A stretch of DNA of 64,000 bases from Pelagomonas calceolata (lineage: Eukaryota > Sar > Pelagophyceae > Pelagomonadales > Pelagomonadaceae), in assembly GCA_918797485.1 (NCBI GenBank), contig CAKKNE010000004.1:1178001-1242000 (forward strand). The letters are read 5' to 3'. The notes under the pieces were generated by a model. It was not told the origin of the DNA and made no database searches. It was given only the letters and a program-made list of their open reading frames with translations. Position 1 is the stretch's first letter, and each line of letters starts with the position of its first letter. This document shows positions 1 through 64,000 of this stretch, piece by piece. Both the position numbers and the translations under genes were made by a program.

Positions 1-1
1 G

Positions 2-1213
2 GCTGCGCTCGCGGCAGCCCAACGCCAATGCGGCCCGCCACCCGACGGTAAAGGCACCGACGGAGAGGACCGGTGCGCCAACGCCGGCGCGGCGGCGGCG
101 ACGCAGCGCTTCAAGATTGATATAAACGTGGACGGCGAGCCGCGGCCGCTGGGTTTTTTGAGAGGCGACGATGTCAATGAAGTCGCGCGGCGCTGGGTCG
201 CGGCGCATTCCATCGTCGGAGAGGACGCCGTACGGACGTTGGTGAAGCGGATGCGTACAAAAGTGGAGGAGGCGCCCGCTTTAGATGGAGAGGCGCTGGG
301 CTGCCCGGCGCTCGCGTATGAGCACGAAATGGACACGCCAGCGTCGCTCGCCGCCTTCACGCGACGCGCTTCGAGCATAGCGGGCCCCGGCGGGCGCATC
401 GTCCTCACAATGGCGACGGGCGGCTACGCGGCCTTCGCGCGGTCCTGGGCGCGCGGCCTCGACGCCGTCAACGCGTCCCACTATTTGATCGCCGCGCTCG
501 ACGATGTTGCATTAACTGAACTGAAGCCGCTCGGCGGTCATGTAGTGCCGGTCTACGACGAGGCCATGGCTGACGACGCCCCGGGCCGCGACCGACCGGC
601 GGCCTACGGCTCGGGCGCGTTCCGAGCGCTGACCCAGATAAAACCGGCGCTCGTGCTCGCTTTGCTGGAGGCGGAGCTCGCGGTGCTCTACGCGGACGCC
701 GACGTCGCGTTTTTACAAGATCCCTGGCCCCACCTCACATCTTATGAGAACTGTGCCGTGGCGCTGCAGCCGAACCGTCACGACGAAGAGGACGTGCTGG
801 GGGCTATTGTAGAGCTCGACCGTCGGCCGGGCAACCCTAGGCCACGTCAGAGGTACTACGGCGACGTGGGCTGCTCCGGCCTGGCGTACTTCCCCTCTGG
901 TCGGGCCGCGCGGCGCCTCGCCGCGTTCTGGGCGGCGGCCGCTTCAGATGATTCGTGCGGCGGCGACCAGGCCGCGCTCGAAGCCGCCCTCGCTTTCCTA
1001 GCGTACGCGGCCGAGCACGTCGACGTCCGCGCGCTGCCGCTGGCGCTTTGGCCGAACGGCATGGCGCTGCGGACTTTGTATGATGCGCCGGCGCCGGAGG
1101 CCCTGATTTCATTCGAGGTCCCGCCGGGCGTCGTCGCCTTCCACGCGAATTATGTCGTCGGCGCTTCACAAAAACGCGCGTGGCTGGAGTCGCTGGGGCT
1201 GTGGTTTGACTAA
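2..1213 (+). CDS. Nucleotide-diphospho-sugar transferase-like protein (5' end outside window)
   Basis: The frame is open from base 2 to the stop at 1211-1213 (about 403 residues), so the gene starts left of the window; the GTG at 128 is not a convincing start. The C-terminal two thirds resemble the Nucleotid_trans (GT77-like) fold: a LTMATGGYAAFARSW strand-helix, the segment TQIKPALVLALLEAELAVLY, then the acidic YADADVAF metal/nucleotide-sugar motif followed by QDPWPHL, and later GDVGCSGLAYF and GGDQAALEAAL, as in this family. Such enzymes usually act in the Golgi on glycoproteins or cell-wall glycans; the acceptor cannot be told. It converges with the minus-strand SDR gene, whose stop is 18 bp away. 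The family call is fairly secure, the substrate unknown. Confidence 0.75.
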   Translation, partial: AALAAAQRQCGPPPDGKGTDGEDRCANAGAAAATQRFKIDINVDGEPRPLGFLRGDDVNEVARRWVAAHSIVGEDAVRTLVKRMRTKVEEAPALDGEALGCPALAYEHEMDTPASLAAFTRRASSIAGPGGRIVLTMATGGYAAFARSWARGLDAVNASHYLIAALDDVALTELKPLGGHVVPVYDEAMADDAPGRDRPAAYGSGAFRALTQIKPALVLALLEAELAVLYADADVAFLQDPWPHLTSYENCAVALQPNRHDEEDVLGAIVELDRRPGNPRPRQRYYGDVGCSGLAYFPSGRAARRLAAFWAAAASDDSCGGDQAALEAALAFLAYAAEHVDVRALPLALWPNGMALRTLYDAPAPEALISFEVPPGVVAFHANYVVGASQKRAWLESLGLWFD

Positions 1214-1231
1214 GTGTGTGTTCGGATACGA

Positions 1232-2523
1232 TTAAGAAGAACTAGGCCGCAGCGCGAGGTGGACCGTCTGACCGTCTGCCAGGCCGCTCGCCGCCAGGGA
1301 GCCGTCCTCCAGGGGCTTGCCCCCGAAGATGAGGCGCTGCCGCTCCGCGGGCGCGTCGGCCAGGGCTGTTGCGATGGCGGCCTTGAGGTCGGCGACCGTG
1401 GACCCGCGGGCCACAGGCACAAACAACGCGTCGCCGGTCGAGCGCAGGACCCGCACCGCGAGCGCGCCGTCCGTGCCGTCGTCGCGCCCGCCGTCGGCGG
1501 CCCGCGCCCGCGCGGCCCGCCGCGCCATGAGCGCGAAGAGCGCCGACGGCGAGAGCGTGCGCAGCAGCCGCGCGAGCGTCGCCGCGGCGCCGGGCGCGAC
1601 GAGGCGCTCCGGCTGCCGGCGGTCCGCGGCGTCGATGAGCGCGCGCGCGACGGCCGCCGGGTCCGCGCCCGATGCCGTCGCGGCGTCGTTTTTGTCGTAG
1701 GCGCGGCCGTCGCCCGTCAGCGCGTGCAGGCTGTGGCCGGTCCGGATGTAGCCCGGCGCCACGACCGTGACCTGTGTGGAAATCAAAACTTCACGGCTTC
1801 ATCGCCGAAGCACCCGACACACTGGTTGATTCCCGCACAGACGGTGACCGACACGCGGGCCGCGGACTCGGCCGCGAGCTCGGCCCGCAGGGCGTCGAAG
1901 TAGCCGTGGAGCGCGTGCTTCGACGCCGCGTAGGCGGCGCGCTGGGGTAAACCGAAGTAGCCCTGCACCGAACTCACCACGACCACCCGCCCATCCCTCC
2001 GCTTGTCGAGAAAGTGCCGCGCGCACCGCCGCCCCAGCTCAGCCGTCGACAGGAAGTTCGTCTCCATCAGCCGTCGCAGGGTAGCAGCGTCCGTGTCGAG
2101 CGCCGCCGCGCGGCTTCCGACCTGTGTGGAAATCAATCAGTGCGTCGGGTGCACGCAGGCGTCGCGGCGACGGCGTGGAGGTCGACGCGGCGATTCAGGA
2201 CGAACGCGCCGTAAATTTGATTTCCACACAGCTCCGACGCCGCCGCACAGCACGACGACGTCGAGCGGCGCCGCCAGCGCCCCCCGCAGCGCCCGCTCGA
2301 CGCTTTGCCCGTCGCCCTGGTCGAGCGGCACGACCTCGGCCGTGGGCGCCCCCGCCTCCCGGCAGCGCGCCGCGACGCGGTCGAGCTCGCGCCGCCGCCG
2401 CGCCGAAAGGACCAAGGCGCACCCGCGCGCCGCGTAGGCCGCTGCGACCTCCTCCCCGAGGCCGCCCGATGCGCCGGTCACCCAGACGCGCTCCCTTGAT
2501 GGCTTCGCGGGCGCCGCGCCCAT
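1232..2523 (-). CDS. Short-chain dehydrogenase/reductase with C-terminal ubiquitin-like domain; two introner introns
   Basis: Three exons, 2239..2523, 1849..2121 and 1232..1771, join in frame to 365 residues. Exon 1 carries the Rossmann motif TGASGGLG (residues 16-23). Exon 2 has SSVQGYFGLPQ and the catalytic YAASK (Tyr159, Lys163). Exon 3 has VVAPGYIRTG, the usual SDR segment after the active site. About residues 288-365 form a ubiquitin-like fold (VRVLRSTGDALFVPV, then RQRLIFGGKPLEDGS and VHLALRP), an unusual partner for an SDR. Both introns are introners whose 3' splice site is the element's own CACACAG and whose donor GT is the first two bases of the target duplication, so splicing restores the pre-insertion codons. 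The ATG at 2523 is the first in frame after an upstream stop. Substrate is unknown; the closest feel is a DHRS7-like membrane SDR. Confidence 0.85.
1772..1840. mobile_element. Introner element 1 (69 bp), intron 2 of the SDR gene
   Basis: The element starts CTGTGTGGAAATC and ends TTGATTCCCGCACAG, an imperfect terminal inverted repeat. It is flanked by an 8-bp duplication, ACCGTGAC at 1764-1771 and ACGGTGAC at 1841-1848 (7 of 8 match). On the coding strand the predicted intron is 1772..1848: donor GT from the duplication, acceptor CACACAG from the element. It is the shortest of the four copies and looks like an internally deleted relative of the 180-bp copy. Confidence 0.9.
2122..2231. mobile_element. 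Introner element 2 (110 bp), intron 1 of the SDR gene
   Basis: Ends are CTGTGTGGAAATCAA and TTGATTTCCACACAG, a perfect 15-bp inverted repeat. Flanks are TTCCGAC (2115-2121) and CTCCGAC (2232-2238), an imperfect 7-bp duplication. The predicted coding-strand intron is 2122..2238, beginning GTCGGAG and ending CACACAG; removing it fuses CGG to VGSRAAA in frame. It is inserted in the opposite orientation to element 1. Confidence 0.9.
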
Positions 2524-2794
2524 GCCGAGGGCCGCGGCCGCCAGCAGCAGGCGGGTGACTGCTCGGAAGGCAGCCGTGCTGCTTGCTGCAGTGGTAGAGC
2601 TGAGGCCTCCTCAGTGGACAGCAGTAGCACAATTCGTGCGCTGCTTTTGACTCGAGCGTGCTGCGAGTGCTGAAGTCAAGAAGCAGCGTGCGAGTTGCAA
2701 TCGATGCGTTACACCTGGCCAACTTTGTGCAATGCAATGCAAAAGTCTTTGATGGCAAGACTGCAAAGCAGACCCGCACGACGAGGGTTCCTAT

Positions 2795-2816
2795 CTAGTA
2801 TCTACAGGACGGTTAG
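2795..2816 (+). repeat. GCTAG palindromic intergenic motif, decayed copy
   Basis: The sequence CTAGTATCTACAGGACGGTTAG differs from the motif consensus by a few changes and one missing T. It overlaps the stop codon of the EMC8/9 gene and lies about 270 bp upstream of the SDR start codon at 2523. Confidence 0.5.
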
Positions 2817-3364
2817 GCAGCGAGGAACTCGGCGACCGCCGGGTTCCGCCAGTCCCTAGCTGCATCATCAAAGTGGACGTCGAAATCAACCACCGACACG
2901 CCCGCGTCGGCCGCCTCGACAAACGCCGACGACGGCGCGCAGGCCACGGCTCGCGGTTGGTCGCAATTCGATCCGCCGTAGCACGTCAGCGCGTGGTCCG
3001 ACGGGTCCGCGAGGCGCCTATTGCTGATCTGGAGCACAACGACGGGCGCGCCGCCGGATTGGGCCGCGAGCGCCGCCGCGACCGAGGGCGCGTGCTTCGG
3101 CGGCGCCTCGTCCCGCAGATGGGCGGCCGCGCAGTAGTAGCCGCAGACGTAGAGATTCTGTGCCGCGGCGTGCGCCGCCGCGTGCGCGCTTGCCGTTTCG
3201 AGCGCGCCGCCCAAGGACCCGTTGTGGAACCCCGGCACGACATCTGTAATCTCGACGCCGTCGCCCCGCCGCGCACCAAGACAAAAACCGTCGACCGCGC
3301 AGTGCGGGTACTGCTGCGCGTGGAGCAGCATCTTCGTGTACGCCAATTCATTGACCGAGGCCAT
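2813..3364 (-). CDS. EMC8: ER membrane protein complex subunit 8/9
   Basis: The product of 183 residues belongs to the EMC8/EMC9 (UPF0172, MPN-like) family, a cytosolic subunit of the ER membrane complex that inserts tail-anchored and multipass proteins. The N-terminus MASVNELAYTKMLLHAQQYP followed by HCAVDGFCLG matches the family's opening, which is why the ATG at 3364 is preferred over an in-frame upstream codon at 3466 that would add 34 Arg-rich residues. Later conserved pieces are VVPGFHN, the QNLYVCGYYCA strand and a C-terminal FDVHFDDAARDWRNP helix. As expected for EMC8/9, no JAMM zinc ligands are evident. It is divergent from the mitochondrial-type gene at 3642 with a palindromic motif between them. 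Confidence 0.85.
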   Translation of the reverse strand: MASVNELAYTKMLLHAQQYPHCAVDGFCLGARRGDGVEITDVVPGFHNGSLGGALETASAHAAAHAAAQNLYVCGYYCAAAHLRDEAPPKHAPSVAAALAAQSGGAPVVVLQISNRRLADPSDHALTCYGGSNCDQPRAVACAPSSAFVEAADAGVSVVDFDVHFDDAARDWRNPAVAEFLAA

Positions 3365-3545
3365 GGTCCGCTGTCGCGCGCGTCTGCTGCTGTCGAGCCG
3401 AGCCGGCGGCAAGCTATGCCGCCGCAAAAATTGATCGAGCCGGCGGTGAAGCTGCCGCCGCAGCAAAAATTGATCGAATGGCGCTATCGGTCTCTCGACT
3501 ACAAGCGCGGGCCGCCGTAAGCCACAAAGTGTCGACCGCGAGCGG

Positions 3546-3570
3546 GCTAGTGCCTTTACAGGCCGCTAGC
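3546..3570 (+). repeat. GCTAG palindromic intergenic motif
   Basis: Left arm GCTAGTGCCTTTAC, right arm GGCCGCTAGC. The copy sits between divergent genes, 72 bp upstream of the ATG at 3642 and about 180 bp upstream of the EMC8/9 ATG. Confidence 0.8.
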
Positions 3571-3641
3571 TCGCAGACTTGTACAATTGTCCATCATTGA
3601 GCAGTGCGCAGCGCATCACCGACTGCGCCGACAGGCGTAAC

Positions 3642-4517
3642 ATGGCTGCCGTATCCGCAAGAGGAGCGCTACGCGGTCTTGCAGCCGCGCCGCGCGGCCT
3701 GGCCCCACGGCCTCGGGGTGCAGCAGCCGCATTCATCGTGCGCCGCGGCGCATCGATGGGATTGGCCGCCGCGCGGCCGCCTCCGGCGTCGCAGCGGTGC
3801 GCCCGCTCCCTGTCGACCGCCGCGCCCGAGGCAGCCAAGGAGGACGATGGCTACGCCTGGGTGCCGTACGCCGTTTTGGCGGCCATCGGCGGCCTCGGCT
3901 TCTGGTTCTGGCGCGCGTCGACGGCCCACGGCAACCGCAGCGCCTTGATTGACCTCATTGAGGACGAGCAGCCTTTATCTGGAGACGAGCGCGATTTACT
4001 AAGAGACGCGAACGCCACGTTCCTGCAGCCCGAGCGCCTCGAGAACGTAGCAAGGAGTACGTTATCAAGTCTGCGGGCGGACGCTCGCACGGAAGTGGAC
4101 TACGTTGATTTTTGTCGTGTTTGTGACCGGTACCTGGACCGACAGCTCGAGCACGGCCACCTGGTGGATCGGTGCGCGCTGCAGGTGAAGCCTCATGAGG
4201 CGGGGCTGCTCGTCGTCGTCTTGTCGCTTTGTGCGGGTGGTGATGCTGTGGAGCGGGCCGCGGCGCTGGGGAGGATCCTAGAATGCGAGGACCGCGACCG
4301 GCTCGACGCGCTGGTCGGATGGCTGGTGGCCACGGGTCAAATAAGGCCATCAAAACAGGTCGCTGAAGGTTCAAGTAGTTTCCCGGCGCAGACGTATGAG
4401 CGGCGCGACGCCCACGGCCTCGTGGAAGAGGCGCTCGCCGAGACGGGTGTAGTGGGACCATTCGCTGCCGCCGACGTCGCCGCGGTGCTCACGGCGAAGG
4501 CCATAGACTATCACTAA
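3642..4517 (+). CDS. Predicted mitochondrial single-pass membrane protein, unknown function
   Basis: The product has 291 residues from the ATG at 3642. Residues 1 to about 65 are rich in Ala, Arg and Ser with no acidic residues (MAAVSARGALRGLAAAPRG and on to RSLSTAA), a typical mitochondrial presequence. One transmembrane helix follows (VPYAVLAAIGGLGFWFW, about residues 73-90). The rest is a soluble, mainly helical domain (LIDLIEDEQPLSGDERDLLR; VDYVDFCRVCDRYLDRQLE) which could be degenerate EF-hand-like, but no canonical calcium loop is seen. I do not recognise the family. The start is chosen because the in-frame codons further upstream would spoil the presequence. Inner mitochondrial membrane is an inference. 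Confidence 0.7.
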   Translation: MAAVSARGALRGLAAAPRGLAPRPRGAAAAFIVRRGASMGLAAARPPPASQRCARSLSTAAPEAAKEDDGYAWVPYAVLAAIGGLGFWFWRASTAHGNRSALIDLIEDEQPLSGDERDLLRDANATFLQPERLENVARSTLSSLRADARTEVDYVDFCRVCDRYLDRQLEHGHLVDRCALQVKPHEAGLLVVVLSLCAGGDAVERAAALGRILECEDRDRLDALVGWLVATGQIRPSKQVAEGSSSFPAQTYERRDAHGLVEEALAETGVVGPFAAADVAAVLTAKAIDYH

Positions 4518-4554
4518 CGACTCAAAGGGAATTTACGCGTCCTCCTAGTACAAT

Positions 4555-5814
4555 CTACTTCTCGAAGGGGAACGGCGTGAACCTCTCCTGTTGTTCCGGG
4601 GATAGTTTGGAAGCCCGCAGCTCGACCATGTGCTTTTGTAACGCAGGAGGCACCCAGAACCCGCCCTGTTTTGTACGATCTAAGAATGCATCATGTTCCG
4701 GCTCGCCGGCCGTCCAGATTTTACCAGGGCCGTTGGGGTCCTTCGTCGACGCCCGCAACCCCCTTAGTAATTCGCCGGCGTTGGCCTTGAACTTGTCCAA
4801 GCCTATGAGAGGCTCGACGTCGATGGCCATAAACACATGACCCAAAGGCATGGGCTTCTTCGCGCCCGTCGCCCGATCCACCCCGCAGATCTCCTCGCCC
4901 CACGGGCCGCTCTGGAACGCCGTGCACAGTAATTCCACGGCCGTGGCCCAGCCGTAGCCCTTGTAGCCGCCCAGGTCTTCGCCCGCGCCCCCCAAAGGAC
5001 ACAGCGCCGCCTTGCCGAGGACCATGTCCTCCAGGATACCTTGGGTATCGGTCCGCTCCTTGCCCTCGATGTCCACGACGCACCCTCTCGGTGTAGCTTT
5101 GCCCTCGCGTCCATATCTCTCGATCTTGCCCCGCTGATTTACTGAGGTAGCACAGTCAATAACAAAGGGAAAGGCCTCGTCTGTCGGAATGCCAAAACAT
5201 AAAGGGTTCGTTCCCAGCATGCCCTCCACCCCAAAGGTCGGCGCGATGGATGGTCTCGCGTTTGTGGTGGAGAAACCCACACAACCCTTTTGTGTTGCCA
5301 TGGTGGCGTAGTATCCGGCGATGCCGTAATGGGTGGACCTCTGGGCAATAACAACTCCTACTCCACATTCTTTGGCTTTTTTGATCGCCAAATCCATGCA
5401 GTAGGGGCCCACGTACAACCCCAATCCCAGATTGCCATCTACTAGTGCGGAAGCTTGCGTTTCTTGCACGATCGTAATGGGCGCAATGGGTTTGAGGATG
5501 CCCTGGTCGACGCGGTCGCAGTAGATCGGCTTCAATCTTCCAATACCGTGGCTGTCGATGCCGCGCTTGTCCGCCTCGATGAGCACGTCGGCGCAAATCT
5601 TCGCTTCCTTTGCTGGTACTCCTAAACCCTCGAAGACCGCCAACATAAAAGCCTCCATGTACTCAAAAGGTAAAATGCAGGACCCCTCGACAGGTGGATT
5701 TTTGCCGGGGTACCAGTCGCCCCCGCCCCGATGCTTGAGCTTGCGCCGCCGCGTGAGCGCGGCGGCGCCGGCGGCGCCGATGAGGATGCCGAGGAGGACG
5801 TCGCGCATCTTCAT
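4555..5814 (-). CDS. Malate/L-lactate dehydrogenase family (LDH2/MDH2) oxidoreductase with N-terminal anchor
   Basis: This 419-residue protein belongs to the LDH2/MDH2 family of NAD(P)-dependent 2-hydroxyacid (malate, lactate, ureidoglycolate, sulfolactate) dehydrogenases. Diagnostic segments are DKRGIDSHGIGRL, containing the catalytic-His region, then RSTHYGIAGYYATMA, FSTTNARPSIAP and LGTNPLCFGIP. Residues 1-30 (MRDVLLGILIGAAGAAALTR then RRKLKH) form a hydrophobic signal-anchor followed by basic residues, absent from bacterial members, so the enzyme is probably membrane-tethered or imported. The substrate cannot be fixed from sequence. The coding strand is intronless. It converges with the gene ending at 4517, 37 bp away. 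Confidence 0.85.
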   Translation of the reverse strand: MKMRDVLLGILIGAAGAAALTRRRKLKHRGGGDWYPGKNPPVEGSCILPFEYMEAFMLAVFEGLGVPAKEAKICADVLIEADKRGIDSHGIGRLKPIYCDRVDQGILKPIAPITIVQETQASALVDGNLGLGLYVGPYCMDLAIKKAKECGVGVVIAQRSTHYGIAGYYATMATQKGCVGFSTTNARPSIAPTFGVEGMLGTNPLCFGIPTDEAFPFVIDCATSVNQRGKIERYGREGKATPRGCVVDIEGKERTDTQGILEDMVLGKAALCPLGGAGEDLGGYKGYGWATAVELLCTAFQSGPWGEEICGVDRATGAKKPMPLGHVFMAIDVEPLIGLDKFKANAGELLRGLRASTKDPNGPGKIWTAGEPEHDAFLDRTKQGGFWVPPALQKHMVELRASKLSPEQQERFTPFPFEK

Positions 5815-6322
5815 CCGCCGTGCTGCGTCCGCACTGTTGCCACACGACAGGAGCGGTCTGGTTCGCGATCGGGATCAGCGAGCTGCGTCCGCCACGACCA
5901 GAGCAGGCCTCAGAGCGAGCGGCACCGGTATGGTACCTTATACCTTACCTTACCGCTATAGGATATTGACAATTTTATAGACAGTCGTCGCCTAGGGATC
6001 AATATAGGATATTGATCGATAGACCGGAGGAGTCGGGGTAGCACCGGCCACTAGGTCTTCTCGTAAGAAGCGGCACGCGCCCGCCGCCGATGAATCGACA
6101 ACACGTGGTCTCTTCCCCCCAGGGGCTCCGCCCACTAGTCCTAGCACCGTAACATCATCGAGCAGGTAATGAGCCCGGGACGCGTCGGGCGTCGCCGCGG
6201 GTCGCGGGCTCGTTCGGACCGGGGAGAGCGGTCTGCGCCTCGCGAGTCGCCGACGCATTCTTGCCAGTGGCACCGGGGGAAAGACGCCCGCGGCATACGG
6301 GATAAACTTTCAACCCAAGTTA
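5815..6322. other. Intergenic spacer between two minus-strand genes
   Basis: No gene is seen. The segment holds the LDH2-family promoter side and the kinase 3' side. It contains CTATAGGATATTGA at about 5956 echoed as ATATAGGATATTGA at about 6002. The stretch at about 6070-6096 resembles, inverted, one at 33679-33704 (about 26 bp, three mismatches). A fragment near 5950 vaguely recalls the GCTAG motif but is too degenerate to call. Confidence 0.5.
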
Positions 6323-7741
6323 CTACGCTTGGTCTACGAAGCGCGCGTGCTGGCGCCACCAGGGGTGCGCCTTGAGCTCGGGGATCGTGAGGCGCCGCCG
6401 CGGGTCCGCCGTCAGCAGCCGTTGCAACACGTCCGGCGCGTGCTCCGACAACGTGATGTTCCACGTGTTCAGTAAATCGCGGAGCCGCCCGTCCCGGACA
6501 TACACGAAGCGCAGATCCGTCGCGACGGGCCCCGTCGCCGCGTCCCAGGGCGGCATGCCCGTGAGCAATAGGAACAGAATGATGCCCAGGGCCCAGACGT
6601 CCGCCGCGAAGACGTCAAACGACGCCCGGCAGTCGAACAGCTCGGGCGCCATGTACAACAACTTGCCGCAGCGCCCGGGCCAGCCCCGCCTCGGGGCCAA
6701 AGGCACGGCCCTATAACTTCTCCCAGCACTCAGTCGGTCGTGGCCACCACCCCAAAAGTCCGTGAAGGTGGGAGCCGCCTTGACGGCCATCCCAAAGTCG
6801 ATGATGATCGCTCGCTTCGCATCGTCGACCATGAGGTTCTCCAACGACATGTCATGATGAGCTAAACCCATGTCGTGCAAGTGCTCCAATCCTTTGACGA
6901 TCTGGCCCATGTATGTGGCAGCCTTAGCTTCCTGCAAACCACCATCCCTCTCAACAACCCCAAACAGGTCGCCGTGGGGACAGAAAGGTAAAATAACGTA
7001 CACCGTCTGCTCGTCGACGTACGTCGCCAATAAAGGTAACACGTACGGCGCGCCGCCCTTTCCAGCAATATACTCCATGACGGCCACTTCCTTGATCGGG
7101 TCCTCGTTCAATTGGCCCCGGTGCCGCGCGACGTGCTGCTCGTATTTGGATCTCTCAATACACTTGACGGCGACCTGGCGCTCCGTCGCGCGCCACTGGA
7201 CCGGCTGTTGTCCGCCGAGCGTCCGCTGGATGCCGCCGAAGAGCCCTCCTGATTGTTCCTCTGGTGCTATCCTCTCAAGCTCGACGCCGTGCCTTACCCG
7301 CCCATAAATGCAGGTCTGCAGGTTCTTGATGAGGCCGTAGCCCCTTCCGTCACTCGTCGCGAGGACGTGTTCCAAGGTCACCTCCGCGCCCGTCGTCCGC
7401 ACGCGCTGGCGCGCCTGGAGCCGGCAGCCTCTTACTGAAGGGACGGCGAAGGGCATGGGGTTCGCTCCTGCGCCTATTCTTGTTAATTCCTGCAGCAGGC
7501 CCGGCGCGGGGCCGCGCGGGAACGAGCCCGTCCTGGAGTCGTAGCCGTGGGCCTCGAGCGGCTCGCGCAGGTGCTGGTGCCACGGCATTTGGAGTAAACG
7601 CGTCGCCACGGCACCCAAGCGCCCCACGTCGGACCCCCTCAACGCCAACAGCTCCCAGAGCTCGAGGACCAAAGCTTCGCCGTCCGGGCCGCCTTCATTT
7701 GATGCCGCCTGGGCGATGTGCGCGCCGTACCAGGTCGCCAT
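6323..7741 (-). CDS. Serine/threonine protein kinase (CAMK/SNF1-like)
   Basis: A 472-residue protein with a novel N-terminal 200 residues and a C-terminal kinase domain. The invariant Lys lies in QVAVKCIERSK, the hinge in VYVILPFCPHGDLF, the catalytic loop is HHDMSLENLM (HRD replaced by HHD, Asp and Asn kept), then IIDFGMAV (DFG) and LLYMAPELFD (APE), with DVWALGIILFLLLTGMPPW and a C-lobe ending LKAHPWW. No canonical glycine loop is obvious; the stretch LFGGIQRTLGGQQ is in its place. About 25 unconserved residues between DFG and APE (6680-6770) could be an in-frame retained intron. HHD instead of HRD may lower activation-loop dependence (inference). Confidence 0.85.
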   Translation of the reverse strand: MATWYGAHIAQAASNEGGPDGEALVLELWELLALRGSDVGRLGAVATRLLQMPWHQHLREPLEAHGYDSRTGSFPRGPAPGLLQELTRIGAGANPMPFAVPSVRGCRLQARQRVRTTGAEVTLEHVLATSDGRGYGLIKNLQTCIYGRVRHGVELERIAPEEQSGGLFGGIQRTLGGQQPVQWRATERQVAVKCIERSKYEQHVARHRGQLNEDPIKEVAVMEYIAGKGGAPYVLPLLATYVDEQTVYVILPFCPHGDLFGVVERDGGLQEAKAATYMGQIVKGLEHLHDMGLAHHDMSLENLMVDDAKRAIIIDFGMAVKAAPTFTDFWGGGHDRLSAGRSYRAVPLAPRRGWPGRCGKLLYMAPELFDCRASFDVFAADVWALGIILFLLLTGMPPWDAATGPVATDLRFVYVRDGRLRDLLNTWNITLSEHAPDVLQRLLTADPRRRLTIPELKAHPWWRQHARFVDQA

Positions 7742-8319
7742 CTTTTTTGGCCGGTCCCGCGGTTGCTGAGCGGCCGCGTTGGCCGCTCCGCTGTTTCTGA
7801 GCCGCCGCGTTGGCAGCCGCGCGCGGTCGGCGCCGCCCGCGTCCGCTTGTCACGTGGCTCGGCTCGCCGCGGGCGTTTCACCACCGCTGGCTGGCTCTGA
7901 GAGGAGTTCGGCTGTCTCTCTTCGACGCGCTCTGCTCAAAGACGATCCGCTGTGCCAAAGGAGGCAAAAGTCGGCCGATTTGCAAGCTGCGAAACCCGAA
8001 GCAAAAAATGCTCGCTAGTGTCTTACAACCGCTAGCAACTTTGCTCCGGAATTTGCGCAGCCTGGCGCAGCCTGGCGCAAGAGCAACCCATCCGGCGCTC
8101 GATCGCTGTAATATCATCCCTATTTTTAGTGCCGTGCCAGCGATTCGACAGGTTGGGCACCGCTCCAGGCACAGTGCCTCTCCCTATGCACTCTCACTAC
8201 TAAAAGAGTGCTTCTCATCCGTTGCATTGGCAGCTTACCGGCAGCCGCCGACGCAGAACTCAGCCGCTGCATGACGTCGTAGACCAGTCTTGGCTGCCAC
8301 ACTGTATACCCACAAAACC
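7742..8319. other. Divergent promoter region between kinase and GDPD genes
   Basis: No coding potential is convincing. The region contains a GCTAG motif copy (8014..8036), a repeated GCCGCGTTGGC block (about 7770 and 7805) and a tandem GCGCAGCCTG pair near 8056. It presumably holds both promoters. Confidence 0.5.
8014..8036 (+). repeat. GCTAG palindromic intergenic motif
   Basis: Arms GCTAGTGTCTTAC and CCGCTAGC. It lies between divergent genes, 283 bp upstream of the GDPD ATG and 272 bp upstream of the kinase ATG. Confidence 0.8.
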
Positions 8320-9188
8320 ATGCGCTCGCCTCTGCTGAGCGCCATGCGCTTCGTCGGCCACCGCGGCGCCTCCCACATCGCGCCCGAGAATACGATGGCT
8401 GCCTTTCGCGCGGCGACGGCGCGAGGCGTCGGCTTCGAGTGCGATCTGCAGGCGCTGCGGGACGGCACGCTGCTCGTGCTCCACGACGACACGCTGCTCC
8501 GGACGGCCACGGCGCCCCCGGGGCTGAGCGACGCGGCGGCGCGGCGCTTCCGTGAGTTGGTCCGCACGCCCGTCGGCGAGCTTGTGTACGACGACGTCCG
8601 CGACGTCGACGTCGGGAGCTGGATGAATCCAAAGTTCGCGTCCGAGCGGCCGCCGCGCTTCGACGAGGCGCTCGGCGAGGCTGCTCCGGATATCTTCGCC
8701 GAACTCAAGGGCGACGACGACGGCTACAGCTTCGACGGGCGATTGCCCGACCTGGTCGGGGCGCTCGCGCTGCCGTCTTCACTAACATGGATCTCGTTCT
8801 CTCTGCCGCTCGCGGGGCGCGGCGCGGACACCGCCGTATTTCTACTATCCTCCCCCCTGAGGCGACGATCCCCACGCAGGTCGAGGAGCTCAAGCGGCGC
8901 GACAGTACACAACCGTGCCTGCACGTCGCCGAGCCGCGCAATCTGGAAGACGCCTGGGCCGCGGCGCGCGCCGTCGCCAATAGTGATGTGGACGGCGTCG
9001 ACCTGCCCGCTTCTCCAGAACTGGTCACGCCCGAGCTCGTGCGGTACCTCCACGACCACGATAAAAGGGTTGCGGTCTGGGTCTGGCGCGCGCCCGCTTT
9101 GAATGATACGCCCGCGGTCTGGGACGCGTTGTCAAAGGCGGGCGTCGACGCGTTCACGTCGAACCTGCCCCCCGAATTAATCCTGTGA
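8320..9188 (+). CDS. Glycerophosphodiester phosphodiesterase, one 44-nt intron
   Basis: Exons 8320..8835 and 8880..9188 give 274 residues. The GDPD (TIM-barrel) signature is clear: FVGHRGASHIAPENTMAAF, then GFECDLQALRDGTLLVLHDD, holding the two catalytic His and the metal-binding Glu/Asp, and LTWISFS deeper in the barrel. A single uninterrupted frame fails after about 8836. Removing GTATTTCTACTATCC...CACGCAG (44 nt) rejoins frames at a codon boundary, giving DTA-VEELKRRD and a normal end with CLHVAEPRN, VWVWRAP and AGVDAFTSNLP. The enzyme hydrolyses deacylated phospholipids to glycerol-3-phosphate. The ATG at 8320 follows AAAACC; an alternative is Met9. It ends 13 bp from the convergent sulfotransferase stop. 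Confidence 0.85.
8836..8879 (+). other. Short GT-AG intron of the GDPD gene
   Basis: The 44-nt segment begins GTATTT and ends CCCACGCAG; an internal CTACTAT could serve as branch site. Its removal is required to keep the GDPD frame. It has no introner-like ends. Confidence 0.75.
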
Positions 9189-9201
9189 TGAGTTGTAAAC
9201 A

Positions 9202-10437
9202 TTACATCCAAGCCTCCGGCAGGTCCCTTTGTAAAACGCGCCGCAGCGACACCAGGGACGGCGCGTAGAAGGCCCTCAGGAACGCCCGCGTTTCAGTGAG
9301 CATGGGCGGCCTGCTCCGGCTTTTCGTGACCACCAGGTCGCGCGGCGCGAACTCAAACGAGGGCAGCCCGAGGGCTGATTGGAGCTTGTCCAAGACACCA
9401 GCAGGATTTTTAATCAAATCCTCAAAAAACAGGACGTGCACGCGGCTTCGATCCACGAATTCGTATAACTGCATAAATTGCGACGCGTAGGCGCCATCTC
9501 TCACAACGTCGAGGGGGCCGCCACCTTTCCACCTCTCTCCAACGATATCCACATGATGCGACGCGACCGTATCATATCGCACGTACGCGTCGAATTTCGC
9601 CGGGTCCGACGCGCCCCGCAATATACGGACGTTTTTCACGCACGCGTCTTCAAATTTTGTCGGCGTCAACCGCCAAACTTTAAAACGGTGATCAGGACAC
9701 CCCTTTTGTTCAACCGTGTGGACCCGATCCCCCACAACTCCGAAGCGCCCGTGCCGGATGTGATGCGCAAAAGCCGAGTAGGCTCGATCCACCGGATTTC
9801 TCAAAATCAGAATCCAAGCACACGACGGCAATAGGGAGGCAAGTAATCGAGGCGCTTGCTGGAACCGTAGGTAACTGGGGGACTTTTCATAGGTCAAAAC
9901 GCCCTTTTTTAAATCATTTTCTGACAGAGCGGGGAAGCGTTCCGCGTACGACCGCCACGTCCTTTCGAGATCCACCAGGGAGGCATTGCGGGAGAAAGAA
10001 TCGAAGTAGTGGACCTCGCCCGGGTGCCCCTTACCACCAATACCTCTCTGTAGGTATGGGTGGTTTTCCAGCCACTTCGCGAGGCTCCCGGTGGCGGACT
10101 TCTGCGCGCCTCCAATCACAAAGGATGGCAGGCATCTATACCGCGTGGACCACCTCTTTTCGTCCCTGATACAGTCGCCCGCGTCGACGGCGGTGGACGC
10201 GCACTTCGTACCGACGACGCGCCTCGTCGTGCGGTTACGCGTCGTGGTGGGAGCGTCGCAGGTCGTAACCTCGAGCTTCGTCCGCGGCCCCGCGTCGACT
10301 TGCGTGTTGTGCGGTGCGAGGACCATGACGAGTATGGTCGCGAGCGCCGCGGCGAGGCGGCGCGGCTTATTGCGCGGGTTGCCGTGCTTCTCCGGCCGCG
10401 GCGACCGCGGGTCGTTGGCTATGATGCCGCGGAGCAT
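9202..10437 (-). CDS. Golgi-type sulfotransferase (heparan sulfotransferase-like)
   Basis: The product has 411 residues. An N-terminal basic segment then LAAALATILVMVLAP gives a type II Golgi anchor. The PAPS 5'-phosphosulfate loop is FVIGGAQKSATGSLAKWL (about 107-124), and the 3'-phosphate site is WILILRNPVDRAYSAFAHHI, as in the Sulfotransfer_1/3 carbohydrate sulfotransferases. Between them lie HPGEVHYFD and TYEKSPSYL, a standard element of NDST/HS3ST-type enzymes. It would transfer sulfate from PAPS to a polysaccharide or glycoprotein glycan. No intron is needed. It is the best preserved of three sulfotransferase-like genes in this window. Confidence 0.9.
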   Translation of the reverse strand: MLRGIIANDPRSPRPEKHGNPRNKPRRLAAALATILVMVLAPHNTQVDAGPRTKLEVTTCDAPTTTRNRTTRRVVGTKCASTAVDAGDCIRDEKRWSTRYRCLPSFVIGGAQKSATGSLAKWLENHPYLQRGIGGKGHPGEVHYFDSFSRNASLVDLERTWRSYAERFPALSENDLKKGVLTYEKSPSYLRFQQAPRLLASLLPSCAWILILRNPVDRAYSAFAHHIRHGRFGVVGDRVHTVEQKGCPDHRFKVWRLTPTKFEDACVKNVRILRGASDPAKFDAYVRYDTVASHHVDIVGERWKGGGPLDVVRDGAYASQFMQLYEFVDRSRVHVLFFEDLIKNPAGVLDKLQSALGLPSFEFAPRDLVVTKSRSRPPMLTETRAFLRAFYAPSLVSLRRVLQRDLPEAWM

Positions 10438-10945
10438 CCTTTGCTCTGCGTGTGGCCCGTGCCGCGAGAGAACTAATGCTCTCGCACGCCCGTCGCAGCA
10501 CGATCACAGCCGCAACAATGAAATGCTCGAAGGGCCTGTTTCGTTGCTACCACACGCTTTGAGGCGCGGGCAGCGCAAGTGGCAGCGCGAGCGGAGACTC
10601 TGGAACGCGTGCCGTCGCGGCGAGCACGTATAACTGATTCACGCCTGAGCTATGGCCAAAAAACCGGGGCTTTGCTAGTGTCTTACAGCCGCTAGCTAGC
10701 CTCCACGCGCCAGCAGGCCTCACAGCCGTGGCGTGCTCAAGCACCGCGCATTCGAGCTGATTTGCGCACTCGAGCGCGTATTGGACAAGATCCTGCAGCG
10801 CTCTACTTTGTGTGAGTACTCACCATCATTTGGAGCTGCGTGGTGAGCTGCGTGGTGAGTTTGAGACTCGTCGTGGACAGACCCAAGACCAAGCCAACCG
10901 GCGGGCAGAGACCATAAAACCAACCATCGATCCCTGCTTACAACA
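10438..10945. other. Divergent promoter region, sulfotransferase / plastid protein
   Basis: No gene seen. It carries a GCTAG motif (10674..10696) near its middle and short tandem repeats GAGCTGCGTGGT at about 10840-10860 just upstream of the plus-strand gene. Confidence 0.5.
10674..10696 (+). repeat. GCTAG palindromic intergenic motif
   Basis: Arms GCTAGTGTCTTAC and GCCGCTAGC. It is nearly centred between divergent start codons: 249 bp to the ATG at 10946 and 236 bp to the ATG at 10437. Confidence 0.85.
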
Positions 10946-11389
10946 ATGCGACGCCTGGTCCTCGCGGCAGCCTGCGCCGCGCTGGCGGCCGCCTTCGCGC
11001 CTCCACAACCCGTTTCCAGGATAACACGTTTACATGACACGGACGACGAGGACGCGGCCGACCTAGCATTTTTAGGAAGAGCGATGAAGGCGAAGAGCGA
11101 AAAGGACGCCGCGCCCCTCGGAGGCTTCGACCCGCTCGGCGCCCTTAAAAAATTCGGGAAGGGCCTCGACGACTTCGTGGACGACGCCATGGACCGCAAG
11201 CTCGGCAACGGCGCGGAGTTTTATGGGAAGCGCAAGTCGAACTTCTACGGGGCCGACGACCCGATGAAGAGCGACGGGCGCGGCGGGGACCAGTACAAAG
11301 GACCGGTCGGCGGCGGCTACTTCAAGCGCGACGCCGAGGGCCGGCCCGTCACGCGCAAGGGCACGCCGATCGGGTGGGATAAGGAATGA
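10946..11389 (+). CDS. Small predicted plastid-targeted protein, unknown function
   Basis: A 147-residue protein. Residues 1-20 (MRRLVLAAACAALAAAFAPP) are a signal peptide ending in Ala-Phe-Ala-Pro, the phenylalanine-containing cleavage motif typical of bipartite plastid targeting in stramenopiles with secondary plastids. The mature part is hydrophilic, with GGFDPLGALKKFGKGLDDFV, a Gly/Tyr-rich middle (GAEFYGKRKSNFYGADDP) and a C-terminus GRPVTRKGTPIGWDKE. I do not recognise the family. Targeting is well supported by pattern, function unknown. Confidence 0.7.
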   Translation: MRRLVLAAACAALAAAFAPPQPVSRITRLHDTDDEDAADLAFLGRAMKAKSEKDAAPLGGFDPLGALKKFGKGLDDFVDDAMDRKLGNGAEFYGKRKSNFYGADDPMKSDGRGGDQYKGPVGGGYFKRDAEGRPVTRKGTPIGWDKE

Positions 11390-11400
11390 CTCGTCTGTGT

Positions 11401-11502
11401 TTAACCCTCCCGCGCCGCCGCAAACTTGGCCGCGGCCGCGCCCTTGCCGCCGGTCACGAGCGCGCCGGCGTGGCCCACGCGGCGGTCCGGCGGCGCCTCG
11501 TG
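11401..11502 (-). pseudogene. Fragment of succinyl-CoA ligase alpha subunit
   Basis: On the minus strand the frame reads [14 protein letters not shown] then [14 protein letters not shown] before a stop. This matches the conserved SucD/SUCLG1 segment around APPGRRMGHAGA and GGKG, near the C-terminal part of the ligase. Upstream and downstream portions of the gene are absent here. The piece borders the GA-tract repeats, so it looks like a displaced gene fragment, not a working gene. Confidence 0.65.
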
Positions 11503-11529
11503 CCGGCAACCCGGAGAGGTTTGCTCGCC

Positions 11530-11607
11530 GAGAGAGAGAGAGAGCCACTTATTGAACCCACCCCCAGCCGCGAGAGAGAGAGAGCCACTTATTGAACCCA
11601 CCCCCAG
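11530..11607 (+). repeat. Two tandem copies of a GA-tract repeat
   Basis: Each copy has a (GA)n tract followed by CCACTTATTGAACCCACCCC and CAG. Copies end at about 11567 and 11607. A third copy lies inverted at 28243-28282. Confidence 0.85.
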
Positions 11608-11609
11608 GT

Positions 11610-11635
11610 AGTACGGACCCCGAACGCTTCGCCAC
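11610..11635 (+). repeat. 26-bp dispersed repeat, copy 1
   Basis: The block starts AGTACGGACCCCGAA and ends CGCTTCGCCAC. An identical 26-bp block is at 50855-50880, 39 kb away; sequences outside the block differ. Confidence 0.8.
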
Positions 11636-12569
11636 TGTGTCTATTGGGATTGGCGATAGGGTGTTGTTTCACCCTGCCCCCCGAGAACCCAGACACGAAT
11701 GGTGTGAGGTTTCGCTCCGAACAGAGGCCGGCCGGTCGCAAGCGACGTGCCTTGGCCTGTTCGATGGGCTATCCGTCCGCCCGGTCCAAGCTACTTTGCC
11801 GACACCACACAGCAGTTCCTGGACCCAAGCGCGCGGCCGGCGTGCAATGCCGACACGCCACAGGCCCGCGGGGAACTTTGTAGCGGCGACCGACGGGGTG
11901 AACGAATCGCGGACACCGTCGGGCACCGCGCCGGGAGCGCGCGCCGAACCGGTCAAGCCCTGTCCCGCTTTTACCCTCTCGGGTGGTCCCGCGCCATCAC
12001 GTGTCGGGGAGTTTGCAAGGAAGTTGCGGATGCACAGTCAGACTTTTCCGGCCCCGCCAAGGCAATTTTGTCTCTGAGGACCGGGCGCCTGGGCGGAGCA
12101 GGTAATCCTCTGACGCGCCGCGGCCCGATTTCCATCTCCGTGTCGGCGGCCCCGACGTGCAATGGAAGTGGAATTCCAGTGGTCCGCTCCGATGATGCCC
12201 CGCGCATCAACGGTTCAGAACGCACAAGACCGCAAGGGAACGACGGCCGACCAATCCTCCGCCGAGCCCTGGGCGGCCCCCAGGAGCTACGGAGGGACCT
12301 CAGGCGCGCCCGCCGCCGCGGCCGTTAACGTGGGCCAGCCGTCACGCGCCTTTGTTATAGCGGGTTGCGTCCGCTTTGTTTTGCTGGTACGGGAGTACCG
12401 CTTTTGTTTTTCAAATTTGGCGGTTCTCGTGCTTGTGGCCGCGCGCGTCAAAATGGGCAGCGTTTTTTGGGCGCGCCGCGTGCCGTAGTGTGTATAGAGG
12501 CTGCAGGCAGTGTGCGGTGTGTGTGGGGCGCGCGCGCGGACGCTGGTACTTTGTCGAGGCTATCCGCTG

Positions 12570-12592
12570 GCTAGCACCCGTAAGACACTAGC
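12570..12592 (-). repeat. GCTAG palindromic intergenic motif
   Basis: Inverted orientation: GCTAGCACCC then GTAAGACACTAGC. It is 187 bp upstream of the PDI start codon. Confidence 0.8.
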
Positions 12593-12779
12593 GAGCACAG
12601 CCGGCCAAGCAGCGGACCTGTGCCATAACTCTCATATTTCTCTGCGTTACGCATAACTACTACATAAATAATAAGTAATCAGCGAACCCGAAACTTGTAG
12701 CGAGTGGTGGATCACCAGGACGCGCACACTAACTGTTCAGCACACCCTCTGCGCAGAGGCTCCAAAAAAGCTGCCACAA

Positions 12780-14432
12780 ATGCTGCGCCGCGCGCTGCTC
12801 GCCGCCGCCGCGGCAACAGCAACACAAACGACGCCGACGCCGGACATTATTGACTTAGACGCCAACATCACAAACACGCTAGCAACCCATGAGGTCGCCG
12901 TCGTCAACTTCTACGCGCCCTGGTGCGCGCACTGCATCCGATTTGAAGGAGAGTACGCATTAGCCGCGTCCAAAGTACCACTAGTGACATGGGCGAGGCT
13001 CGATTGTGCCCTACACAGAGAAACATCAGAAGCTCATAACGTCGAGGGCTACCCCCACGTCAAGTTGTATCGTCATGGGCGTTTCGCGATGGACTACGAG
13101 GGCCCGAACGAGGCCCACCAGCTCGCGCGGTGGGTTCAAAGGCGCTCCACGCCACACGTTGATGAGTTGAAGGATTGGTCTGACGCACGACCGTTCCTCG
13201 CGTCGCTGTTTGGTGACGACAACAGCAAGGGCGTGCGCGGGTTGGTTGTGGGCGTCTTCGCGTCGAATGCCTCAGAAACAGCTCAGACCTTCGCACGCGT
13301 CGCGAGTGGCGACGACGGCGACGATCTGAGTTTTGCGCTCACAACAAAACCCGAGCTCGTGGCGCAAGCCCTGCGCGAGCGGGACCACACCATCGCTCTA
13401 GACATGAACGAGGACCGCGTCCACGTTTTGTCATCTACGGGCGATGACGTCAAGACTATGACAGTGGACTCGTCAACGACTCCTAGAACGATCGCCGCCT
13501 TCGTCAACAGTGCGCTCGAGCCGGCCGTGACGCGCTTCGACTCGTCGACGGCGGCGCATTTGTTTCATGGTATGCGCGGGCCGCGCGTCCATTCATTACT
13601 ATTCGTCGACGAGGCCTCGAAGAAAGGTGAAGGCGTCGCGGACGCGTTCGCGGCCTTGGCAGCGGACGAACGCTTGAAAGTGAGGCACGTCATTGTTCCA
13701 TCCTCGGAGGCTCGCGTGCTGAAGCATTTCGACCTGAACTCGGGCTTCGACCTGCCGACGGTCGTCCTGTGCGACCTGCGCGGTCTAGCTCCCTCGGTCG
13801 GCGACGACGAAGTCGTGCTCGACGATTCTAGAGATGCCCATGTCCATGCGAAGAAGGCCTTCGCTTACAGATTGCGGGACTGGCACGCGTCAAATAGAGT
13901 GGATCGGGCCACGCTCCAGTCCTTTTACGCCGCGTTCTTCGATGGCAACCTTACGACGCCGTTCCTTCGGTCACAACCCATCGTCGGGTCCTTGGACGAC
14001 GCACCAATGAGAGCGCGAGAAGCATCTGAAGAAGGTCGCGTCGTCACGCTCGTGGGCAAGACCTGGGACGTCGTCGTCGGGGCGGCGCGGAGGGACGACG
14101 ACGACGACCGCGATTTTCTCGTGCTCTTCCACGCGCCCTGGTGCGGCCACTGTATTCAATTAATGCCCGTCTGGGCCCAGCTCGCCGAGCTGTATCGGCG
14201 CGTGCATTCCATTGTGGTGGCGTCGGTGGACGCGACGCAGAACGAGGTTGCTTCTGTGGACATCGACCAGTTCCCGTCCATTTATCTGTTTGACGCTCGA
14301 GGAAGTCCACCGGTATTATATGAGGGCGCGCTCGACCTGGACGCTCTTTCCCGGTTCCTGAAGGCCAGAGGGACGCGGGCCTTCGACGTGGACGGGCTCC
14401 GGGGCGGCGGCGAGCTGCGGGACGAGCTCTAA
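12780..14432 (+). CDS. Protein disulfide isomerase with two thioredoxin domains
   Basis: The product has 550 residues. A signal peptide (MLRRALLAAAAATATQ) precedes a first thioredoxin domain with FYAPWCAHCIRF (about residues 41-52) and a second, C-terminal one with FHAPWCGHCIQLMPVW (about 448-463), in an a-b-b'-a' layout like classical PDI. The first active site is CAHC, the second the standard CGHC. Conserved cis-prolines appear as VEGYPHVKLY and IDQFPSIYLF. The protein ends LRDEL, a KDEL-type ER-retrieval signal. It would oxidise and isomerise disulfides of secretory proteins in the ER lumen. A GCTAG motif lies 187 bp upstream of the ATG. Confidence 0.9.
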   Translation: MLRRALLAAAAATATQTTPTPDIIDLDANITNTLATHEVAVVNFYAPWCAHCIRFEGEYALAASKVPLVTWARLDCALHRETSEAHNVEGYPHVKLYRHGRFAMDYEGPNEAHQLARWVQRRSTPHVDELKDWSDARPFLASLFGDDNSKGVRGLVVGVFASNASETAQTFARVASGDDGDDLSFALTTKPELVAQALRERDHTIALDMNEDRVHVLSSTGDDVKTMTVDSSTTPRTIAAFVNSALEPAVTRFDSSTAAHLFHGMRGPRVHSLLFVDEASKKGEGVADAFAALAADERLKVRHVIVPSSEARVLKHFDLNSGFDLPTVVLCDLRGLAPSVGDDEVVLDDSRDAHVHAKKAFAYRLRDWHASNRVDRATLQSFYAAFFDGNLTTPFLRSQPIVGSLDDAPMRAREASEEGRVVTLVGKTWDVVVGAARRDDDDDRDFLVLFHAPWCGHCIQLMPVWAQLAELYRRVHSIVVASVDATQNEVASVDIDQFPSIYLFDARGSPPVLYEGALDLDALSRFLKARGTRAFDVDGLRGGGELRDEL

Positions 14433-14588
14433 ATTTTGGGGTTTGTGTCGTCTCCTACTAGAAGTAGAAACGACGGCGCGCGGCGCGTCCGAATCTAAGT
14501 GGCGTAGCATATCGACGACGTCGCCGAGGCAATCGGCGCAGACTCGAACGGAGCTCCGACCGCCGGGCACAAAGGAAATCCCGCGTGG

Positions 14589-14611
14589 GCTAGCGGCCTG
14601 TAAGACACTCC
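14589..14611 (-). repeat. GCTAG palindromic intergenic motif, one arm decayed
   Basis: GCTAGCGGCC then TGTAAGACACTCCGC; the outer arm has lost TAGC. It is 157 bp downstream of the PDI stop, not near a start codon. Confidence 0.7.
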
Positions 14612-15791
14612 GCGCTCGGAGGGCGGGAAAAGAATTCTACTAGACAACTCCCGAGTTTATGTTCGTTTCCTTCCGTTTGTTGGTGGTAGAGTCCATCTAG
14701 GCCGCCAGGACGCCGACGAGGCACATTAGGTGCTTCGTTAAAAGCCTCGCGATTCAGGGAATCCGCGACCTCACTTTTTTACGAAAACGACAAGAATTCC
14801 TAAACCTGCGAGTGTCAGCGACGCCACTACCCAAATGGACCATAACGCCATTGTTCTATTCACGATCGACCCACTTGCCCGTTCTCCGCGGACGACGGTG
14901 CGGAGACGGAGCACCAGAAAGGCCCCAGACCCGTGAGTTGTGAAATAAATTTGCGTTTCAGGCGCTTGGGTTACGGGATGGGCCAGATAACCGGCCTGAA
15001 CATGTACTACATTGGATTTCTTGATCCGAAGGCTCGGCCGGGCAACGCCAACTCCCGAGCCCACATCTTCTTAATTTGGGCACCACATCTGGACCTGCGA
15101 CCATCAGCCCGTGTACCATCACCATGGACCATGACGCGATCATTTGTTCCATGATCGACCGACTTGCGCGAGGTCCAGATCAAGATGTTCACGTCCCGAG
15201 CGTGGGCAGCCAAAAGTACCCTTCTTATAATGTAGATGTCATATACTTGTAATTGACTATCGCTGGGGTAGTATGGGATCCAACGAGACCGCTACGGCGA
15301 CTACTGGGGGGCCTCGGGTAATTGACGTTTTTGACGGGAACGGGGCGCCATCGGGTCCAAATTATTTACTTTTTTCGGATGCAGGTCGGCTCCTGGAGGT
15401 CTCTCGGGGTAGGTCTGGGGTCGGGTAGTCGCCTGGACCGCATACGCCGGCGCTTGGGGCCCCCGATAGTTCTGGAACCAATTGCCAAGCTATTCATGGT
15501 TTTGTGGCGTGCAATGAAGAGAGAATTGGTCGATTATGCCCCGAACCCGGGCGCATGCGGCGTAGCCGATTGAGCACATCTACTAACATCCCTATGCGAT
15601 CCCGGGGAGACCTCGGGACCACGGATTGACAGGATTCCACAGGCGCGGCCGCCATGGACCATGGGTGGCGCCGTCGCCGCGACTTAAACAAAACGGTTTT
15701 GGACCCCCAGTACGTGTCCTATTGATCTCTTTGGACCATTAGCTAACTGAACGATACTCAAACAACTGCATGCGCGTTCCGAGTTGTGCTT

Positions 15792-15816
15792 GCTAGTGTC
15801 TTTACAAGCCGCTAGC
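15792..15816 (+). repeat. GCTAG palindromic intergenic motif
   Basis: Arms GCTAGTGTCTTTAC and GCCGCTAGC; 234 bp upstream of the NAA40 start codon. Confidence 0.8.
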
Positions 15817-16050
15817 TTTCACCGCGCCCAGCTCTTTTGCGCCTTGGATTGCTCGAATCCGTGCCACTTCGGCACGAGCGCTGGTGAAACGCACCCTCCG
15901 CAAACTCTAGAAGCCGCACCGAGCCGCGGCATCGCTGATTTGACCGCTGCGCGCCGAGCTCAGCCGTGCCATTCAAATTAGCAGTTTCAAATTACCGCGC
16001 ACGATACCACAACGCCGGCCACCTGTATTGCGCACGACGCCGCACCAAAA

Positions 16051-16722
16051 ATGGGCAAGCAGTCCAAGTCAAACGCCAAGAAGGAGCAGCGCAAACTCAC
16101 CCAAAGGCGCCGCGCGGCGCTCGAGGAGCGCCTGCGCGCGCCGCGGGCGCTGCAGGACTGCGGCGCCGGCTTCCTCCAGCCCGCGCTGCTGCGCGTCGGC
16201 GACCTGGAGATCAGCTTTGAACGGACCCTGTCGAAGCCGGACCTCGCGGCCTGTTTTGATATCCTGGAAGATAACATGAAGGAGCAGTACGAGGTGAACC
16301 CGTGGGGCTGGGATCCCAAAATGAAGCGGGCCGAGCTCGCCAACGACGAGGCGCGCTTCGTGTTGGTCCGGGATAATGATAGGGTGGTCGCGTTCGCGCA
16401 CTTCCGGTTCGAATTAGACGACGACGACGCGCCCGAGCGCGCGGTGCTCTACGTGCGGGAGCTGCAGGTCGCGGAGGCGCGTCGGGGATCTGGTATCGGG
16501 CGGCGCGTCATGGGCCTGCTCCAGCTCGTCGGGGCCAAACTCGAGCTCGACTGCGTGCTCCTGACGGTCTTCGAGTCCAACAAGGGCGCGTTGGCCTTCT
16601 ACGAGGCGAAGCTCAAGTACGGTCTCGATAGGGACGACCCGTCGCTCTTCGGGCGGGAGGAGTGCTACCGGCTCCTTTCCAAATCTCTGCCCAAACCCAA
16701 ACCCCTCGGGGAGGCCAACTAA
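16051..16722 (+). CDS. NAA40: N-alpha-acetyltransferase 40 (NatD), histone H4/H2A N-terminal acetyltransferase
   Basis: A 223-residue GNAT enzyme that acetylates the alpha-amino group of Ser1 on histones H4 and H2A. The N-terminus MGKQSKSNAKKEQRK is basic like the human enzyme's and starts with Met-Gly. Family marks include NMKEQYEVNPWGWDPKMKR (matching the NatD Trp-Gly-Trp insertion), FVLVRDNDRVVAFAHFRF, LYVRELQVAEA, and the acetyl-CoA loop RRGSGIGRRVMG (Q/RxxGxG/A), then LLTVFESNKGALAFYEAKLK. Length and order fit the family. A MITE is inserted 24 bp after the stop codon, probably in the 3' UTR. Confidence 0.92.
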   Translation: MGKQSKSNAKKEQRKLTQRRRAALEERLRAPRALQDCGAGFLQPALLRVGDLEISFERTLSKPDLAACFDILEDNMKEQYEVNPWGWDPKMKRAELANDEARFVLVRDNDRVVAFAHFRFELDDDDAPERAVLYVRELQVAEARRGSGIGRRVMGLLQLVGAKLELDCVLLTVFESNKGALAFYEAKLKYGLDRDDPSLFGREECYRLLSKSLPKPKPLGEAN

Positions 16723-16746
16723 TTTAACACTCGGGGCGACGGCGTA

Positions 16747-17152
16747 CTAGGGTGCGATTTACGTGGAAAAAACGCGTAAGTTACACGTAAAGCACCGCTA
16801 CAGGAGATCCCACGTAAAAAACGGCGTAAAAAAGGAGGTATCCAAAAGTCCTTCCAGGGCTCTTCCCGAAGCCGGCGCTAGCGGCCCTCTAAGACTCTAG
16901 CTCGCGATCAGCAGCTCGCAGAGTGTGGCTGCCCCTAACGTTGTCAGAGCCGAGCCAATTGCTAGTTGCATGCTGTTGCGAGCAAGGTGTGCACTCTAGC
17001 CTAGTAGGTGTGCGCTTATGCGCCGTGCTCGTGCTTTAGGCGCTCTGGCGCGTGTGTGCGGGTTTTATAAATAAATGCACGCGTAAATTACGGCGTAAAT
17101 GACGCTGGACCGTTTCTCACGTAAAGAACGCCGTGCGTAAATCGCACCCTAG
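16747..17152. mobile_element. MITE with 17-bp terminal inverted repeats, 8-bp target duplication
   Basis: The 406-bp element begins CTAGGGTGCGATTTACG and ends with its exact reverse complement. Direct flanks ACGGCGTA at 16739-16746 and 17153-17160 match perfectly. If the outermost C/G pair is placed in the flank instead, the end reads TAGGGTG and the duplication is 10 bp. Subterminal CGTAAA/TTTACG repeats recur at both ends. No coding capacity. An 8-bp duplication and a TAGGG-type end suggest hAT kinship (inference). Both duplications are intact, so the insertion is fairly young. Confidence 0.9.
16877..16901 (-). repeat. GCTAG palindromic motif inside the MITE
   Basis: GCTAGCGGCCC then TCTAAGACTCTAGC. 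It is the only copy located within a recognisable mobile element. Confidence 0.65.
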
Positions 17153-17253
17153 ACGGCGTACGAGGGCGGGGGCGGGGCGGGCGTTCGGTCACGCAGCCCC
17201 GCGGCGGTCGTGGGACTCGTGGCGGCTAGGCGCCTAGCTCTGAGCAAAGCAAT

Positions 17254-17541
17254 TTAAACAATGGCGCACGACGCCGGGGGCTCCTCGCGTAGGACCTGCT
17301 CCTTCGAGTGCAGCGCCGCGTCCGGCGACCGGTACCGCTCGTGGATCGCGTCGATCGCGTCCAGCAGCTCCCGGGGCAGCGCCTCGAGCTTGAACGCCCT
17401 GATCGCTTCCTCGCACTGCTGGACCGTCGTCGTGCCCGTGACGACGACGGCGTTGTAGGGGCGGTCGCGGCACCAGGCCAGCGCAAGAGAGGGGAGGCCC
17501 GGTCGTATCTCCGCGTCCCGGCGTGTGGAGGCGGTTTCACT
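17254..17541 (-). pseudogene. C-terminal part of an aldo/keto reductase
   Basis: The minus-strand frame from an upstream stop to TAA at 17254-17256 reads LPSLALAWCRDRPYNAVVVT, then GTTTVQQCEEAIRAFKLE and ELLDAIDAIHERYRSPD, the end of an aldo/keto reductase barrel. The reductase gene at 21069-22312 stops having homology exactly at the same ALAWCR point. The two share a 17-bp direct repeat, CGGCACCAGGCCAGCGC, at 17468-17484 and 21142-21158. This fragment is best read as the displaced 3' part of that gene, separated by the element at 17485-21141. The codons upstream of ALAWC do not match the main gene, so a relic of a paralogue is the alternative. Confidence 0.7.
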
Positions 17542-19461
17542 TCATGCAAACGCGTCGTTTCCAGGAATGATGGACGTGGGTGGTTTCTTTTTTGATTTCG
17601 GGCGCGTTTTGACTTGTCGGAGACGTTTTCTCGAAGCTACTGGTGAAACGTCGAGAACGGCGCCCGAGCGCGGCCGCTGCGGCGCGCGGCGCCGCGGCGG
17701 ACGCCAGCCGACGCCTGCACGCCGTCGCCGCGCTCCAGGACGCCTAGGGCAGCCGCGCGGGCCTCGAGCGGTGCCGAGGCGGCCGCGGACAGGAGCGGTC
17801 GGCGTCGTGGCGGTGCGCAGCGCTCGGATGCCGTCGCGCGGCAGTGAACGGTCCACCCCTACGCCATCGGCGCGACGCGTGCGACGTAGCACCACGCCCC
17901 AGGCTGTGCTGCTGCAGAGGCATGCAGTCCCGTGCGGCGCTACTGGTCAAACAGAGCGGTCGCTGGCATCGATGCGACGTCCTGCCCGCACCGCTTCGGT
18001 TGAGTGGTGATCGATGCGGCTCGGCTGGCTCGATTGCTCTCTGCTGCTGTCTGCCTCAAATGTTGATGCGAGAGCCGCAACATTTCGTTTCTCTCGATTC
18101 AGTCTAAAACTCGACCAACGCACGCGGCATGGGCCGCATCGATGCGCGCTGAGTCTAAAACGCGCCGCCGTCGCGCGGAGCCTCAGTTGCACACCACTCT
18201 TGGCTGGCACTGCTGCAGCCCTGAGCGCCGCGGGCCTGCGGGGACACAAGTGACGCGCGCGGTCGAGAAATGTTCGCAGCGCAGCCTATCGCTGAACGTC
18301 TGCGCGGGCGGACATCTTTGGCCGCCGCGGGGGGCGCGGCGCGTCGTCCACGCGCCAAGAGTCAGGCGACCCTCGCCGTTGAAAGCTCTGGAGGCCGCGC
18401 AAGGCTAGACGAGTGGTGGCGGTGCGGTAAAATGCCATTGGGAGCTAGTCATGGTCGCGACGCGGCTCGGTCGGCGCGCTCTGACGAGACGCGAGCGCGT
18501 CGAGGGGCATCGAGAACGTTGGGAGGATATGGCAGCACGGCGAGCTCTGATTGTGGCCCGACACCGTCCGGAGACGATCGGTCGGACATCTCGGACGCAT
18601 GGGACCTGTGGGACCACCACATCCAGTCGAGTTGACGAGTTGACGAGACCATCATCGTCTCCCCTCGGATTTGGCGTGCGCTGTGGTTCAGATAGATTGA
18701 GATGATGCCGCAGAACCACTGTGCGCTGAATTGACGGTGATCTTTATATTGGCCGTTGTAGACATGCAACGCCGCGAAGGGGGTGTGCGGTGGACGCTGG
18801 TGCGAGTGCGGGCCTATAGGAGGCGTCTCATGTCGGTGAGGGTTGTGGTTGGTCTTCTGGTCTCGAGACGCCGCGTCGGGGCCTTGGGCGACTCGACCGT
18901 CGGACTCGTGTCTCGGGTGCCTAGCAGGATGTGTTGGGTGGGGTGTTGTGTTGCGGCATTTTGTTTCTGGGACACCTCGGTGCCGGAAGCGCATCGTGGC
19001 CAAGGGTTTCGGCGCCGTCGAGGCGCGGTCTTGCTGGCGTCGGGGACGCCGCGGGCTTCTGTTACATTTGTTGGGGAACGACGGCGGTCAGCGGCGGGCG
19101 CGAGGCATGATTTCTCGCGAGCGGTCCGTCGTGTTGCGCGGCGCGACGTCGTCGACGCGTTTTGTGGCGAGGGGTGGTGATGCGGCGGGCGGGGAGGTGT
19201 GATTCCATCGCGTCGAGGCCGGCGCGACGCTTCGCTGACGACGACAGGTCTGATTTAGTTGTTGTAACGTGTTTTTGCTTGGTCTCGGAGTGCGTGAGCG
19301 GGGTCTCGGAGTGCATGAAAGCATGAAGGGGGGCGGCCCGGGGGACGCGTGCCCAGAGGGCGGGCTCAGACGTCCCGGGGGCACAGACAGCGCTGTTTCA
19401 GAGCCGTGCGGAGCCGCGCGAAAATCACGAGCGCGCGCGCCCAAGGGCCTCTTTTAAGCGT

Positions 19462-20022
19462 TTGCTCGAGAGCAAAAAGAGGAGAACAAACGCCATCACA
19501 ACGTGCCGGCAGTGCTGCAATGAGCGAGACGGCCTCCATCACACGGGTGCTCACACGTGCGCACGATCGCGGACAGCTCAAGCGGCTCGCGACCTGGTCG
19601 CCCGGGCGGAGGCGCGCAAGGCGCCGGCCGCGCAGACGGAGGCGCTCGCGATCTTCCTCGCGGCCGAGCCGACCGACGGCGCGGCGCCCGCGGCGCCCAA
19701 GAAGCCGCTCGCGCTGAAGCCGCTCCTGACGCCCAAGTCCAAGAAAGCAGCGACGAAGGCGATGCCCAAGTTCAAGGCCAAGGCCGAGGCGGCCGAGCAC
19801 GACGCGGTCGACTGGAAGGTCGGGGCGCGGGAGGGTGGCCGCGGTACCCAGGCCTGCTACTTCTCACCCGGTGGCCGCATGTACATTTCCGTACCCGACG
19901 CCCTAACGCGCATGGACGAGGGCCCGAGGCTGCCCACGCGCGCCGAGCAGATCATGCACTGTTACCCCCACATCGTCCTCTTACTACCCCGCGTGTCGTT
20001 CCTCTCTCCCCAGCGCTCATAA
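19462..20022 (+). CDS. Hypothetical frame with MBD-like segment, inside the TIR element
   Basis: A 186-residue frame. The middle is Ala/Lys-rich and low in complexity (KKPLALKPLLTPKSKKAATK). The segment VDWKVGAREGG then YFSPGGRMYISVPDALTRM resembles the core of methyl-CpG-binding-like domains found in many algal proteins (aromatic-Ser-Pro-x-Gly-basic, then a Ser/Val-Pro helix). After about residue 160 the sequence loses protein character, so the frame may be interrupted or spliced. It might be cargo or a captured exon of the element. The call is weak. Confidence 0.25.
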   Translation: MLESKKRRTNAITTCRQCCNERDGLHHTGAHTCARSRTAQAARDLVARAEARKAPAAQTEALAIFLAAEPTDGAAPAAPKKPLALKPLLTPKSKKAATKAMPKFKAKAEAAEHDAVDWKVGAREGGRGTQACYFSPGGRMYISVPDALTRMDEGPRLPTRAEQIMHCYPHIVLLLPRVSFLSPQRS

Positions 20023-20232
20023 GGAGTTCGCAGTCGACACAACAGCAATGATTAGCAAAGACTACTCGTCCGGGCCGCCGCCTTCGCTGGCGTAGGACCT
20101 CGCCGCGAGGCGTACGCGTAGGCCTCGCCGCTGCCGACGGCTGAAGCAAGTACATCTTTCAGAATTCACGAGAGACGACGATAATTCCCGCGCCGTTCGT
20201 TTGAGAACCAGAGCGCTCGTCGGATGTGCGGC

Positions 20233-20682
20233 TTATAATGCCTCGGACCAGATGCTCCCCACAACGCGCATCCGATAGTAGACGAGTCCCGCCAGGCATC
20301 TATATCTGCTACAACGCCTCCGCCCGCGTCGATGGCGTACAGAACGTCGCCCCGCCGCCGCGACTGGTACCGTAGCCTCCCACAAAACCTTGTCGTGTAA
20401 TGTTAAGCTGCACCCGCCAGAGGCGCGGCTCCAAGCACCCATCAATGGCCTCGTCCGCGTCGAAGGCGTCGGCGACGCCCCGCCGCGGCCTCGAGTCGTC
20501 GAGGGCGCCGTGCCACAAGCCGTGCGTATACGCCTCGTCCGCGCCTGGGACAGCTTGACGGCCGCGCAACAATTGCCGCGGCAGCACCTCTTCGATAGCT
20601 CGTCCGAGTGGAGTCGGGCTTCATACTCTTCGACCTCGGCCCGATCCCTATAAAAGTGATCGTTGTCATTCGATCCTGACAA
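20233..20682 (-). pseudogene. Decayed frame inside the TIR element, possibly transposase N-terminus
   Basis: One frame reads VEEYEARLHSDELSKRCCRG then NCCAAVKLSQ. An overlapping second frame continues with YTHGLWHGALDDSRPRR and EPRLWRVQLN. A Cys-rich start followed by such a helical region recalls the N-terminal domain of some eukaryotic DDE transposases, but no catalytic core is visible. The frame change and lack of extension suggest a broken gene. The assignment is speculative. Confidence 0.2.
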
Positions 20683-21068
20683 AGCTACGCTCCACAGTCC
20701 ACGTCATGGACCGGCCGGCAGCACGCCAGGGCTCCAGACCACATCCAGGGCCGCCGCCGCGTCGGCGGGCGTGCCGGGCCTCGGTAGACACACCGCCGCA
20801 CCCGTTCCGGCGCCGTTCTCCACCGTAGACCGCCCGAAGGGCCCTCGCGGCCTCGTCGGCGCCGCAGACGGCCCCCGTGCACCCCTACAGACCTCCAGAG
20901 CATCCGAAAACACCGGCGCCGCATCGACGACGTCCAAGACATTCCCACAACCGCTTCCCACCGCGCCACGACCGCCGTTCGTCGCGACACCGACGCGACG
21001 CCCTCGCGAGACCAAATCGCGGCCGAATTCACTCCAAATCGCATAAAAAATCACCCAGCGCCATGATT

Positions 21069-22312
21069 CTAGGAAACGAGTCGCCTCGACGGCGTAACGG
21101 CGCCGGAACGCCGCGGGACGGCGAGATACGACGCGGCCTCACGGCACCAGGCCAGCGCGAGCTCGGCGGGCGCCAGGCCCCACGCCTCGGCGAGTTTGAT
21201 GTATTCCCGCGTCGCCGCCGCGCCGCGCGGCGAGCGGTACCGCGTCTGGAATTTGGGCTTGAAGTTGTGCCGCGCGAGCTCGAGGGGCCGGTCGCCGGCG
21301 TACTTTGCGTTCTGATACTTGCCCGTCAGCGCGCCGCCGCCGAGCGCGCCGTAGGGCATGCCCACGACGCCCAGGTGGTGGCACGCTTCCGCTGTTGAAG
21401 TTTCATACGTCCGGTTGTTGAAATTGAAGTCGTTCTGCACGCTCACCGGCCGGGGCACGCCCAACCGGTCGCACGCCAAACAGAACATCGTCAACCCATA
21501 CGCCGTCTCGTTCGACAGGCCCCAGTGTCGTATGAGCTTCGCGTCGAACAAGCCCTGGACCGCCCGGACTTGTGCCTCGAAGTCGGCCTCGGCACCTGTG
21601 TAGAAATCAAAATTTTACGGCGCGTTCGTGCTGAATCATCGCGTCGTCCTCGACGCCATCGACGCGACCCCTGCTCGATGGCGTGGCGGTGTCGGTTCCT
21701 CACCGCTCGACGAAACCAGCGCGGCCACGTCATCGCCGAGAAGTGCACCCGACACACTGGTTGATTTCCACACAGCTCGGCACCCGTCGACGTCCGCGCG
21801 GCGTCGTACCGTCCATCCTTCCAGTTGGCCCAGCCAAAGGCCTCGCCGCCCATGCGCGACGGGAAGTGCAGCATGTACAGATCAATATAGTCGCACTGCA
21901 GCCTTGATAGGGACGCCTCGCAGGACGCCCGCAATCGATCGGCGTCGAAGGCGTGCTTCTTCCACTTTCCCGGCTTCCCTACGGTACCGCCCGTGCCCAG
22001 GGGGTTGCACTTCGTCGCGAAGTACAGGTCCTCGCGCTTCACGGTGCCGTCTCCGATTCTACGGGCGAGCCAGTTGCCGATCCACGTCTCCGTCGTCTTG
22101 CCGTAGTTGAAGGCCACGGGGTACATCTCTGCCGTATCAAAAAAGTTCACGCCGTGCTCCACGAAACAGTCCAGTTGCGCGTGGGCCTCTTCTTCGCTGC
22201 CGTTGAAGGAGCCCCAGGTCATGGAGCCGGCGCAGAGCTCCGAGACGACCATGTCCGAGCGGCCGTACTTGACCTTCCGTAACGCGTCGCGGCGCGCGAG
22301 GGGCCGCGGCAT
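21069..22312 (-). CDS. Aldo/keto reductase, interrupted 3' end; one introner intron
   Basis: Exons 21784..22312 and 21069..21595 join in frame (phase 1) to 351 residues. The barrel is of the bacterial Tas/YajO-like type: SELCAGSMTWG, the catalytic-Asp/Tyr region FFDTAEMYPV, the Lys in LYFATKCNP, the His in DYIDLYMLHFP, then RHWGLSNET and FNFNNR. Homology ends at ELALAWCR (about 21142). The remaining codons to the stop at 21069-21071 are encoded by the end of the inserted element, so the cofactor-binding C-terminus is missing here and appears at 17254-17467. The gene is probably non-functional or makes a truncated enzyme, unless the element is spliced out. It is divergent from the gene at 22800 with a GCTAG motif between them. 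Confidence 0.8.
21596..21775. mobile_element. Introner element 3 (180 bp) in the aldo/keto reductase gene
   Basis: Ends are CTGTGTAGAAATCAA and TTGATTTCCACACAG (one mismatch). A perfect 8-bp duplication, CTCGGCAC, lies at 21588-21595 and 21776-21783. The predicted coding-strand intron is 21596..21783, from GTGCCGAG (the duplication) to ACACAG (the element end); splicing restores TGAEADFEA. It is the longest copy, so the best template for the family. Confidence 0.95.
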
Positions 22313-22799
22313 GGCTCGCGTGGCGACGCGGCGCGGGGCGAGGCGCTGCGTTGTTAGGATGGATGCAGACCCGAAACCTCGCGGCTCGGGCGCTGCTCAC
22401 GATTGGTCACTCCCGGAGCCAGCGACCTCAATCTTGCAGTAATGATGCTGCTTGCTTGGCAGCTCTTCCAAGGCTGAGGCATCCCTAGTGCCTTACAGGC
22501 CGCTAGCTTTACCCAGCCTCCCGACTGATCAGGCGCCACGGCCAGGGCGTCCGGAGCCCCCCAGGACGAGTTGGCCGCGCCTGCGCAAGCCGCCAACAAA
22601 TAGATAAAAAATTAGGCATGGGATTGACGCGGGCTGCCTCCTCCCGCACGCGAAAGCAGTCGTCGCGATGCGTGGGCGCGCGACGGTCCATCGCCAGCGG
22701 GCAGCCGTGCGTACCACACCCTAACGTCTAGCTCGTTGCCCTCGCTGCCCGCTGGGGACATCCTCGACGCAGGGCCGCCGGACGGGTGGCGAGAGCGCC
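22313..22799. other. Divergent promoter region, aldo/keto reductase / sulfotransferase-like
   Basis: No gene seen. A GCTAG motif at 22485-22507 lies between the two start codons. No repeats other than this were noticed. Confidence 0.5.
22485..22507 (+). repeat. GCTAG palindromic intergenic motif
   Basis: CTAGTGCCTTACA then GGCCGCTAGC; 172 bp upstream of the reductase ATG (minus) and 292 bp upstream of the ATG at 22800. Confidence 0.8.
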
Positions 22800-24116
22800 A
22801 TGCTCCAAGCGGGCCACCGCCGCAACAACTCGGGCGACGTCGGGCTCTGGCGCCGGCCGGCGTCCGACGAGGAGGAAGTAGCGAGGGGCATGCGTTCTCG
22901 GCGGTCGCGGTCGGAGCTGGTGATGACACGCGGCGACGCCTTCGACCGGCGGCCCCGTCATCAAAGGCGGCGGCAGCGGCGGCTGCGGACCTGCGCCGCG
23001 GTCGTCGTGGCGACCTTGGTGGGAGCGTGCGCCGTCGCGGCCGTCGCGCAGCGCCGCGCGATCGCGCCGATCATCGCGCTGGCGGACGTGGCGCGCGCCT
23101 CGGCCTTCGATCGCTGCGCCTGGCGCGACCCGCGGGCCGTCGCCGTCCTGACGCCGTTCAAGGCCGGCGGAAAGTCCCTCGTCAGCGCGCTCGGCGAGTT
23201 GAAGTTGCGGACCGAGCGCTACGCGATCAAGGAGCTCCCCGTCTGGCGGCCGGGCCAATCATCAACAGTCATGCGGAGGCAGCGCAAGTCCATCAAGAGG
23301 CTCGTGGAGAAGTCGATCAAGGCCGCGGGAAGAGGGGTCCTCAAGGGCGCGGGGCCGCGGCCCCAGGACGACCCGGACGTGGCGGTCGTCGCCGTGACGC
23401 GGAACCCGCGGGAGGCGCTCGCGTCGGCCTACGCCGAGCTGAACCGCGACGAGGGCCCCGCGGGCCCGCCGTCCGTCGACGAGTGCGCGCTCGACCAGCG
23501 GTGCGCCCGGGCCTTCGGGCTCGCTCGGTTGTGTTCGGCGCAGACGCTGGCGCTGTGCGGGGGCGACGAGGCGTGCCTGCCCGACGCGGAGGGCCGCGCG
23601 TCGCGCGAGGCGATCGACCTCGCGCTGCTGGCGTTGAACAACTCCGTGCTGATCACGATCCCCTCGGAGCGGCTGGATATCGACGGCTACGCGACCCTCG
23701 AGACGTTACTGCCGACGTACTTCCGGGGCCTGCGGCAGGCGGCGCCGCCGCGGCCGCCCTTCCAGCGTAGAGACAGGAGCCAGGGCGCCGCCGCGCGCGC
23801 CCTGCGACGGCTCTGCGACGCCGACCAGCAGATCTTCGACGCCGCCGCGCTGATCTACCAGCGGCGCGCGAAGGAGTGCGAGGCGGCGGCGCGCGAGTAC
23901 GAGCACGCCGTGGAGCTGCGGCACGCGCGCCTGGCCCTGAACCGGCGGCGCGAGCGCCAGGGCCTGGCCGAGGCGGCCACGCTCCAGCCCCTCGCGGAGC
24001 GGCGGCGGCCCGAACGACCGACGCGGGCGCCCACCGTCGGCGCCGTCCAGCGCCTCGCGCGCCGCGCGCCCTTCGCCGAGGGCCTCGTCCGCGGCGCGGA
24101 CGACGGGCCGTCGTGA
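22800..24116 (+). CDS. Type II membrane protein, divergent sulfotransferase-like
   Basis: The product has 438 residues: a basic cytosolic stretch (RRPRHQRRRQRRLRT), one transmembrane helix (CAAVVVATLVGACAVAAVA, about 65-83), then a lumenal domain. VAVLTPFKAGGKSLVSALGE looks like a PAPS 5'-phosphosulfate loop (basic-x-Gly-Gly-x-Ser), and DVAVVAVTRNPREALASAYA resembles the 3'-phosphate site (Arg-Asn-Pro). Two Cys-rich insertions (DECALDQRCARAFGLARLCS; LCGGDEACLP) follow, as in algal Golgi sulfotransferases. The C-terminal third is an Arg/Glu/Ala-rich helix. The catalytic base is not identifiable. Alternative start Met31 would still keep the anchor. Confidence 0.6.
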   Translation: MLQAGHRRNNSGDVGLWRRPASDEEEVARGMRSRRSRSELVMTRGDAFDRRPRHQRRRQRRLRTCAAVVVATLVGACAVAAVAQRRAIAPIIALADVARASAFDRCAWRDPRAVAVLTPFKAGGKSLVSALGELKLRTERYAIKELPVWRPGQSSTVMRRQRKSIKRLVEKSIKAAGRGVLKGAGPRPQDDPDVAVVAVTRNPREALASAYAELNRDEGPAGPPSVDECALDQRCARAFGLARLCSAQTLALCGGDEACLPDAEGRASREAIDLALLALNNSVLITIPSERLDIDGYATLETLLPTYFRGLRQAAPPRPPFQRRDRSQGAAARALRRLCDADQQIFDAAALIYQRRAKECEAAAREYEHAVELRHARLALNRRRERQGLAEAATLQPLAERRRPERPTRAPTVGAVQRLARRAPFAEGLVRGADDGPS

Positions 24117-24293
24117 ACCTAATCTTAGTAGTATGTCTCTCTTCTCGCCCCACGCTGTCTCCGGCGCCGCCGGGTGGGCGCCCGCGTCACTTCCCGCGTC
24201 GGCCACGGGTGCGCCCACGGCCCCCGCCACGAGTCCAGCTCGTCCGATGCCGTGACGTAGTAATTCTTGTGAAGTCGCGACAGACGAACCAAC

Positions 24294-25701
24294 TTACCCG
24301 GGGTCCCCCGCCGCCGCGGCGCCGTCGCCGCAGGACGCGACGCCCGGCAGGCCCAGCGCGGCTAACCTATCGAACTCCGCCCGGAAGCGCCGCTCGCCGG
24401 GGCAGTGCAGGAACGACGGCAGCGTGTCCGTCAGCGCGTTGCGTAATACACCACCGACGACCCCAAAATCTCGCAAGAAGGCGCGCCCGCCCGTGTTCCC
24501 GAACAGTTCCTGGAAGTGGTCCAGCGCGAGCGTCCGCGCCGCGCACGGCACGTCCGGGCCGCAGGGGTTGCGCCGGACGCCTTCACCGTCGCAGGGGGCC
24601 GCCTCCGCCAGGAACCGCCGGTGCAGTAACGTCTGGTCCGAGACGCCGTCCCAGCCCTCCGCGTCGCGCAGGGCCCGCGCGGCCACCTTTTCCAGGTCCC
24701 CCGCGCGGCCCGCGAGGCCCCCGGAGTTCAGGAACCGGTAGGGCTGCGCTCCGGCGGGGTAGTGGGCGCCGACGCACGCCTCGTCCGGTCCGCGGAAGTA
24801 GAACGTCTGGTCCGCCGACGCGACGACGCGGCCGGGGTGCCTCTCCAATAACTGCTGGATGCGGTTCGCGATGCGGCCGCGGCCGCCCGTGACGATGACG
24901 TCGTACCCGTCGACGGCGACGACGAGCGTGTCCTCGCGGAGTGAAGCGCAGAAGGCCCGCAGCAGCTCGAGCTTCAGGCCGTTGTGCCACGTGCCTGTGT
25001 GGAAATTAACCAGCGAGTCAGGTTTTTCGGCCCAAACCCGGACACGACGTTCCTCTGATACACTCGACCGTATCCAGAGAGCAGCACCTCGCTCCGACCG
25101 CGAGAGACCACGAATTGAAGGGCGCTTGAACTTGATTTCCACACAGCCACGTGCGGTTCGCGCCGCCGAGCACGTCGACGTCCACGCCGTGGTGCCGCGC
25201 CGACGCGAGCAGGCGCCGCAGCCCGCACGTTTCAGCGGACGCGAAGGTCGCGACCCGCAGCGCCGCGGGCGGCTTCGTTAGGGCTCGCGCGCGCGCGAGC
25301 GAGTGCGCCGCGCCCAGGTCGGTCGGGTCCCCCGCCACCGCGAGTTCCAGCGCCGCCGCGGCGTCGCGCGCGTCGCCTTCGTGATTCCTGTCCAGCAGCG
25401 CGAGCCCGTACTGCCGCCACGCGGCCGCGTCCTGCCGGGCTATTTCCGTGCGCCGGCGCGCGTCCTCGACGGCCCCGTCGGCGTCGCCGCGCGCCGCGCG
25501 GGCGAGGCTCCTTCTCCCTAATGATGCGCCGGCGTCGAGGAGCACGGCGTCGGCGCACGCGACGCCGCGCGGCGTCGGGCCCAGGCCATGCTGGCGGCAG
25601 TACGCGGCCGCGTTGGCTGGGATGTCTCCATCGATTAATGCCTCCGGAATCTCCACGGTCACGACGTCGGCGCGCACCAGGGCGAGGAGCAGGACGAGCA
25701 T
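24294..25701 (-). CDS. Secretory glycosyltransferase (PLOD/procollagen-galactosyltransferase type) with TPR-like N-terminus; GC-AG introner intron
   Basis: Exons 25155..25701 and 24294..24994 give 415 residues. The ATG at 25701 gives the signal peptide MLVLLLALVRA; the longer in-frame start at 25740 would bury it. Residues about 85-155 contain a TPR-like helix pair (AAWRQYGLALLDR; DLGAAHSLARARAL). The catalytic part matches the lysyl-hydroxylase-associated/collagen galactosyltransferase fold: HNGLKLELLRAF, VVAVDGYDVIVTG (metal-binding Asp-x-Asp-like), YRFLNSGGLAGRA and DQTLLHRRFL. The frame is kept only if the intron starts at GC, within the target duplication GCACGTGG. The acceptor substrate is unknown; secretory pathway is inferred from the signal. 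Confidence 0.85.
24995..25146. mobile_element. Introner element 4 (152 bp), creating a predicted GC-AG intron
   Basis: Ends are CTGTGTGGAAATTAA and TTGATTTCCACACAG. A perfect 8-bp duplication, CCACGTGC, lies at 24987-24994 and 25147-25154. On the coding strand exact restoration of the frame (NRT-WHNG) needs an intron 24995..25154 starting GCACGTGG and ending CACACAG. Using the GT inside the duplication instead shifts the frame by four bases. Confidence 0.92.
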
Positions 25702-25880
25702 CGATGGCGTTTCTCCGTGTACGCAGCTTCGCCGGCGCACGAGTTAGTCTAGCGTTCGTGACCGCTTAAGTACTCTCTCCTGGCGTCAGGGGGCAGCCAT
25801 TTTCTTCCGCGCCAGGCTGCCCACGCTGGCATCCAGTCCCTCTCTCTTTTTGGGGGTCCGGCACGGCCGACAAGGTTGCC

Positions 25881-25899
25881 CAGCGTGTAAGACACTAGC
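25881..25899 (-). repeat. GCTAG palindromic motif, half copy
   Basis: CAGCGTGTAAGACACTAGC: the TGTAAGACACTAGC arm is perfect, the other arm is lost. It lies 180 bp upstream of the glycosyltransferase ATG at 25701. Confidence 0.65.
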
Positions 25900-25910
25900 A
25901 AGGTTGCCTA

Positions 25911-26091
25911 CGACGTAACTAGCCTGAGCCTGAGCCTGGTTGCACCTCCTGATGGGGGGCGTCCCGAAGAGGGGGGGGCGTGCGAGTCCCTGCGACTCAG
26001 CCCTTGCGTCCTAGTCCAGCCGGACGGGTGGGCCCGGGGGGAGCGGGAGGGGTACGGGGGACCCTGCGACGTAACTAGCCTGAGCCTGAGC
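25911..26091 (+). repeat. Pair of 25-bp direct repeats
   Basis: The block CGACGTAACTAGCC followed by TGAGCCTGAGC occurs at 25911-25935 and 26067-26091, identical. The region between is G/C-rich and non-coding. It may be a local duplication or flanks of a small insertion. Confidence 0.7.
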
Positions 26092-26174
26092 ACATATGCC
26101 TTGCAGTCGTTCGAGTACCTTTCGGTTCGCTAAGGGCCCAAAGAGACCAATGGGACACCTGGAGACGAACGCGA

Positions 26175-28073
26175 TTACGACTCCCCGCTCCCCAGCGACG
26201 ACGCCGACGACGCGTCGGCGCCGTCCCCGGCGGACGACGACGCGCCCTCCTCCGTCGACTCGTCCGAGAGCAGCCCGAGCGCCAGCGCCCGCAGCTCGGC
26301 CAGCCGCGGCGCCGCCCGCAGCTGCCGCCGGGACGGCTGCGGCCGGTCCCGCGACCGCGCGAGCGCCAGGAGGGCCGCGCGCTCCCGCCTCAATTTGGAC
26401 ACCTCGCGCCGGCGGCGCCGCTCGTCGCGCTTCCGCTCCGCGGCCCGCGCCTCGCCCTGCGCCTCGAGCGCGCGGACCTGGGCCTCCGCGTCGCGCTCGC
26501 GCCGGCGCAGCGCCTCGAGCGCCCGATCCTTCTCGAACGCGGCCGCGGCGCGGGCGTCGTCCGCCTCGCGCGCCGCGCGCCGCGCGGCGGCGACGTCGCG
26601 CGTCATCGCCTCTCTTACTTCAAGAAGGTCGGCCTGCAGCTCCTTGACTTGCGCGGCGCAGCGCGCCTCGGCCTGGGCCGCGTTCGTGCGCGCGTCGTCG
26701 ACGGCGGCCGCGGCGCGGTCCCGCGCGGCCTTGGTCTCGGCGCGGGCCGCGTCGCGCTCCGCCTTCATCGAGGCCGCGTCGCGCTGCGCCGCGTCGGCGC
26801 GGAGCGACCGCAGTCGCAGTTCGTGGCGCCACAGCAACGCGGCGTCGTCGCGGTGGCGCGCCGCGTCGCGGTCCGCGAGCGCGAGGGCGCGCAGCAGCGC
26901 GCCCCGGTCTCCCGTCAACCGGCTGACTTCCTGACGGAGCTGCGGCGGCGTCAGCGCGTCCAGACCCGGTTCCGATGAAGGTGACGCGGGCGCGTCCAGC
27001 AAAAGCCGCGGCCGGAAATCAATTGACGAAGCACTCCGCAGGGACCCGCGCGCCGCGAGGTGGACACCGGACGCGTCCGGCGGCGGACCGGGCACGAAGA
27101 ACAGTAAAACTTCGCCCCAGGTCACGTCCTCCGTGGACGCGAAGGGCCGGTCCGCCTCGCTCGCGCAGTCGGCGACGCCCCACGGCTTGGCGCTGAGCGC
27201 CGTCAGGCGGCGGTCGAGCGCGTCCAAGCAGTCGGCCCACGCGTCGGGGCCGCAGTAGTTCCGCATCAACCGGTCGAGGCGGTCGTCTCCTCTTAAGGCT
27301 TTCCGCAGCGCCGCCGCGGGCACGGAGCCCGTCGCGTCCGCGTCCAAGTCCCGGAAGATGCCCCGCATGAGGGCCTCGGCCTCCGGCCGCAGGCCGACCA
27401 ACGCATCCGGTGGCGGCGCCGTCACCGCCACACCACCCTCGGCCAAGGCTTTCGTCTCCGCGTCGCGCCGTTCCCGCCGCCACAGCCGCTTCTCGGCCGC
27501 CAGGGCCGCTCGAGCGTTGCGCACGCGGACCTCGCGCTGCCTTACTAATTCCGCCGCGCACGCGACGCGGTCGGACGCCTTCCTCAGGCGCGCCGCGTGC
27601 TCGTCCAAGCGCGACGCCGTCCGGACTAACGTGGTTTCGCGCCGTTCGGCGTCGCGCCGCATCGCGTCGAACGCGTTTCGACAGGCGTGGACCACGCCGC
27701 GCCGCTCCCTCCCCAGAAGTTCCTCGCTCTCGCGCCGCGCGGCGTCCGCCGCGGCCGCGTGCGCCTGCGCCGCGCGCCAGCGCCGCTCGCAGAGCGCCGC
27801 CGTCCGGATGGCGTCGGCGGCCGCGCGCCGGGCCGCATGCAAGTGCACGCCCTGATCAACATGGATGCGGCGCCGCACGGCGCCCGCGAACACCTCCTGG
27901 CGCCACCGCTCGAGCGTCGCGGCGTAGGCGACGGCGTCTCCACTCTTATGGTGGCGCGCCGCCGCCGTCGCCATGGCGGCCTCCTGGACCTCGACCATGC
28001 GTCTTAGTTCGCTAGCCTCGGCGCGCGCGCGCGCGAGGGCCTGCTCCATGGTGGTCGGGAGCTCCTCGTCCAT
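26175..28073 (-). CDS. Long coiled-coil protein with EF-hand-like segment
   Basis: A 632-residue protein from the ATG at 28073 (MDEELPTTMEQALARARAEA). The in-frame extension to 28307 would run through the dispersed GA-tract repeat and is rejected. Residues 1-240 and 380-590 are Ala/Arg/Glu heptad coiled coils (TTMEQALARARAEASELRRM; AQVKELQADLLEVREAMTRD). Between them, GIFRDLDADATGSVPAAALR looks like an EF-hand loop (Asp-x-Asp-x-Thr-Gly-Ser), probably one degenerate calcium site. The C-terminus is acidic and Ser-rich. It could be a centriolar, ciliary or cytoskeletal scaffold, but I do not recognise a named family. Confidence 0.75.
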   Translation of the reverse strand: MDEELPTTMEQALARARAEASELRRMVEVQEAAMATAAARHHKSGDAVAYAATLERWRQEVFAGAVRRRIHVDQGVHLHAARRAAADAIRTAALCERRWRAAQAHAAAADAARRESEELLGRERRGVVHACRNAFDAMRRDAERRETTLVRTASRLDEHAARLRKASDRVACAAELVRQREVRVRNARAALAAEKRLWRRERRDAETKALAEGGVAVTAPPPDALVGLRPEAEALMRGIFRDLDADATGSVPAAALRKALRGDDRLDRLMRNYCGPDAWADCLDALDRRLTALSAKPWGVADCASEADRPFASTEDVTWGEVLLFFVPGPPPDASGVHLAARGSLRSASSIDFRPRLLLDAPASPSSEPGLDALTPPQLRQEVSRLTGDRGALLRALALADRDAARHRDDAALLWRHELRLRSLRADAAQRDAASMKAERDAARAETKAARDRAAAAVDDARTNAAQAEARCAAQVKELQADLLEVREAMTRDVAAARRAAREADDARAAAAFEKDRALEALRRRERDAEAQVRALEAQGEARAAERKRDERRRRREVSKLRRERAALLALARSRDRPQPSRRQLRAAPRLAELRALALGLLSDESTEEGASSSAGDGADASSASSLGSGES

Positions 28074-28210
28074 CCGGTTTGGTTGGTTGCAGCGGCGACG
28101 CTCGATTTTTTGTTTCACGTATCGGTGCGGCGCAGCTAAACTCCCTTGGCGTCGACCTTGTGGCACGCTCCGCCGTTTATGGGCGGCCCCAGAGTTTTGT
28201 TTTTGGATCC

Positions 28211-28230
28211 CTAGTGTCTTACGAGCTAGC
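28211..28230 (+). repeat. GCTAG palindromic motif, shortened
   Basis: CTAGTGTCTTACGAGCTAGC: intact arms with the central GGCC reduced. It is 137 bp upstream of the coiled-coil gene ATG at 28073. Confidence 0.75.
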
Positions 28231-28242
28231 AAAATCGAACTA

Positions 28243-28282
28243 CCTGGGGGTGGGTTCAATAAGTGGCTCTCTCTCTCTCTCG
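28243..28282 (-). repeat. GA-tract repeat, third copy
   Basis: Reverse complement of the repeats at 11530-11607: CTGGGGGTGGGTTCAATAAG then TGGCTCTCTC and a CT tract. The match extends through CCCCCAGGTA, shared with the second copy. Confidence 0.85.
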
Positions 28283-28420
28283 AAAGACGGCGCACATTAC
28301 CACCCATCGCTCGCGGACGGGGACGCGAAGGTCCGCATCTCGCCGCCGCCGCAGCGCGAGCCCGATCTGATATGACTCAAGGATCGTTTGTGTTTTATAC
28401 CACACGTACTTGTCGTTACA

Positions 28421-29857
28421 CTACCGCCAGCGCGCGATGATTTTTGGCACGTCCGCGACGGAGTCGACGCGCGCGAAGCGGTCGGCGCCGTACGCCTCGA
28501 GCCGCCGCCGCACGTCCTCGCCGTCGTCGCGCTCCTTCTCGGAGTCGTACCGCCGGACCTGGATCGCGCGCGCGCCGAACTCTAGAGCTCCGAGCGCGTC
28601 GTCCGCGAGGCTGTCGCCGACGTGGACGAGTTCGGACGGCGCGCAGCGCGACTGCGCGCAGGCCGCCAGAAAGGGCGGCGCGCGCGGCTTCGCCGCGCCG
28701 ACGTCGCCCGCGGTGAGCCAGTAATCTAAAACGGCGCCGAGGCGGCCGCAGGCGTGCGCGTTGCCGTTCGTCAGCGCGCCGACGGTCTCGACGCCCATCG
28801 CTCGCAATGACGCGACGCAGGCGAGGGCGTCTCCGTCCAAATGGGCGTCCGTCGCCTCCGACCGGGCGTCCTCGTACGCCGCGGCGAGAGCGTCTCCATT
28901 CGAGACGGGCTCCCCATATTTCTCCGCGAGCTGCCGATACACAACGCGCCGCCGCGCCGTGATGTCGTGGCGCACGTCCTTCTCCATATCCAGGATCGGG
29001 CGGTCCCGTTCAAACGCCGCGAGGCCCTTCAAAATATCATCGTCCTCGGCACCGAACGCCGCGGCGGCGCCGGGCACGTGCGCGCGAATTAAGGAAGGCA
29101 GCGCGTTTTTCGCTTCCGCTATGGGCGGCCACGTCGGCCAGAGCGTGTTGTCCAGATCGAAGGAAACGGCGCGGCAGGGCGCCGCCTCATCCAATGAAGA
29201 CGCGCCCCAGAGCTCTTCCACGACCGCGGCGGCCTGGCCCCGGGCCCGCGCCTTGTCGTAGCAGTCCGTCTCCACGACGAAGTCGGCCCGCGCGACGCGG
29301 TCCTCGTCCGCGAGCTGCCGCCCCAGGATCGCATCGAGCTTCGCCGGCGTCATGCCCTCGCGCTTCAGGGCGCGCCTTCGTTGTTCGTCGCGGCCGCAGG
29401 ACACCGCGACCGTGTGGTCGATGCCCTCCGCGCCCGTCTCGAATAACAGAGGAATGTCCACCCCCACAAGCCAGCACGTCTGGTCGCGCACGAACCGCTC
29501 CCTCTCTTTTCGCACGAGGGGGTGCACGATCGCATCAAGTCGCTCGAAGGCTTTGGTCCGCGCCGCGCCCTCGAGATGCGTGAGCTTGGCGCCCAATTTC
29601 GCGCGGTCGATTGCGCCGTCTTCGCTGAGGACATCACCGAACGCCGCCGCGACGGGCGCGACGGCCGGGCCGCCTTTTGCATAGAGCCGCCGAACGCACT
29701 GGTCGGCGTCGTGGAACGGGATGCGGTAGACGTTTTGCAATAGACTCGTAATAGTACTTTTGCCCATCGCGATGCCGCCCGTCACGCCGAGCACGCGCGG
29801 CTTTGGTGACAAGCTGGCGGCTGCTGTGAGCGTGGCCATAAGTGACACGCGCAGCAT
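28421..29857 (-). CDS. Dephospho-CoA kinase fused to a HAD-family hydrolase
   Basis: The product has 478 residues from the ATG at 29857 (29839 is also possible). Residues about 20-215 are CoaE: P-loop LGVTGGIAMGKST, then FHDADQCVRRLYAKGG, HPLVRKERERF, LVGVDIPLLFETG and RRALKREGMT, the standard last step of CoA synthesis (ATP phosphorylates dephospho-CoA). Residues about 235-475 are a HAD hydrolase: VSFDLDNTLWPTWPP (DxDx[TV] nucleophile), GALTNGNA (motif II Thr) and AKPRAPPFL with HVGDSLADDALGALEFGARA (motifs III/IV). A single protein holding both is unusual; it may pair CoA synthesis with a phosphatase for a pathway intermediate (inference). The 5' leader has three 18-bp tandem repeats. Confidence 0.88.
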   Translation of the reverse strand: MLRVSLMATLTAAASLSPKPRVLGVTGGIAMGKSTITSLLQNVYRIPFHDADQCVRRLYAKGGPAVAPVAAAFGDVLSEDGAIDRAKLGAKLTHLEGAARTKAFERLDAIVHPLVRKERERFVRDQTCWLVGVDIPLLFETGAEGIDHTVAVSCGRDEQRRRALKREGMTPAKLDAILGRQLADEDRVARADFVVETDCYDKARARGQAAAVVEELWGASSLDEAAPCRAVSFDLDNTLWPTWPPIAEAKNALPSLIRAHVPGAAAAFGAEDDDILKGLAAFERDRPILDMEKDVRHDITARRRVVYRQLAEKYGEPVSNGDALAAAYEDARSEATDAHLDGDALACVASLRAMGVETVGALTNGNAHACGRLGAVLDYWLTAGDVGAAKPRAPPFLAACAQSRCAPSELVHVGDSLADDALGALEFGARAIQVRRYDSEKERDDGEDVRRRLEAYGADRFARVDSVADVPKIIARWR

Positions 29858-29885
29858 GCAGCGCAGGACACCCGTGCACAGCCGC

Positions 29886-29939
29886 ACCAGGGCTTGGCTG
29901 TGGACCAGGGCTAGGCTGTGGACCAGGGCTAGGCTGTGT
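29886..29939 (+). repeat. 18-bp tandem repeat, three copies
   Basis: Three units of ACCAGGGCTAGGCTGTGG with one or two changes, in the leader of the CoA kinase gene. Confidence 0.85.
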
Positions 29940-30061
29940 GGAGCTGCACTGCCGCGCCGGAGCCGCCGCCGGAGCGATGGAGGGAGCCGGGGGCTTCGCG
30001 AAACCGGTTCCTGCTTGCAGCCTCGAACAGATGCCGCCAACACACGCCTGTTTCACCAGGT

Positions 30062-30085
30062 GCTAGCGTCTAGTAACACACTACC
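30062..30085 (-). repeat. GCTAG palindromic motif, decayed
   Basis: GCTAGCG then TCTAGTAACACACTACC; roughly 19 of 24 positions match the inverted consensus. It lies between divergent starts at 29857 and 30330. Confidence 0.45.
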
Positions 30086-30295
30086 CTGGGATTGTGGGGT
30101 CCACACAACACACGTAAACGCAGTGGCAGCAGCGCTGGTCTCGGGCAATACACGAAGTGTTTACAGCGATCCCAACTGCCGACGATGCTGCGGCGCAAGC
30201 CCACCGGGTGCTGCGCGTCTCTAAGGCACGAACCAGCCATCATCCTCTAAGTTGACAATCCCTACCGCAACCAGCTATCGTGCTCCTCTAAAGAC

Positions 30296-30325
30296 ATGCA
30301 ACCGGCTATCGTGCTACTCCTTTAA
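30296..30325 (+). promoter_or_regulatory. Upstream ORF before the G8-domain gene
   Basis: ATG at 30296 opens a 9-codon frame (MQPAIVLLL) with stop at 30323-30325, four bases before the main ATG. It arose by duplication of a block of about 33 bp: CTATCGTGCT...TTTAAAGCCATGCAAC repeats just upstream with its own ATGCAAC. If transcribed, it should lower or tune translation of the main frame. Confidence 0.55.
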
Positions 30326-30329
30326 AGCC

Positions 30330-31661
30330 ATGCAACGAGCTCTGCTGCTCCTACTCGGAGCGGCGGCCGGCGCCGTCGAGAACGCCTTGCACGATTCGCG
30401 TGCGGCCTTAGGCGACGCCAAGCCGTGCTGCGGGCACTGCAAGCGGTGGCACTACCCCTGCCCCCCTTCCATGCACAAGGGCGCGTCGCCGACGCTGGTG
30501 TCCTGGGAGGACTTCACGGCGCCGCTGCCGCCCGGCGCGGAAGTGGAGATCCCGTGCGGCACGCGCGTGGAAGTCAGGACGGACCTCAAGGCCAAGATCG
30601 GCGGGCTGCGCGTCCGCGGTGAGCTGGCGTTCATGGACGGCGCCGACGTCGAGCTCGAGACGCCGCATATATACGTGTGCGGTCTGTTCGCGGCGGGGAC
30701 GGTCAAGAAGCCGTACGAGTCGTCGCTCGTAATAACGCTCTCTGCGGGCGACGACGCGGCCGCGCTGGACGAGGACGGTATCGACTACGGCACCGAGGCC
30801 TTCGCGGTCTTTGGGGGCCTCATCTTCCTGCGGGGCACGGCGTGCTCCGACCCGCGGGTCTATACAGAGCGCGCCGCGGTCGCGCGGGGCCTCGTCCCGC
30901 GGACGACGTGGACGCGGCTGAAGCGGCCGGCCCTCCCGGGCGATGCCAAGGTCCGCGTCGCGGGCGTCGACGCGACGGAGGTCGCGAGGGTGGGCGCCCG
31001 CCTCGCGATCGCCTCGACGGATTGGGACGACGCCCTCACCGAGACGCGGAACGTGGTCGCCTCTCGAAGAACGACCGGTCTCGGCGTGGAGCTCACGCTC
31101 GACGCGCCCCTCACGTTCGCCCACGGCGGCACCGAGCCCGTCGCGGCCGAGGTCGCGTCGTTATCGCGCAACATAGCCATCGTCGGCGCGCCCGGGTGTG
31201 CGCAACGGGCGCCGAAGCCGCGCTGCGGCCACGTCATAATCAGCCACACGCCCCACGGCGTCGTGTGCGGCGTGGAGTTCTCGAACCTTGGGGCGCACAC
31301 GACGCTCGGGAAGTATCCACTGCATGCCCACATGTGCGGCAACGCCTCGTCGCTGGCGTTCGCGGCGAACGCGATCCACAAGACGTATCACCGGTCCCTC
31401 GTGGTCCACAGTACGAGCGACGCGCTCTTCGCGCACAACGTGGCCTACGACGGGACGGGGCACATGTACGTCCTCGAGAACGGCCTCGAGCTGCGAAATT
31501 TAATCGTGGGCAACGTCGGCATGGTGACCTGGCCGCCCGAGCCGGCGTGGTCCTGCCCCGGCCACAACCGCCGACGGCGCGTCGGATTTCCCAAAGGCGA
31601 CCCCACCCTCCTTCGCGGCGTAGACCTTGGGCGCGACTCCGTCGATTTTCTTGCGCTGTAG
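30330..31661 (+). CDS. G8-domain secreted protein (CEMIP/TMEM2/PKHD1L1-like), apparently truncated
   Basis: Signal peptide MQRALLLLLGAAAGAVE, then a Cys-His segment (PCCGHCKRWHYPC). The G8 domain runs from about residue 50 to 170 (SWEDFTAPLPPGAEVEIPCG then RVEVRTDLKAKIGGLRVRGE, LETPHIYVCGLF and FGGLIFLRG). A beta-helix part follows, with GKYPLHAHMC, HKTYHRSLVVHST and GHMYVLENGLELRNLIVGN, the hallmark of CEMIP-type proteins. Relatives run past 1000 residues; here homology stops near 31530. The last 40 residues are antisense to the neighbouring sulfotransferase, so the gene end was probably lost in a rearrangement. Function: extracellular polysaccharide binding or cleavage is known for animal members; here only inferred. 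Confidence 0.75.
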   Translation: MQRALLLLLGAAAGAVENALHDSRAALGDAKPCCGHCKRWHYPCPPSMHKGASPTLVSWEDFTAPLPPGAEVEIPCGTRVEVRTDLKAKIGGLRVRGELAFMDGADVELETPHIYVCGLFAAGTVKKPYESSLVITLSAGDDAAALDEDGIDYGTEAFAVFGGLIFLRGTACSDPRVYTERAAVARGLVPRTTWTRLKRPALPGDAKVRVAGVDATEVARVGARLAIASTDWDDALTETRNVVASRRTTGLGVELTLDAPLTFAHGGTEPVAAEVASLSRNIAIVGAPGCAQRAPKPRCGHVIISHTPHGVVCGVEFSNLGAHTTLGKYPLHAHMCGNASSLAFAANAIHKTYHRSLVVHSTSDALFAHNVAYDGTGHMYVLENGLELRNLIVGNVGMVTWPPEPAWSCPGHNRRRRVGFPKGDPTLLRGVDLGRDSVDFLAL

Positions 31662-32111
31662 CGAGGCGACGTGCGCGAGGACGTCCCGCCGCCGCAGGTC
31701 GATGAATTTCACGTCCGACGCCGTCGCCCAGGCCGCGACGTTGGCCACATCACCTCGTCGTGCGCCCTGCGACGCCGGGAACCACTTGAAGCCGCGCGCC
31801 TTGCGGCCGCACTTTGCGTAGGACCCGACGACGCGCTGCCGCCACGTCTCGAGCACCGGCTCGCCGTCCGGCGGCGCCCAGGCAGTCAGTCTCTCCGCGA
31901 GGAGCGCCTCGACGGCGCCGCCGACGGCGCCAGCGCAATTCCCGGAGCAGCGGCCCCACTCGGGGTGCAGAAGCTCGCCGCGCGCGCAGATCTCGCGGTG
32001 CGAGTTGAGCGTCTTGACGAAGAACGAAGAACCGCTTCGCGCGCTTGAGAGCACGAGGAAGTCGCTGTGTGCCCGTGCCACGGCGCAGACGACAAGCGAG
32101 AGGACGCGCAT
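31500..32111 (-). CDS. Truncated sulfotransferase-family protein
   Basis: The ATG at 32111 gives signal peptide MRVLSLVVCAVARAHS, then DFLVLSSARSGSSFFVKTLN, the PAPS 5'-phosphosulfate loop of Sulfotransfer_1/Stf0-like enzymes, then ARGELLHPEWGRC and VKFIDLRRRDVLAHVASLQR (3'-phosphate site region). Only about 165 residues look like sulfotransferase; relatives are 250-300. The tail after KKIDGVAPKVYA runs antisense through the end of the G8 gene. The C-terminal half is missing, so activity is doubtful. An in-frame longer start at 32282 adds sequence without signal character. Confidence 0.65.
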   Translation of the reverse strand: MRVLSLVVCAVARAHSDFLVLSSARSGSSFFVKTLNSHREICARGELLHPEWGRCSGNCAGAVGGAVEALLAERLTAWAPPDGEPVLETWRQRVVGSYAKCGRKARGFKWFPASQGARRGDVANVAAWATASDVKFIDLRRRDVLAHVASLQRKKIDGVAPKVYAAKEGGVAFGKSDAPSAVVAGAGPRRLGRPGHHADVAHD

Positions 32112-32447
32112 CGTTCGCGGCGGCTCGTGGCGGAGGAGGCGCTCTCTCTTATATTGGTTTCGTCCCGAGAGTACGGATCTCTTTAAACAGGTTATTATTA
32201 CCCATGCTGCGTGCGGCGCGAGGGCCGGAATTACGCGCGGCGCCGCGGCGAGACGTTCGTATGAAACAAAGCGTGTTTGCAAAAAAGACCGGGGTTTGCA
32301 GCTTGCTCTAGTATCTTACATGCCGCTAGCCGTGCGCGCGCGGCGCTCGCCCGGCCGCTTGCGCGTGCCTCAGGTGCCAATTCACGGTGTGACGCAGCAC
32401 CACACTCAGCCTTGCCTCTTGGCTGCAGCTCGCCGACGCAGCACCAT
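32112..32447. other. Divergent promoter region, sulfotransferase / cyclin L
   Basis: No gene seen. A GCTAG motif (32308-32330) is placed 117 bp before the cyclin L ATG. Confidence 0.5.
32308..32330 (+). repeat. GCTAG palindromic intergenic motif
   Basis: CTAGTATCTTACA then TGCCGCTAGC; 117 bp upstream of cyclin L and 196 bp upstream of the sulfotransferase ATG. Confidence 0.8.
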
Positions 32448-33584
32448 ATGGACGACGCGCCGAGCAGCATCGACGGCCAGGCGGCCGTCGACGAGGAGGA
32501 CGACAAGTTGCTGACGGAGCACCACGTCACGTTGTTGCCGCCGCACCTGCTCCGAGAGACGCCGAGCCAGCGGGACGGCATCGCGCGGGAGGAGGAAGAC
32601 AAACATAGGAGGTGGGCCTGCGGCCTCGCGCAGGAAGCGGGCATCCTCCTCAAGCTGCCGCAGCAGGTCATGTGCACGGCGCAAAATTTATTACATCGCT
32701 TCTACTACCGGAAATCCCTGAAAAGCTACGACGCCTTCGTCGCGGCCATGGGCTGCCTCTTCCTCGCCTCGAAGGTCGAAGAGAAGCCGAAGCGACTGCG
32801 GGAGGTCCTCTTCGCCTTCCACTACGTCTATAAAGTCAGGACCAATTCGACCGAGAAGATGGAGCTGGGGGGCGCCATGTACGCGGGCTGGAAGGAGAGC
32901 CTCGTGATGGTCGAGCGGACGATCCTCAAGGAACTGGGGTTCTCGTTCTACGTCATCGAGCACGCGCACCGCTTCATCTTATTCTACGTGAAGTTGTTGG
33001 ATGGCGACGCGGAGCTCGCCCAGGAGGCCTGGGCCTACTGCAACGATTCATTGAGGACCGATTTACAATTAAGGAGCAAGGCCGAGGTCATCGCGTGCGC
33101 GGCCGTGAAGCTCGCGGCCGCGAAGCTCCGGAGGACGCTCCCTTCCTTAGAGAAGGACGGCGTGGACTGGTGGGCGGCCTTCGGCGTCGACGGCGGCGAG
33201 TTGGACCGCGCGGCGGCCGAGATCACGGAGCTGTATGCTGCGAGTCCGTTGGTCTGGCTGCCTTCATTGGCGCCGGCCCCGCGCCTCACGGACCCGGCGT
33301 TCGCTGCGGCTGTCCTCGCGCGGCAGGAGGCGCGCGAGGCCGAGAAGAAGGCGGCGCAGGAGGCCCTGGACCGGGCCCGGGCCGAGGCGGCGGCGGCGCC
33401 GCCGCCGGCGCCCGCCGCCGCCGCCGCGGACGAGCGGCGGGCGCGGTCGCGGTCGCGGAGCCGGAGCCGGGACCGGGGCCGCCGCCGCCGCGACCGGTCG
33501 CGGTCGCGCGATCGGCACCGGTCGCGGCGCGACCGGCGGGACCGTAGCCGGTCCCGCGACCGGACGCGCGGGCGGCGGCGCTGA
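32448..33584 (+). CDS. Cyclin L-type cyclin with C-terminal RS domain
   Basis: The product has 378 residues. Two cyclin boxes lie at about residues 30-260: LPQQVMCTAQNLLHRFYYRK, then FVAAMGCLFLASKVEEKPKR (the cyclin-box core Lys and Glu), then LGFSFYVIEHAHRFILFYVK. The C-terminus from about 310 is an RS/RD-rich tail (ARSRSRSRSRDRG), the mark of cyclin L, which pairs with CDK11-type kinases and acts in pre-mRNA splicing and transcription in nuclear speckles. The ATG at 32448 gives MDDAPSSIDGQAAVDEEDDK; upstream in-frame codons run through the promoter motif and are rejected. Intronless. Confidence 0.9.
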   Translation: MDDAPSSIDGQAAVDEEDDKLLTEHHVTLLPPHLLRETPSQRDGIAREEEDKHRRWACGLAQEAGILLKLPQQVMCTAQNLLHRFYYRKSLKSYDAFVAAMGCLFLASKVEEKPKRLREVLFAFHYVYKVRTNSTEKMELGGAMYAGWKESLVMVERTILKELGFSFYVIEHAHRFILFYVKLLDGDAELAQEAWAYCNDSLRTDLQLRSKAEVIACAAVKLAAAKLRRTLPSLEKDGVDWWAAFGVDGGELDRAAAEITELYAASPLVWLPSLAPAPRLTDPAFAAAVLARQEAREAEKKAAQEALDRARAEAAAAPPPAPAAAAADERRARSRSRSRSRDRGRRRRDRSRSRDRHRSRRDRRDRSRSRDRTRGRRR

Positions 33585-34224
33585 GTCGTCTTTTTAAGTT
33601 GGTGTTGGTCCCGTCTCCTGGGCGTGGAGGTGGGCCATCGCGCCGAGCAGACTTTTGCCCATTTCTCGGGGGTTGGTGCGATTCGTCGGCGGCGGGGGCG
33701 TGCCGCGTTTTTCATCATGCAGCATTTCTCGGTCGATCCGGTACCCGGCGGCGAGGTTCTTGGGGTGTGTACGCCAGTCAAATTCACTATGTTAGTAACA
33801 TGAAACTATGTACTATCGGGGTGTCAATGCTGCCTGCCCCTCATCGTGGGCTCGAGGAGACGAAGAGTGCCATTCGCATGCTGGTTCAGGCACGCGTCAC
33901 AGAAGCCGTAGTAGTCGTACGTGTCCCGCAGGTGGTCGACGACGTCACTTTTCAGCGCGGGTGCAAACCGCGGCGCGCGGGCGCCGCGCGGCCGGCGCCT
34001 GCGCCAGTTCTCAGTGGATAAGAAACTATATGAGGATTTCTGTCCGGGGCGGGGGAGGGGGGCGCCGCGTACCGATGCTCGGATACCGCCCTCCCGCGAC
34101 CGGTAACGACGATCTATGAGAACGCGCGGGCGGTCATTGGCACTGCAGTAAACCGCGGAGGACCGAGCAGGCAGCCGTCCATACGCCTCCTTGGGGAATT
34201 GAAAGGTCCGGAAAGAAAGTCTTT

Positions 34225-34255
34225 GCTAGTATCTTACCTGAAGTACAGGCCGTAG
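34225..34255 (+). repeat. GCTAG palindromic motif with central insertion
   Basis: GCTAGTATCTTAC, then an extra CTGAAGTA, then CAGGCCGTAG. No start codon of a supported gene is close. Confidence 0.5.
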
Positions 34256-35446
34256 GAGTTACAGGTAGTTAGGCTAAAGTGAAACGTAACCTAACTTAGT
34301 TAGGATGCAACTTTTTTTTTGGCTTGTGAAAAACGCCGGAACGGAGCAATATACAAGCCGCCAAGACTCCCTGGACTCTGCGCCGGAGGTGGTGCCACTG
34401 GTGGACGCGCCGTCGAGCCGCGCAGCGCCGAGTACGCCTACGACGTCGATGCGGCGCCCGAGGCCCGACGCGCTCGCCGCCGACGCCGTCGACGAGACAA
34501 GACACTGGCTTCGCCTCGACGAATATTCGAGCCCTGGCAGCCGTAGGCGTCGGCGCGACCGTAGAAAAACCTGTCAAATGGACGTAGAAGCGGTCAGATA
34601 CGTCCTCCCATTGCAACGCAGCCGATTATTCGGGTGCAAAAGGGGAGGAATGGCAAAATGTTCTTCAACATACTAGGAAATATAGAACCGCGGCCGCTGC
34701 CTGTGCGGCGCAGGGCTGCCCCGTGTCCTGTCCGGGACGCGGGCTGCCCTGGAAATACCTGCGGCAGCGCAGCGCTCCACGCGTTACCGCGCGCCGCTGC
34801 CCGATGCGGCGCACGCCATCGCGGCGGAGGCAATTTGAGGGGGGACCGTTGGCAGGAGCGCTCGGCCGTGGACGGGTGGACGGCTGTATACGATCAAGAT
34901 GGCCAACCCCGCGCGGCGTCGACGAACTTGTAAGGGCACTGGCGAACGACTGCTGCGCGCTCGACGATGTCAAAAACTAAAGCACACGGACGACTGCCCG
35001 AAGGGGTGGTCCTTGACCCCCCTTCACCGGTGCGTGTGCGATGCAGCGTCTATTAGAGAGACGCTTTCGCGCCCAGACGCAATTCCCACGCAGGTAGGAC
35101 GAAACGCGCACCGGCTACTACTGCTGCCCCGTGCTCTTCCGTCGCGCTGCTACCAGGGGCCCGGTAGTGCATGTACAGGTGGAGAGTCACTGTCCCTTGA
35201 CGCCCAAGAAGGTCTTCTTCGAAGCTTCGTGCCGGACAAAGGAGCCGCAGTCAGCAGGAAATCCTCCTGGCTGGTACTCGCTCTTTGAACGGTCCGCTTC
35301 ATGTTAGAAGCACGATGGAGCGTGAGGTAGACGTGGCGACGTTTGCACCGAACGCGATGGCGTCGAATTGAAACACCGCAGTCCGGCAGGTCTTGGTGAA
35401 GCTGCTGCCCGAGCCGACAGAGGAGCCGACCCGCCGACCTGCGCGC

Positions 35447-35596
35447 CGCCGCACTCTACTCACCCGCCGACCTACCGGCGGGAACCCGACGGCGCCGTGG
35501 ACCTTTTGAGGACCACGGTGTCGCCGCACTCTATATTCACCCGCCGACCTACCGGTGGGAACCCGACTGCGCGGTCGACCTTCTGAGGATGACCGC
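35447..35596 (+). repeat. 75-bp tandem duplication
   Basis: Two units, 35447-35521 and 35522-35596, each with CGCCGCACTCTA, CACCCGCCGACCTACCGG and GGGAACCCGAC. About 80% identical, so old. Confidence 0.7.
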
Positions 35597-37656
35597 GTAC
35601 CTCACGCTAAGATTGCTGGACTAACTCGTGCAGTACAACCGGGCACCGTGGTGCTGCGTTTGCGGATCAACCATTGGCGCCAAGGAGGGGATCTGCTAAC
35701 GGTTCGTGCGTGCAAGCTGCGCGCGACCTGTAGGCGGGCACCTGACTGTGCGGAAACATGTGAAGAGCTATACAGCAAAGGCTACGACTGGTGGAAAACA
35801 GTTCGTTTGAGGATCTGGGAGACGTGTCGTGTGGAAGTGAACCGGCTAACCCTTTGGGGGGAACTATCGATCTGATGGTGGTTTGTAACTATACGGCATG
35901 CCTTCTCCTTCTGGGACGACAGAGGATGCGTGTGTTGTAGCTGGCGGACAACCTGTGTTAGACGGCCGCAGCGTTCTTCTGCCGGGCGACGAACTCCGTC
36001 GCGGCCGACGCCATCGACGCTCGCCGACGAGGCAGGCGGGCAGGGCAGCTCGTGCGAGGCCGGCTTCGACGCGGGCGGGACGCTGGACGTCGTTGGTGAA
36101 GACAATAGACACCGCCGACGCCGTCGATACGGTTCCATGATATTGTGGTGGGCAACTACGCTACCCTTCAGCTGCGACCCTAGACGCCTCCTGAACCTTG
36201 CGGCGACCGCGGGGAAGTGATGATGATGGTCTTATTTGGAGAGCGGGTTTTGCTGCTTTTGGAAAAAAGACCAGCTGTCGGTCGCCGGCTATAGCGCGGA
36301 CCGCCGCTTGCCTGCAGTGCTCAAAACAATGTTTCAGCACCGCCAAACGTCACAGATGGCTTACGGCTATCAAAGATGGAGGACTATCACAAACTCAAAG
36401 TTGTCTGCAATTGCTTGTCGCCGCCATGCCGCGGCGCCATCGCGTGAAGCGCCGCCGCGATGGGCCTAAACAGTGCGCCGAAGGATTTATTTCCTGAGAG
36501 GTGGCCTCACCGCGGGCTACTCAAGTCGGACGACGACGTCGCGTCGCGCGTCTTCGACCCCAGCAATTGGCTAGCCGCTGCTCTCGAAGCGCCGTGCAGA
36601 GCTGTTAGGGAGCTCCCCCCGTCGTCGGCATGCCGGCGAAAACAGCTACGCGACGACCTCTCGGCGGCCCTGGCTCTGAAGCGGACCCTCTACTACGACC
36701 CGTGGGCCGAATACTACTGGTGTCTGTTAACGGAGAAGCTGGGGAGGAACCCATTCTGCGTCGTCATCGATGGGCGACACGAGCTGCGGGACGGGAAGTT
36801 TCTGCCGCTGCGAGGCGCCCCGAGGTGCGCGCAGCGCCCCGGCCGCTTTAGCGCCCGCTCTCGAGGCCGTCAACGCCTCGCGCGGGCGAAGGCCGACGCC
36901 GCCGTCTGCGCCGCGAGGTGGGCAGCGGTCGCTCGCGCCGAGCGCCGGCTCGAAGAGAGGAACGCGGCTCTGGCCCGGACGCGCGCGGCTCGCGCCGCTT
37001 TGCCCGCCCCGCGGCTCGAACGGGTGTCTGACCCTTCGCGTCGCGGGGATGGGAAGTCGAAAAGGCGCTCGCGGCAGAGAAGGGCGCGGGAAGCGGAGAA
37101 GGAGCTGCGGGCCCTCCTGCGCAAGGCGCAGCGCGTCGTCGTCGACGCGCAGAAGGCGGACCGAAAGGCGCGCGCCAAGGAATGGCGCGATGCTGAGGCC
37201 GACGCGATTCGGAAGAAGCGCGCTGCGGCGGCGTGCAAGGGCTCGGTTGCTGCGGCTCGGCCCAAGAGAGCCGTCCGGCAGGCCGCGCCCGCCGAAGCTC
37301 ATGGGTCGCGCACCGCGTCGTCGTCGCCGCCGTTTGGCGCGGTCTGGGCGGCGCTGGCCGCGCTGTGGGCGTGCGCGACGACTACTGCTCCGGCGCGCTC
37401 GAGCGTCGCTGCCGGAATTCGCGAGGCGGTCGGCGGCGGCGCTGGCGCGCCGTGTTTTATTAGTGCGACGGGCATTGATGTCGCCCAGCCGCTCGTCGTG
37501 TGGAGTGGCGCCGCGGCCGCGGTTGTTCTGAGGTGGGCGGGCAACCTCGAGCATTTTATTGGTTTACGTCTCTTGAGGGTCGGCGGCTTCGTGGACGTGC
37601 CGCGTTTTAGTGTTATGACGGGCGTGGCCGTCGGCCTACAGCTGACTGTGTGGGGA

Positions 37657-44399
<6,743 letters not shown>

Positions 44400-45191
44400 T
44401 GATTGATTGGCTACGTACCGGTGTGCAAGGCGACGACGTCACACACGCGGCAGAGGATTTGGAAAGTATCCCACGGCTCATGATAAAACTGTTTGAGCGC
44501 TGCACCCCCGTGTAAATATACATATCCAGCCTAGTCCTCCAGAAGCGAGGCTTCGCAGACTCGTCTCGCTCGAGTCTCGCTCTCTAGTCTCGCTCCGGCC
44601 GCGGTGAGCGCCGCCCAGAAATCTGGCCAGGGCGGTAGGCCGAGGCGCCCGCGGGGGGACGTCTATGTGTCGAGCCCGGAGGTTTAGTAGTAATTTGTCA
44701 AGCTGCTAGTGTCTCACGACCGCTAGCTTGTGGCCAAACCCAGGCCGACAAACTTGGCCGCCGACAAACGCACCCAACGCTCACAAAAGTAAATCCCGCG
44801 TCCCAGACCCCCTTAAAAAATCTGCGCCGATCACATACAACGCCCACTCGCCGAGAAAATCCGCCGCGCGCTCGAAGACGTTAAATTCACCCTGGAACAT
44901 GCCAGCAACCGAAGCTCGTGGCACGCAACGGGCGCCGGCGGCGCCACCAAGCCGCGCGCGGTTTGCGGCGCGCCGGCACGCGAGGCCGTGCGAACGACGG
45001 CGGCCGAAAACGCGCACAACACACAAGCCGGCCGCACGACGTTCTCGCGCGCAGGCACACCTAATCGGTCCGGGCTCCTTTTGAGCTCTCATCCGCACCA
45101 CCGCCACCACCAAAGTGCCGCCGCGGCGTCCGCGCCACAACCTCGCGCGCGAAACCGTCTCTCACGCAGACCAAAACCAAAACCAAGACCA
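44400..45191. other. Spacer after the ubiquitin-headed gene
   Basis: No gene seen. It contains a GCTAG motif (44705-44727) and a CTCGCTCGAGTCTCGCTCTC run near 44565. The long overlapping frames at 44730-45190 are leader sequence of the next gene. Confidence 0.5.
44705..44727 (+). repeat. GCTAG palindromic intergenic motif
   Basis: GCTAGTGTCTCAC then GACCGCTAGC; 464 bp upstream of the ATG at 45192 and 305 bp after the preceding stop. Confidence 0.8.
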
Positions 45192-45973
45192 ATGACGACG
45201 CGCGCGGCGCTCCTCGCCCTCGCGCTCGCCGCGCATGGCGACGCGTGCTTCCGCGCGGACACCGGCGGCTGCGCGGACGCGGGTTATGTTGATTGGCAGT
45301 CGTCGCCCGAGGCCTGCCAGGTCGCGTGCCTCTCCATGCCCGGCTGCGAGAGCTTCGAGTGGCGCGGCGGCACGCTCGGTCTGTGCGACCTCTGCACGGC
45401 GCCGACGCCCGGCGCGCCCAAGGCCGACGCGGTCTGGGGCCCGCGGTCCTGCGACGCGGCGGACGAGCCGGGGCCCGTCGCCGCGGCCTCGGAAGCCGTC
45501 GCCGCGGCTCATGGCGTCTGCGCCGACCCGGACCCCGAGCGGGACATGCGGGACCGCCTCGAGGCGGCCGCGCGCCTCTCGGCGGTCGTGAAGCTGTTAG
45601 TGAAGGATGAGCTGAGCAAAGCCGACTTCGCCGCGGCGGCTTCCCAGGCCGCGGCGCTACTAGAGCGGGCGGACTGCGCGCCGACGCCCTGCAACGGCGG
45701 CGCCATCCTCTGGTCGACGCTCGAGATGCTCCTCCTCGCGCTTGACGGAGACGCCGCGAGGGCCTTCCCCCACGACGTCGACCTCTATCTGACTTCGCGC
45801 CGAAGGACTGGTACGAGGCCACGAACGTGTGCGCGGCCGAAGGCAAGGTCCTCTGTGGCGTCGAGCAGCCGTGCATAAACCGGGGGTGCTCCTACAACAG
45901 ACACTACCAGTGGACGGGCCAGGAGTGCCAGGCCGGCGACGCGGGCCTGCCGGCTGCGTGCGCGTCAGCGTGA
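45192..45973 (+). CDS. Secreted Cys-rich protein with PAN/Apple-like domain; frame change near 45790
   Basis: The ATG at 45192 gives signal peptide MTTRAALLALALAAHGDA. Residues about 20-90 have PAN/Apple spacing (YVDWQSSPEACQVACLSMPG then CESFEWRGGTLGLCDLC). A helical linker follows. Around 45788-45795 the clear protein character moves to another frame, which reads DFAPKDWYEATNVCAAEGKV then LCGVEQPCINRGCSYNRHY and QWTGQEC to the stop at 45971-45973. No GT-AG intron of sensible length fits, so a one-base indel (real or a sequencing error) is likelier. It is probably an extracellular lectin-like or adhesive protein. Confidence 0.6.
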
Positions 45974-46286
45974 TTCCCTTCCTACGATTCCCTTCCCTTG
46001 ATTGTAACTCCCCTTTGATTGGCTCTCGAGAGCAGGGACGACGTCGTCGCGACATTGCGATTTGTGGTTCGGAGCGTGATCCAATCGGGCGCCGGATCGG
46101 ATTAGCTAGCGGTCTGTAAGGCACTAGCACACAAGCAGGCGGAGGCACTAGCACACGAGAAATCGGTCGGTCCAACACGTGGTCCGTAATCGTCATGTCG
46201 TGCGGGCACCGGCGGCCAAAATCTGAAAGCTCGAGCCAGAAACAAGAACAAGACATAGGCAGGCGCAGGCATCAAGGCAGCCCGGG
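45974..46286. other. Promoter region of the RelA/SpoT-LRR gene
   Basis: It contains a GCTAG motif (46105-46128). Just after it, GGCACTAGCACAC is repeated at about 46121 and 46142, a partial duplication of the motif arm. Confidence 0.5.
46105..46128 (-). repeat. GCTAG palindromic intergenic motif
   Basis: GCTAGCGGTC then TGTAAGGCACTAGC; 158 bp upstream of the ATG at 46287. Confidence 0.8.
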
Positions 46287-49200
46287 ATGGACGCTGCGGC
46301 GGAAGCGCGCCGCGCCGAGCCCGCGGTGGCAGCACCGTTCCGCGACCCGGCGGCGGCCGCGGCGCCATTCCCCTGCGGACTTTGCGCCAACTTCCACGGC
46401 AACGAGTCCGGCTTCTGTCCCCAGTGCTCGCGGCGGCTCGTGCCGCCGCACGCCATAGCGACGCTGGCGCGCGCGCAGCGGAAAGTCTACCTCGGTCTCC
46501 TCACGCTGGTCATGTCGATCTTCGAGACGAGCGACAAGCTCGTCATCGGCGTGTTCGCCCTGTCGACGACGCTGGTCGTGCTCTTTTGGTTCCTGACCAA
46601 GGCCGTGGCGACGGGGGACCCGGCCTGGGTCGCGGCTCTCGTGGTCGTCGCCGTCGCCGCCATTTGCTGCGGGCCCGTCATGAGCCGCATGATCCGCGCC
46701 ATCGAGGCCGTCGACGCCGTCGCGGACGAGTTCGACGCCGCGTCGAAGAAGCTGCTCGCGGACCGCGACGAGGCGCGGCGCGGGCCCGCGTCCTTCGCGC
46801 CCCCGGCCCCACCTCGCCAGCCGAGCCGGGAGCTGCGCGAGATCTACGTCCGCGCGCGCGAGCGCCGCGACCCCTTCGCGGACATCCTCGCGGTCGTGTC
46901 GCGCACGGGCAAGCGGGCGACGGAGGCCCCGCGCGAGATCCGCGGGCCGAGCGTCAAGCACTTAGCCCGGGCGCGGGAGAAGACGGAGCTAGACTATGGC
47001 GGCGACCTGAGCCAGCTCCGCGACGTGCTACGCGGCTCGGTCGTCTGCGAGACGGTGGACGAGCTAAACGAAGTTGTCGACGCGCTGCGCGCCCTGGAGG
47101 ACGTAGAAATAGTGCGCATAAAAAATCGGTTCCGCGACGACCCGACGCCGAGCGGCTACCGCGACGTGAACGTCAACCTCGTCTACCACGGCCTCGTCGT
47201 CGAGCTCCAGATACATCTTTCTGAGGTGCTTCGCGTGGCGGACCGCCAGCACGTCGCGTACGAGGCGGCGCGGGAACTGGACCTGATGGGCGTCCTCGAG
47301 AAGCCCGACACTGCGTCTTTGTCGGAGACCGCCGCGCCCGCCGCGACGGCCGTCGCGTACAACGCCGCCCGCCTCGTGATCGCGCTGCTCAGCCTCTTCG
47401 TCGCGGTGCTGTATCTCGACGTGTTTACGCTCAAAGGACTGCGTCTCTTCGTCAGGCGCGCCGACCCTGGCACCTGGCGCGGCTTCGAGCAACCCTTCGT
47501 CGTCCACCGCGTCTACGGCATCGCGCTAGCCGCCCCCTACCTAGCCAACGTGTACATGTTGATGCGCGCCGCGGGCTTTTTCGGCGACGCGGCCAGGGCC
47601 GCAAGACGCGAACGGACGCGCATCGGCCTGCTCTACGAAAGGTACTTCGGCTACGAGGGCTCGCACTTCGTGTGGAAGGTGTTCTGTTTTCAAACCGCCG
47701 AGGTCGCGCTGCAGGCCGCGGGCAAGATACCGCTTTTTGGGATCTACTTGGGAAAGGAAGGCGGAAACCTCGCGTTTTGGTTCGTGTACGTCTTCGTCCT
47801 CGCCCTGACCGTCAACGTCTTGTACCCGCCGCTCCTGCTGCGAAGCCGCCTCGTGCTTAGGCAGCGCGACATCGCGTACTGCGTCGACACGTTCCTCGAC
47901 ATAGTGTACGCCCTCACGCCGTTCGTCTTCTTGCTCTCTGGCATACGCAGCCAGGCGATGCTGATACCCCACGAACCAATCGCCTACGTGTCGAACCTGG
48001 TCCCCTTGATGCACGCTCATTTCGTGATTGCGACCCTCGAGACCGCCGGCGAGCGAGCGCGGGCGCCGAAGCCAGTGGCTCCCAGCGACGTTGATGTGCT
48101 AAAAGACGGCACCGAGCCGCCGCCGAAGCCGGCACCGCCGCAAGCGACGCCGGCTGGACGCCGGTACCGCAGGCTCGTCGTCGGCTGTCTGGGCGTTTGG
48201 ACCCTCGCCATGGGTTGCTTTTACTCTGATAAGTCCCCCTTGCACTGGTTTGTGCGAGGCGCCATGCGAAAGGATTTCACGTGTCAGTACGTGAAGGACG
48301 GGGCCGTGCGCCATTGGAAGGAGTGGGGACCGGAACAGCCCAACACGCGCAACGCCACCTGGCCAACATTTGTGCGCTCGCCAGATATGCAACGCGGCTG
48401 CACAGTCGACGAAGACTGCATGGCCGAGCCGGGCTGCGACGGCGGCTATTGTTTGATTGAAGAAAAAGGGCAGCCCGTGTGCGCCACGAAGGGCTCAGAT
48501 GCGCGATGTGTCAACGCACCCCAGGGCTTCGACCTCGGCAATGGCGATTGGTGCCAGGACGGCGAGCGCCAGGTTCATTGCTTTCGGCATTTCACGGATG
48601 TTTTCCCCCAGCCGTGCACGACCTTGCAGGACTGCGTCGTGCCGGGCTGCGACGGGACCGCTAATATCGGTTGTGGCATGGGCATCTGCGAGACGGGCAC
48701 GCATGATGCGAGGTGCCAAAACGAGACCGGTCCCGCGGGCTGGTTTTGGGATAACGTCACGTACCCGCCTTGGACTATAGATTACACCGGGAAGTACACA
48801 TACAACGCGATAAACAATTACGAATGGATTGACGAGAACAAGGTGGATTGGATGGACGAATTTTGCCACCAAGGTAGCGCGCAGAGAGTATGCGTCGCAC
48901 CGCCGGACTCGGGTATATCTGCTGCGGACTTTGTGAACTTTGCGTACACGCGCGACGTGATAGATCACTCGGACGTCGAGGAGGGGGATGTTACACAGTG
49001 CGCATATCCGGACTGGCTCTGGCTTAAGGTCACGCGCGGCCGGCCGTGGTCTACACGACTGGGGTTCTTAATTGCGTATTTTTCCCTCTGCCTGCCGTTC
49101 ATGCTATCGTTTTTGGTACTACCGACGTTTGCGGAACGCGCGGGCCGACGGTCGGTGTCGGTCTGGCGGCAGACCCTCGGCCTAGCGGCCATCTGCTTTG

Positions 49201-50483
49201 TGATATACGCCTTTTTCGACCTCACGGGCATACCAATTTTACTAACCTCGTTCCTCGTCGTCCTGGGTTACTATTTAGCCATCGCCATCGAGGCGCGCCG
49301 GGTCGTCGGGCTGTACGTATCGATCGTCGCGTTGCTGGTCGTAAACTACTACATAGCTTTCGGCTTGGTCGTCGTCGGACTTTCGGTTTTGGCGTTTGCT
49401 CCGCAGCGCGGCGAGAAAGACGCAGTGCGGGAGAAGTTACGGCGTGGCGCGCAGACAAAGGCGGACGCCGCCGCGGCCCAGGGACGACTCCCTCGCTGGG
49501 CCTGCCTAGTTTATTTTGTCTTGACGTTGACCTTCATCGCTTTGGCCTTCTCCGGCGACCTCGGCACAGACAACTCAAGAACAAATTGTTTCCCCTGCGA
49601 ATGCAGCAACCACGAGCTCGTCGACTGTTACGGAGATGCCACGACGCTCGAGTGGACCGCTTCGTCTTGGAACCGCATCGACTCCTTGCCAGACGTTCTG
49701 AAACTTCCCAATAGCGGCATCAAAGGGATCAAGCCAGGAACCTTCGAGAGTATGGACTGGCTCGAACGGTTGGATTTGAGCCGCAACAAAATCACGGAGA
49801 TCGAAGCCTCGACGTTTCGAGGTCTCGGCCAGCTACGCGAGCTGGACCTTGACGCGAGTGCCATTTACGAAGTGGCGCCTTTCGCATTTCTCGGGTTGAG
49901 GAATCTCGAAGACCTACGCATGGGCAACAATGCCATCTCCATCCTTAGATCCAGCACGTTTGCGGGTCTTGGTAGATTGCAAGCACTAGACTTGAGCTAC
50001 AATAGGATAGAAAGCATCGAACCTGGAGCGTTTGTCGGCCTCGGCGCCCTAAAGTCGCTACAGATGCAGACGGCCATAGCGCGCATTGGAGAGTCTGAAG
50101 AGATGAGCGACCGCAATGCCCTCACCGTCCTCAGAAACGGCACCTTCGAGGGCCTAAATGCATTGAGCGGTTCTCTCGACTTAGCCCATAACGGAATTTG
50201 GATAATTGAACCCGGGGCATTTGTCGGCCTGCGTAGTCTCACGATGTTGCGTTTACATATGAACGATCTATGGGGCCTTCAGACCAACACCTTTCTCGGT
50301 CTGGAAAATTTGAAAGAACTGCACTTGCAGGGCAATAATTTTTGGAATCCCGAGTTGATCCAGACCGGGGCGTTTGCTGGGCTACCTAGTCTCGAGACTA
50401 TTATGTTCCTTGAAAGCGGTGGTACTATCTGCGGTACTTTGCACGCGACGGGCGAATTGCCGCAGTCTGTCGCTTGCTGGTAG
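46287..50483 (+). CDS. Multi-pass membrane protein joining a RelA/SpoT-like domain to an LRR ectodomain
   Basis: The product has 1398 residues. A zinc-ribbon-like FPCGLCANFHGNESGFCPQC (about 31-50) precedes two membrane helices. Residues about 218-331 are RelA/SpoT nucleotidyltransferase-like: KTELDYGGDLSQLRDVLRGS, RIKNRFRDDPTPSGYRDVNV, VELQIHLSEVL and HVAYEAAREL, with GYRD at the usual GYxS/D site and Glu in ELQIH. About five helices (345-590) follow, then a Cys-rich region (650-910; CTVDEDCMAEPGCDGGYC), further helices (910-1080) and a C-terminal LRR array with a CECSNHELVDCYG cap (1105-1385). A membrane (p)ppGpp-type or other nucleotide signalling protein with an extracellular recognition head is inferred; catalysis is uncertain. 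One long frame, no intron. Confidence 0.75.
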   Translation: MDAAAEARRAEPAVAAPFRDPAAAAAPFPCGLCANFHGNESGFCPQCSRRLVPPHAIATLARAQRKVYLGLLTLVMSIFETSDKLVIGVFALSTTLVVLFWFLTKAVATGDPAWVAALVVVAVAAICCGPVMSRMIRAIEAVDAVADEFDAASKKLLADRDEARRGPASFAPPAPPRQPSRELREIYVRARERRDPFADILAVVSRTGKRATEAPREIRGPSVKHLARAREKTELDYGGDLSQLRDVLRGSVVCETVDELNEVVDALRALEDVEIVRIKNRFRDDPTPSGYRDVNVNLVYHGLVVELQIHLSEVLRVADRQHVAYEAARELDLMGVLEKPDTASLSETAAPAATAVAYNAARLVIALLSLFVAVLYLDVFTLKGLRLFVRRADPGTWRGFEQPFVVHRVYGIALAAPYLANVYMLMRAAGFFGDAARAARRERTRIGLLYERYFGYEGSHFVWKVFCFQTAEVALQAAGKIPLFGIYLGKEGGNLAFWFVYVFVLALTVNVLYPPLLLRSRLVLRQRDIAYCVDTFLDIVYALTPFVFLLSGIRSQAMLIPHEPIAYVSNLVPLMHAHFVIATLETAGERARAPKPVAPSDVDVLKDGTEPPPKPAPPQATPAGRRYRRLVVGCLGVWTLAMGCFYSDKSPLHWFVRGAMRKDFTCQYVKDGAVRHWKEWGPEQPNTRNATWPTFVRSPDMQRGCTVDEDCMAEPGCDGGYCLIEEKGQPVCATKGSDARCVNAPQGFDLGNGDWCQDGERQVHCFRHFTDVFPQPCTTLQDCVVPGCDGTANIGCGMGICETGTHDARCQNETGPAGWFWDNVTYPPWTIDYTGKYTYNAINNYEWIDENKVDWMDEFCHQGSAQRVCVAPPDSGISAADFVNFAYTRDVIDHSDVEEGDVTQCAYPDWLWLKVTRGRPWSTRLGFLIAYFSLCLPFMLSFLVLPTFAERAGRRSVSVWRQTLGLAAICFVIYAFFDLTGIPILLTSFLVVLGYYLAIAIEARRVVGLYVSIVALLVVNYYIAFGLVVVGLSVLAFAPQRGEKDAVREKLRRGAQTKADAAAAQGRLPRWACLVYFVLTLTFIALAFSGDLGTDNSRTNCFPCECSNHELVDCYGDATTLEWTASSWNRIDSLPDVLKLPNSGIKGIKPGTFESMDWLERLDLSRNKITEIEASTFRGLGQLRELDLDASAIYEVAPFAFLGLRNLEDLRMGNNAISILRSSTFAGLGRLQALDLSYNRIESIEPGAFVGLGALKSLQMQTAIARIGESEEMSDRNALTVLRNGTFEGLNALSGSLDLAHNGIWIIEPGAFVGLRSLTMLRLHMNDLWGLQTNTFLGLENLKELHLQGNNFWNPELIQTGAFAGLPSLETIMFLESGGTICGTLHATGELPQSVACW

Positions 50484-50560
50484 AGTGTCACGCGAATCCT
50501 AGTCTATCTATCGATCGGCACGACGAAAGCGCATTCCGTGCTGCCTGCTCGCCTTGCCGC

Positions 50561-50620
50561 CGTCCCCCGACATCCTCGTACGCTGCCGACCGTCCCCCGA
50601 CATCCTCGTATGCTGCCGAA
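50561..50620 (+). repeat. 30-bp tandem pair
   Basis: Two units of CGTCCCCCGACATCCTCGTA followed by CGCTGCCGAC or TGCTGCCGAA. Confidence 0.85.
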
Positions 50621-50636
50621 CTCCTTAATTATATTT

Positions 50637-50700
50637 TACCTACTACTATATAAGGATAGTACTACTTGTACCTACTACCATATAAGGATAGTACTACCTG
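50637..50700 (+). repeat. 32-bp tandem pair, AT-rich
   Basis: Two units of TACCTACTACTATATAAGGA followed by TAGTACTACTTG with two changes. Each contains a TATAAGG and the palindrome AGTACT. Confidence 0.85.
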
Positions 50701-50854
50701 TAGTATCTAACCTAGATCACCTAGAGATCTCCAGCTAGCCGAGGTCCTCCATAAATAATACCACTTAGTGATTCATTTACAAGCCCCTTCGAAGGATGGC
50801 TTGTAGTCCGACGAGAGACTCGGAGATAGACGCTTATGGTGCCCCGCCCCAGCG

Positions 50855-50880
50855 AGTACGGACCCCGAACGCTTCGCCAC
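50855..50880 (+). repeat. 26-bp dispersed repeat, copy 2
   Basis: Identical to 11610-11635. Confidence 0.8.
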
Positions 50881-50971
50881 GCGCAAAAACCCGCCGGCTT
50901 CAATTGGAGCCGCAATTGAGGGGGTACCGCCCCGGGGCGCGGCTTCCAGGGCTCCCCGCGTTTAGGAACGC

Positions 50972-50994
50972 GCTAGCGGCCTGTAAGACACTAG
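50972..50994 (-). repeat. GCTAG palindromic intergenic motif
   Basis: GCTAGCGGCC then TGTAAGACACTAG, a perfect inverted consensus copy; 282 bp upstream of the ATG at 51277. Confidence 0.9.
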
Positions 50995-51160
50995 GGATGC
51001 CTAGCAAGCCGGGGCTGAGAGAGAGCCTGAGCCTGGAGCACACGCGCGTCCGTACCCACACGCTCTGTTCGCTGTCTTATATGCTAAGTCCTAAGCACAC
51101 ACGCAGATTCAGCCACGCACTGGTCGCTTCGTCGCGTGTCACACATCATATTCTTCTCCG

Positions 51161-51236
51161 GTGCAGCCAGAGACACGACGGGGCTGCCCAACAAACCAGT
51201 GCAGCCAGAGACACGGCGGGGCTGCCCAACAATCTT
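51161..51236 (+). repeat. 38-bp tandem pair
   Basis: Two units of GTGCAGCCAGAGACACGRCG followed by GGGCTGCCCAACAA, ending 40 bp before the start codon at 51277, so probably in the 5' leader. Confidence 0.85.
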
Positions 51237-51276
51237 GTCAGCATGGACATAAGCTCTCACTAGTGCACCCGCGCGC

Positions 51277-52158
51277 ATGGACCTCCACGCGATCATACCC
51301 GTCGTCCGCGACGCCGACGCCGCGGCGGCCGGCCACCCCGCGCTGGTCGCGCTGCCCCAGGGCGTCGCATACGTCCGCGCGCCGAAGGTCGACCCGTATT
51401 CGGGCAGCCTCGACCTCGCGACGACGCCGCTCGCGCCGACGGACGCCGTCGTCGAGGTCTTTGGCCTCGACCGCAACCTCTTCGACGCTGCGAATGATGC
51501 GAAGAGGCGGGTGCACCTCTGCGTCGGCGGCCCGGGCACGCTCGCCGCCGCGAGGTCCCCGTGCGTGGACCTGACGCCGACGGTGTGTCCGTGGACGGTG
51601 TGTTTCCCTATATTCTGCCCCTGCGCCCTCTGCAACGCGCTCTGCGCGCCCCACGAGGATATGGACTGGCCGCCGTGGGCCGCCCACGCGCTCGTCGTGA
51701 CGGAGAACGGAGTAGTCGGCCGTCGGAACATGCGGCCCGACGGCCACGTCATCCGCCTCGGAGAATTGAGGCACCACGAGCGCGACGTCAACGCCATCGC
51801 CTGGGACGGATTCGACGTCGACAACATAGAAGTCCGAAGCTACGCCGAGGACAAAGATTTCTACTGCGCCGCGCCGCCGGCGCACCCCGATCCGCTCTCC
51901 TACGCGCTTGGCTTCGGGTGCTATGTTCCTTGCTGTTTCTGGGTCTGCCGGCACCCGACGACGCCCGGCCTCTACCGCGTGCGAATCTCGAGCGACCACA
52001 CGGCGAAAGTGACGGCCCGGAACGATTCGGAAAGAATACCTTCGGGGCAGATCGACCTCGTCGCCCTGGCGCGGTCCCCGGAGGATCTGCTCGAGTCGCT
52101 TCGCGCGGCGAGGGCTAGATACGGCGCTCCCGCGGCGGCCGCGATCGAGCGCAGCTAA
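51277..52158 (+). CDS. Unknown protein with Cys-rich hydrophobic segments
   Basis: A 293-residue protein. Two stretches are rich in Cys, Pro and aromatics: TVCPWTVCFPIFCPCALCNA (about 101-120) and LSYALGFGCYVPCCFWVC (about 208-225), which may be lipidated or membrane-inserting. The remainder has a two-domain feel, with mixed strands (HALVVTENGVVGRRNMRPDG; HTAKVTARNDSERIPSGQID). I do not recognise the family and give no function. The start is the only ATG after the tandem 38-bp leader repeats. Its stop lies 171 bp from the convergent BCCT stop. Confidence 0.65.
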   Translation: MDLHAIIPVVRDADAAAAGHPALVALPQGVAYVRAPKVDPYSGSLDLATTPLAPTDAVVEVFGLDRNLFDAANDAKRRVHLCVGGPGTLAAARSPCVDLTPTVCPWTVCFPIFCPCALCNALCAPHEDMDWPPWAAHALVVTENGVVGRRNMRPDGHVIRLGELRHHERDVNAIAWDGFDVDNIEVRSYAEDKDFYCAAPPAHPDPLSYALGFGCYVPCCFWVCRHPTTPGLYRVRISSDHTAKVTARNDSERIPSGQIDLVALARSPEDLLESLRAARARYGAPAAAAIERS

Positions 52159-52329
52159 GGCGCGTTGTGTGAGTTTACTACCGTGACGGCAGAGGGTCTG
52201 GCAAGGGGACTTAGGCAGGGGGTGGGACGCAGCGCTGGGCGCGCGCGTCGCGGGGGAAGTTGGCGCGCTGAGCCGGCCGACGGCCGCTCAGAGGCGCGGA
52301 GGACGTCTCCGACGCGCTCGCGCGCGCGC

Positions 52330-54878
52330 TCACGCCTCGGAGACCTTGATCTTCTGCTGGGGGGGCGCGCCGCCGATCGTGCCGAGCGCGCACTCCCGCT
52401 CGCACTGCGCGAGCACGAGCGGGTAGAAGAGCACCGAAAGGCACACGTCGGTCAGCGCGTCGCCGAACTGGATGCCGAGGCCCGTGCGCGTCATGTAGCG
52501 CGTGTACGAGACGACGGTGGCGAACGCGAGGTAGAGCGTCGCGGCGAGCATGCGGAGGTTGGCCTCCCACTGCGAGAAGATCAGGAGGATCGAGCCGAAG
52601 TAGATGAAGATCGCCGAGAGGGCCGTGTACAGGACGACCATCTTCTCCTTGGACATGATCGGGTCCGCGCCGCTCGTCGAGCTCTCGACTTGCGACAGCA
52701 CCTTCCAGATGGGGATAAACGGCGCGACCGCAGCAATCACTATGGACTGAATCCATTCGCCTACCTCGTCCGCCTTCGGCAAGCCCAGGCAGACCGTGCG
52801 CCAGCCCGGGCGGTTCTCGTCGAGGTCGCCGGCCTCCTCGAGGCAACATAGGTAGAGCGCGTGCGACATGTACATGAGGACGACCGTGAACGGGAGGCCG
52901 CACACGACGCTCACGGCCTGGACGCCGCCCAGCGCGCGGGACGGATCGCCCTGCGAGCCCGCGAGCAGCGCGATGGCCGCGGAGCCCTCGGTGAAGGCCC
53001 AGAAGATGCGCTGCGGGAGCGGCGGCTCCTGCTCGCCGTTGGCGCTGATCATGTCGATGACGAGCGAGCCCGAGTCCGACGACGTGATGAAGTAGAACAG
53101 GAGGCAGAGCCAGGCCCAGCACGTGAGGCCGTAGGCGAGGCCCTTGCCGCCGTAGGAGCTGATCAGGTCGAAGAACTGGTCCTCCACGCTGCTGGAGCCG
53201 CCGAAGTCGACCACGTAGCCCTTGTTGTGCTCCGGCTTTGCGTTCTTCATTCTCGTGTCCAGCGGGTGCGTCGCGTCCTTGCCCATGTAGGTCCAACCCT
53301 CATCTGACGCGCCCATGTGGTCCGCCCTCATCTGCATGCCGATGGCCGCGCCGCCGAAGGTGCCAAACCAGAAGATGCAGTAGAGCGTCGGCACGATCAT
53401 CGCGTAGATGATGAACTCGCGGAGCGTGCGGCCCTTGGAGATCTTGGCGAGGAATGTGCCGACGAAGGGGCCCCAGGAGATCCACCAGCCCCAGTAGAAG
53501 ACGGTCCAGCCGGAGAGCCACTCCGAGCCCGCGCCCAGCCCGTCGGGCGTGCCTGCAATTCCGTCCTTGCCTAAGGATCCGCGCACCGCGCTTCCCGTCC
53601 ACGAGTGGTCCGAGTTGAGCCGCGCCCACGCGTCGCACTCCCAGGCGATCTTGGGGAGGTACCAGAGGTAGTAGCCCAAGGACGTCGTCGTCGCGTCGAG
53701 GATGTACATCGTGTCGTCCATGAAGAGCACCGCCGTGACCAGGATCATGCCCATGCCGAACGCGACGTACGAGAGCACGGCGATGCCGCGCTTGAGACCC
53801 ACGGCCACGGAGCACGTGGCGAGCAGCGTGACGAAAACGACGATCCAGCACTGCGTCTTCACGTTGAAGTCGAGTTCGGTCTTGCCTCTGCGGCACGGGA
53901 CCGAGTTGCCGCACGCCGTCTTGCGCATGCGGTCGTCCGCGTCCGAGGTGTACTCGCTGCCGTAGTAGTCAACGCCCATGAACGTGCCGCGGTCCAGGCG
54001 GATGAGGCCCCGGTTGAGCTGGCGCACGCCGAGGCCGAGCGACGTGCAGACGCCGAAGAGGGTGCACATGATCGAGAGGACGTCGACGACGTCGCCGCGC
54101 CAGCCCTCGATCTGCTTGCCCCAGAGCGGGTAGAAGCACGTGCGCATCGTCATCGGGAGCCCGCGGCGGTACGACAGGAGCCCCATGAGCGCGCCGATCA
54201 GGACGTAGGGGATCCAGCCATGGATACCCCAGTGGAAGTAGGACTGCATGAGCGCGTAGTTGGCGCGGTCGCCGTCGTTCATGTGGCCCGAGCGGAGCGT
54301 CCAGTCGTCGTTCGGGGCGGCGCCAGACAGCGTGCCCAGGCGACGGCCCGTGCTGATCGTCGCGACTCGCTCGCCGCCGTAGTGGTACATCGGCTCGGCG
54401 ACGCCCCAGTAGAAGAGGCCGACGGCGACGCCGCACGTGTACATCATGCCGAACCACTGGAGCTTCGAGAACTCGGGCTCGGTGTCGTCGCCGCCGAACT
54501 TGAGGTTGCCGTACTTGGTGAGCATGAGGTAGAAGATGACGCCGAGCCAGACGTTCTGCGAGCCCATGTAGAACCACGTCCACTCGTCGCCGACCCAGTC
54601 GTTCCACATCGCCCACTCCTTGCTCGCCTCCGCCGGCGACACGAGCGTGTAGATGATGAAGGTCCTGCGCGGGGGTCCGGGCGTGAGGGGCGGCAGCGCG
54701 GCGGCGGCGGCGGCGCGCGGGCCGGGGGCAGCGAAAAAAGGGACGCGGCGCGGCGCCAGATGGCCACGATGGAGAGGCCCGTGACGAAGGGGTTAAATTT
54801 CACGTGCCAGGGCTTGCCCTCGCCGAACTCGACGAAGGGCAGCTCGATGCCCCGCCCGGGCTTCAGTTTGTCCGCCAT
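52330..54878 (-). CDS. BCCT-family (betaine/choline/carnitine) transporter with a GC-AG intron
   Basis: Exons 54757..54878 and 52330..54664 give 818 residues. Exon 1 holds the cytosolic start MADKLKPGRGIELPFVEFGE and the first half of helix 1 (FNPFVTGLSIVAIW); exon 2 continues WTFIIYTLVSPAEASKEW. The BCCT signature lies at about 415-450 (SGWTVFYWGWWISWGPFVGT then FLAKISKGRTLREF), with the Trp-rich core, plus MMYTCGVAVGLFYWGVAEPM and HWGIHGWIPYVLIGALMG. These carriers import trimethylammonium or sulfonium osmolytes such as glycine betaine, choline or DMSP, driven by sodium or protons. The protein is longer than bacterial relatives because of loops and tails. The frame closes only with the 92-nt intron at 54665..54756. 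Confidence 0.9.
54665..54756 (-). other. GC-AG intron of the BCCT gene
   Basis: The coding strand reads ATCTG|GCGCCGCGCC ... CCCGCGCAG|GACCTTC. Removal restores a Trp codon and a total length divisible by three. Nearby GT donors (for example in ATCGTGGCC) break the frame. It has no introner ends. Confidence 0.8.
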
Positions 54879-55538
54879 GGCGGCGTCGGGGCAGCCCTTG
54901 TTCTGTTTTGGCTTCTGGTCTCGTGCCTGCGCGGCGCGGCGTCGCGCGGGCCCGCGCGCGGCGGCGCAGCGCGGCGGGGCGGGGGCGGCGGGGTCGGGGG
55001 GGCGCTACCTCGGGCAGTTCTTTTGCGTGGCGTCTGCTCCTTTTTGGCGCCAATGTGCGTAACGTCGGAGCTCCGAGAATGGAGCCGTTGCGGGGGAATG
55101 GATTCTTTAGGCCCGGCGCGCGCGGAGACTCGGGGGCGCGCCTACGGAAGAGACGCGTGCCGCCCGAGGGACTCCGCGGGGCCCTCGCGCGCGCGGCCGC
55201 GCGGCCACAAAAGGAGACGCGACGAACAGGCGGGCGCCGGCCTATCAGACAGGCGATCCTTCCGCTGCCCGGCCGTTGCTGGGGAGGGCTCCGGCGGCCG
55301 CCCACCAAGCATGTCGGTGAGCCCGCCGCCGCTGCCAATATACGCCCCGTGCCAATCCCTCGGCACGCGCAGCCAAGCGAAAGCACGCAAATCAGCGTCG
55401 ACCGTCGCTGCGCCACCGCCACGAAAACCGCCGCGCCGCGGCGCCACCCAAAAGCCCGCCGCACCCAACACAACTGACAAACCTGCCGAGTCGCGCGCAC
55501 CCGCAGCATACGAATAAATCACCGCGCAGGCCAACAAA
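54879..55538. other. Divergent promoter region, BCCT / Jupiter-motif gene
   Basis: No gene seen and, unusually for this window, no GCTAG motif recognised. The sequence is GC-rich with no clear repeats. Confidence 0.5.
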
Positions 55539-56114
55539 ATGAGCGCCCACACGCGCAAGCTCGAGGAGCGCCGCGCCAGAGCGCTCGCGCGTAGAGCCGA
55601 GCTCGGCGCCGAGAACCGGGCTCCCGAGATGAACGCGCCCTGGGCCCTCGGCGAGAGCGAGGCGCCGGCCAAGAGGCAGCCGGTCGCCGCGCCGGTAGCG
55701 CCGGACGCGCCGCCGACGCCCCGCGACCTGGCGAGGGCGAACGCGTCGCGCAACGCCGGCGACAAGGACAGCCGCGCCAACTTCTTCACGGGCGGCGGTG
55801 CGCAAGCTCCCGCGTCGACGGGCAAGCGCCAGTTCGGTCTGAGTTCGCAGACGTCTTCCGATTTGATTGGCGGGCCGTCGTCTCCGGAGCGAAGACCCGC
55901 ACGGTCGTTAGGTGCCACTCTAGACGCGCGGGCCCAGTACGCCATCCGCGCGAACGCCGCGCGCGGCGCGAAGCGGGGCCCGGTCTCGGGCGCGGCCTCC
56001 TACGGAGGGGCGAACGGCAACGGCGGCCAGAACGTGGGCAACTCGCTCGGCGACCGCAACTCCAGTCGTGTGTTGGCGCCGCCGGGCGGCTTCTCGTCCG
56101 TGACCTTCGGCTAG
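55539..56114 (+). CDS. Small disordered protein with Jupiter/HN1-type C-terminal motif
   Basis: A 191-residue protein that is mostly Ala/Gly/Ser/Pro and basic. The N-terminus MSAHTRKLEERRARALARRA is a charged helix. The C-terminus GDRNSSRVLAPPGGFSSVTF matches the repeated NSSRVLxPPGGxSS motif of the Jupiter microtubule-associated (JPT1/HN1) family; only the C-terminal motif is seen, not the second copy of animal proteins. A microtubule-associated role is inferred from that motif alone. Confidence 0.6.
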   Translation: MSAHTRKLEERRARALARRAELGAENRAPEMNAPWALGESEAPAKRQPVAAPVAPDAPPTPRDLARANASRNAGDKDSRANFFTGGGAQAPASTGKRQFGLSSQTSSDLIGGPSSPERRPARSLGATLDARAQYAIRANAARGAKRGPVSGAASYGGANGNGGQNVGNSLGDRNSSRVLAPPGGFSSVTFG

Positions 56115-56303
56115 GTCTCTCGACTCCGTGCTGGCCTCGCCGCTCGACCGCGCCCTCCCACGTTAGACCCCCCCCACGTAAGGCCCTCGTTTCGCTCGAC
56201 CTCTCGTGTTCTTGCGTGGGCAACTATGGAGCCGAGATATGCACCAATTTCCGTCGCACCGGAGTCTAGCACCGGAGAGCGATTACGTCGCGCCGGCGAT
56301 TCT

Positions 56304-56327
56304 GCTAGCGTTGTAAAGACATACTAG
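56304..56327 (-). repeat. GCTAG palindromic intergenic motif
   Basis: GCTAGCG then TTGTAAAGACATACTAG; 75 bp upstream of the ATG at 56403. Confidence 0.75.
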
Positions 56328-56402
56328 TGAAATGCCGGCGGGCGACGCAACCCAAGCAAGCACGCTTTGTCGTCGCTACCTTGCAGCGATCAGAAAGCAA
56401 CG

Positions 56403-56756
56403 ATGCCGGTCGAGAAGACGGGCGCCCTCAAGGCGCTGGGCACGGTCGTGCACACGGCGTATGATGGGTACGTGACGGAGAGCACCTTCGCCGTCGACGC
56501 CTCAAAACCGCCGCTCTGCTGGCGGACGCAAGTCGCCGGCAAGGGCTTGTCCGGCGAGTGCAAGGGCGAGTCCTGCATCAGCCTCGCGACGGCGAAGGGC
56601 CAGCTCGACGCGTACGCGAGCGGCACGGGCGTCTCGGGCGACTGCGCCGGCATTTTGAAGGCGCTGACGGCGGCGGGCCTCGGCGACCCGGACGCCATCC
56701 GCGAGGCCGAGCGCAAGGCCGAGCAGGCCGCGTACATGGCGGCGGAGGACTACTAG
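56403..56756 (+). CDS. Small unknown protein
   Basis: A 117-residue protein starting MPVEKTGALKALGTVVHTAY. It has three Cys in a short span (LCWRTQVAGKGLSGECKGES then C) and one more near SGDCAGILKAL, with a C-terminal acidic helix (DAIREAERKAEQAAYMAAED). No signal peptide. The ATG is preferred over an in-frame upstream one at 56367 that overlaps the leader. Not recognised; the even Cys spacing would allow a small disulfide or metal fold. Confidence 0.55.
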   Translation: MPVEKTGALKALGTVVHTAYDGYVTESTFAVDASKPPLCWRTQVAGKGLSGECKGESCISLATAKGQLDAYASGTGVSGDCAGILKALTAAGLGDPDAIREAERKAEQAAYMAAEDY

Positions 56757-56818
56757 GCGCGTGTGTAAAAAAGGCGCCGGTCGTCTCCGCTATCGATACC
56801 CTATCGAATTCAGTAGCC

Positions 56819-59035
56819 TTACGCGCCGTCGTACCGCGCGAGGAGCGCGTCGAGCGCGTCCCGCTCCGCCGCGCTGAGCGGGCCGGCCGCGCCGAGGTCC
56901 ACGACGACCCGCCGCGGCGCCGGGGCGGGCGCCTCGCGCGGCGGAGCGGGCGCCGGCGCGGCGAAGGCGAACGGCGGCGGCTCGGGCGCGGCGAGCTCGG
57001 GCGCGGGCGCGGGGGCCTCGGGCGGCGGCGCCGCCGCCGCGGGCGCGGGCGCAGCGACCGGCGGCGCGACGGGCGCGGGCGCGGGCGCTTGGCGCAGCGC
57101 GGGCGCGGCCTCGGCGAAGCGCGGCGGCGCGGGCGGCGGCGTCGGCGGCGGGGCCTCGAGGACCTCGAGGTGCAGCGTCTGCTCCGCTTTCACGCCGCAC
57201 GCGGCCAGCGTCGCCGCGTCGTCCCACAGCAGGCCTGCTCGCGGCCCACAAGGGTTGTTATCCCAGCTGACGAACGTCGACGCCCACATCCAGAGCCGCT
57301 GGCGCGCGGGCGCGACGCCGTTCTTGGCCGCGATCCGGTCCTTAAGCGCCCGCACCGTGTCGCCGTACCGCTTGACGCTAAAATTGACACAGGGGAAGCT
57401 CCGGAGGTCGCTCTTGACGTAGATCGAAATCGGACGCTCGTCCGCGACGACGCTCGCGCGCCACCGCGCCGCGCCGACGGGCCGGCCGCCGACGGTCACG
57501 GTCACCTCGACCTCGGGCGGCGCGGCCCGCGCGCGAACAACATAGACGCCGTCGCCCCGGTCGATCACCTCCGTCTGCGCTGTGGATGCGCACGCCACGT
57601 CCCAGCCGCCCCGCGCGACGGAGCGGCCGCGCGCGTCGCGCAGCGCCACGTAGGCCTCGTGCCAGCCCGCGGGCAGCGCTTCCGCCGGCGTCCCAGGGCG
57701 GCTGGACCCGGCGGGCGGCGCTTCGTCCGTCGACGAGCAGGCGTCCCAGAGCGGCCCGGAGACGCCGCAGCGCGACGCGTCCGGCGCGTCGATCGGCGCG
57801 GCGGGCGCCGGGCGCGGCCGCGGCGCCCAAGGCGGTGGCGCGGCGTAGGGCGGTGTGGCCGCCGGCGCGGCCTCGACGGGCGCGGGCGGGCGGCTCGCGA
57901 CGGCGACGAGAATCTCGCCGCCCGCCAGGGGCCAGGCGTCCTCGACGCAGAGGCCGGCGTCCGCGAAGACGCGGAGCAGCTCGAGCGGCGCGCCGGCCCG
58001 CGCGCGGTAGACGTTGCCCGCCTCCGACGTGGCGACGACGACGCCGCCGAACACGCGCGCGCTGCGGCAGCAAACGCCCTTCGCCGCAAGGTCCCCACTC
58101 ATGACTTCGTACGCGTCGCCGCCGGCCACCCACGCGACGACGGACCCGTCGCAACAGCGCGCCACGGCCACGGTGGGCTCGCCAAGGCGGCGGTCTTCGT
58201 GGTCGCACGCGATCTCCACCGGCGGTGGATGCGGCCACGGAAGCCGGCGCGTCCTCCCTCCATCGTAGAACGAGTACTCAAAGATAGAGCCGCCCATGGC
58301 GAGGAAGAAGGCGTAGCCGCCGCCGCAGGCGCAGGCGCGGAACGCGGTGGCGCCCTCGACGACGTCTTTCCCACGTTCCGTAGCGTGCGCGCGCCCCGCC
58401 GCGTCCACTAATACTACATTCCCGCAATCAGCGTCGAGCGCGCAGCACCCGCAGCACTGCTGCCCCCCGTCAAACCCCAGGAACCCTCCCTTTCTGATAT
58501 GTTCGAGGAAGCCCTGGTAGATGCCGTCCGCGGCGCTCGCGACGATTTTTCCGATTGGCATGGCGACCACGACTGCGTTCGGCCGGATGCTCTCGACCTT
58601 GGGTTCGCACTTTAGCGCGAGTTCCTTGGGTCCGCGCTCGCGTGCGAAGTAGGGGATGCCGGGTAGCGACCGCACCGACCCGTCGGCGAAGAGGACGATC
58701 GTCGAGACCTCGTAGCGACACGTGTACCGGCCGTTCGTCGAGACCTCCACGACCGGCGCGGGGGGCGCGCCCACGACGGGCCGCGGGTCAGCCCCGTCGC
58801 GCCACACGAAGAGCGTCGGCCTCGCGTCTTCCACGTCCATGGCGTCGTCGTCGCCGTCCGGAGGCGGCGCGTCGAAGCGCAGCGGGTCATCGGGCCGCCG
58901 GCTCGCGGCGGCCCGCCGCAGCAGCCGGTCGAGCGTCGCGTCGTCGCCGCCCGGGCGTTGCTCGTACTGCGATGTACGCCGGCTCCCGAAGCCGCCGGCG
59001 CGGGCGGGCTCGCGCGCGGGGCGTGTCATCATCAC
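56819..59035 (-). CDS. Beta-propeller-like protein with ubiquitin-like domain and proline-rich tail
   Basis: The product has 738 residues. Residues about 90-370 contain repeated blades (TIVLFADGSVRSLPGIPYFA; GNVVLVDAAGRAHATERGKD; GVVVATSEAGNVYRARAGAP), RCC1/WD-like. About 440-540 is an immunoglobulin-like strand region (WHEAYVALRDARGRSVARGG; YVVRARAAPPEVEVTVTVGG). About 545-620 is a ubiquitin-like fold (ISIYVKSDLRSF; YGDTVRALKDRIAAKNGVAP; LHLEVLE) with a loop insertion. The last 120 residues are Ala/Pro low complexity. There are several Met codons at the start (59035, 59032, 59029). It could be a ubiquitin-system adaptor (inference); no named family. Confidence 0.7.
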   Translation of the reverse strand: MMMTRPAREPARAGGFGSRRTSQYEQRPGGDDATLDRLLRRAAASRRPDDPLRFDAPPPDGDDDAMDVEDARPTLFVWRDGADPRPVVGAPPAPVVEVSTNGRYTCRYEVSTIVLFADGSVRSLPGIPYFARERGPKELALKCEPKVESIRPNAVVVAMPIGKIVASAADGIYQGFLEHIRKGGFLGFDGGQQCCGCCALDADCGNVVLVDAAGRAHATERGKDVVEGATAFRACACGGGYAFFLAMGGSIFEYSFYDGGRTRRLPWPHPPPVEIACDHEDRRLGEPTVAVARCCDGSVVAWVAGGDAYEVMSGDLAAKGVCCRSARVFGGVVVATSEAGNVYRARAGAPLELLRVFADAGLCVEDAWPLAGGEILVAVASRPPAPVEAAPAATPPYAAPPPWAPRPRPAPAAPIDAPDASRCGVSGPLWDACSSTDEAPPAGSSRPGTPAEALPAGWHEAYVALRDARGRSVARGGWDVACASTAQTEVIDRGDGVYVVRARAAPPEVEVTVTVGGRPVGAARWRASVVADERPISIYVKSDLRSFPCVNFSVKRYGDTVRALKDRIAAKNGVAPARQRLWMWASTFVSWDNNPCGPRAGLLWDDAATLAACGVKAEQTLHLEVLEAPPPTPPPAPPRFAEAAPALRQAPAPAPVAPPVAAPAPAAAAPPPEAPAPAPELAAPEPPPFAFAAPAPAPPREAPAPAPRRVVVDLGAAGPLSAAERDALDALLARYDGA

Positions 59036-59525
59036 TCAGAGCCTGCTTCGCTGCGCAGCGGAGCCGCCAGCCGTGTTTTTGCAAGTGCAGCACACGGCCA
59101 CAAGTGCAGCTTGTCACGCTGCCCCCGCCAAGCGAGACGCCGCACGCGACGCTGATGTTTGAGCGCCGCACGCACGTCGACAGCCGAGTGATAGCACCGG
59201 CTTTGGGATTGCGGAACAGCCTGCGGCGCTCTGCGAGACAAGCCAGATCAGAGACCCTGCCTGGGATGGGTTTATGCCGCGAGAGGTCCTCCCGATCGAT
59301 CGCTGCGCTCGGACGAGGGCTCCCGATGGGCCGGCGAGGTACGTTTTTACCCCCCCATCGTCCCAACACCTTGGGGATAACGCAGCGCGCTCGGACGGAC
59401 GGCCGGGCAGCAGCGGCGCTGGAACGAGCCGCACGCCTCGGCGCGGGAACGCCGCGGAGCATCCGTCTGGAAGACGCGCGTCGCGACGCGCGACGTCGTG
59501 ACGCTCGGGGCAGCCCTAAGCCGCC
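59036..59525. other. Divergent promoter region
   Basis: It lies between the propeller gene and the ARM/ankyrin gene. A CAAGTGCAGC block is repeated at about 59081 and 59100. No GCTAG motif seen. Confidence 0.5.
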
Positions 59526-62500
59526 ATGGCCGACGCCCCTCCGGAGCTCACGGAGGCCCAGCAGGCCAAGCTCGCCGCCAAGCAATTTAAACAAGATTCC
59601 CGCAAGCTCGCCAAGGCCCTCAAGGGCAAGAAGCCCGAGCCAAAAATTGAGGCGATCGACCGCTGCCGCGAGGACGCCGCGTTTTTGGCAAAGGGTGAGT
59701 GTTTAGTTCCATTATTACAGCAGTGCGTCTTCAAGAAGACGAAGAAGGGCGACAATGCCGATGTGGTCCAGGCGGCGCTGTCCTGCGCGCGGGCCTTCCT
59801 CGAGGCCGCGCCTGAGTCGCAGCCTGACGAAGAGGAGGGCGCCGCGACGCCGGAACCGCCGCGCGCAACCTTGCTCTTCGAGGCCGCCGAGAAGAAGAAG
59901 AACAAGCTGTCGGGAGGGAAGTTGTTTGCTGATCTACTGGCGCACGAGAACGGAGGCATCGTGGTGGACGCCGCAGCATGCTTAAGGACAGTCCTCAAAG
60001 CAAGTGTTGCGGGCGAGGAGCACCCATACCTAGAACTCGCGGCGTCGGGCGACCCCGTGGGGGCCCTCGTGCACATGATCCTGCAAGGCACGCCTTCAGA
60101 AATATGGCCCGAGGAAGATAATGGTGTAGAGGCGGCGCTCGAGGCCCTCGCGCTACTCATCGAGTTCGTGCCCGACGCCTCGGACCGGCTGGTCGCGTCG
60201 GGTGGCGGCGCCGCGTTAACAACCGTCGCATGCAACGAGATTGTGCCCGAGGAATTAGCCGAGAGCGCTCTACGGTTGCTGGACGCGGCAACTTCAGCAA
60301 GTGGAGGCGCCTCTACATTATTAGAGGCGCCGGGCGCCTCCGTCCAAATCCTCTCATCATCAACAAGTGGCGCCGCGTCGCGATTAAGTATAGTGGAGCG
60401 GCTCCTCGAGGCGCAAGCTTTACGTAGCGACGACGACGAGGAAATTATAGAAACGGACGAGGCGGCCGCGCCGGCACCGGCCTACGCGTTCGACGGGCCG
60501 GGCGTCGCGACGGTCCTGGCGACGGCTTTTGAGTCAGCGGAAAGCGACGCCGTCGCCGTCGCCGCGCGCTGCCTCGGGCGGGCGGTCGTCGCCTTTGGTG
60601 AAGACGCGAGGACGCCGCTCCTGCAGACGTCGTGCGGTCGCCTGCTCACGGCACTTACAAGTGCACCAGCGGGCTCCGAACCACGCCGCTGCTGCGAGAA
60701 GGCCCTCCACCTTTTGGTAAGGAGCGGCCCCTTTTCTCTGGCAACGAGTGATATAGATGCGGCCCAGTTGGCCCAGGCTCTATCAGGTGACGCCGACGCT
60801 AAGACACGGACCATAAACCTCGTCGCCGAGGTCATCAAAACATCCGCGGACGACGTCCCCGCCGTCACCGACGCGTGCCTCGCTTCATTAGTCGGCACCG
60901 TCCAGACGTGGGCCGACTCAAAGGACGAGGACCCGCAACTGTCGCCGCGCGGCGTCGAGGAGCCCGACGCCCCAATTGCCAAAGGCGTCGTTCTGAAAGA
61001 GGCCGACGCGGCCCAGGCATCGTTAACTTTACTAAGAGCGCTCGGATCAAGTTCTCCGGATATTCTCAGTAGAATCGCCGGCGACGCGCGAGAAGCTTTG
61101 GATGCGGCGCTGAGCCGAGGGCCGCGGACGGTGGATGAATTCAAGCGGTTTGATGAGGCGCCCGTCGACGATACGGCGGCGCCGGCGCCGGCCGCGGAAG
61201 CTCCGGTGGAGGATGGAGTGAAGGAGGCCGTCGTCCTCGTGCGGGACCCGCTGCAAACGGCCTGGGACGACGCCGCGTATGCTGGCAATGATATTGCCGT
61301 GCGTTCTACAGTCATGGCCCTGCTCGCGCAGATCGCGCGGAGCTGCGCGCCGGCGCCGGTCGAAGAAAATGACGACGAGGAGGCGGCCCCCGAACAACCG
61401 GGCGAGGTGTCTTCATTGACGGCCTGCGCCATGCTCCTCGACATATTATGTGTCGACCTCGTCCAGAAGGACGGCGCGCCCTACTGGGGCGCGGCCGCGG
61501 CAGACGAAGACGAATTAGTGCGCGAGGACGTCCGCGCGGAGGCGTTGGATCTCTTGGCGGCCGTCGGCGCGGATGAAAACGGCCGGAAGTTGTTGCTGGA
61601 AGCGTCGCGGAGCTGGGTGCCCTCTGGTATGACTCAGATTGAGGAAGAAGAGGCCCCCGCCGCCGAAGACGAGGAAGTCATAGAAGAACAGTTCGCACCC
61701 CCGGAAAACTTAGCAGACCAACGGTGGTGGCCCTACGTCCACGTGCTCGCCGCACCAGTCTGCGTCGCTGCTGATCCTACAGCGACAGCCGCACAACACA
61801 CCGCTTCGGTGGAATTAATCCGAGCGTTATGCTCCGACGATGCAAGACCGAAGGACGACCAATCTTTGGTGTGTGACCGCTTCGCGGCGACGGCCTGCGC
61901 CATGGGCGTCTTGGTACCGCTCTGCGCGCTCGCGTCCGAACAAACGGCGATCTGCGTGGCTCGGTTCTGCGTCGCTGACGAGGATTTTGATCCAAGTGCG
62001 GACTTTGCCGCGACGGCGCGAGCGGCGTCGAAGGCCGTGGCGGACTTGGCTGGAAGGGCCTATGAGCGGGAGAAAAGAATAGCGACGTATGCGGCGGACG
62101 CCTACGAAGCCCAATTCGCTGTTTCCATGGTCGAGGGAGCGGAGGCCTTCGAGGCCCAGCTTCTAGCCTTCGAGGAGGAGCAGGCCGAAGCTCGCGCCGC
62201 GTACGAAGCTCGGGTTGAGGAGGCGCGGGCCGCGGCCGAAGCGGCGGCGGCTGACGAGGACTGCATGGAGGCCGAGGCGCCGATCCCGGCCGTCGAGCCG
62301 TTGGCGTGTGCGCCGGCGCCGGCGTTTGATGACCGAGCGGCGCGTCGCGCAGCCACGGAGGCCGCGGAAGCAGCGAGGAATAGAGTCGTCGACGCGCGAG
62401 GCGGTCCTACCAACAAGCAATGGGCTACCTATTGTCTGGATGCGCGGGCGCCGGATCTGAGGCGAAGGATCCAGGACTCGACCGCATTACTGGCGGCCTG

Positions 62501-64000
62501 TGCGGGCTCTGGCGAGGCGCGAACTTGTTCTGCATTGCTCGCGAGATGTGGCGGCGACGCCTCCGTCCCGGACAACACGGGAAGGACGCCGTCCATGGCG
62601 GCTCTGCTGCGAGGTTCCACAGAAACGATACATTCCTTGCTCGAGGCGGGCTGCGACGCCGACGTGCGTAGCGAGGACGGCACGAATGTATTACTTTGTG
62701 CGTTTGTGGCTCCGAACGGCGACGCTCTCGACACTGCGATCAACGAAGCCAAAGCCCAGTGGGAATTGACAGGTAGCTGCCCCTCCACAGTCCTGAAGGG
62801 CTCGGGATCGTATGTGGAGGCTGTTTTACAGAAGGGAGCGGATCCCGATGTGCCTGACGGAAGGGGCAAGTTTCCGCTTCACTGGTGCGTCGAGGGCTGT
62901 GCTATTGATTATGAGGTCGACGGGCTGTTTCCTTGTAGTTTTACGCTGGACGAAGCCGTTTCCGTGGAGATGCTCTCGACGTTGTTGGCGCATGGGGCGT
63001 CTCCGGATGTTGCTGACTTATCAGGTTGCACGGCCTTGCATTCTGCTTGTAGACGTTCGAATGGCGAGGCGGCCCGGCTACTCTTGCAAAATGGAGCGCA
63101 GATGAACTTGAGTGATGGCGTGGGGCGGTTGCCCGTTCATTTGGCCTGTGCTGCGGCGACGGATTACGAGCTTGTTGCTGAACTGCTAGAGAGTGGTCAG
63201 AAGAAGCCGCGCGGCACGGCGACGCACGATGGGTCAAGGGCGGGCCTGTCGAAGAGCGCCAAGACGCGGCGCAATGTCATTGCTGCCATGGACCGGGCTC
63301 TGCAAGCGGCACTCGCTCCTGACGTCGTGGTCGACGTCCTGCCCTCGCCTGCCGAACTCGCATCGGCGAGCGACTCTAACGGATATACGATGCTCCACTA
63401 CGCATCACAAGCTCCCATTGTTCAAGAGGAGGACGTGTGGTCCACGACAGAGCCGGTCTCCGCAGAAGAGAGAGGCGCGTTCCTCGCACAGTTGGCAGCG
63501 AGAGACGACGTAGTAGACCTGCACGCGGCCGACTCATCAGGACGCGACGCGGTCTGCCTCGCCATCGAGCAGCTCGGAGATCACTCATTGCAATTTGTGG
63601 AGACCGCGGTAAGCAAGGGCTACGACGTCGAACGGGAGCTCGAGTTGCCCGACGAAGATTTGGACCTCCCGTATCGACCGGCTTGGGAGACTCCATCTGA
63701 CCCGCCGCCGGGCTTCGCTGGCGACGCCGACGCGGATCTTTTTGACGACTTGGACGAGCCCGAGGACGTTTCTCCAGAACCATCAGAAGACGAACCAGGT
63801 GAGGCGACGCTCGACGCGCTGGAGACCTACCTGAAGGCGATCTTCGACCGCGTCGACAGCGATCAGAGCGGCGCCATCTCGGCGCAGGAGGCGCTGGCAG
63901 CCTTAAGGGACGACGACGACTTCGCCGAGGTCCTCGGCGTCGACGGCCGCAGCAAGGACGACGTCCTCGCTGCTATCACGGACATCGACGCCGACGGGGA
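59526..64000 (+). CDS. Armadillo-like / ankyrin-repeat / EF-hand protein (3' end outside window)
   Basis: The frame from the ATG at 59526 (MADAPPELTEAQQAKLAAKQ) stays open to the window edge, at least 1491 residues. Residues about 30-850 are helical ARM/HEAT-like repeats (LVPLLQQCVFKKTKKGDNAD; VVQAALSCARAFLEAAP). About 865-930 is an acidic coiled coil (QLLAFEEEQAEARAAYEARV). Ankyrin repeats run from about 985 to 1350 (NTGRTPSMAALLRGS; GRGKFPLHWCVEGC; SGCTALHSACRRSNGEAARL; GRLPVHLACAAATD; NGYTMLHYAS). At about 1437 an EF-hand (IFDRVDSDQSGAISAQEAL) and the start of a second (ITDIDADG) appear. No intron is needed. It is likely a calcium-responsive scaffold; partners unknown. Confidence 0.8.
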   Translation, partial: MADAPPELTEAQQAKLAAKQFKQDSRKLAKALKGKKPEPKIEAIDRCREDAAFLAKGECLVPLLQQCVFKKTKKGDNADVVQAALSCARAFLEAAPESQPDEEEGAATPEPPRATLLFEAAEKKKNKLSGGKLFADLLAHENGGIVVDAAACLRTVLKASVAGEEHPYLELAASGDPVGALVHMILQGTPSEIWPEEDNGVEAALEALALLIEFVPDASDRLVASGGGAALTTVACNEIVPEELAESALRLLDAATSASGGASTLLEAPGASVQILSSSTSGAASRLSIVERLLEAQALRSDDDEEIIETDEAAAPAPAYAFDGPGVATVLATAFESAESDAVAVAARCLGRAVVAFGEDARTPLLQTSCGRLLTALTSAPAGSEPRRCCEKALHLLVRSGPFSLATSDIDAAQLAQALSGDADAKTRTINLVAEVIKTSADDVPAVTDACLASLVGTVQTWADSKDEDPQLSPRGVEEPDAPIAKGVVLKEADAAQASLTLLRALGSSSPDILSRIAGDAREALDAALSRGPRTVDEFKRFDEAPVDDTAAPAPAAEAPVEDGVKEAVVLVRDPLQTAWDDAAYAGNDIAVRSTVMALLAQIARSCAPAPVEENDDEEAAPEQPGEVSSLTACAMLLDILCVDLVQKDGAPYWGAAAADEDELVREDVRAEALDLLAAVGADENGRKLLLEASRSWVPSGMTQIEEEEAPAAEDEEVIEEQFAPPENLADQRWWPYVHVLAAPVCVAADPTATAAQHTASVELIRALCSDDARPKDDQSLVCDRFAATACAMGVLVPLCALASEQTAICVARFCVADEDFDPSADFAATARAASKAVADLAGRAYEREKRIATYAADAYEAQFAVSMVEGAEAFEAQLLAFEEEQAEARAAYEARVEEARAAAEAAAADEDCMEAEAPIPAVEPLACAPAPAFDDRAARRAATEAAEAARNRVVDARGGPTNKQWATYCLDARAPDLRRRIQDSTALLAACAGSGEARTCSALLARCGGDASVPDNTGRTPSMAALLRGSTETIHSLLEAGCDADVRSEDGTNVLLCAFVAPNGDALDTAINEAKAQWELTGSCPSTVLKGSGSYVEAVLQKGADPDVPDGRGKFPLHWCVEGCAIDYEVDGLFPCSFTLDEAVSVEMLSTLLAHGASPDVADLSGCTALHSACRRSNGEAARLLLQNGAQMNLSDGVGRLPVHLACAAATDYELVAELLESGQKKPRGTATHDGSRAGLSKSAKTRRNVIAAMDRALQAALAPDVVVDVLPSPAELASASDSNGYTMLHYASQAPIVQEEDVWSTTEPVSAEERGAFLAQLAARDDVVDLHAADSSGRDAVCLAIEQLGDHSLQFVETAVSKGYDVERELELPDEDLDLPYRPAWETPSDPPPGFAGDADADLFDDLDEPEDVSPEPSEDEPGEATLDALETYLKAIFDRVDSDQSGAISAQEALAALRDDDDFAEVLGVDGRSKDDVLAAITDIDADG

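What the first reader, a model, noticed from the sequence alone, without database searches (positions are those of the whole stretch)
2795..56327. A roughly 24-bp imperfect palindrome recurs 18 times, mostly just upstream of start codons
Arms GCTAGTGTCTTAC and GGCCGCTAGC occur at 2795, 3546, 8014, 10674, 12570, 14589, 15792, 16877, 22485, 25881, 28211, 30062, 32308, 34225, 44705, 46105, 50972 and 56304. None is inside a supported coding sequence apart from the overlap of one decayed copy with a stop codon. Orientation is mixed. About 14 lie within 300 bp upstream of an ATG, and five sit between divergent genes. Such placement suggests a shared cis element (promoter, insulator or binding site of a dimeric factor); the alternative is a tiny mobile repeat that accumulates in open promoters. 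I know of no description of it.
Basis: partly seen in the sequence, partly recalled or inferred. Interest (0 to 1): 0.78.

Follow-up and report, generated by a model that had tools for sequence, protein, structure and literature searches.

The report
Shared promoter element of an alga
A 20-25 letter, almost palindromic DNA word sits in front of roughly seven in ten genes in this stretch of what is probably a tiny marine alga's genome, and it looks more like a general promoter switch, of which we found no description, than like a jumping element.

Summary
In detail: 16 of 18 listed sites score far above chance; 2795 and 34225 are weak or decayed. Seventeen more copies lie in nine contigs, selected because they hold the word, that appear to be algal contamination of four bacterial MAGs.

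All 33 strong copies lie outside coding models (one coding hit, 58617, was dropped beforehand). Twenty of 28 curated starts have a copy within 310 bp, against 7.2 expected. Six of eight divergent pairs share one copy. The word is polar: 15 of 19 single-gene copies point the same way, though only 6 of 9 in the window.

No target duplication of 4 or more bases, 33 distinct strings and no compensating arm changes speak against a recent mobile repeat and an RNA hairpin. Best reading: recognition site of a general promoter factor in a pelagophyte-like alga (inferred). No transcript or binding data exist here. The site carries about 33 bits where about 13 would suffice, which is unexplained.

The parts
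2794..2817 (+). weak or decayed copy, 270 bp upstream of the SDR gene start at 2523 (-)
   Evidence: score 9.1, not above chance by score; placement
3546..3570 (+). copy between divergent genes (starts 3364 - and 3642 +)
   Evidence: score 28.0
8014..8036 (+). copy between divergent genes (7741 - kinase, 8320 + GDPD)
   Evidence: score 31.3; Pfam
10674..10696 (+). copy between divergent genes (10437 - sulfotransferase, 10946 +)
   Evidence: score 31.3; Pfam
12570..12592 (-). copy 187 bp upstream of the thioredoxin-domain gene start at 12780 (+)
   Evidence: score 29.1; Pfam
14589..14612 (-). copy with one damaged arm, after the thioredoxin-domain gene; no gene found close downstream
   Evidence: score 21.7; ORF and Rfam looks
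15792..15816 (+). copy 234 bp upstream of the GNAT gene start at 16051 (+); minority orientation
   Evidence: score 30.3
16877..16901 (-). copy after the GNAT gene, no assigned start; scored as convergent by the automatic model
   Evidence: score 27.2
22484..22507 (+). copy between divergent genes (22312 - aldo/keto reductase, 22800 +)
   Evidence: score 27.6; Pfam
25879..25899 (-). copy 177 bp upstream of the glycosyltransferase-domain gene start at 25701 (-); minority orientation
   Evidence: score 20.7; Pfam
28210..28230 (+). copy 136 bp upstream of the gene start at 28073 (-)
   Evidence: score 26.7
30062..30085 (-). copy between divergent genes (29857 - CoaE/HAD, 30330 + G8/CEMIP)
   Evidence: score 22.7; Pfam
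32307..32330 (+). copy between divergent genes (32111 -, 32448 + cyclin)
   Evidence: score 27.2; Pfam
34225..34250 (+). decayed copy: left half intact, extra bases inside; no gene assigned
   Evidence: score 10.0; sequence
44705..44727 (+). copy upstream of ORF 44817-45875 (+), 464 bp from its first in-frame ATG; minority orientation
   Evidence: score 27.5
46105..46128 (-). copy 158 bp upstream of the LRR gene start at 46287 (+)
   Evidence: score 29.0; Pfam
50972..50995 (-). copy 281 bp upstream of the gene start at 51277 (+)
   Evidence: score 29.9
56304..56328 (-). diverged copy 74 bp upstream of the gene start at 56403 (+)
   Evidence: score 16.2

Best explanation
The element is a general promoter element: the binding site of a sequence-specific nuclear protein that marks most promoters of this GC-rich alga, one site per promoter. 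Shown by sequence: it recurs, it lies outside coding models, it sits about 70-300 bp upstream of start codons, it serves divergent pairs from a single copy, and it has a direction. Inferred: a protein, probably with two DNA-contacting parts and some tolerance for the distance between them, binds GCTAGTGTCTTAC on one side and CGCTAGC on the other, keeps the region free of nucleosomes and helps assemble the RNA polymerase II machinery. The TCTTAC half tends to lie nearest the gene. In divergent pairs one bound site would open the promoter for both genes.
For: 20 of 28 curated gene starts have a copy within 310 bp, against 7.2 +/- 2.1 for random non-coding placement and at most 15 in 5000 trials. 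Counting the start list, six of eight divergent pairs have a copy between them. In an automatic gene model 0 of 33 strong copies are inside coding segments, which make up 68-69% of the DNA (the coding hit 58617 was dropped from the set beforehand). Seventeen copies in nine contigs not used for training show the same placement. Forty-one motif-to-ATG distances have a median of 193 bp and 40 of them are 71-303. Eleven of 35 copies lie between two divergent starts. Strong window copies are never closer than 1085 bp. Orientation relative to a single gene is 15 to 4 (p = 0.019), or 12 to 3 with automatic models. Variation is uneven over positions (p about 1e-7), while flanks carry little information (at most about 0.5 bit, at the bases touching the element). 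No other upstream word comes close: the most enriched 8-mers were in 7 to 9 of 45 promoters, 0.4-0.8 expected.
Against: No transcription, footprinting or reporter data. Gene starts were picked by me from codon bias and ATGs with the motif positions known, and the contigs were selected for holding the word. The direction rule was noticed in the same data it was tested on; the window alone gives 6 to 3, the contigs 9 to 1, five of these from one contig. Five of 35 copies have no assigned gene (14589, 16877, 34225, and L018 and L019 near contig ends); 16877 was scored convergent. Eight of 28 starts have no copy within 310 bp. Information is about 29 bits in the fixed blocks plus about 6 in six-base spacers, less about 2 for spacer length, far above the 12.8 bits that 18 sites in 64 kb require, and intermediate scores are not in excess; the score cut-off inflates this estimate, but a plain factor site need not look like that. 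A rigid dimer would not be expected to tolerate spacers of 2-7.
Confidence: 0.66

Rival explanations
1. A tiny non-autonomous mobile repeat with short inverted ends that prefers, or is tolerated only in, open promoter DNA.
For: Short inverted ends GCTAG/CTAGC. Copies are near consensus or absent, with no excess of intermediate scores, and information is well above need. Some copies share extra flank bases (22477-22507 with 50972-51002, and L016:9064, L017:2198, L018:7906 with 50972). The sequence does hold introner-like introns with inverted ends.
Against: Matching flanks of 4 bases or more: 0 of 33; k = 3: 1 (0.6 expected); k = 2: 5 (2.9 expected). 33 of 33 strings differ. Changes are not spread evenly over positions. 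Orientation is biased to the gene. A fixed CTAG target duplication cannot be excluded, because CTAG is also part of both arms.
Confidence: 0.16
2. A chromatin boundary, insulator or replication-origin site that lies between genes and is bound by a structural protein rather than by the transcription machinery.
For: Strong copies lie between gene models, at most one per intergenic region in the window, also between divergent genes. High-information bipartite sites of this type are known elsewhere (recalled: CTCF).
Against: Placement near 5' ends rather than in non-coding DNA at large and direction biased to the gene. Convergent DNA is too scarce here to test: 1 strong copy in 3.5% of the window, 0 in 3.0% of the contigs.
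Confidence: 0.1
3. An RNA element in 5' leaders that folds as a hairpin with a GCUAGUG/CGCUAGC stem.
For: The arms can pair with one G-U, and the loop length varies.
Against: No compensatory change among 33 copies; 28 single-sided changes, of which 3 still pair. On the strand that most genes would transcribe, the sixth pair is C-A in 30 of 33. In divergent pairs the two genes would read opposite strands.
Confidence: 0.04

Closest known systems
CGCG element TCTCGCGAGA of vertebrate TATA-less promoters (PMC6192621; abstract and outline seen)
   Different: Ten bases and another sequence: 0 of 35 copies here hold it, or even CGCG. It marks one group of promoters; the present element is near 20 of 28 starts in this window, is longer, polar and has an elastic spacer.
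INR, FPR and DPEP core elements of the oomycete Phytophthora infestans (PMC3599244; passages seen)
   Same: Stramenopile promoter words with a forward orientation bias. The passages also mention unnamed over-represented words 75-300 nt upstream of the TSS without orientation bias.
   Different: INR and FPR are AT-rich and lie near the TSS, DPEP is a 7-letter pattern downstream of it; INR+FPR was estimated in 13% of promoters. 0 of 35 copies here contain YTCAWTYY on either strand (my own wording of INR).
General regulatory factor sites of yeast (Reb1, Abf1, Rap1) and bipartite sites such as REST (recalled, not looked up)
   Same: High-specificity or bipartite sites in many promoters, helping to keep promoters open.
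   Different: No sequence relation was tested; the protein is unknown here.
Introners of Aureococcus and relatives (PMC9860276: passages seen; PMC9481584: passages and one section seen)
   Same: Short dispersed elements, some with inverted ends, in the kind of genome inferred here.
   Different: They lie inside genes as introns (length peak near 210 bp in Pelagomonas). The present element is 20-25 bp, upstream of genes and without a target duplication of 4 or more bases.

Membership tests
General promoter element | Enriched upstream of starts over other non-coding DNA | tested here: met
   20 of 28 starts against 7.2 expected; 14 of 18 copies against 7.2, p = 0.001
General promoter element | Fixed relation to the transcription start | not testable with these tools
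   No transcript data; only distance to ATG, 40 of 41 within 71-303
General promoter element | Bound by a protein, needed for expression | not testable with these tools
   needs footprinting or a reporter
General promoter element | Direction relative to the gene (expected of core elements, not of all factor sites) | tested here: inconclusive
   15 of 19, p = 0.019, 12 of 15 automatic; but post hoc, and 6 of 9 in the window alone
Mobile repeat with inverted ends (MITE-like) | Target site duplication | tested here: not met
   0 of 33 with matching flanks of 4 or more; k = 3: 1 against 0.6, k = 2: 5 against 2.9 expected; a CTAG duplication would be indistinguishable from the arms
Mobile repeat with inverted ends (MITE-like) | Identical recent copies or evenly spread decay | tested here: not met
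   33 of 33 strings distinct; unevenness over positions p about 1e-7
Mobile repeat with inverted ends (MITE-like) | Empty sites in relatives | not testable with these tools
   no orthologous region found; comparison of contigs with the window gave short repeats and no shared gene order
CGCG element | TCTCGCGAGA | tested here: not met
   0 of 35
Oomycete INR/FPR | INR-like word | tested here: not met
   0 of 35 copies; INR wording mine
Structured RNA family in Rfam | Match at gathering score | tested here: not met
   0 in the window

The most novel reading that the evidence does not exclude
A lineage-specific, polar, bipartite promoter element that marks the majority of genes in a pelagophyte alga, with an elastic spacer and about 2.5 times the information needed to find its sites: in effect a dominant promoter code unlike those known from oomycetes, yeast or animals, possibly read by two cooperating proteins.
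Probability: 0.5. Interest if true: 0.75.

Novelty: new variant of a known kind. Interest (0 to 1): 0.62.

Why it matters
Promoter architecture is poorly known outside a few model groups. A single word in front of most genes of an oceanic picoalga would give a handle on its transcription starts, on the general promoter factor of the lineage and on annotation of its genes. The excess of information over what recognition needs is a testable puzzle about how such a site is kept or spread.

Tried and rejected
Own-genome scan: no genome is held for the window. IMG/VR was scanned twice with a pattern of the element: no match. Rfam: no match in the window at gathering score and one sub-threshold match in 14400-19400 that I take as chance. 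tRNA: none.

A bacterial origin of the contig copies was considered and rejected. The exact pattern is in 0 of 477 other genomes of the family or order of two of the MAGs (1 of 400: 1 of 79, each time the seed genome itself), and its reversed control gave 0 in the four MAGs. Four contigs (L016, L017, L022, L023) share other repeats with the window. Against this: a histone family search in the four MAGs found none, which gives no support for eukaryotic content and at best fits a small contamination. L012 is treated as a chimera because bacterial genes (MgtE, MurB) follow from about 4.1 kb; only its first 3 kb entered.

The three-mismatch scans were not specific: the reversed control gave 9 matches against 8 and 16 against 3. 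I fetched three new contigs from them (L021, L022, L023) and kept their copies because the matrix scored them 21-29.

A spliced-leader or splice-site reading (the sense strand holds GTAAG) was considered and dropped, since orientation exceptions and shared divergent copies do not fit; it was not tested with transcripts. A search for a second promoter word found nothing comparable (first-order shuffles). In one search a fuzzy consensus with up to 7 edits was too loose to separate copies from chance, so I replaced it by the weight matrix.

Rows dropped: 58617 (score 16.7, coding) was left out of the 35 and 33; about 0.5 such hits per 64 kb are expected by chance. 2794 and 34225 are in the 35 but not in the 33.

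Literature: nine searches in an open-access library showed no description of this element in the listings seen. One search looked for two of its 12-mers; its one hit (listing only) is a yeast diphthamide paper, taken as chance.

Full report
What was checked. The window is 64 kb at 65.6% G+C. No genome is held for it. Codon-bias gene models and Pfam show a compact eukaryotic gene set: protein kinase, cyclin, G8/CEMIP, thioredoxin-domain protein, ubiquitin domains, BCCT transporter and others. Two introns, inferred from split Pfam matches in an aldo/keto reductase gene (about 21584-21786, - strand) and an SDR gene (about 2111-2242, - strand), share sequence with inverted ends GTGTGGAAATCAA and TTGATTTCCACAC. 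The Pelagomonas genome paper gives 63.6% G+C, 32.4 Mb, 16,667 genes and an intron-length peak near 210 bp ascribed to introners, and 67.4% G+C for Aureococcus (PMC9481584, one section read). With about one gene per 2.2 kb here (29 curated genes), I infer a pelagophyte, most likely Pelagomonas or a relative. That is inference, not a match.

The observation. Sixteen of 18 listed places score at least 16 bits with the gapped matrix, and 17 window places in all do so, against 0.5 per shuffle. Place 58617 is the seventeenth and lies in coding DNA; I dropped it as probable chance. Places 2795 and 34225 are weak. Among 33 strong copies, left positions 4, 5 and 10 and right positions 3, 4 and 6 never vary; left positions 1, 7, 8, 9 and 11 vary most. 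Spacers run from 2 to 7 bases and are 6 in 15 of 33.

Copies elsewhere. One pattern scan of the prokaryote collection gave four places, in MAGs titled Spirochaeta (two), proteobacterium and Synechococcus; that their run and sample names are marine is my recollection. Follow-up in these four MAGs led to nine contigs with 17 copies at 16 bits or more. Eleven of the 17 were found by the patterns and six by the matrix alone. The three-mismatch scans were no better than their reversed controls (9 control matches against 8, 16 against 3); the copies taken from them rest on the matrix. L017 holds five copies in 8.3 kb. L016, L017, L022 and L023 share other repeats with the window, L022 and L023 the introner-like sequence. 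Their genes include a multidomain acetyl-CoA carboxylase of the type I know from eukaryotes (L022) and a photolyase (L023). The exact pattern is in 0 of 477 other genomes of two related groups. A histone search in the four MAGs found none. I read these contigs as a small algal contamination. Whether they are the window's own species cannot be told. As they were chosen for the word, its density in them says nothing.

Placement. With curated starts, 20 of 28 have a copy within 310 bp, against 7.2 expected, and 14 of 18 copies lie in such stretches, against 7.2. In the start list there are eight divergent pairs; six have a copy between them, and 54609/55539 and 58969/59526 do not. In the whole set of 35 copies, 11 lie between divergent starts, 19 have a single assigned gene and 5 have none. 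The 41 distances have a median of 193 bp; the outlier is 464. With an automatic model the strong copies divide into divergent 6, tandem 9, convergent 1 and coding 0 in the window, and divergent 5, tandem 6, contig edge 6 and coding 0 in the contigs. Convergent DNA is only 3.0-3.5% of the sequence, so depletion there cannot be tested.

Direction. The arms are GCTAGTG and, read from the other end, GCTAGCG. TCTTAC is on one side only. The asymmetry is conserved: 30 of 33 keep T opposite G. Relative to single genes, 15 of 19 copies have the same direction, the gene reading GCTAGCGG..GTAAGACACTAGC towards its ATG (p = 0.019); this is 6 of 9 in the window and 9 of 10 in the contigs. The automatic count is 12 of 15, including two whose nearest model is over 1.2 kb away. 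The four exceptions are 15792, 25879, 44705 and L020:10088; for the last the other side runs off the contig. The rule was noticed and tested in the same data.

How it most likely works. A factor binds both halves and tolerates changes of spacing. It keeps the promoter open and recruits the transcription machinery, with the TCTTAC half towards the favoured gene. A single site serves both genes of a divergent pair. Only placement, conservation pattern and, less firmly, direction are shown; the protein, the binding and the effect are inferred.

What does not fit. Information in the 18 fixed positions is 29.2 bits, plus 5.7 in the 15 six-base spacers, less 2.1 for the uncertain spacer length, against 12.8 needed for 18 sites in 64 kb; the score cut-off inflates the first figure. 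There is no excess of intermediate scores. Either two proteins read it, or selection holds it unusually tightly, or it spreads by copying. Against recent copying: 33 of 33 strings differ, no duplications of 4 or more bases, and little information in the flanks. A few copies do share flank extensions (22484, 50972, L016:9064, L017:2198; 50972 with L018:7906).

Known kinds. The vertebrate CGCG element is the nearest analogue in behaviour (PMC6192621, abstract and outline). The oomycete core elements are the nearest in lineage (PMC3599244, passages). Neither sequence is present in the 35 copies. The element is thus of a known kind, a promoter element, with unusual length, elasticity and prevalence. 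Nine literature searches in an open-access library showed no description in the listings seen. Most subscription papers, and all supplements, were out of reach.

Noticed in passing
window 21584-21786 (-) and 2111-2242 (-); L022:2363-2405, L023:6252-6303 and 7296-7368: Repeated intron sequence with inverted ends GTGTGGAAATCAA/TTGATTTCCACAC in an aldo/keto reductase and an SDR gene; introner-like, shared with two of the contaminant contigs.
   Followed up: partly
window 6065-6154, 33679-33721; L017:299-435 and 2050-2172; L023:5285-5321: A second dispersed repeat of up to about 137 bp, in three contig cases lying shortly before a copy of the element. Nature unknown.
   Followed up: partly
window 11529-11635, 28236-28282, 50812-50880: A GA-rich repeat (GAGAGAGCCACTTATTGAACCCACCCCCAG and variants) in three non-coding places, one directly beside the element copy at 28210.
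   Followed up: no
window 37659-38694: Tandem array with a 153-bp unit, 6.9 copies, 96% matches; its first part is read open in the ORF 36460-38259.
   Followed up: no
L012, L016-L023 (G001-G004): Four MAGs filed under prokaryote species appear to hold algal contigs; G001:C13 looks like a chimera of algal and bacterial DNA.
   Followed up: partly
window 17270-17600 (-): My reading of the sequence by eye: a broken piece of a second aldo/keto reductase gene downstream of the element copy at 16877 (not searched).
   Followed up: no
window 46131-46152, 12542-12564: Partial extra copies beside the element copies at 46105 and 12570 (scores 13.4 and 12.2, within chance by score).
   Followed up: no
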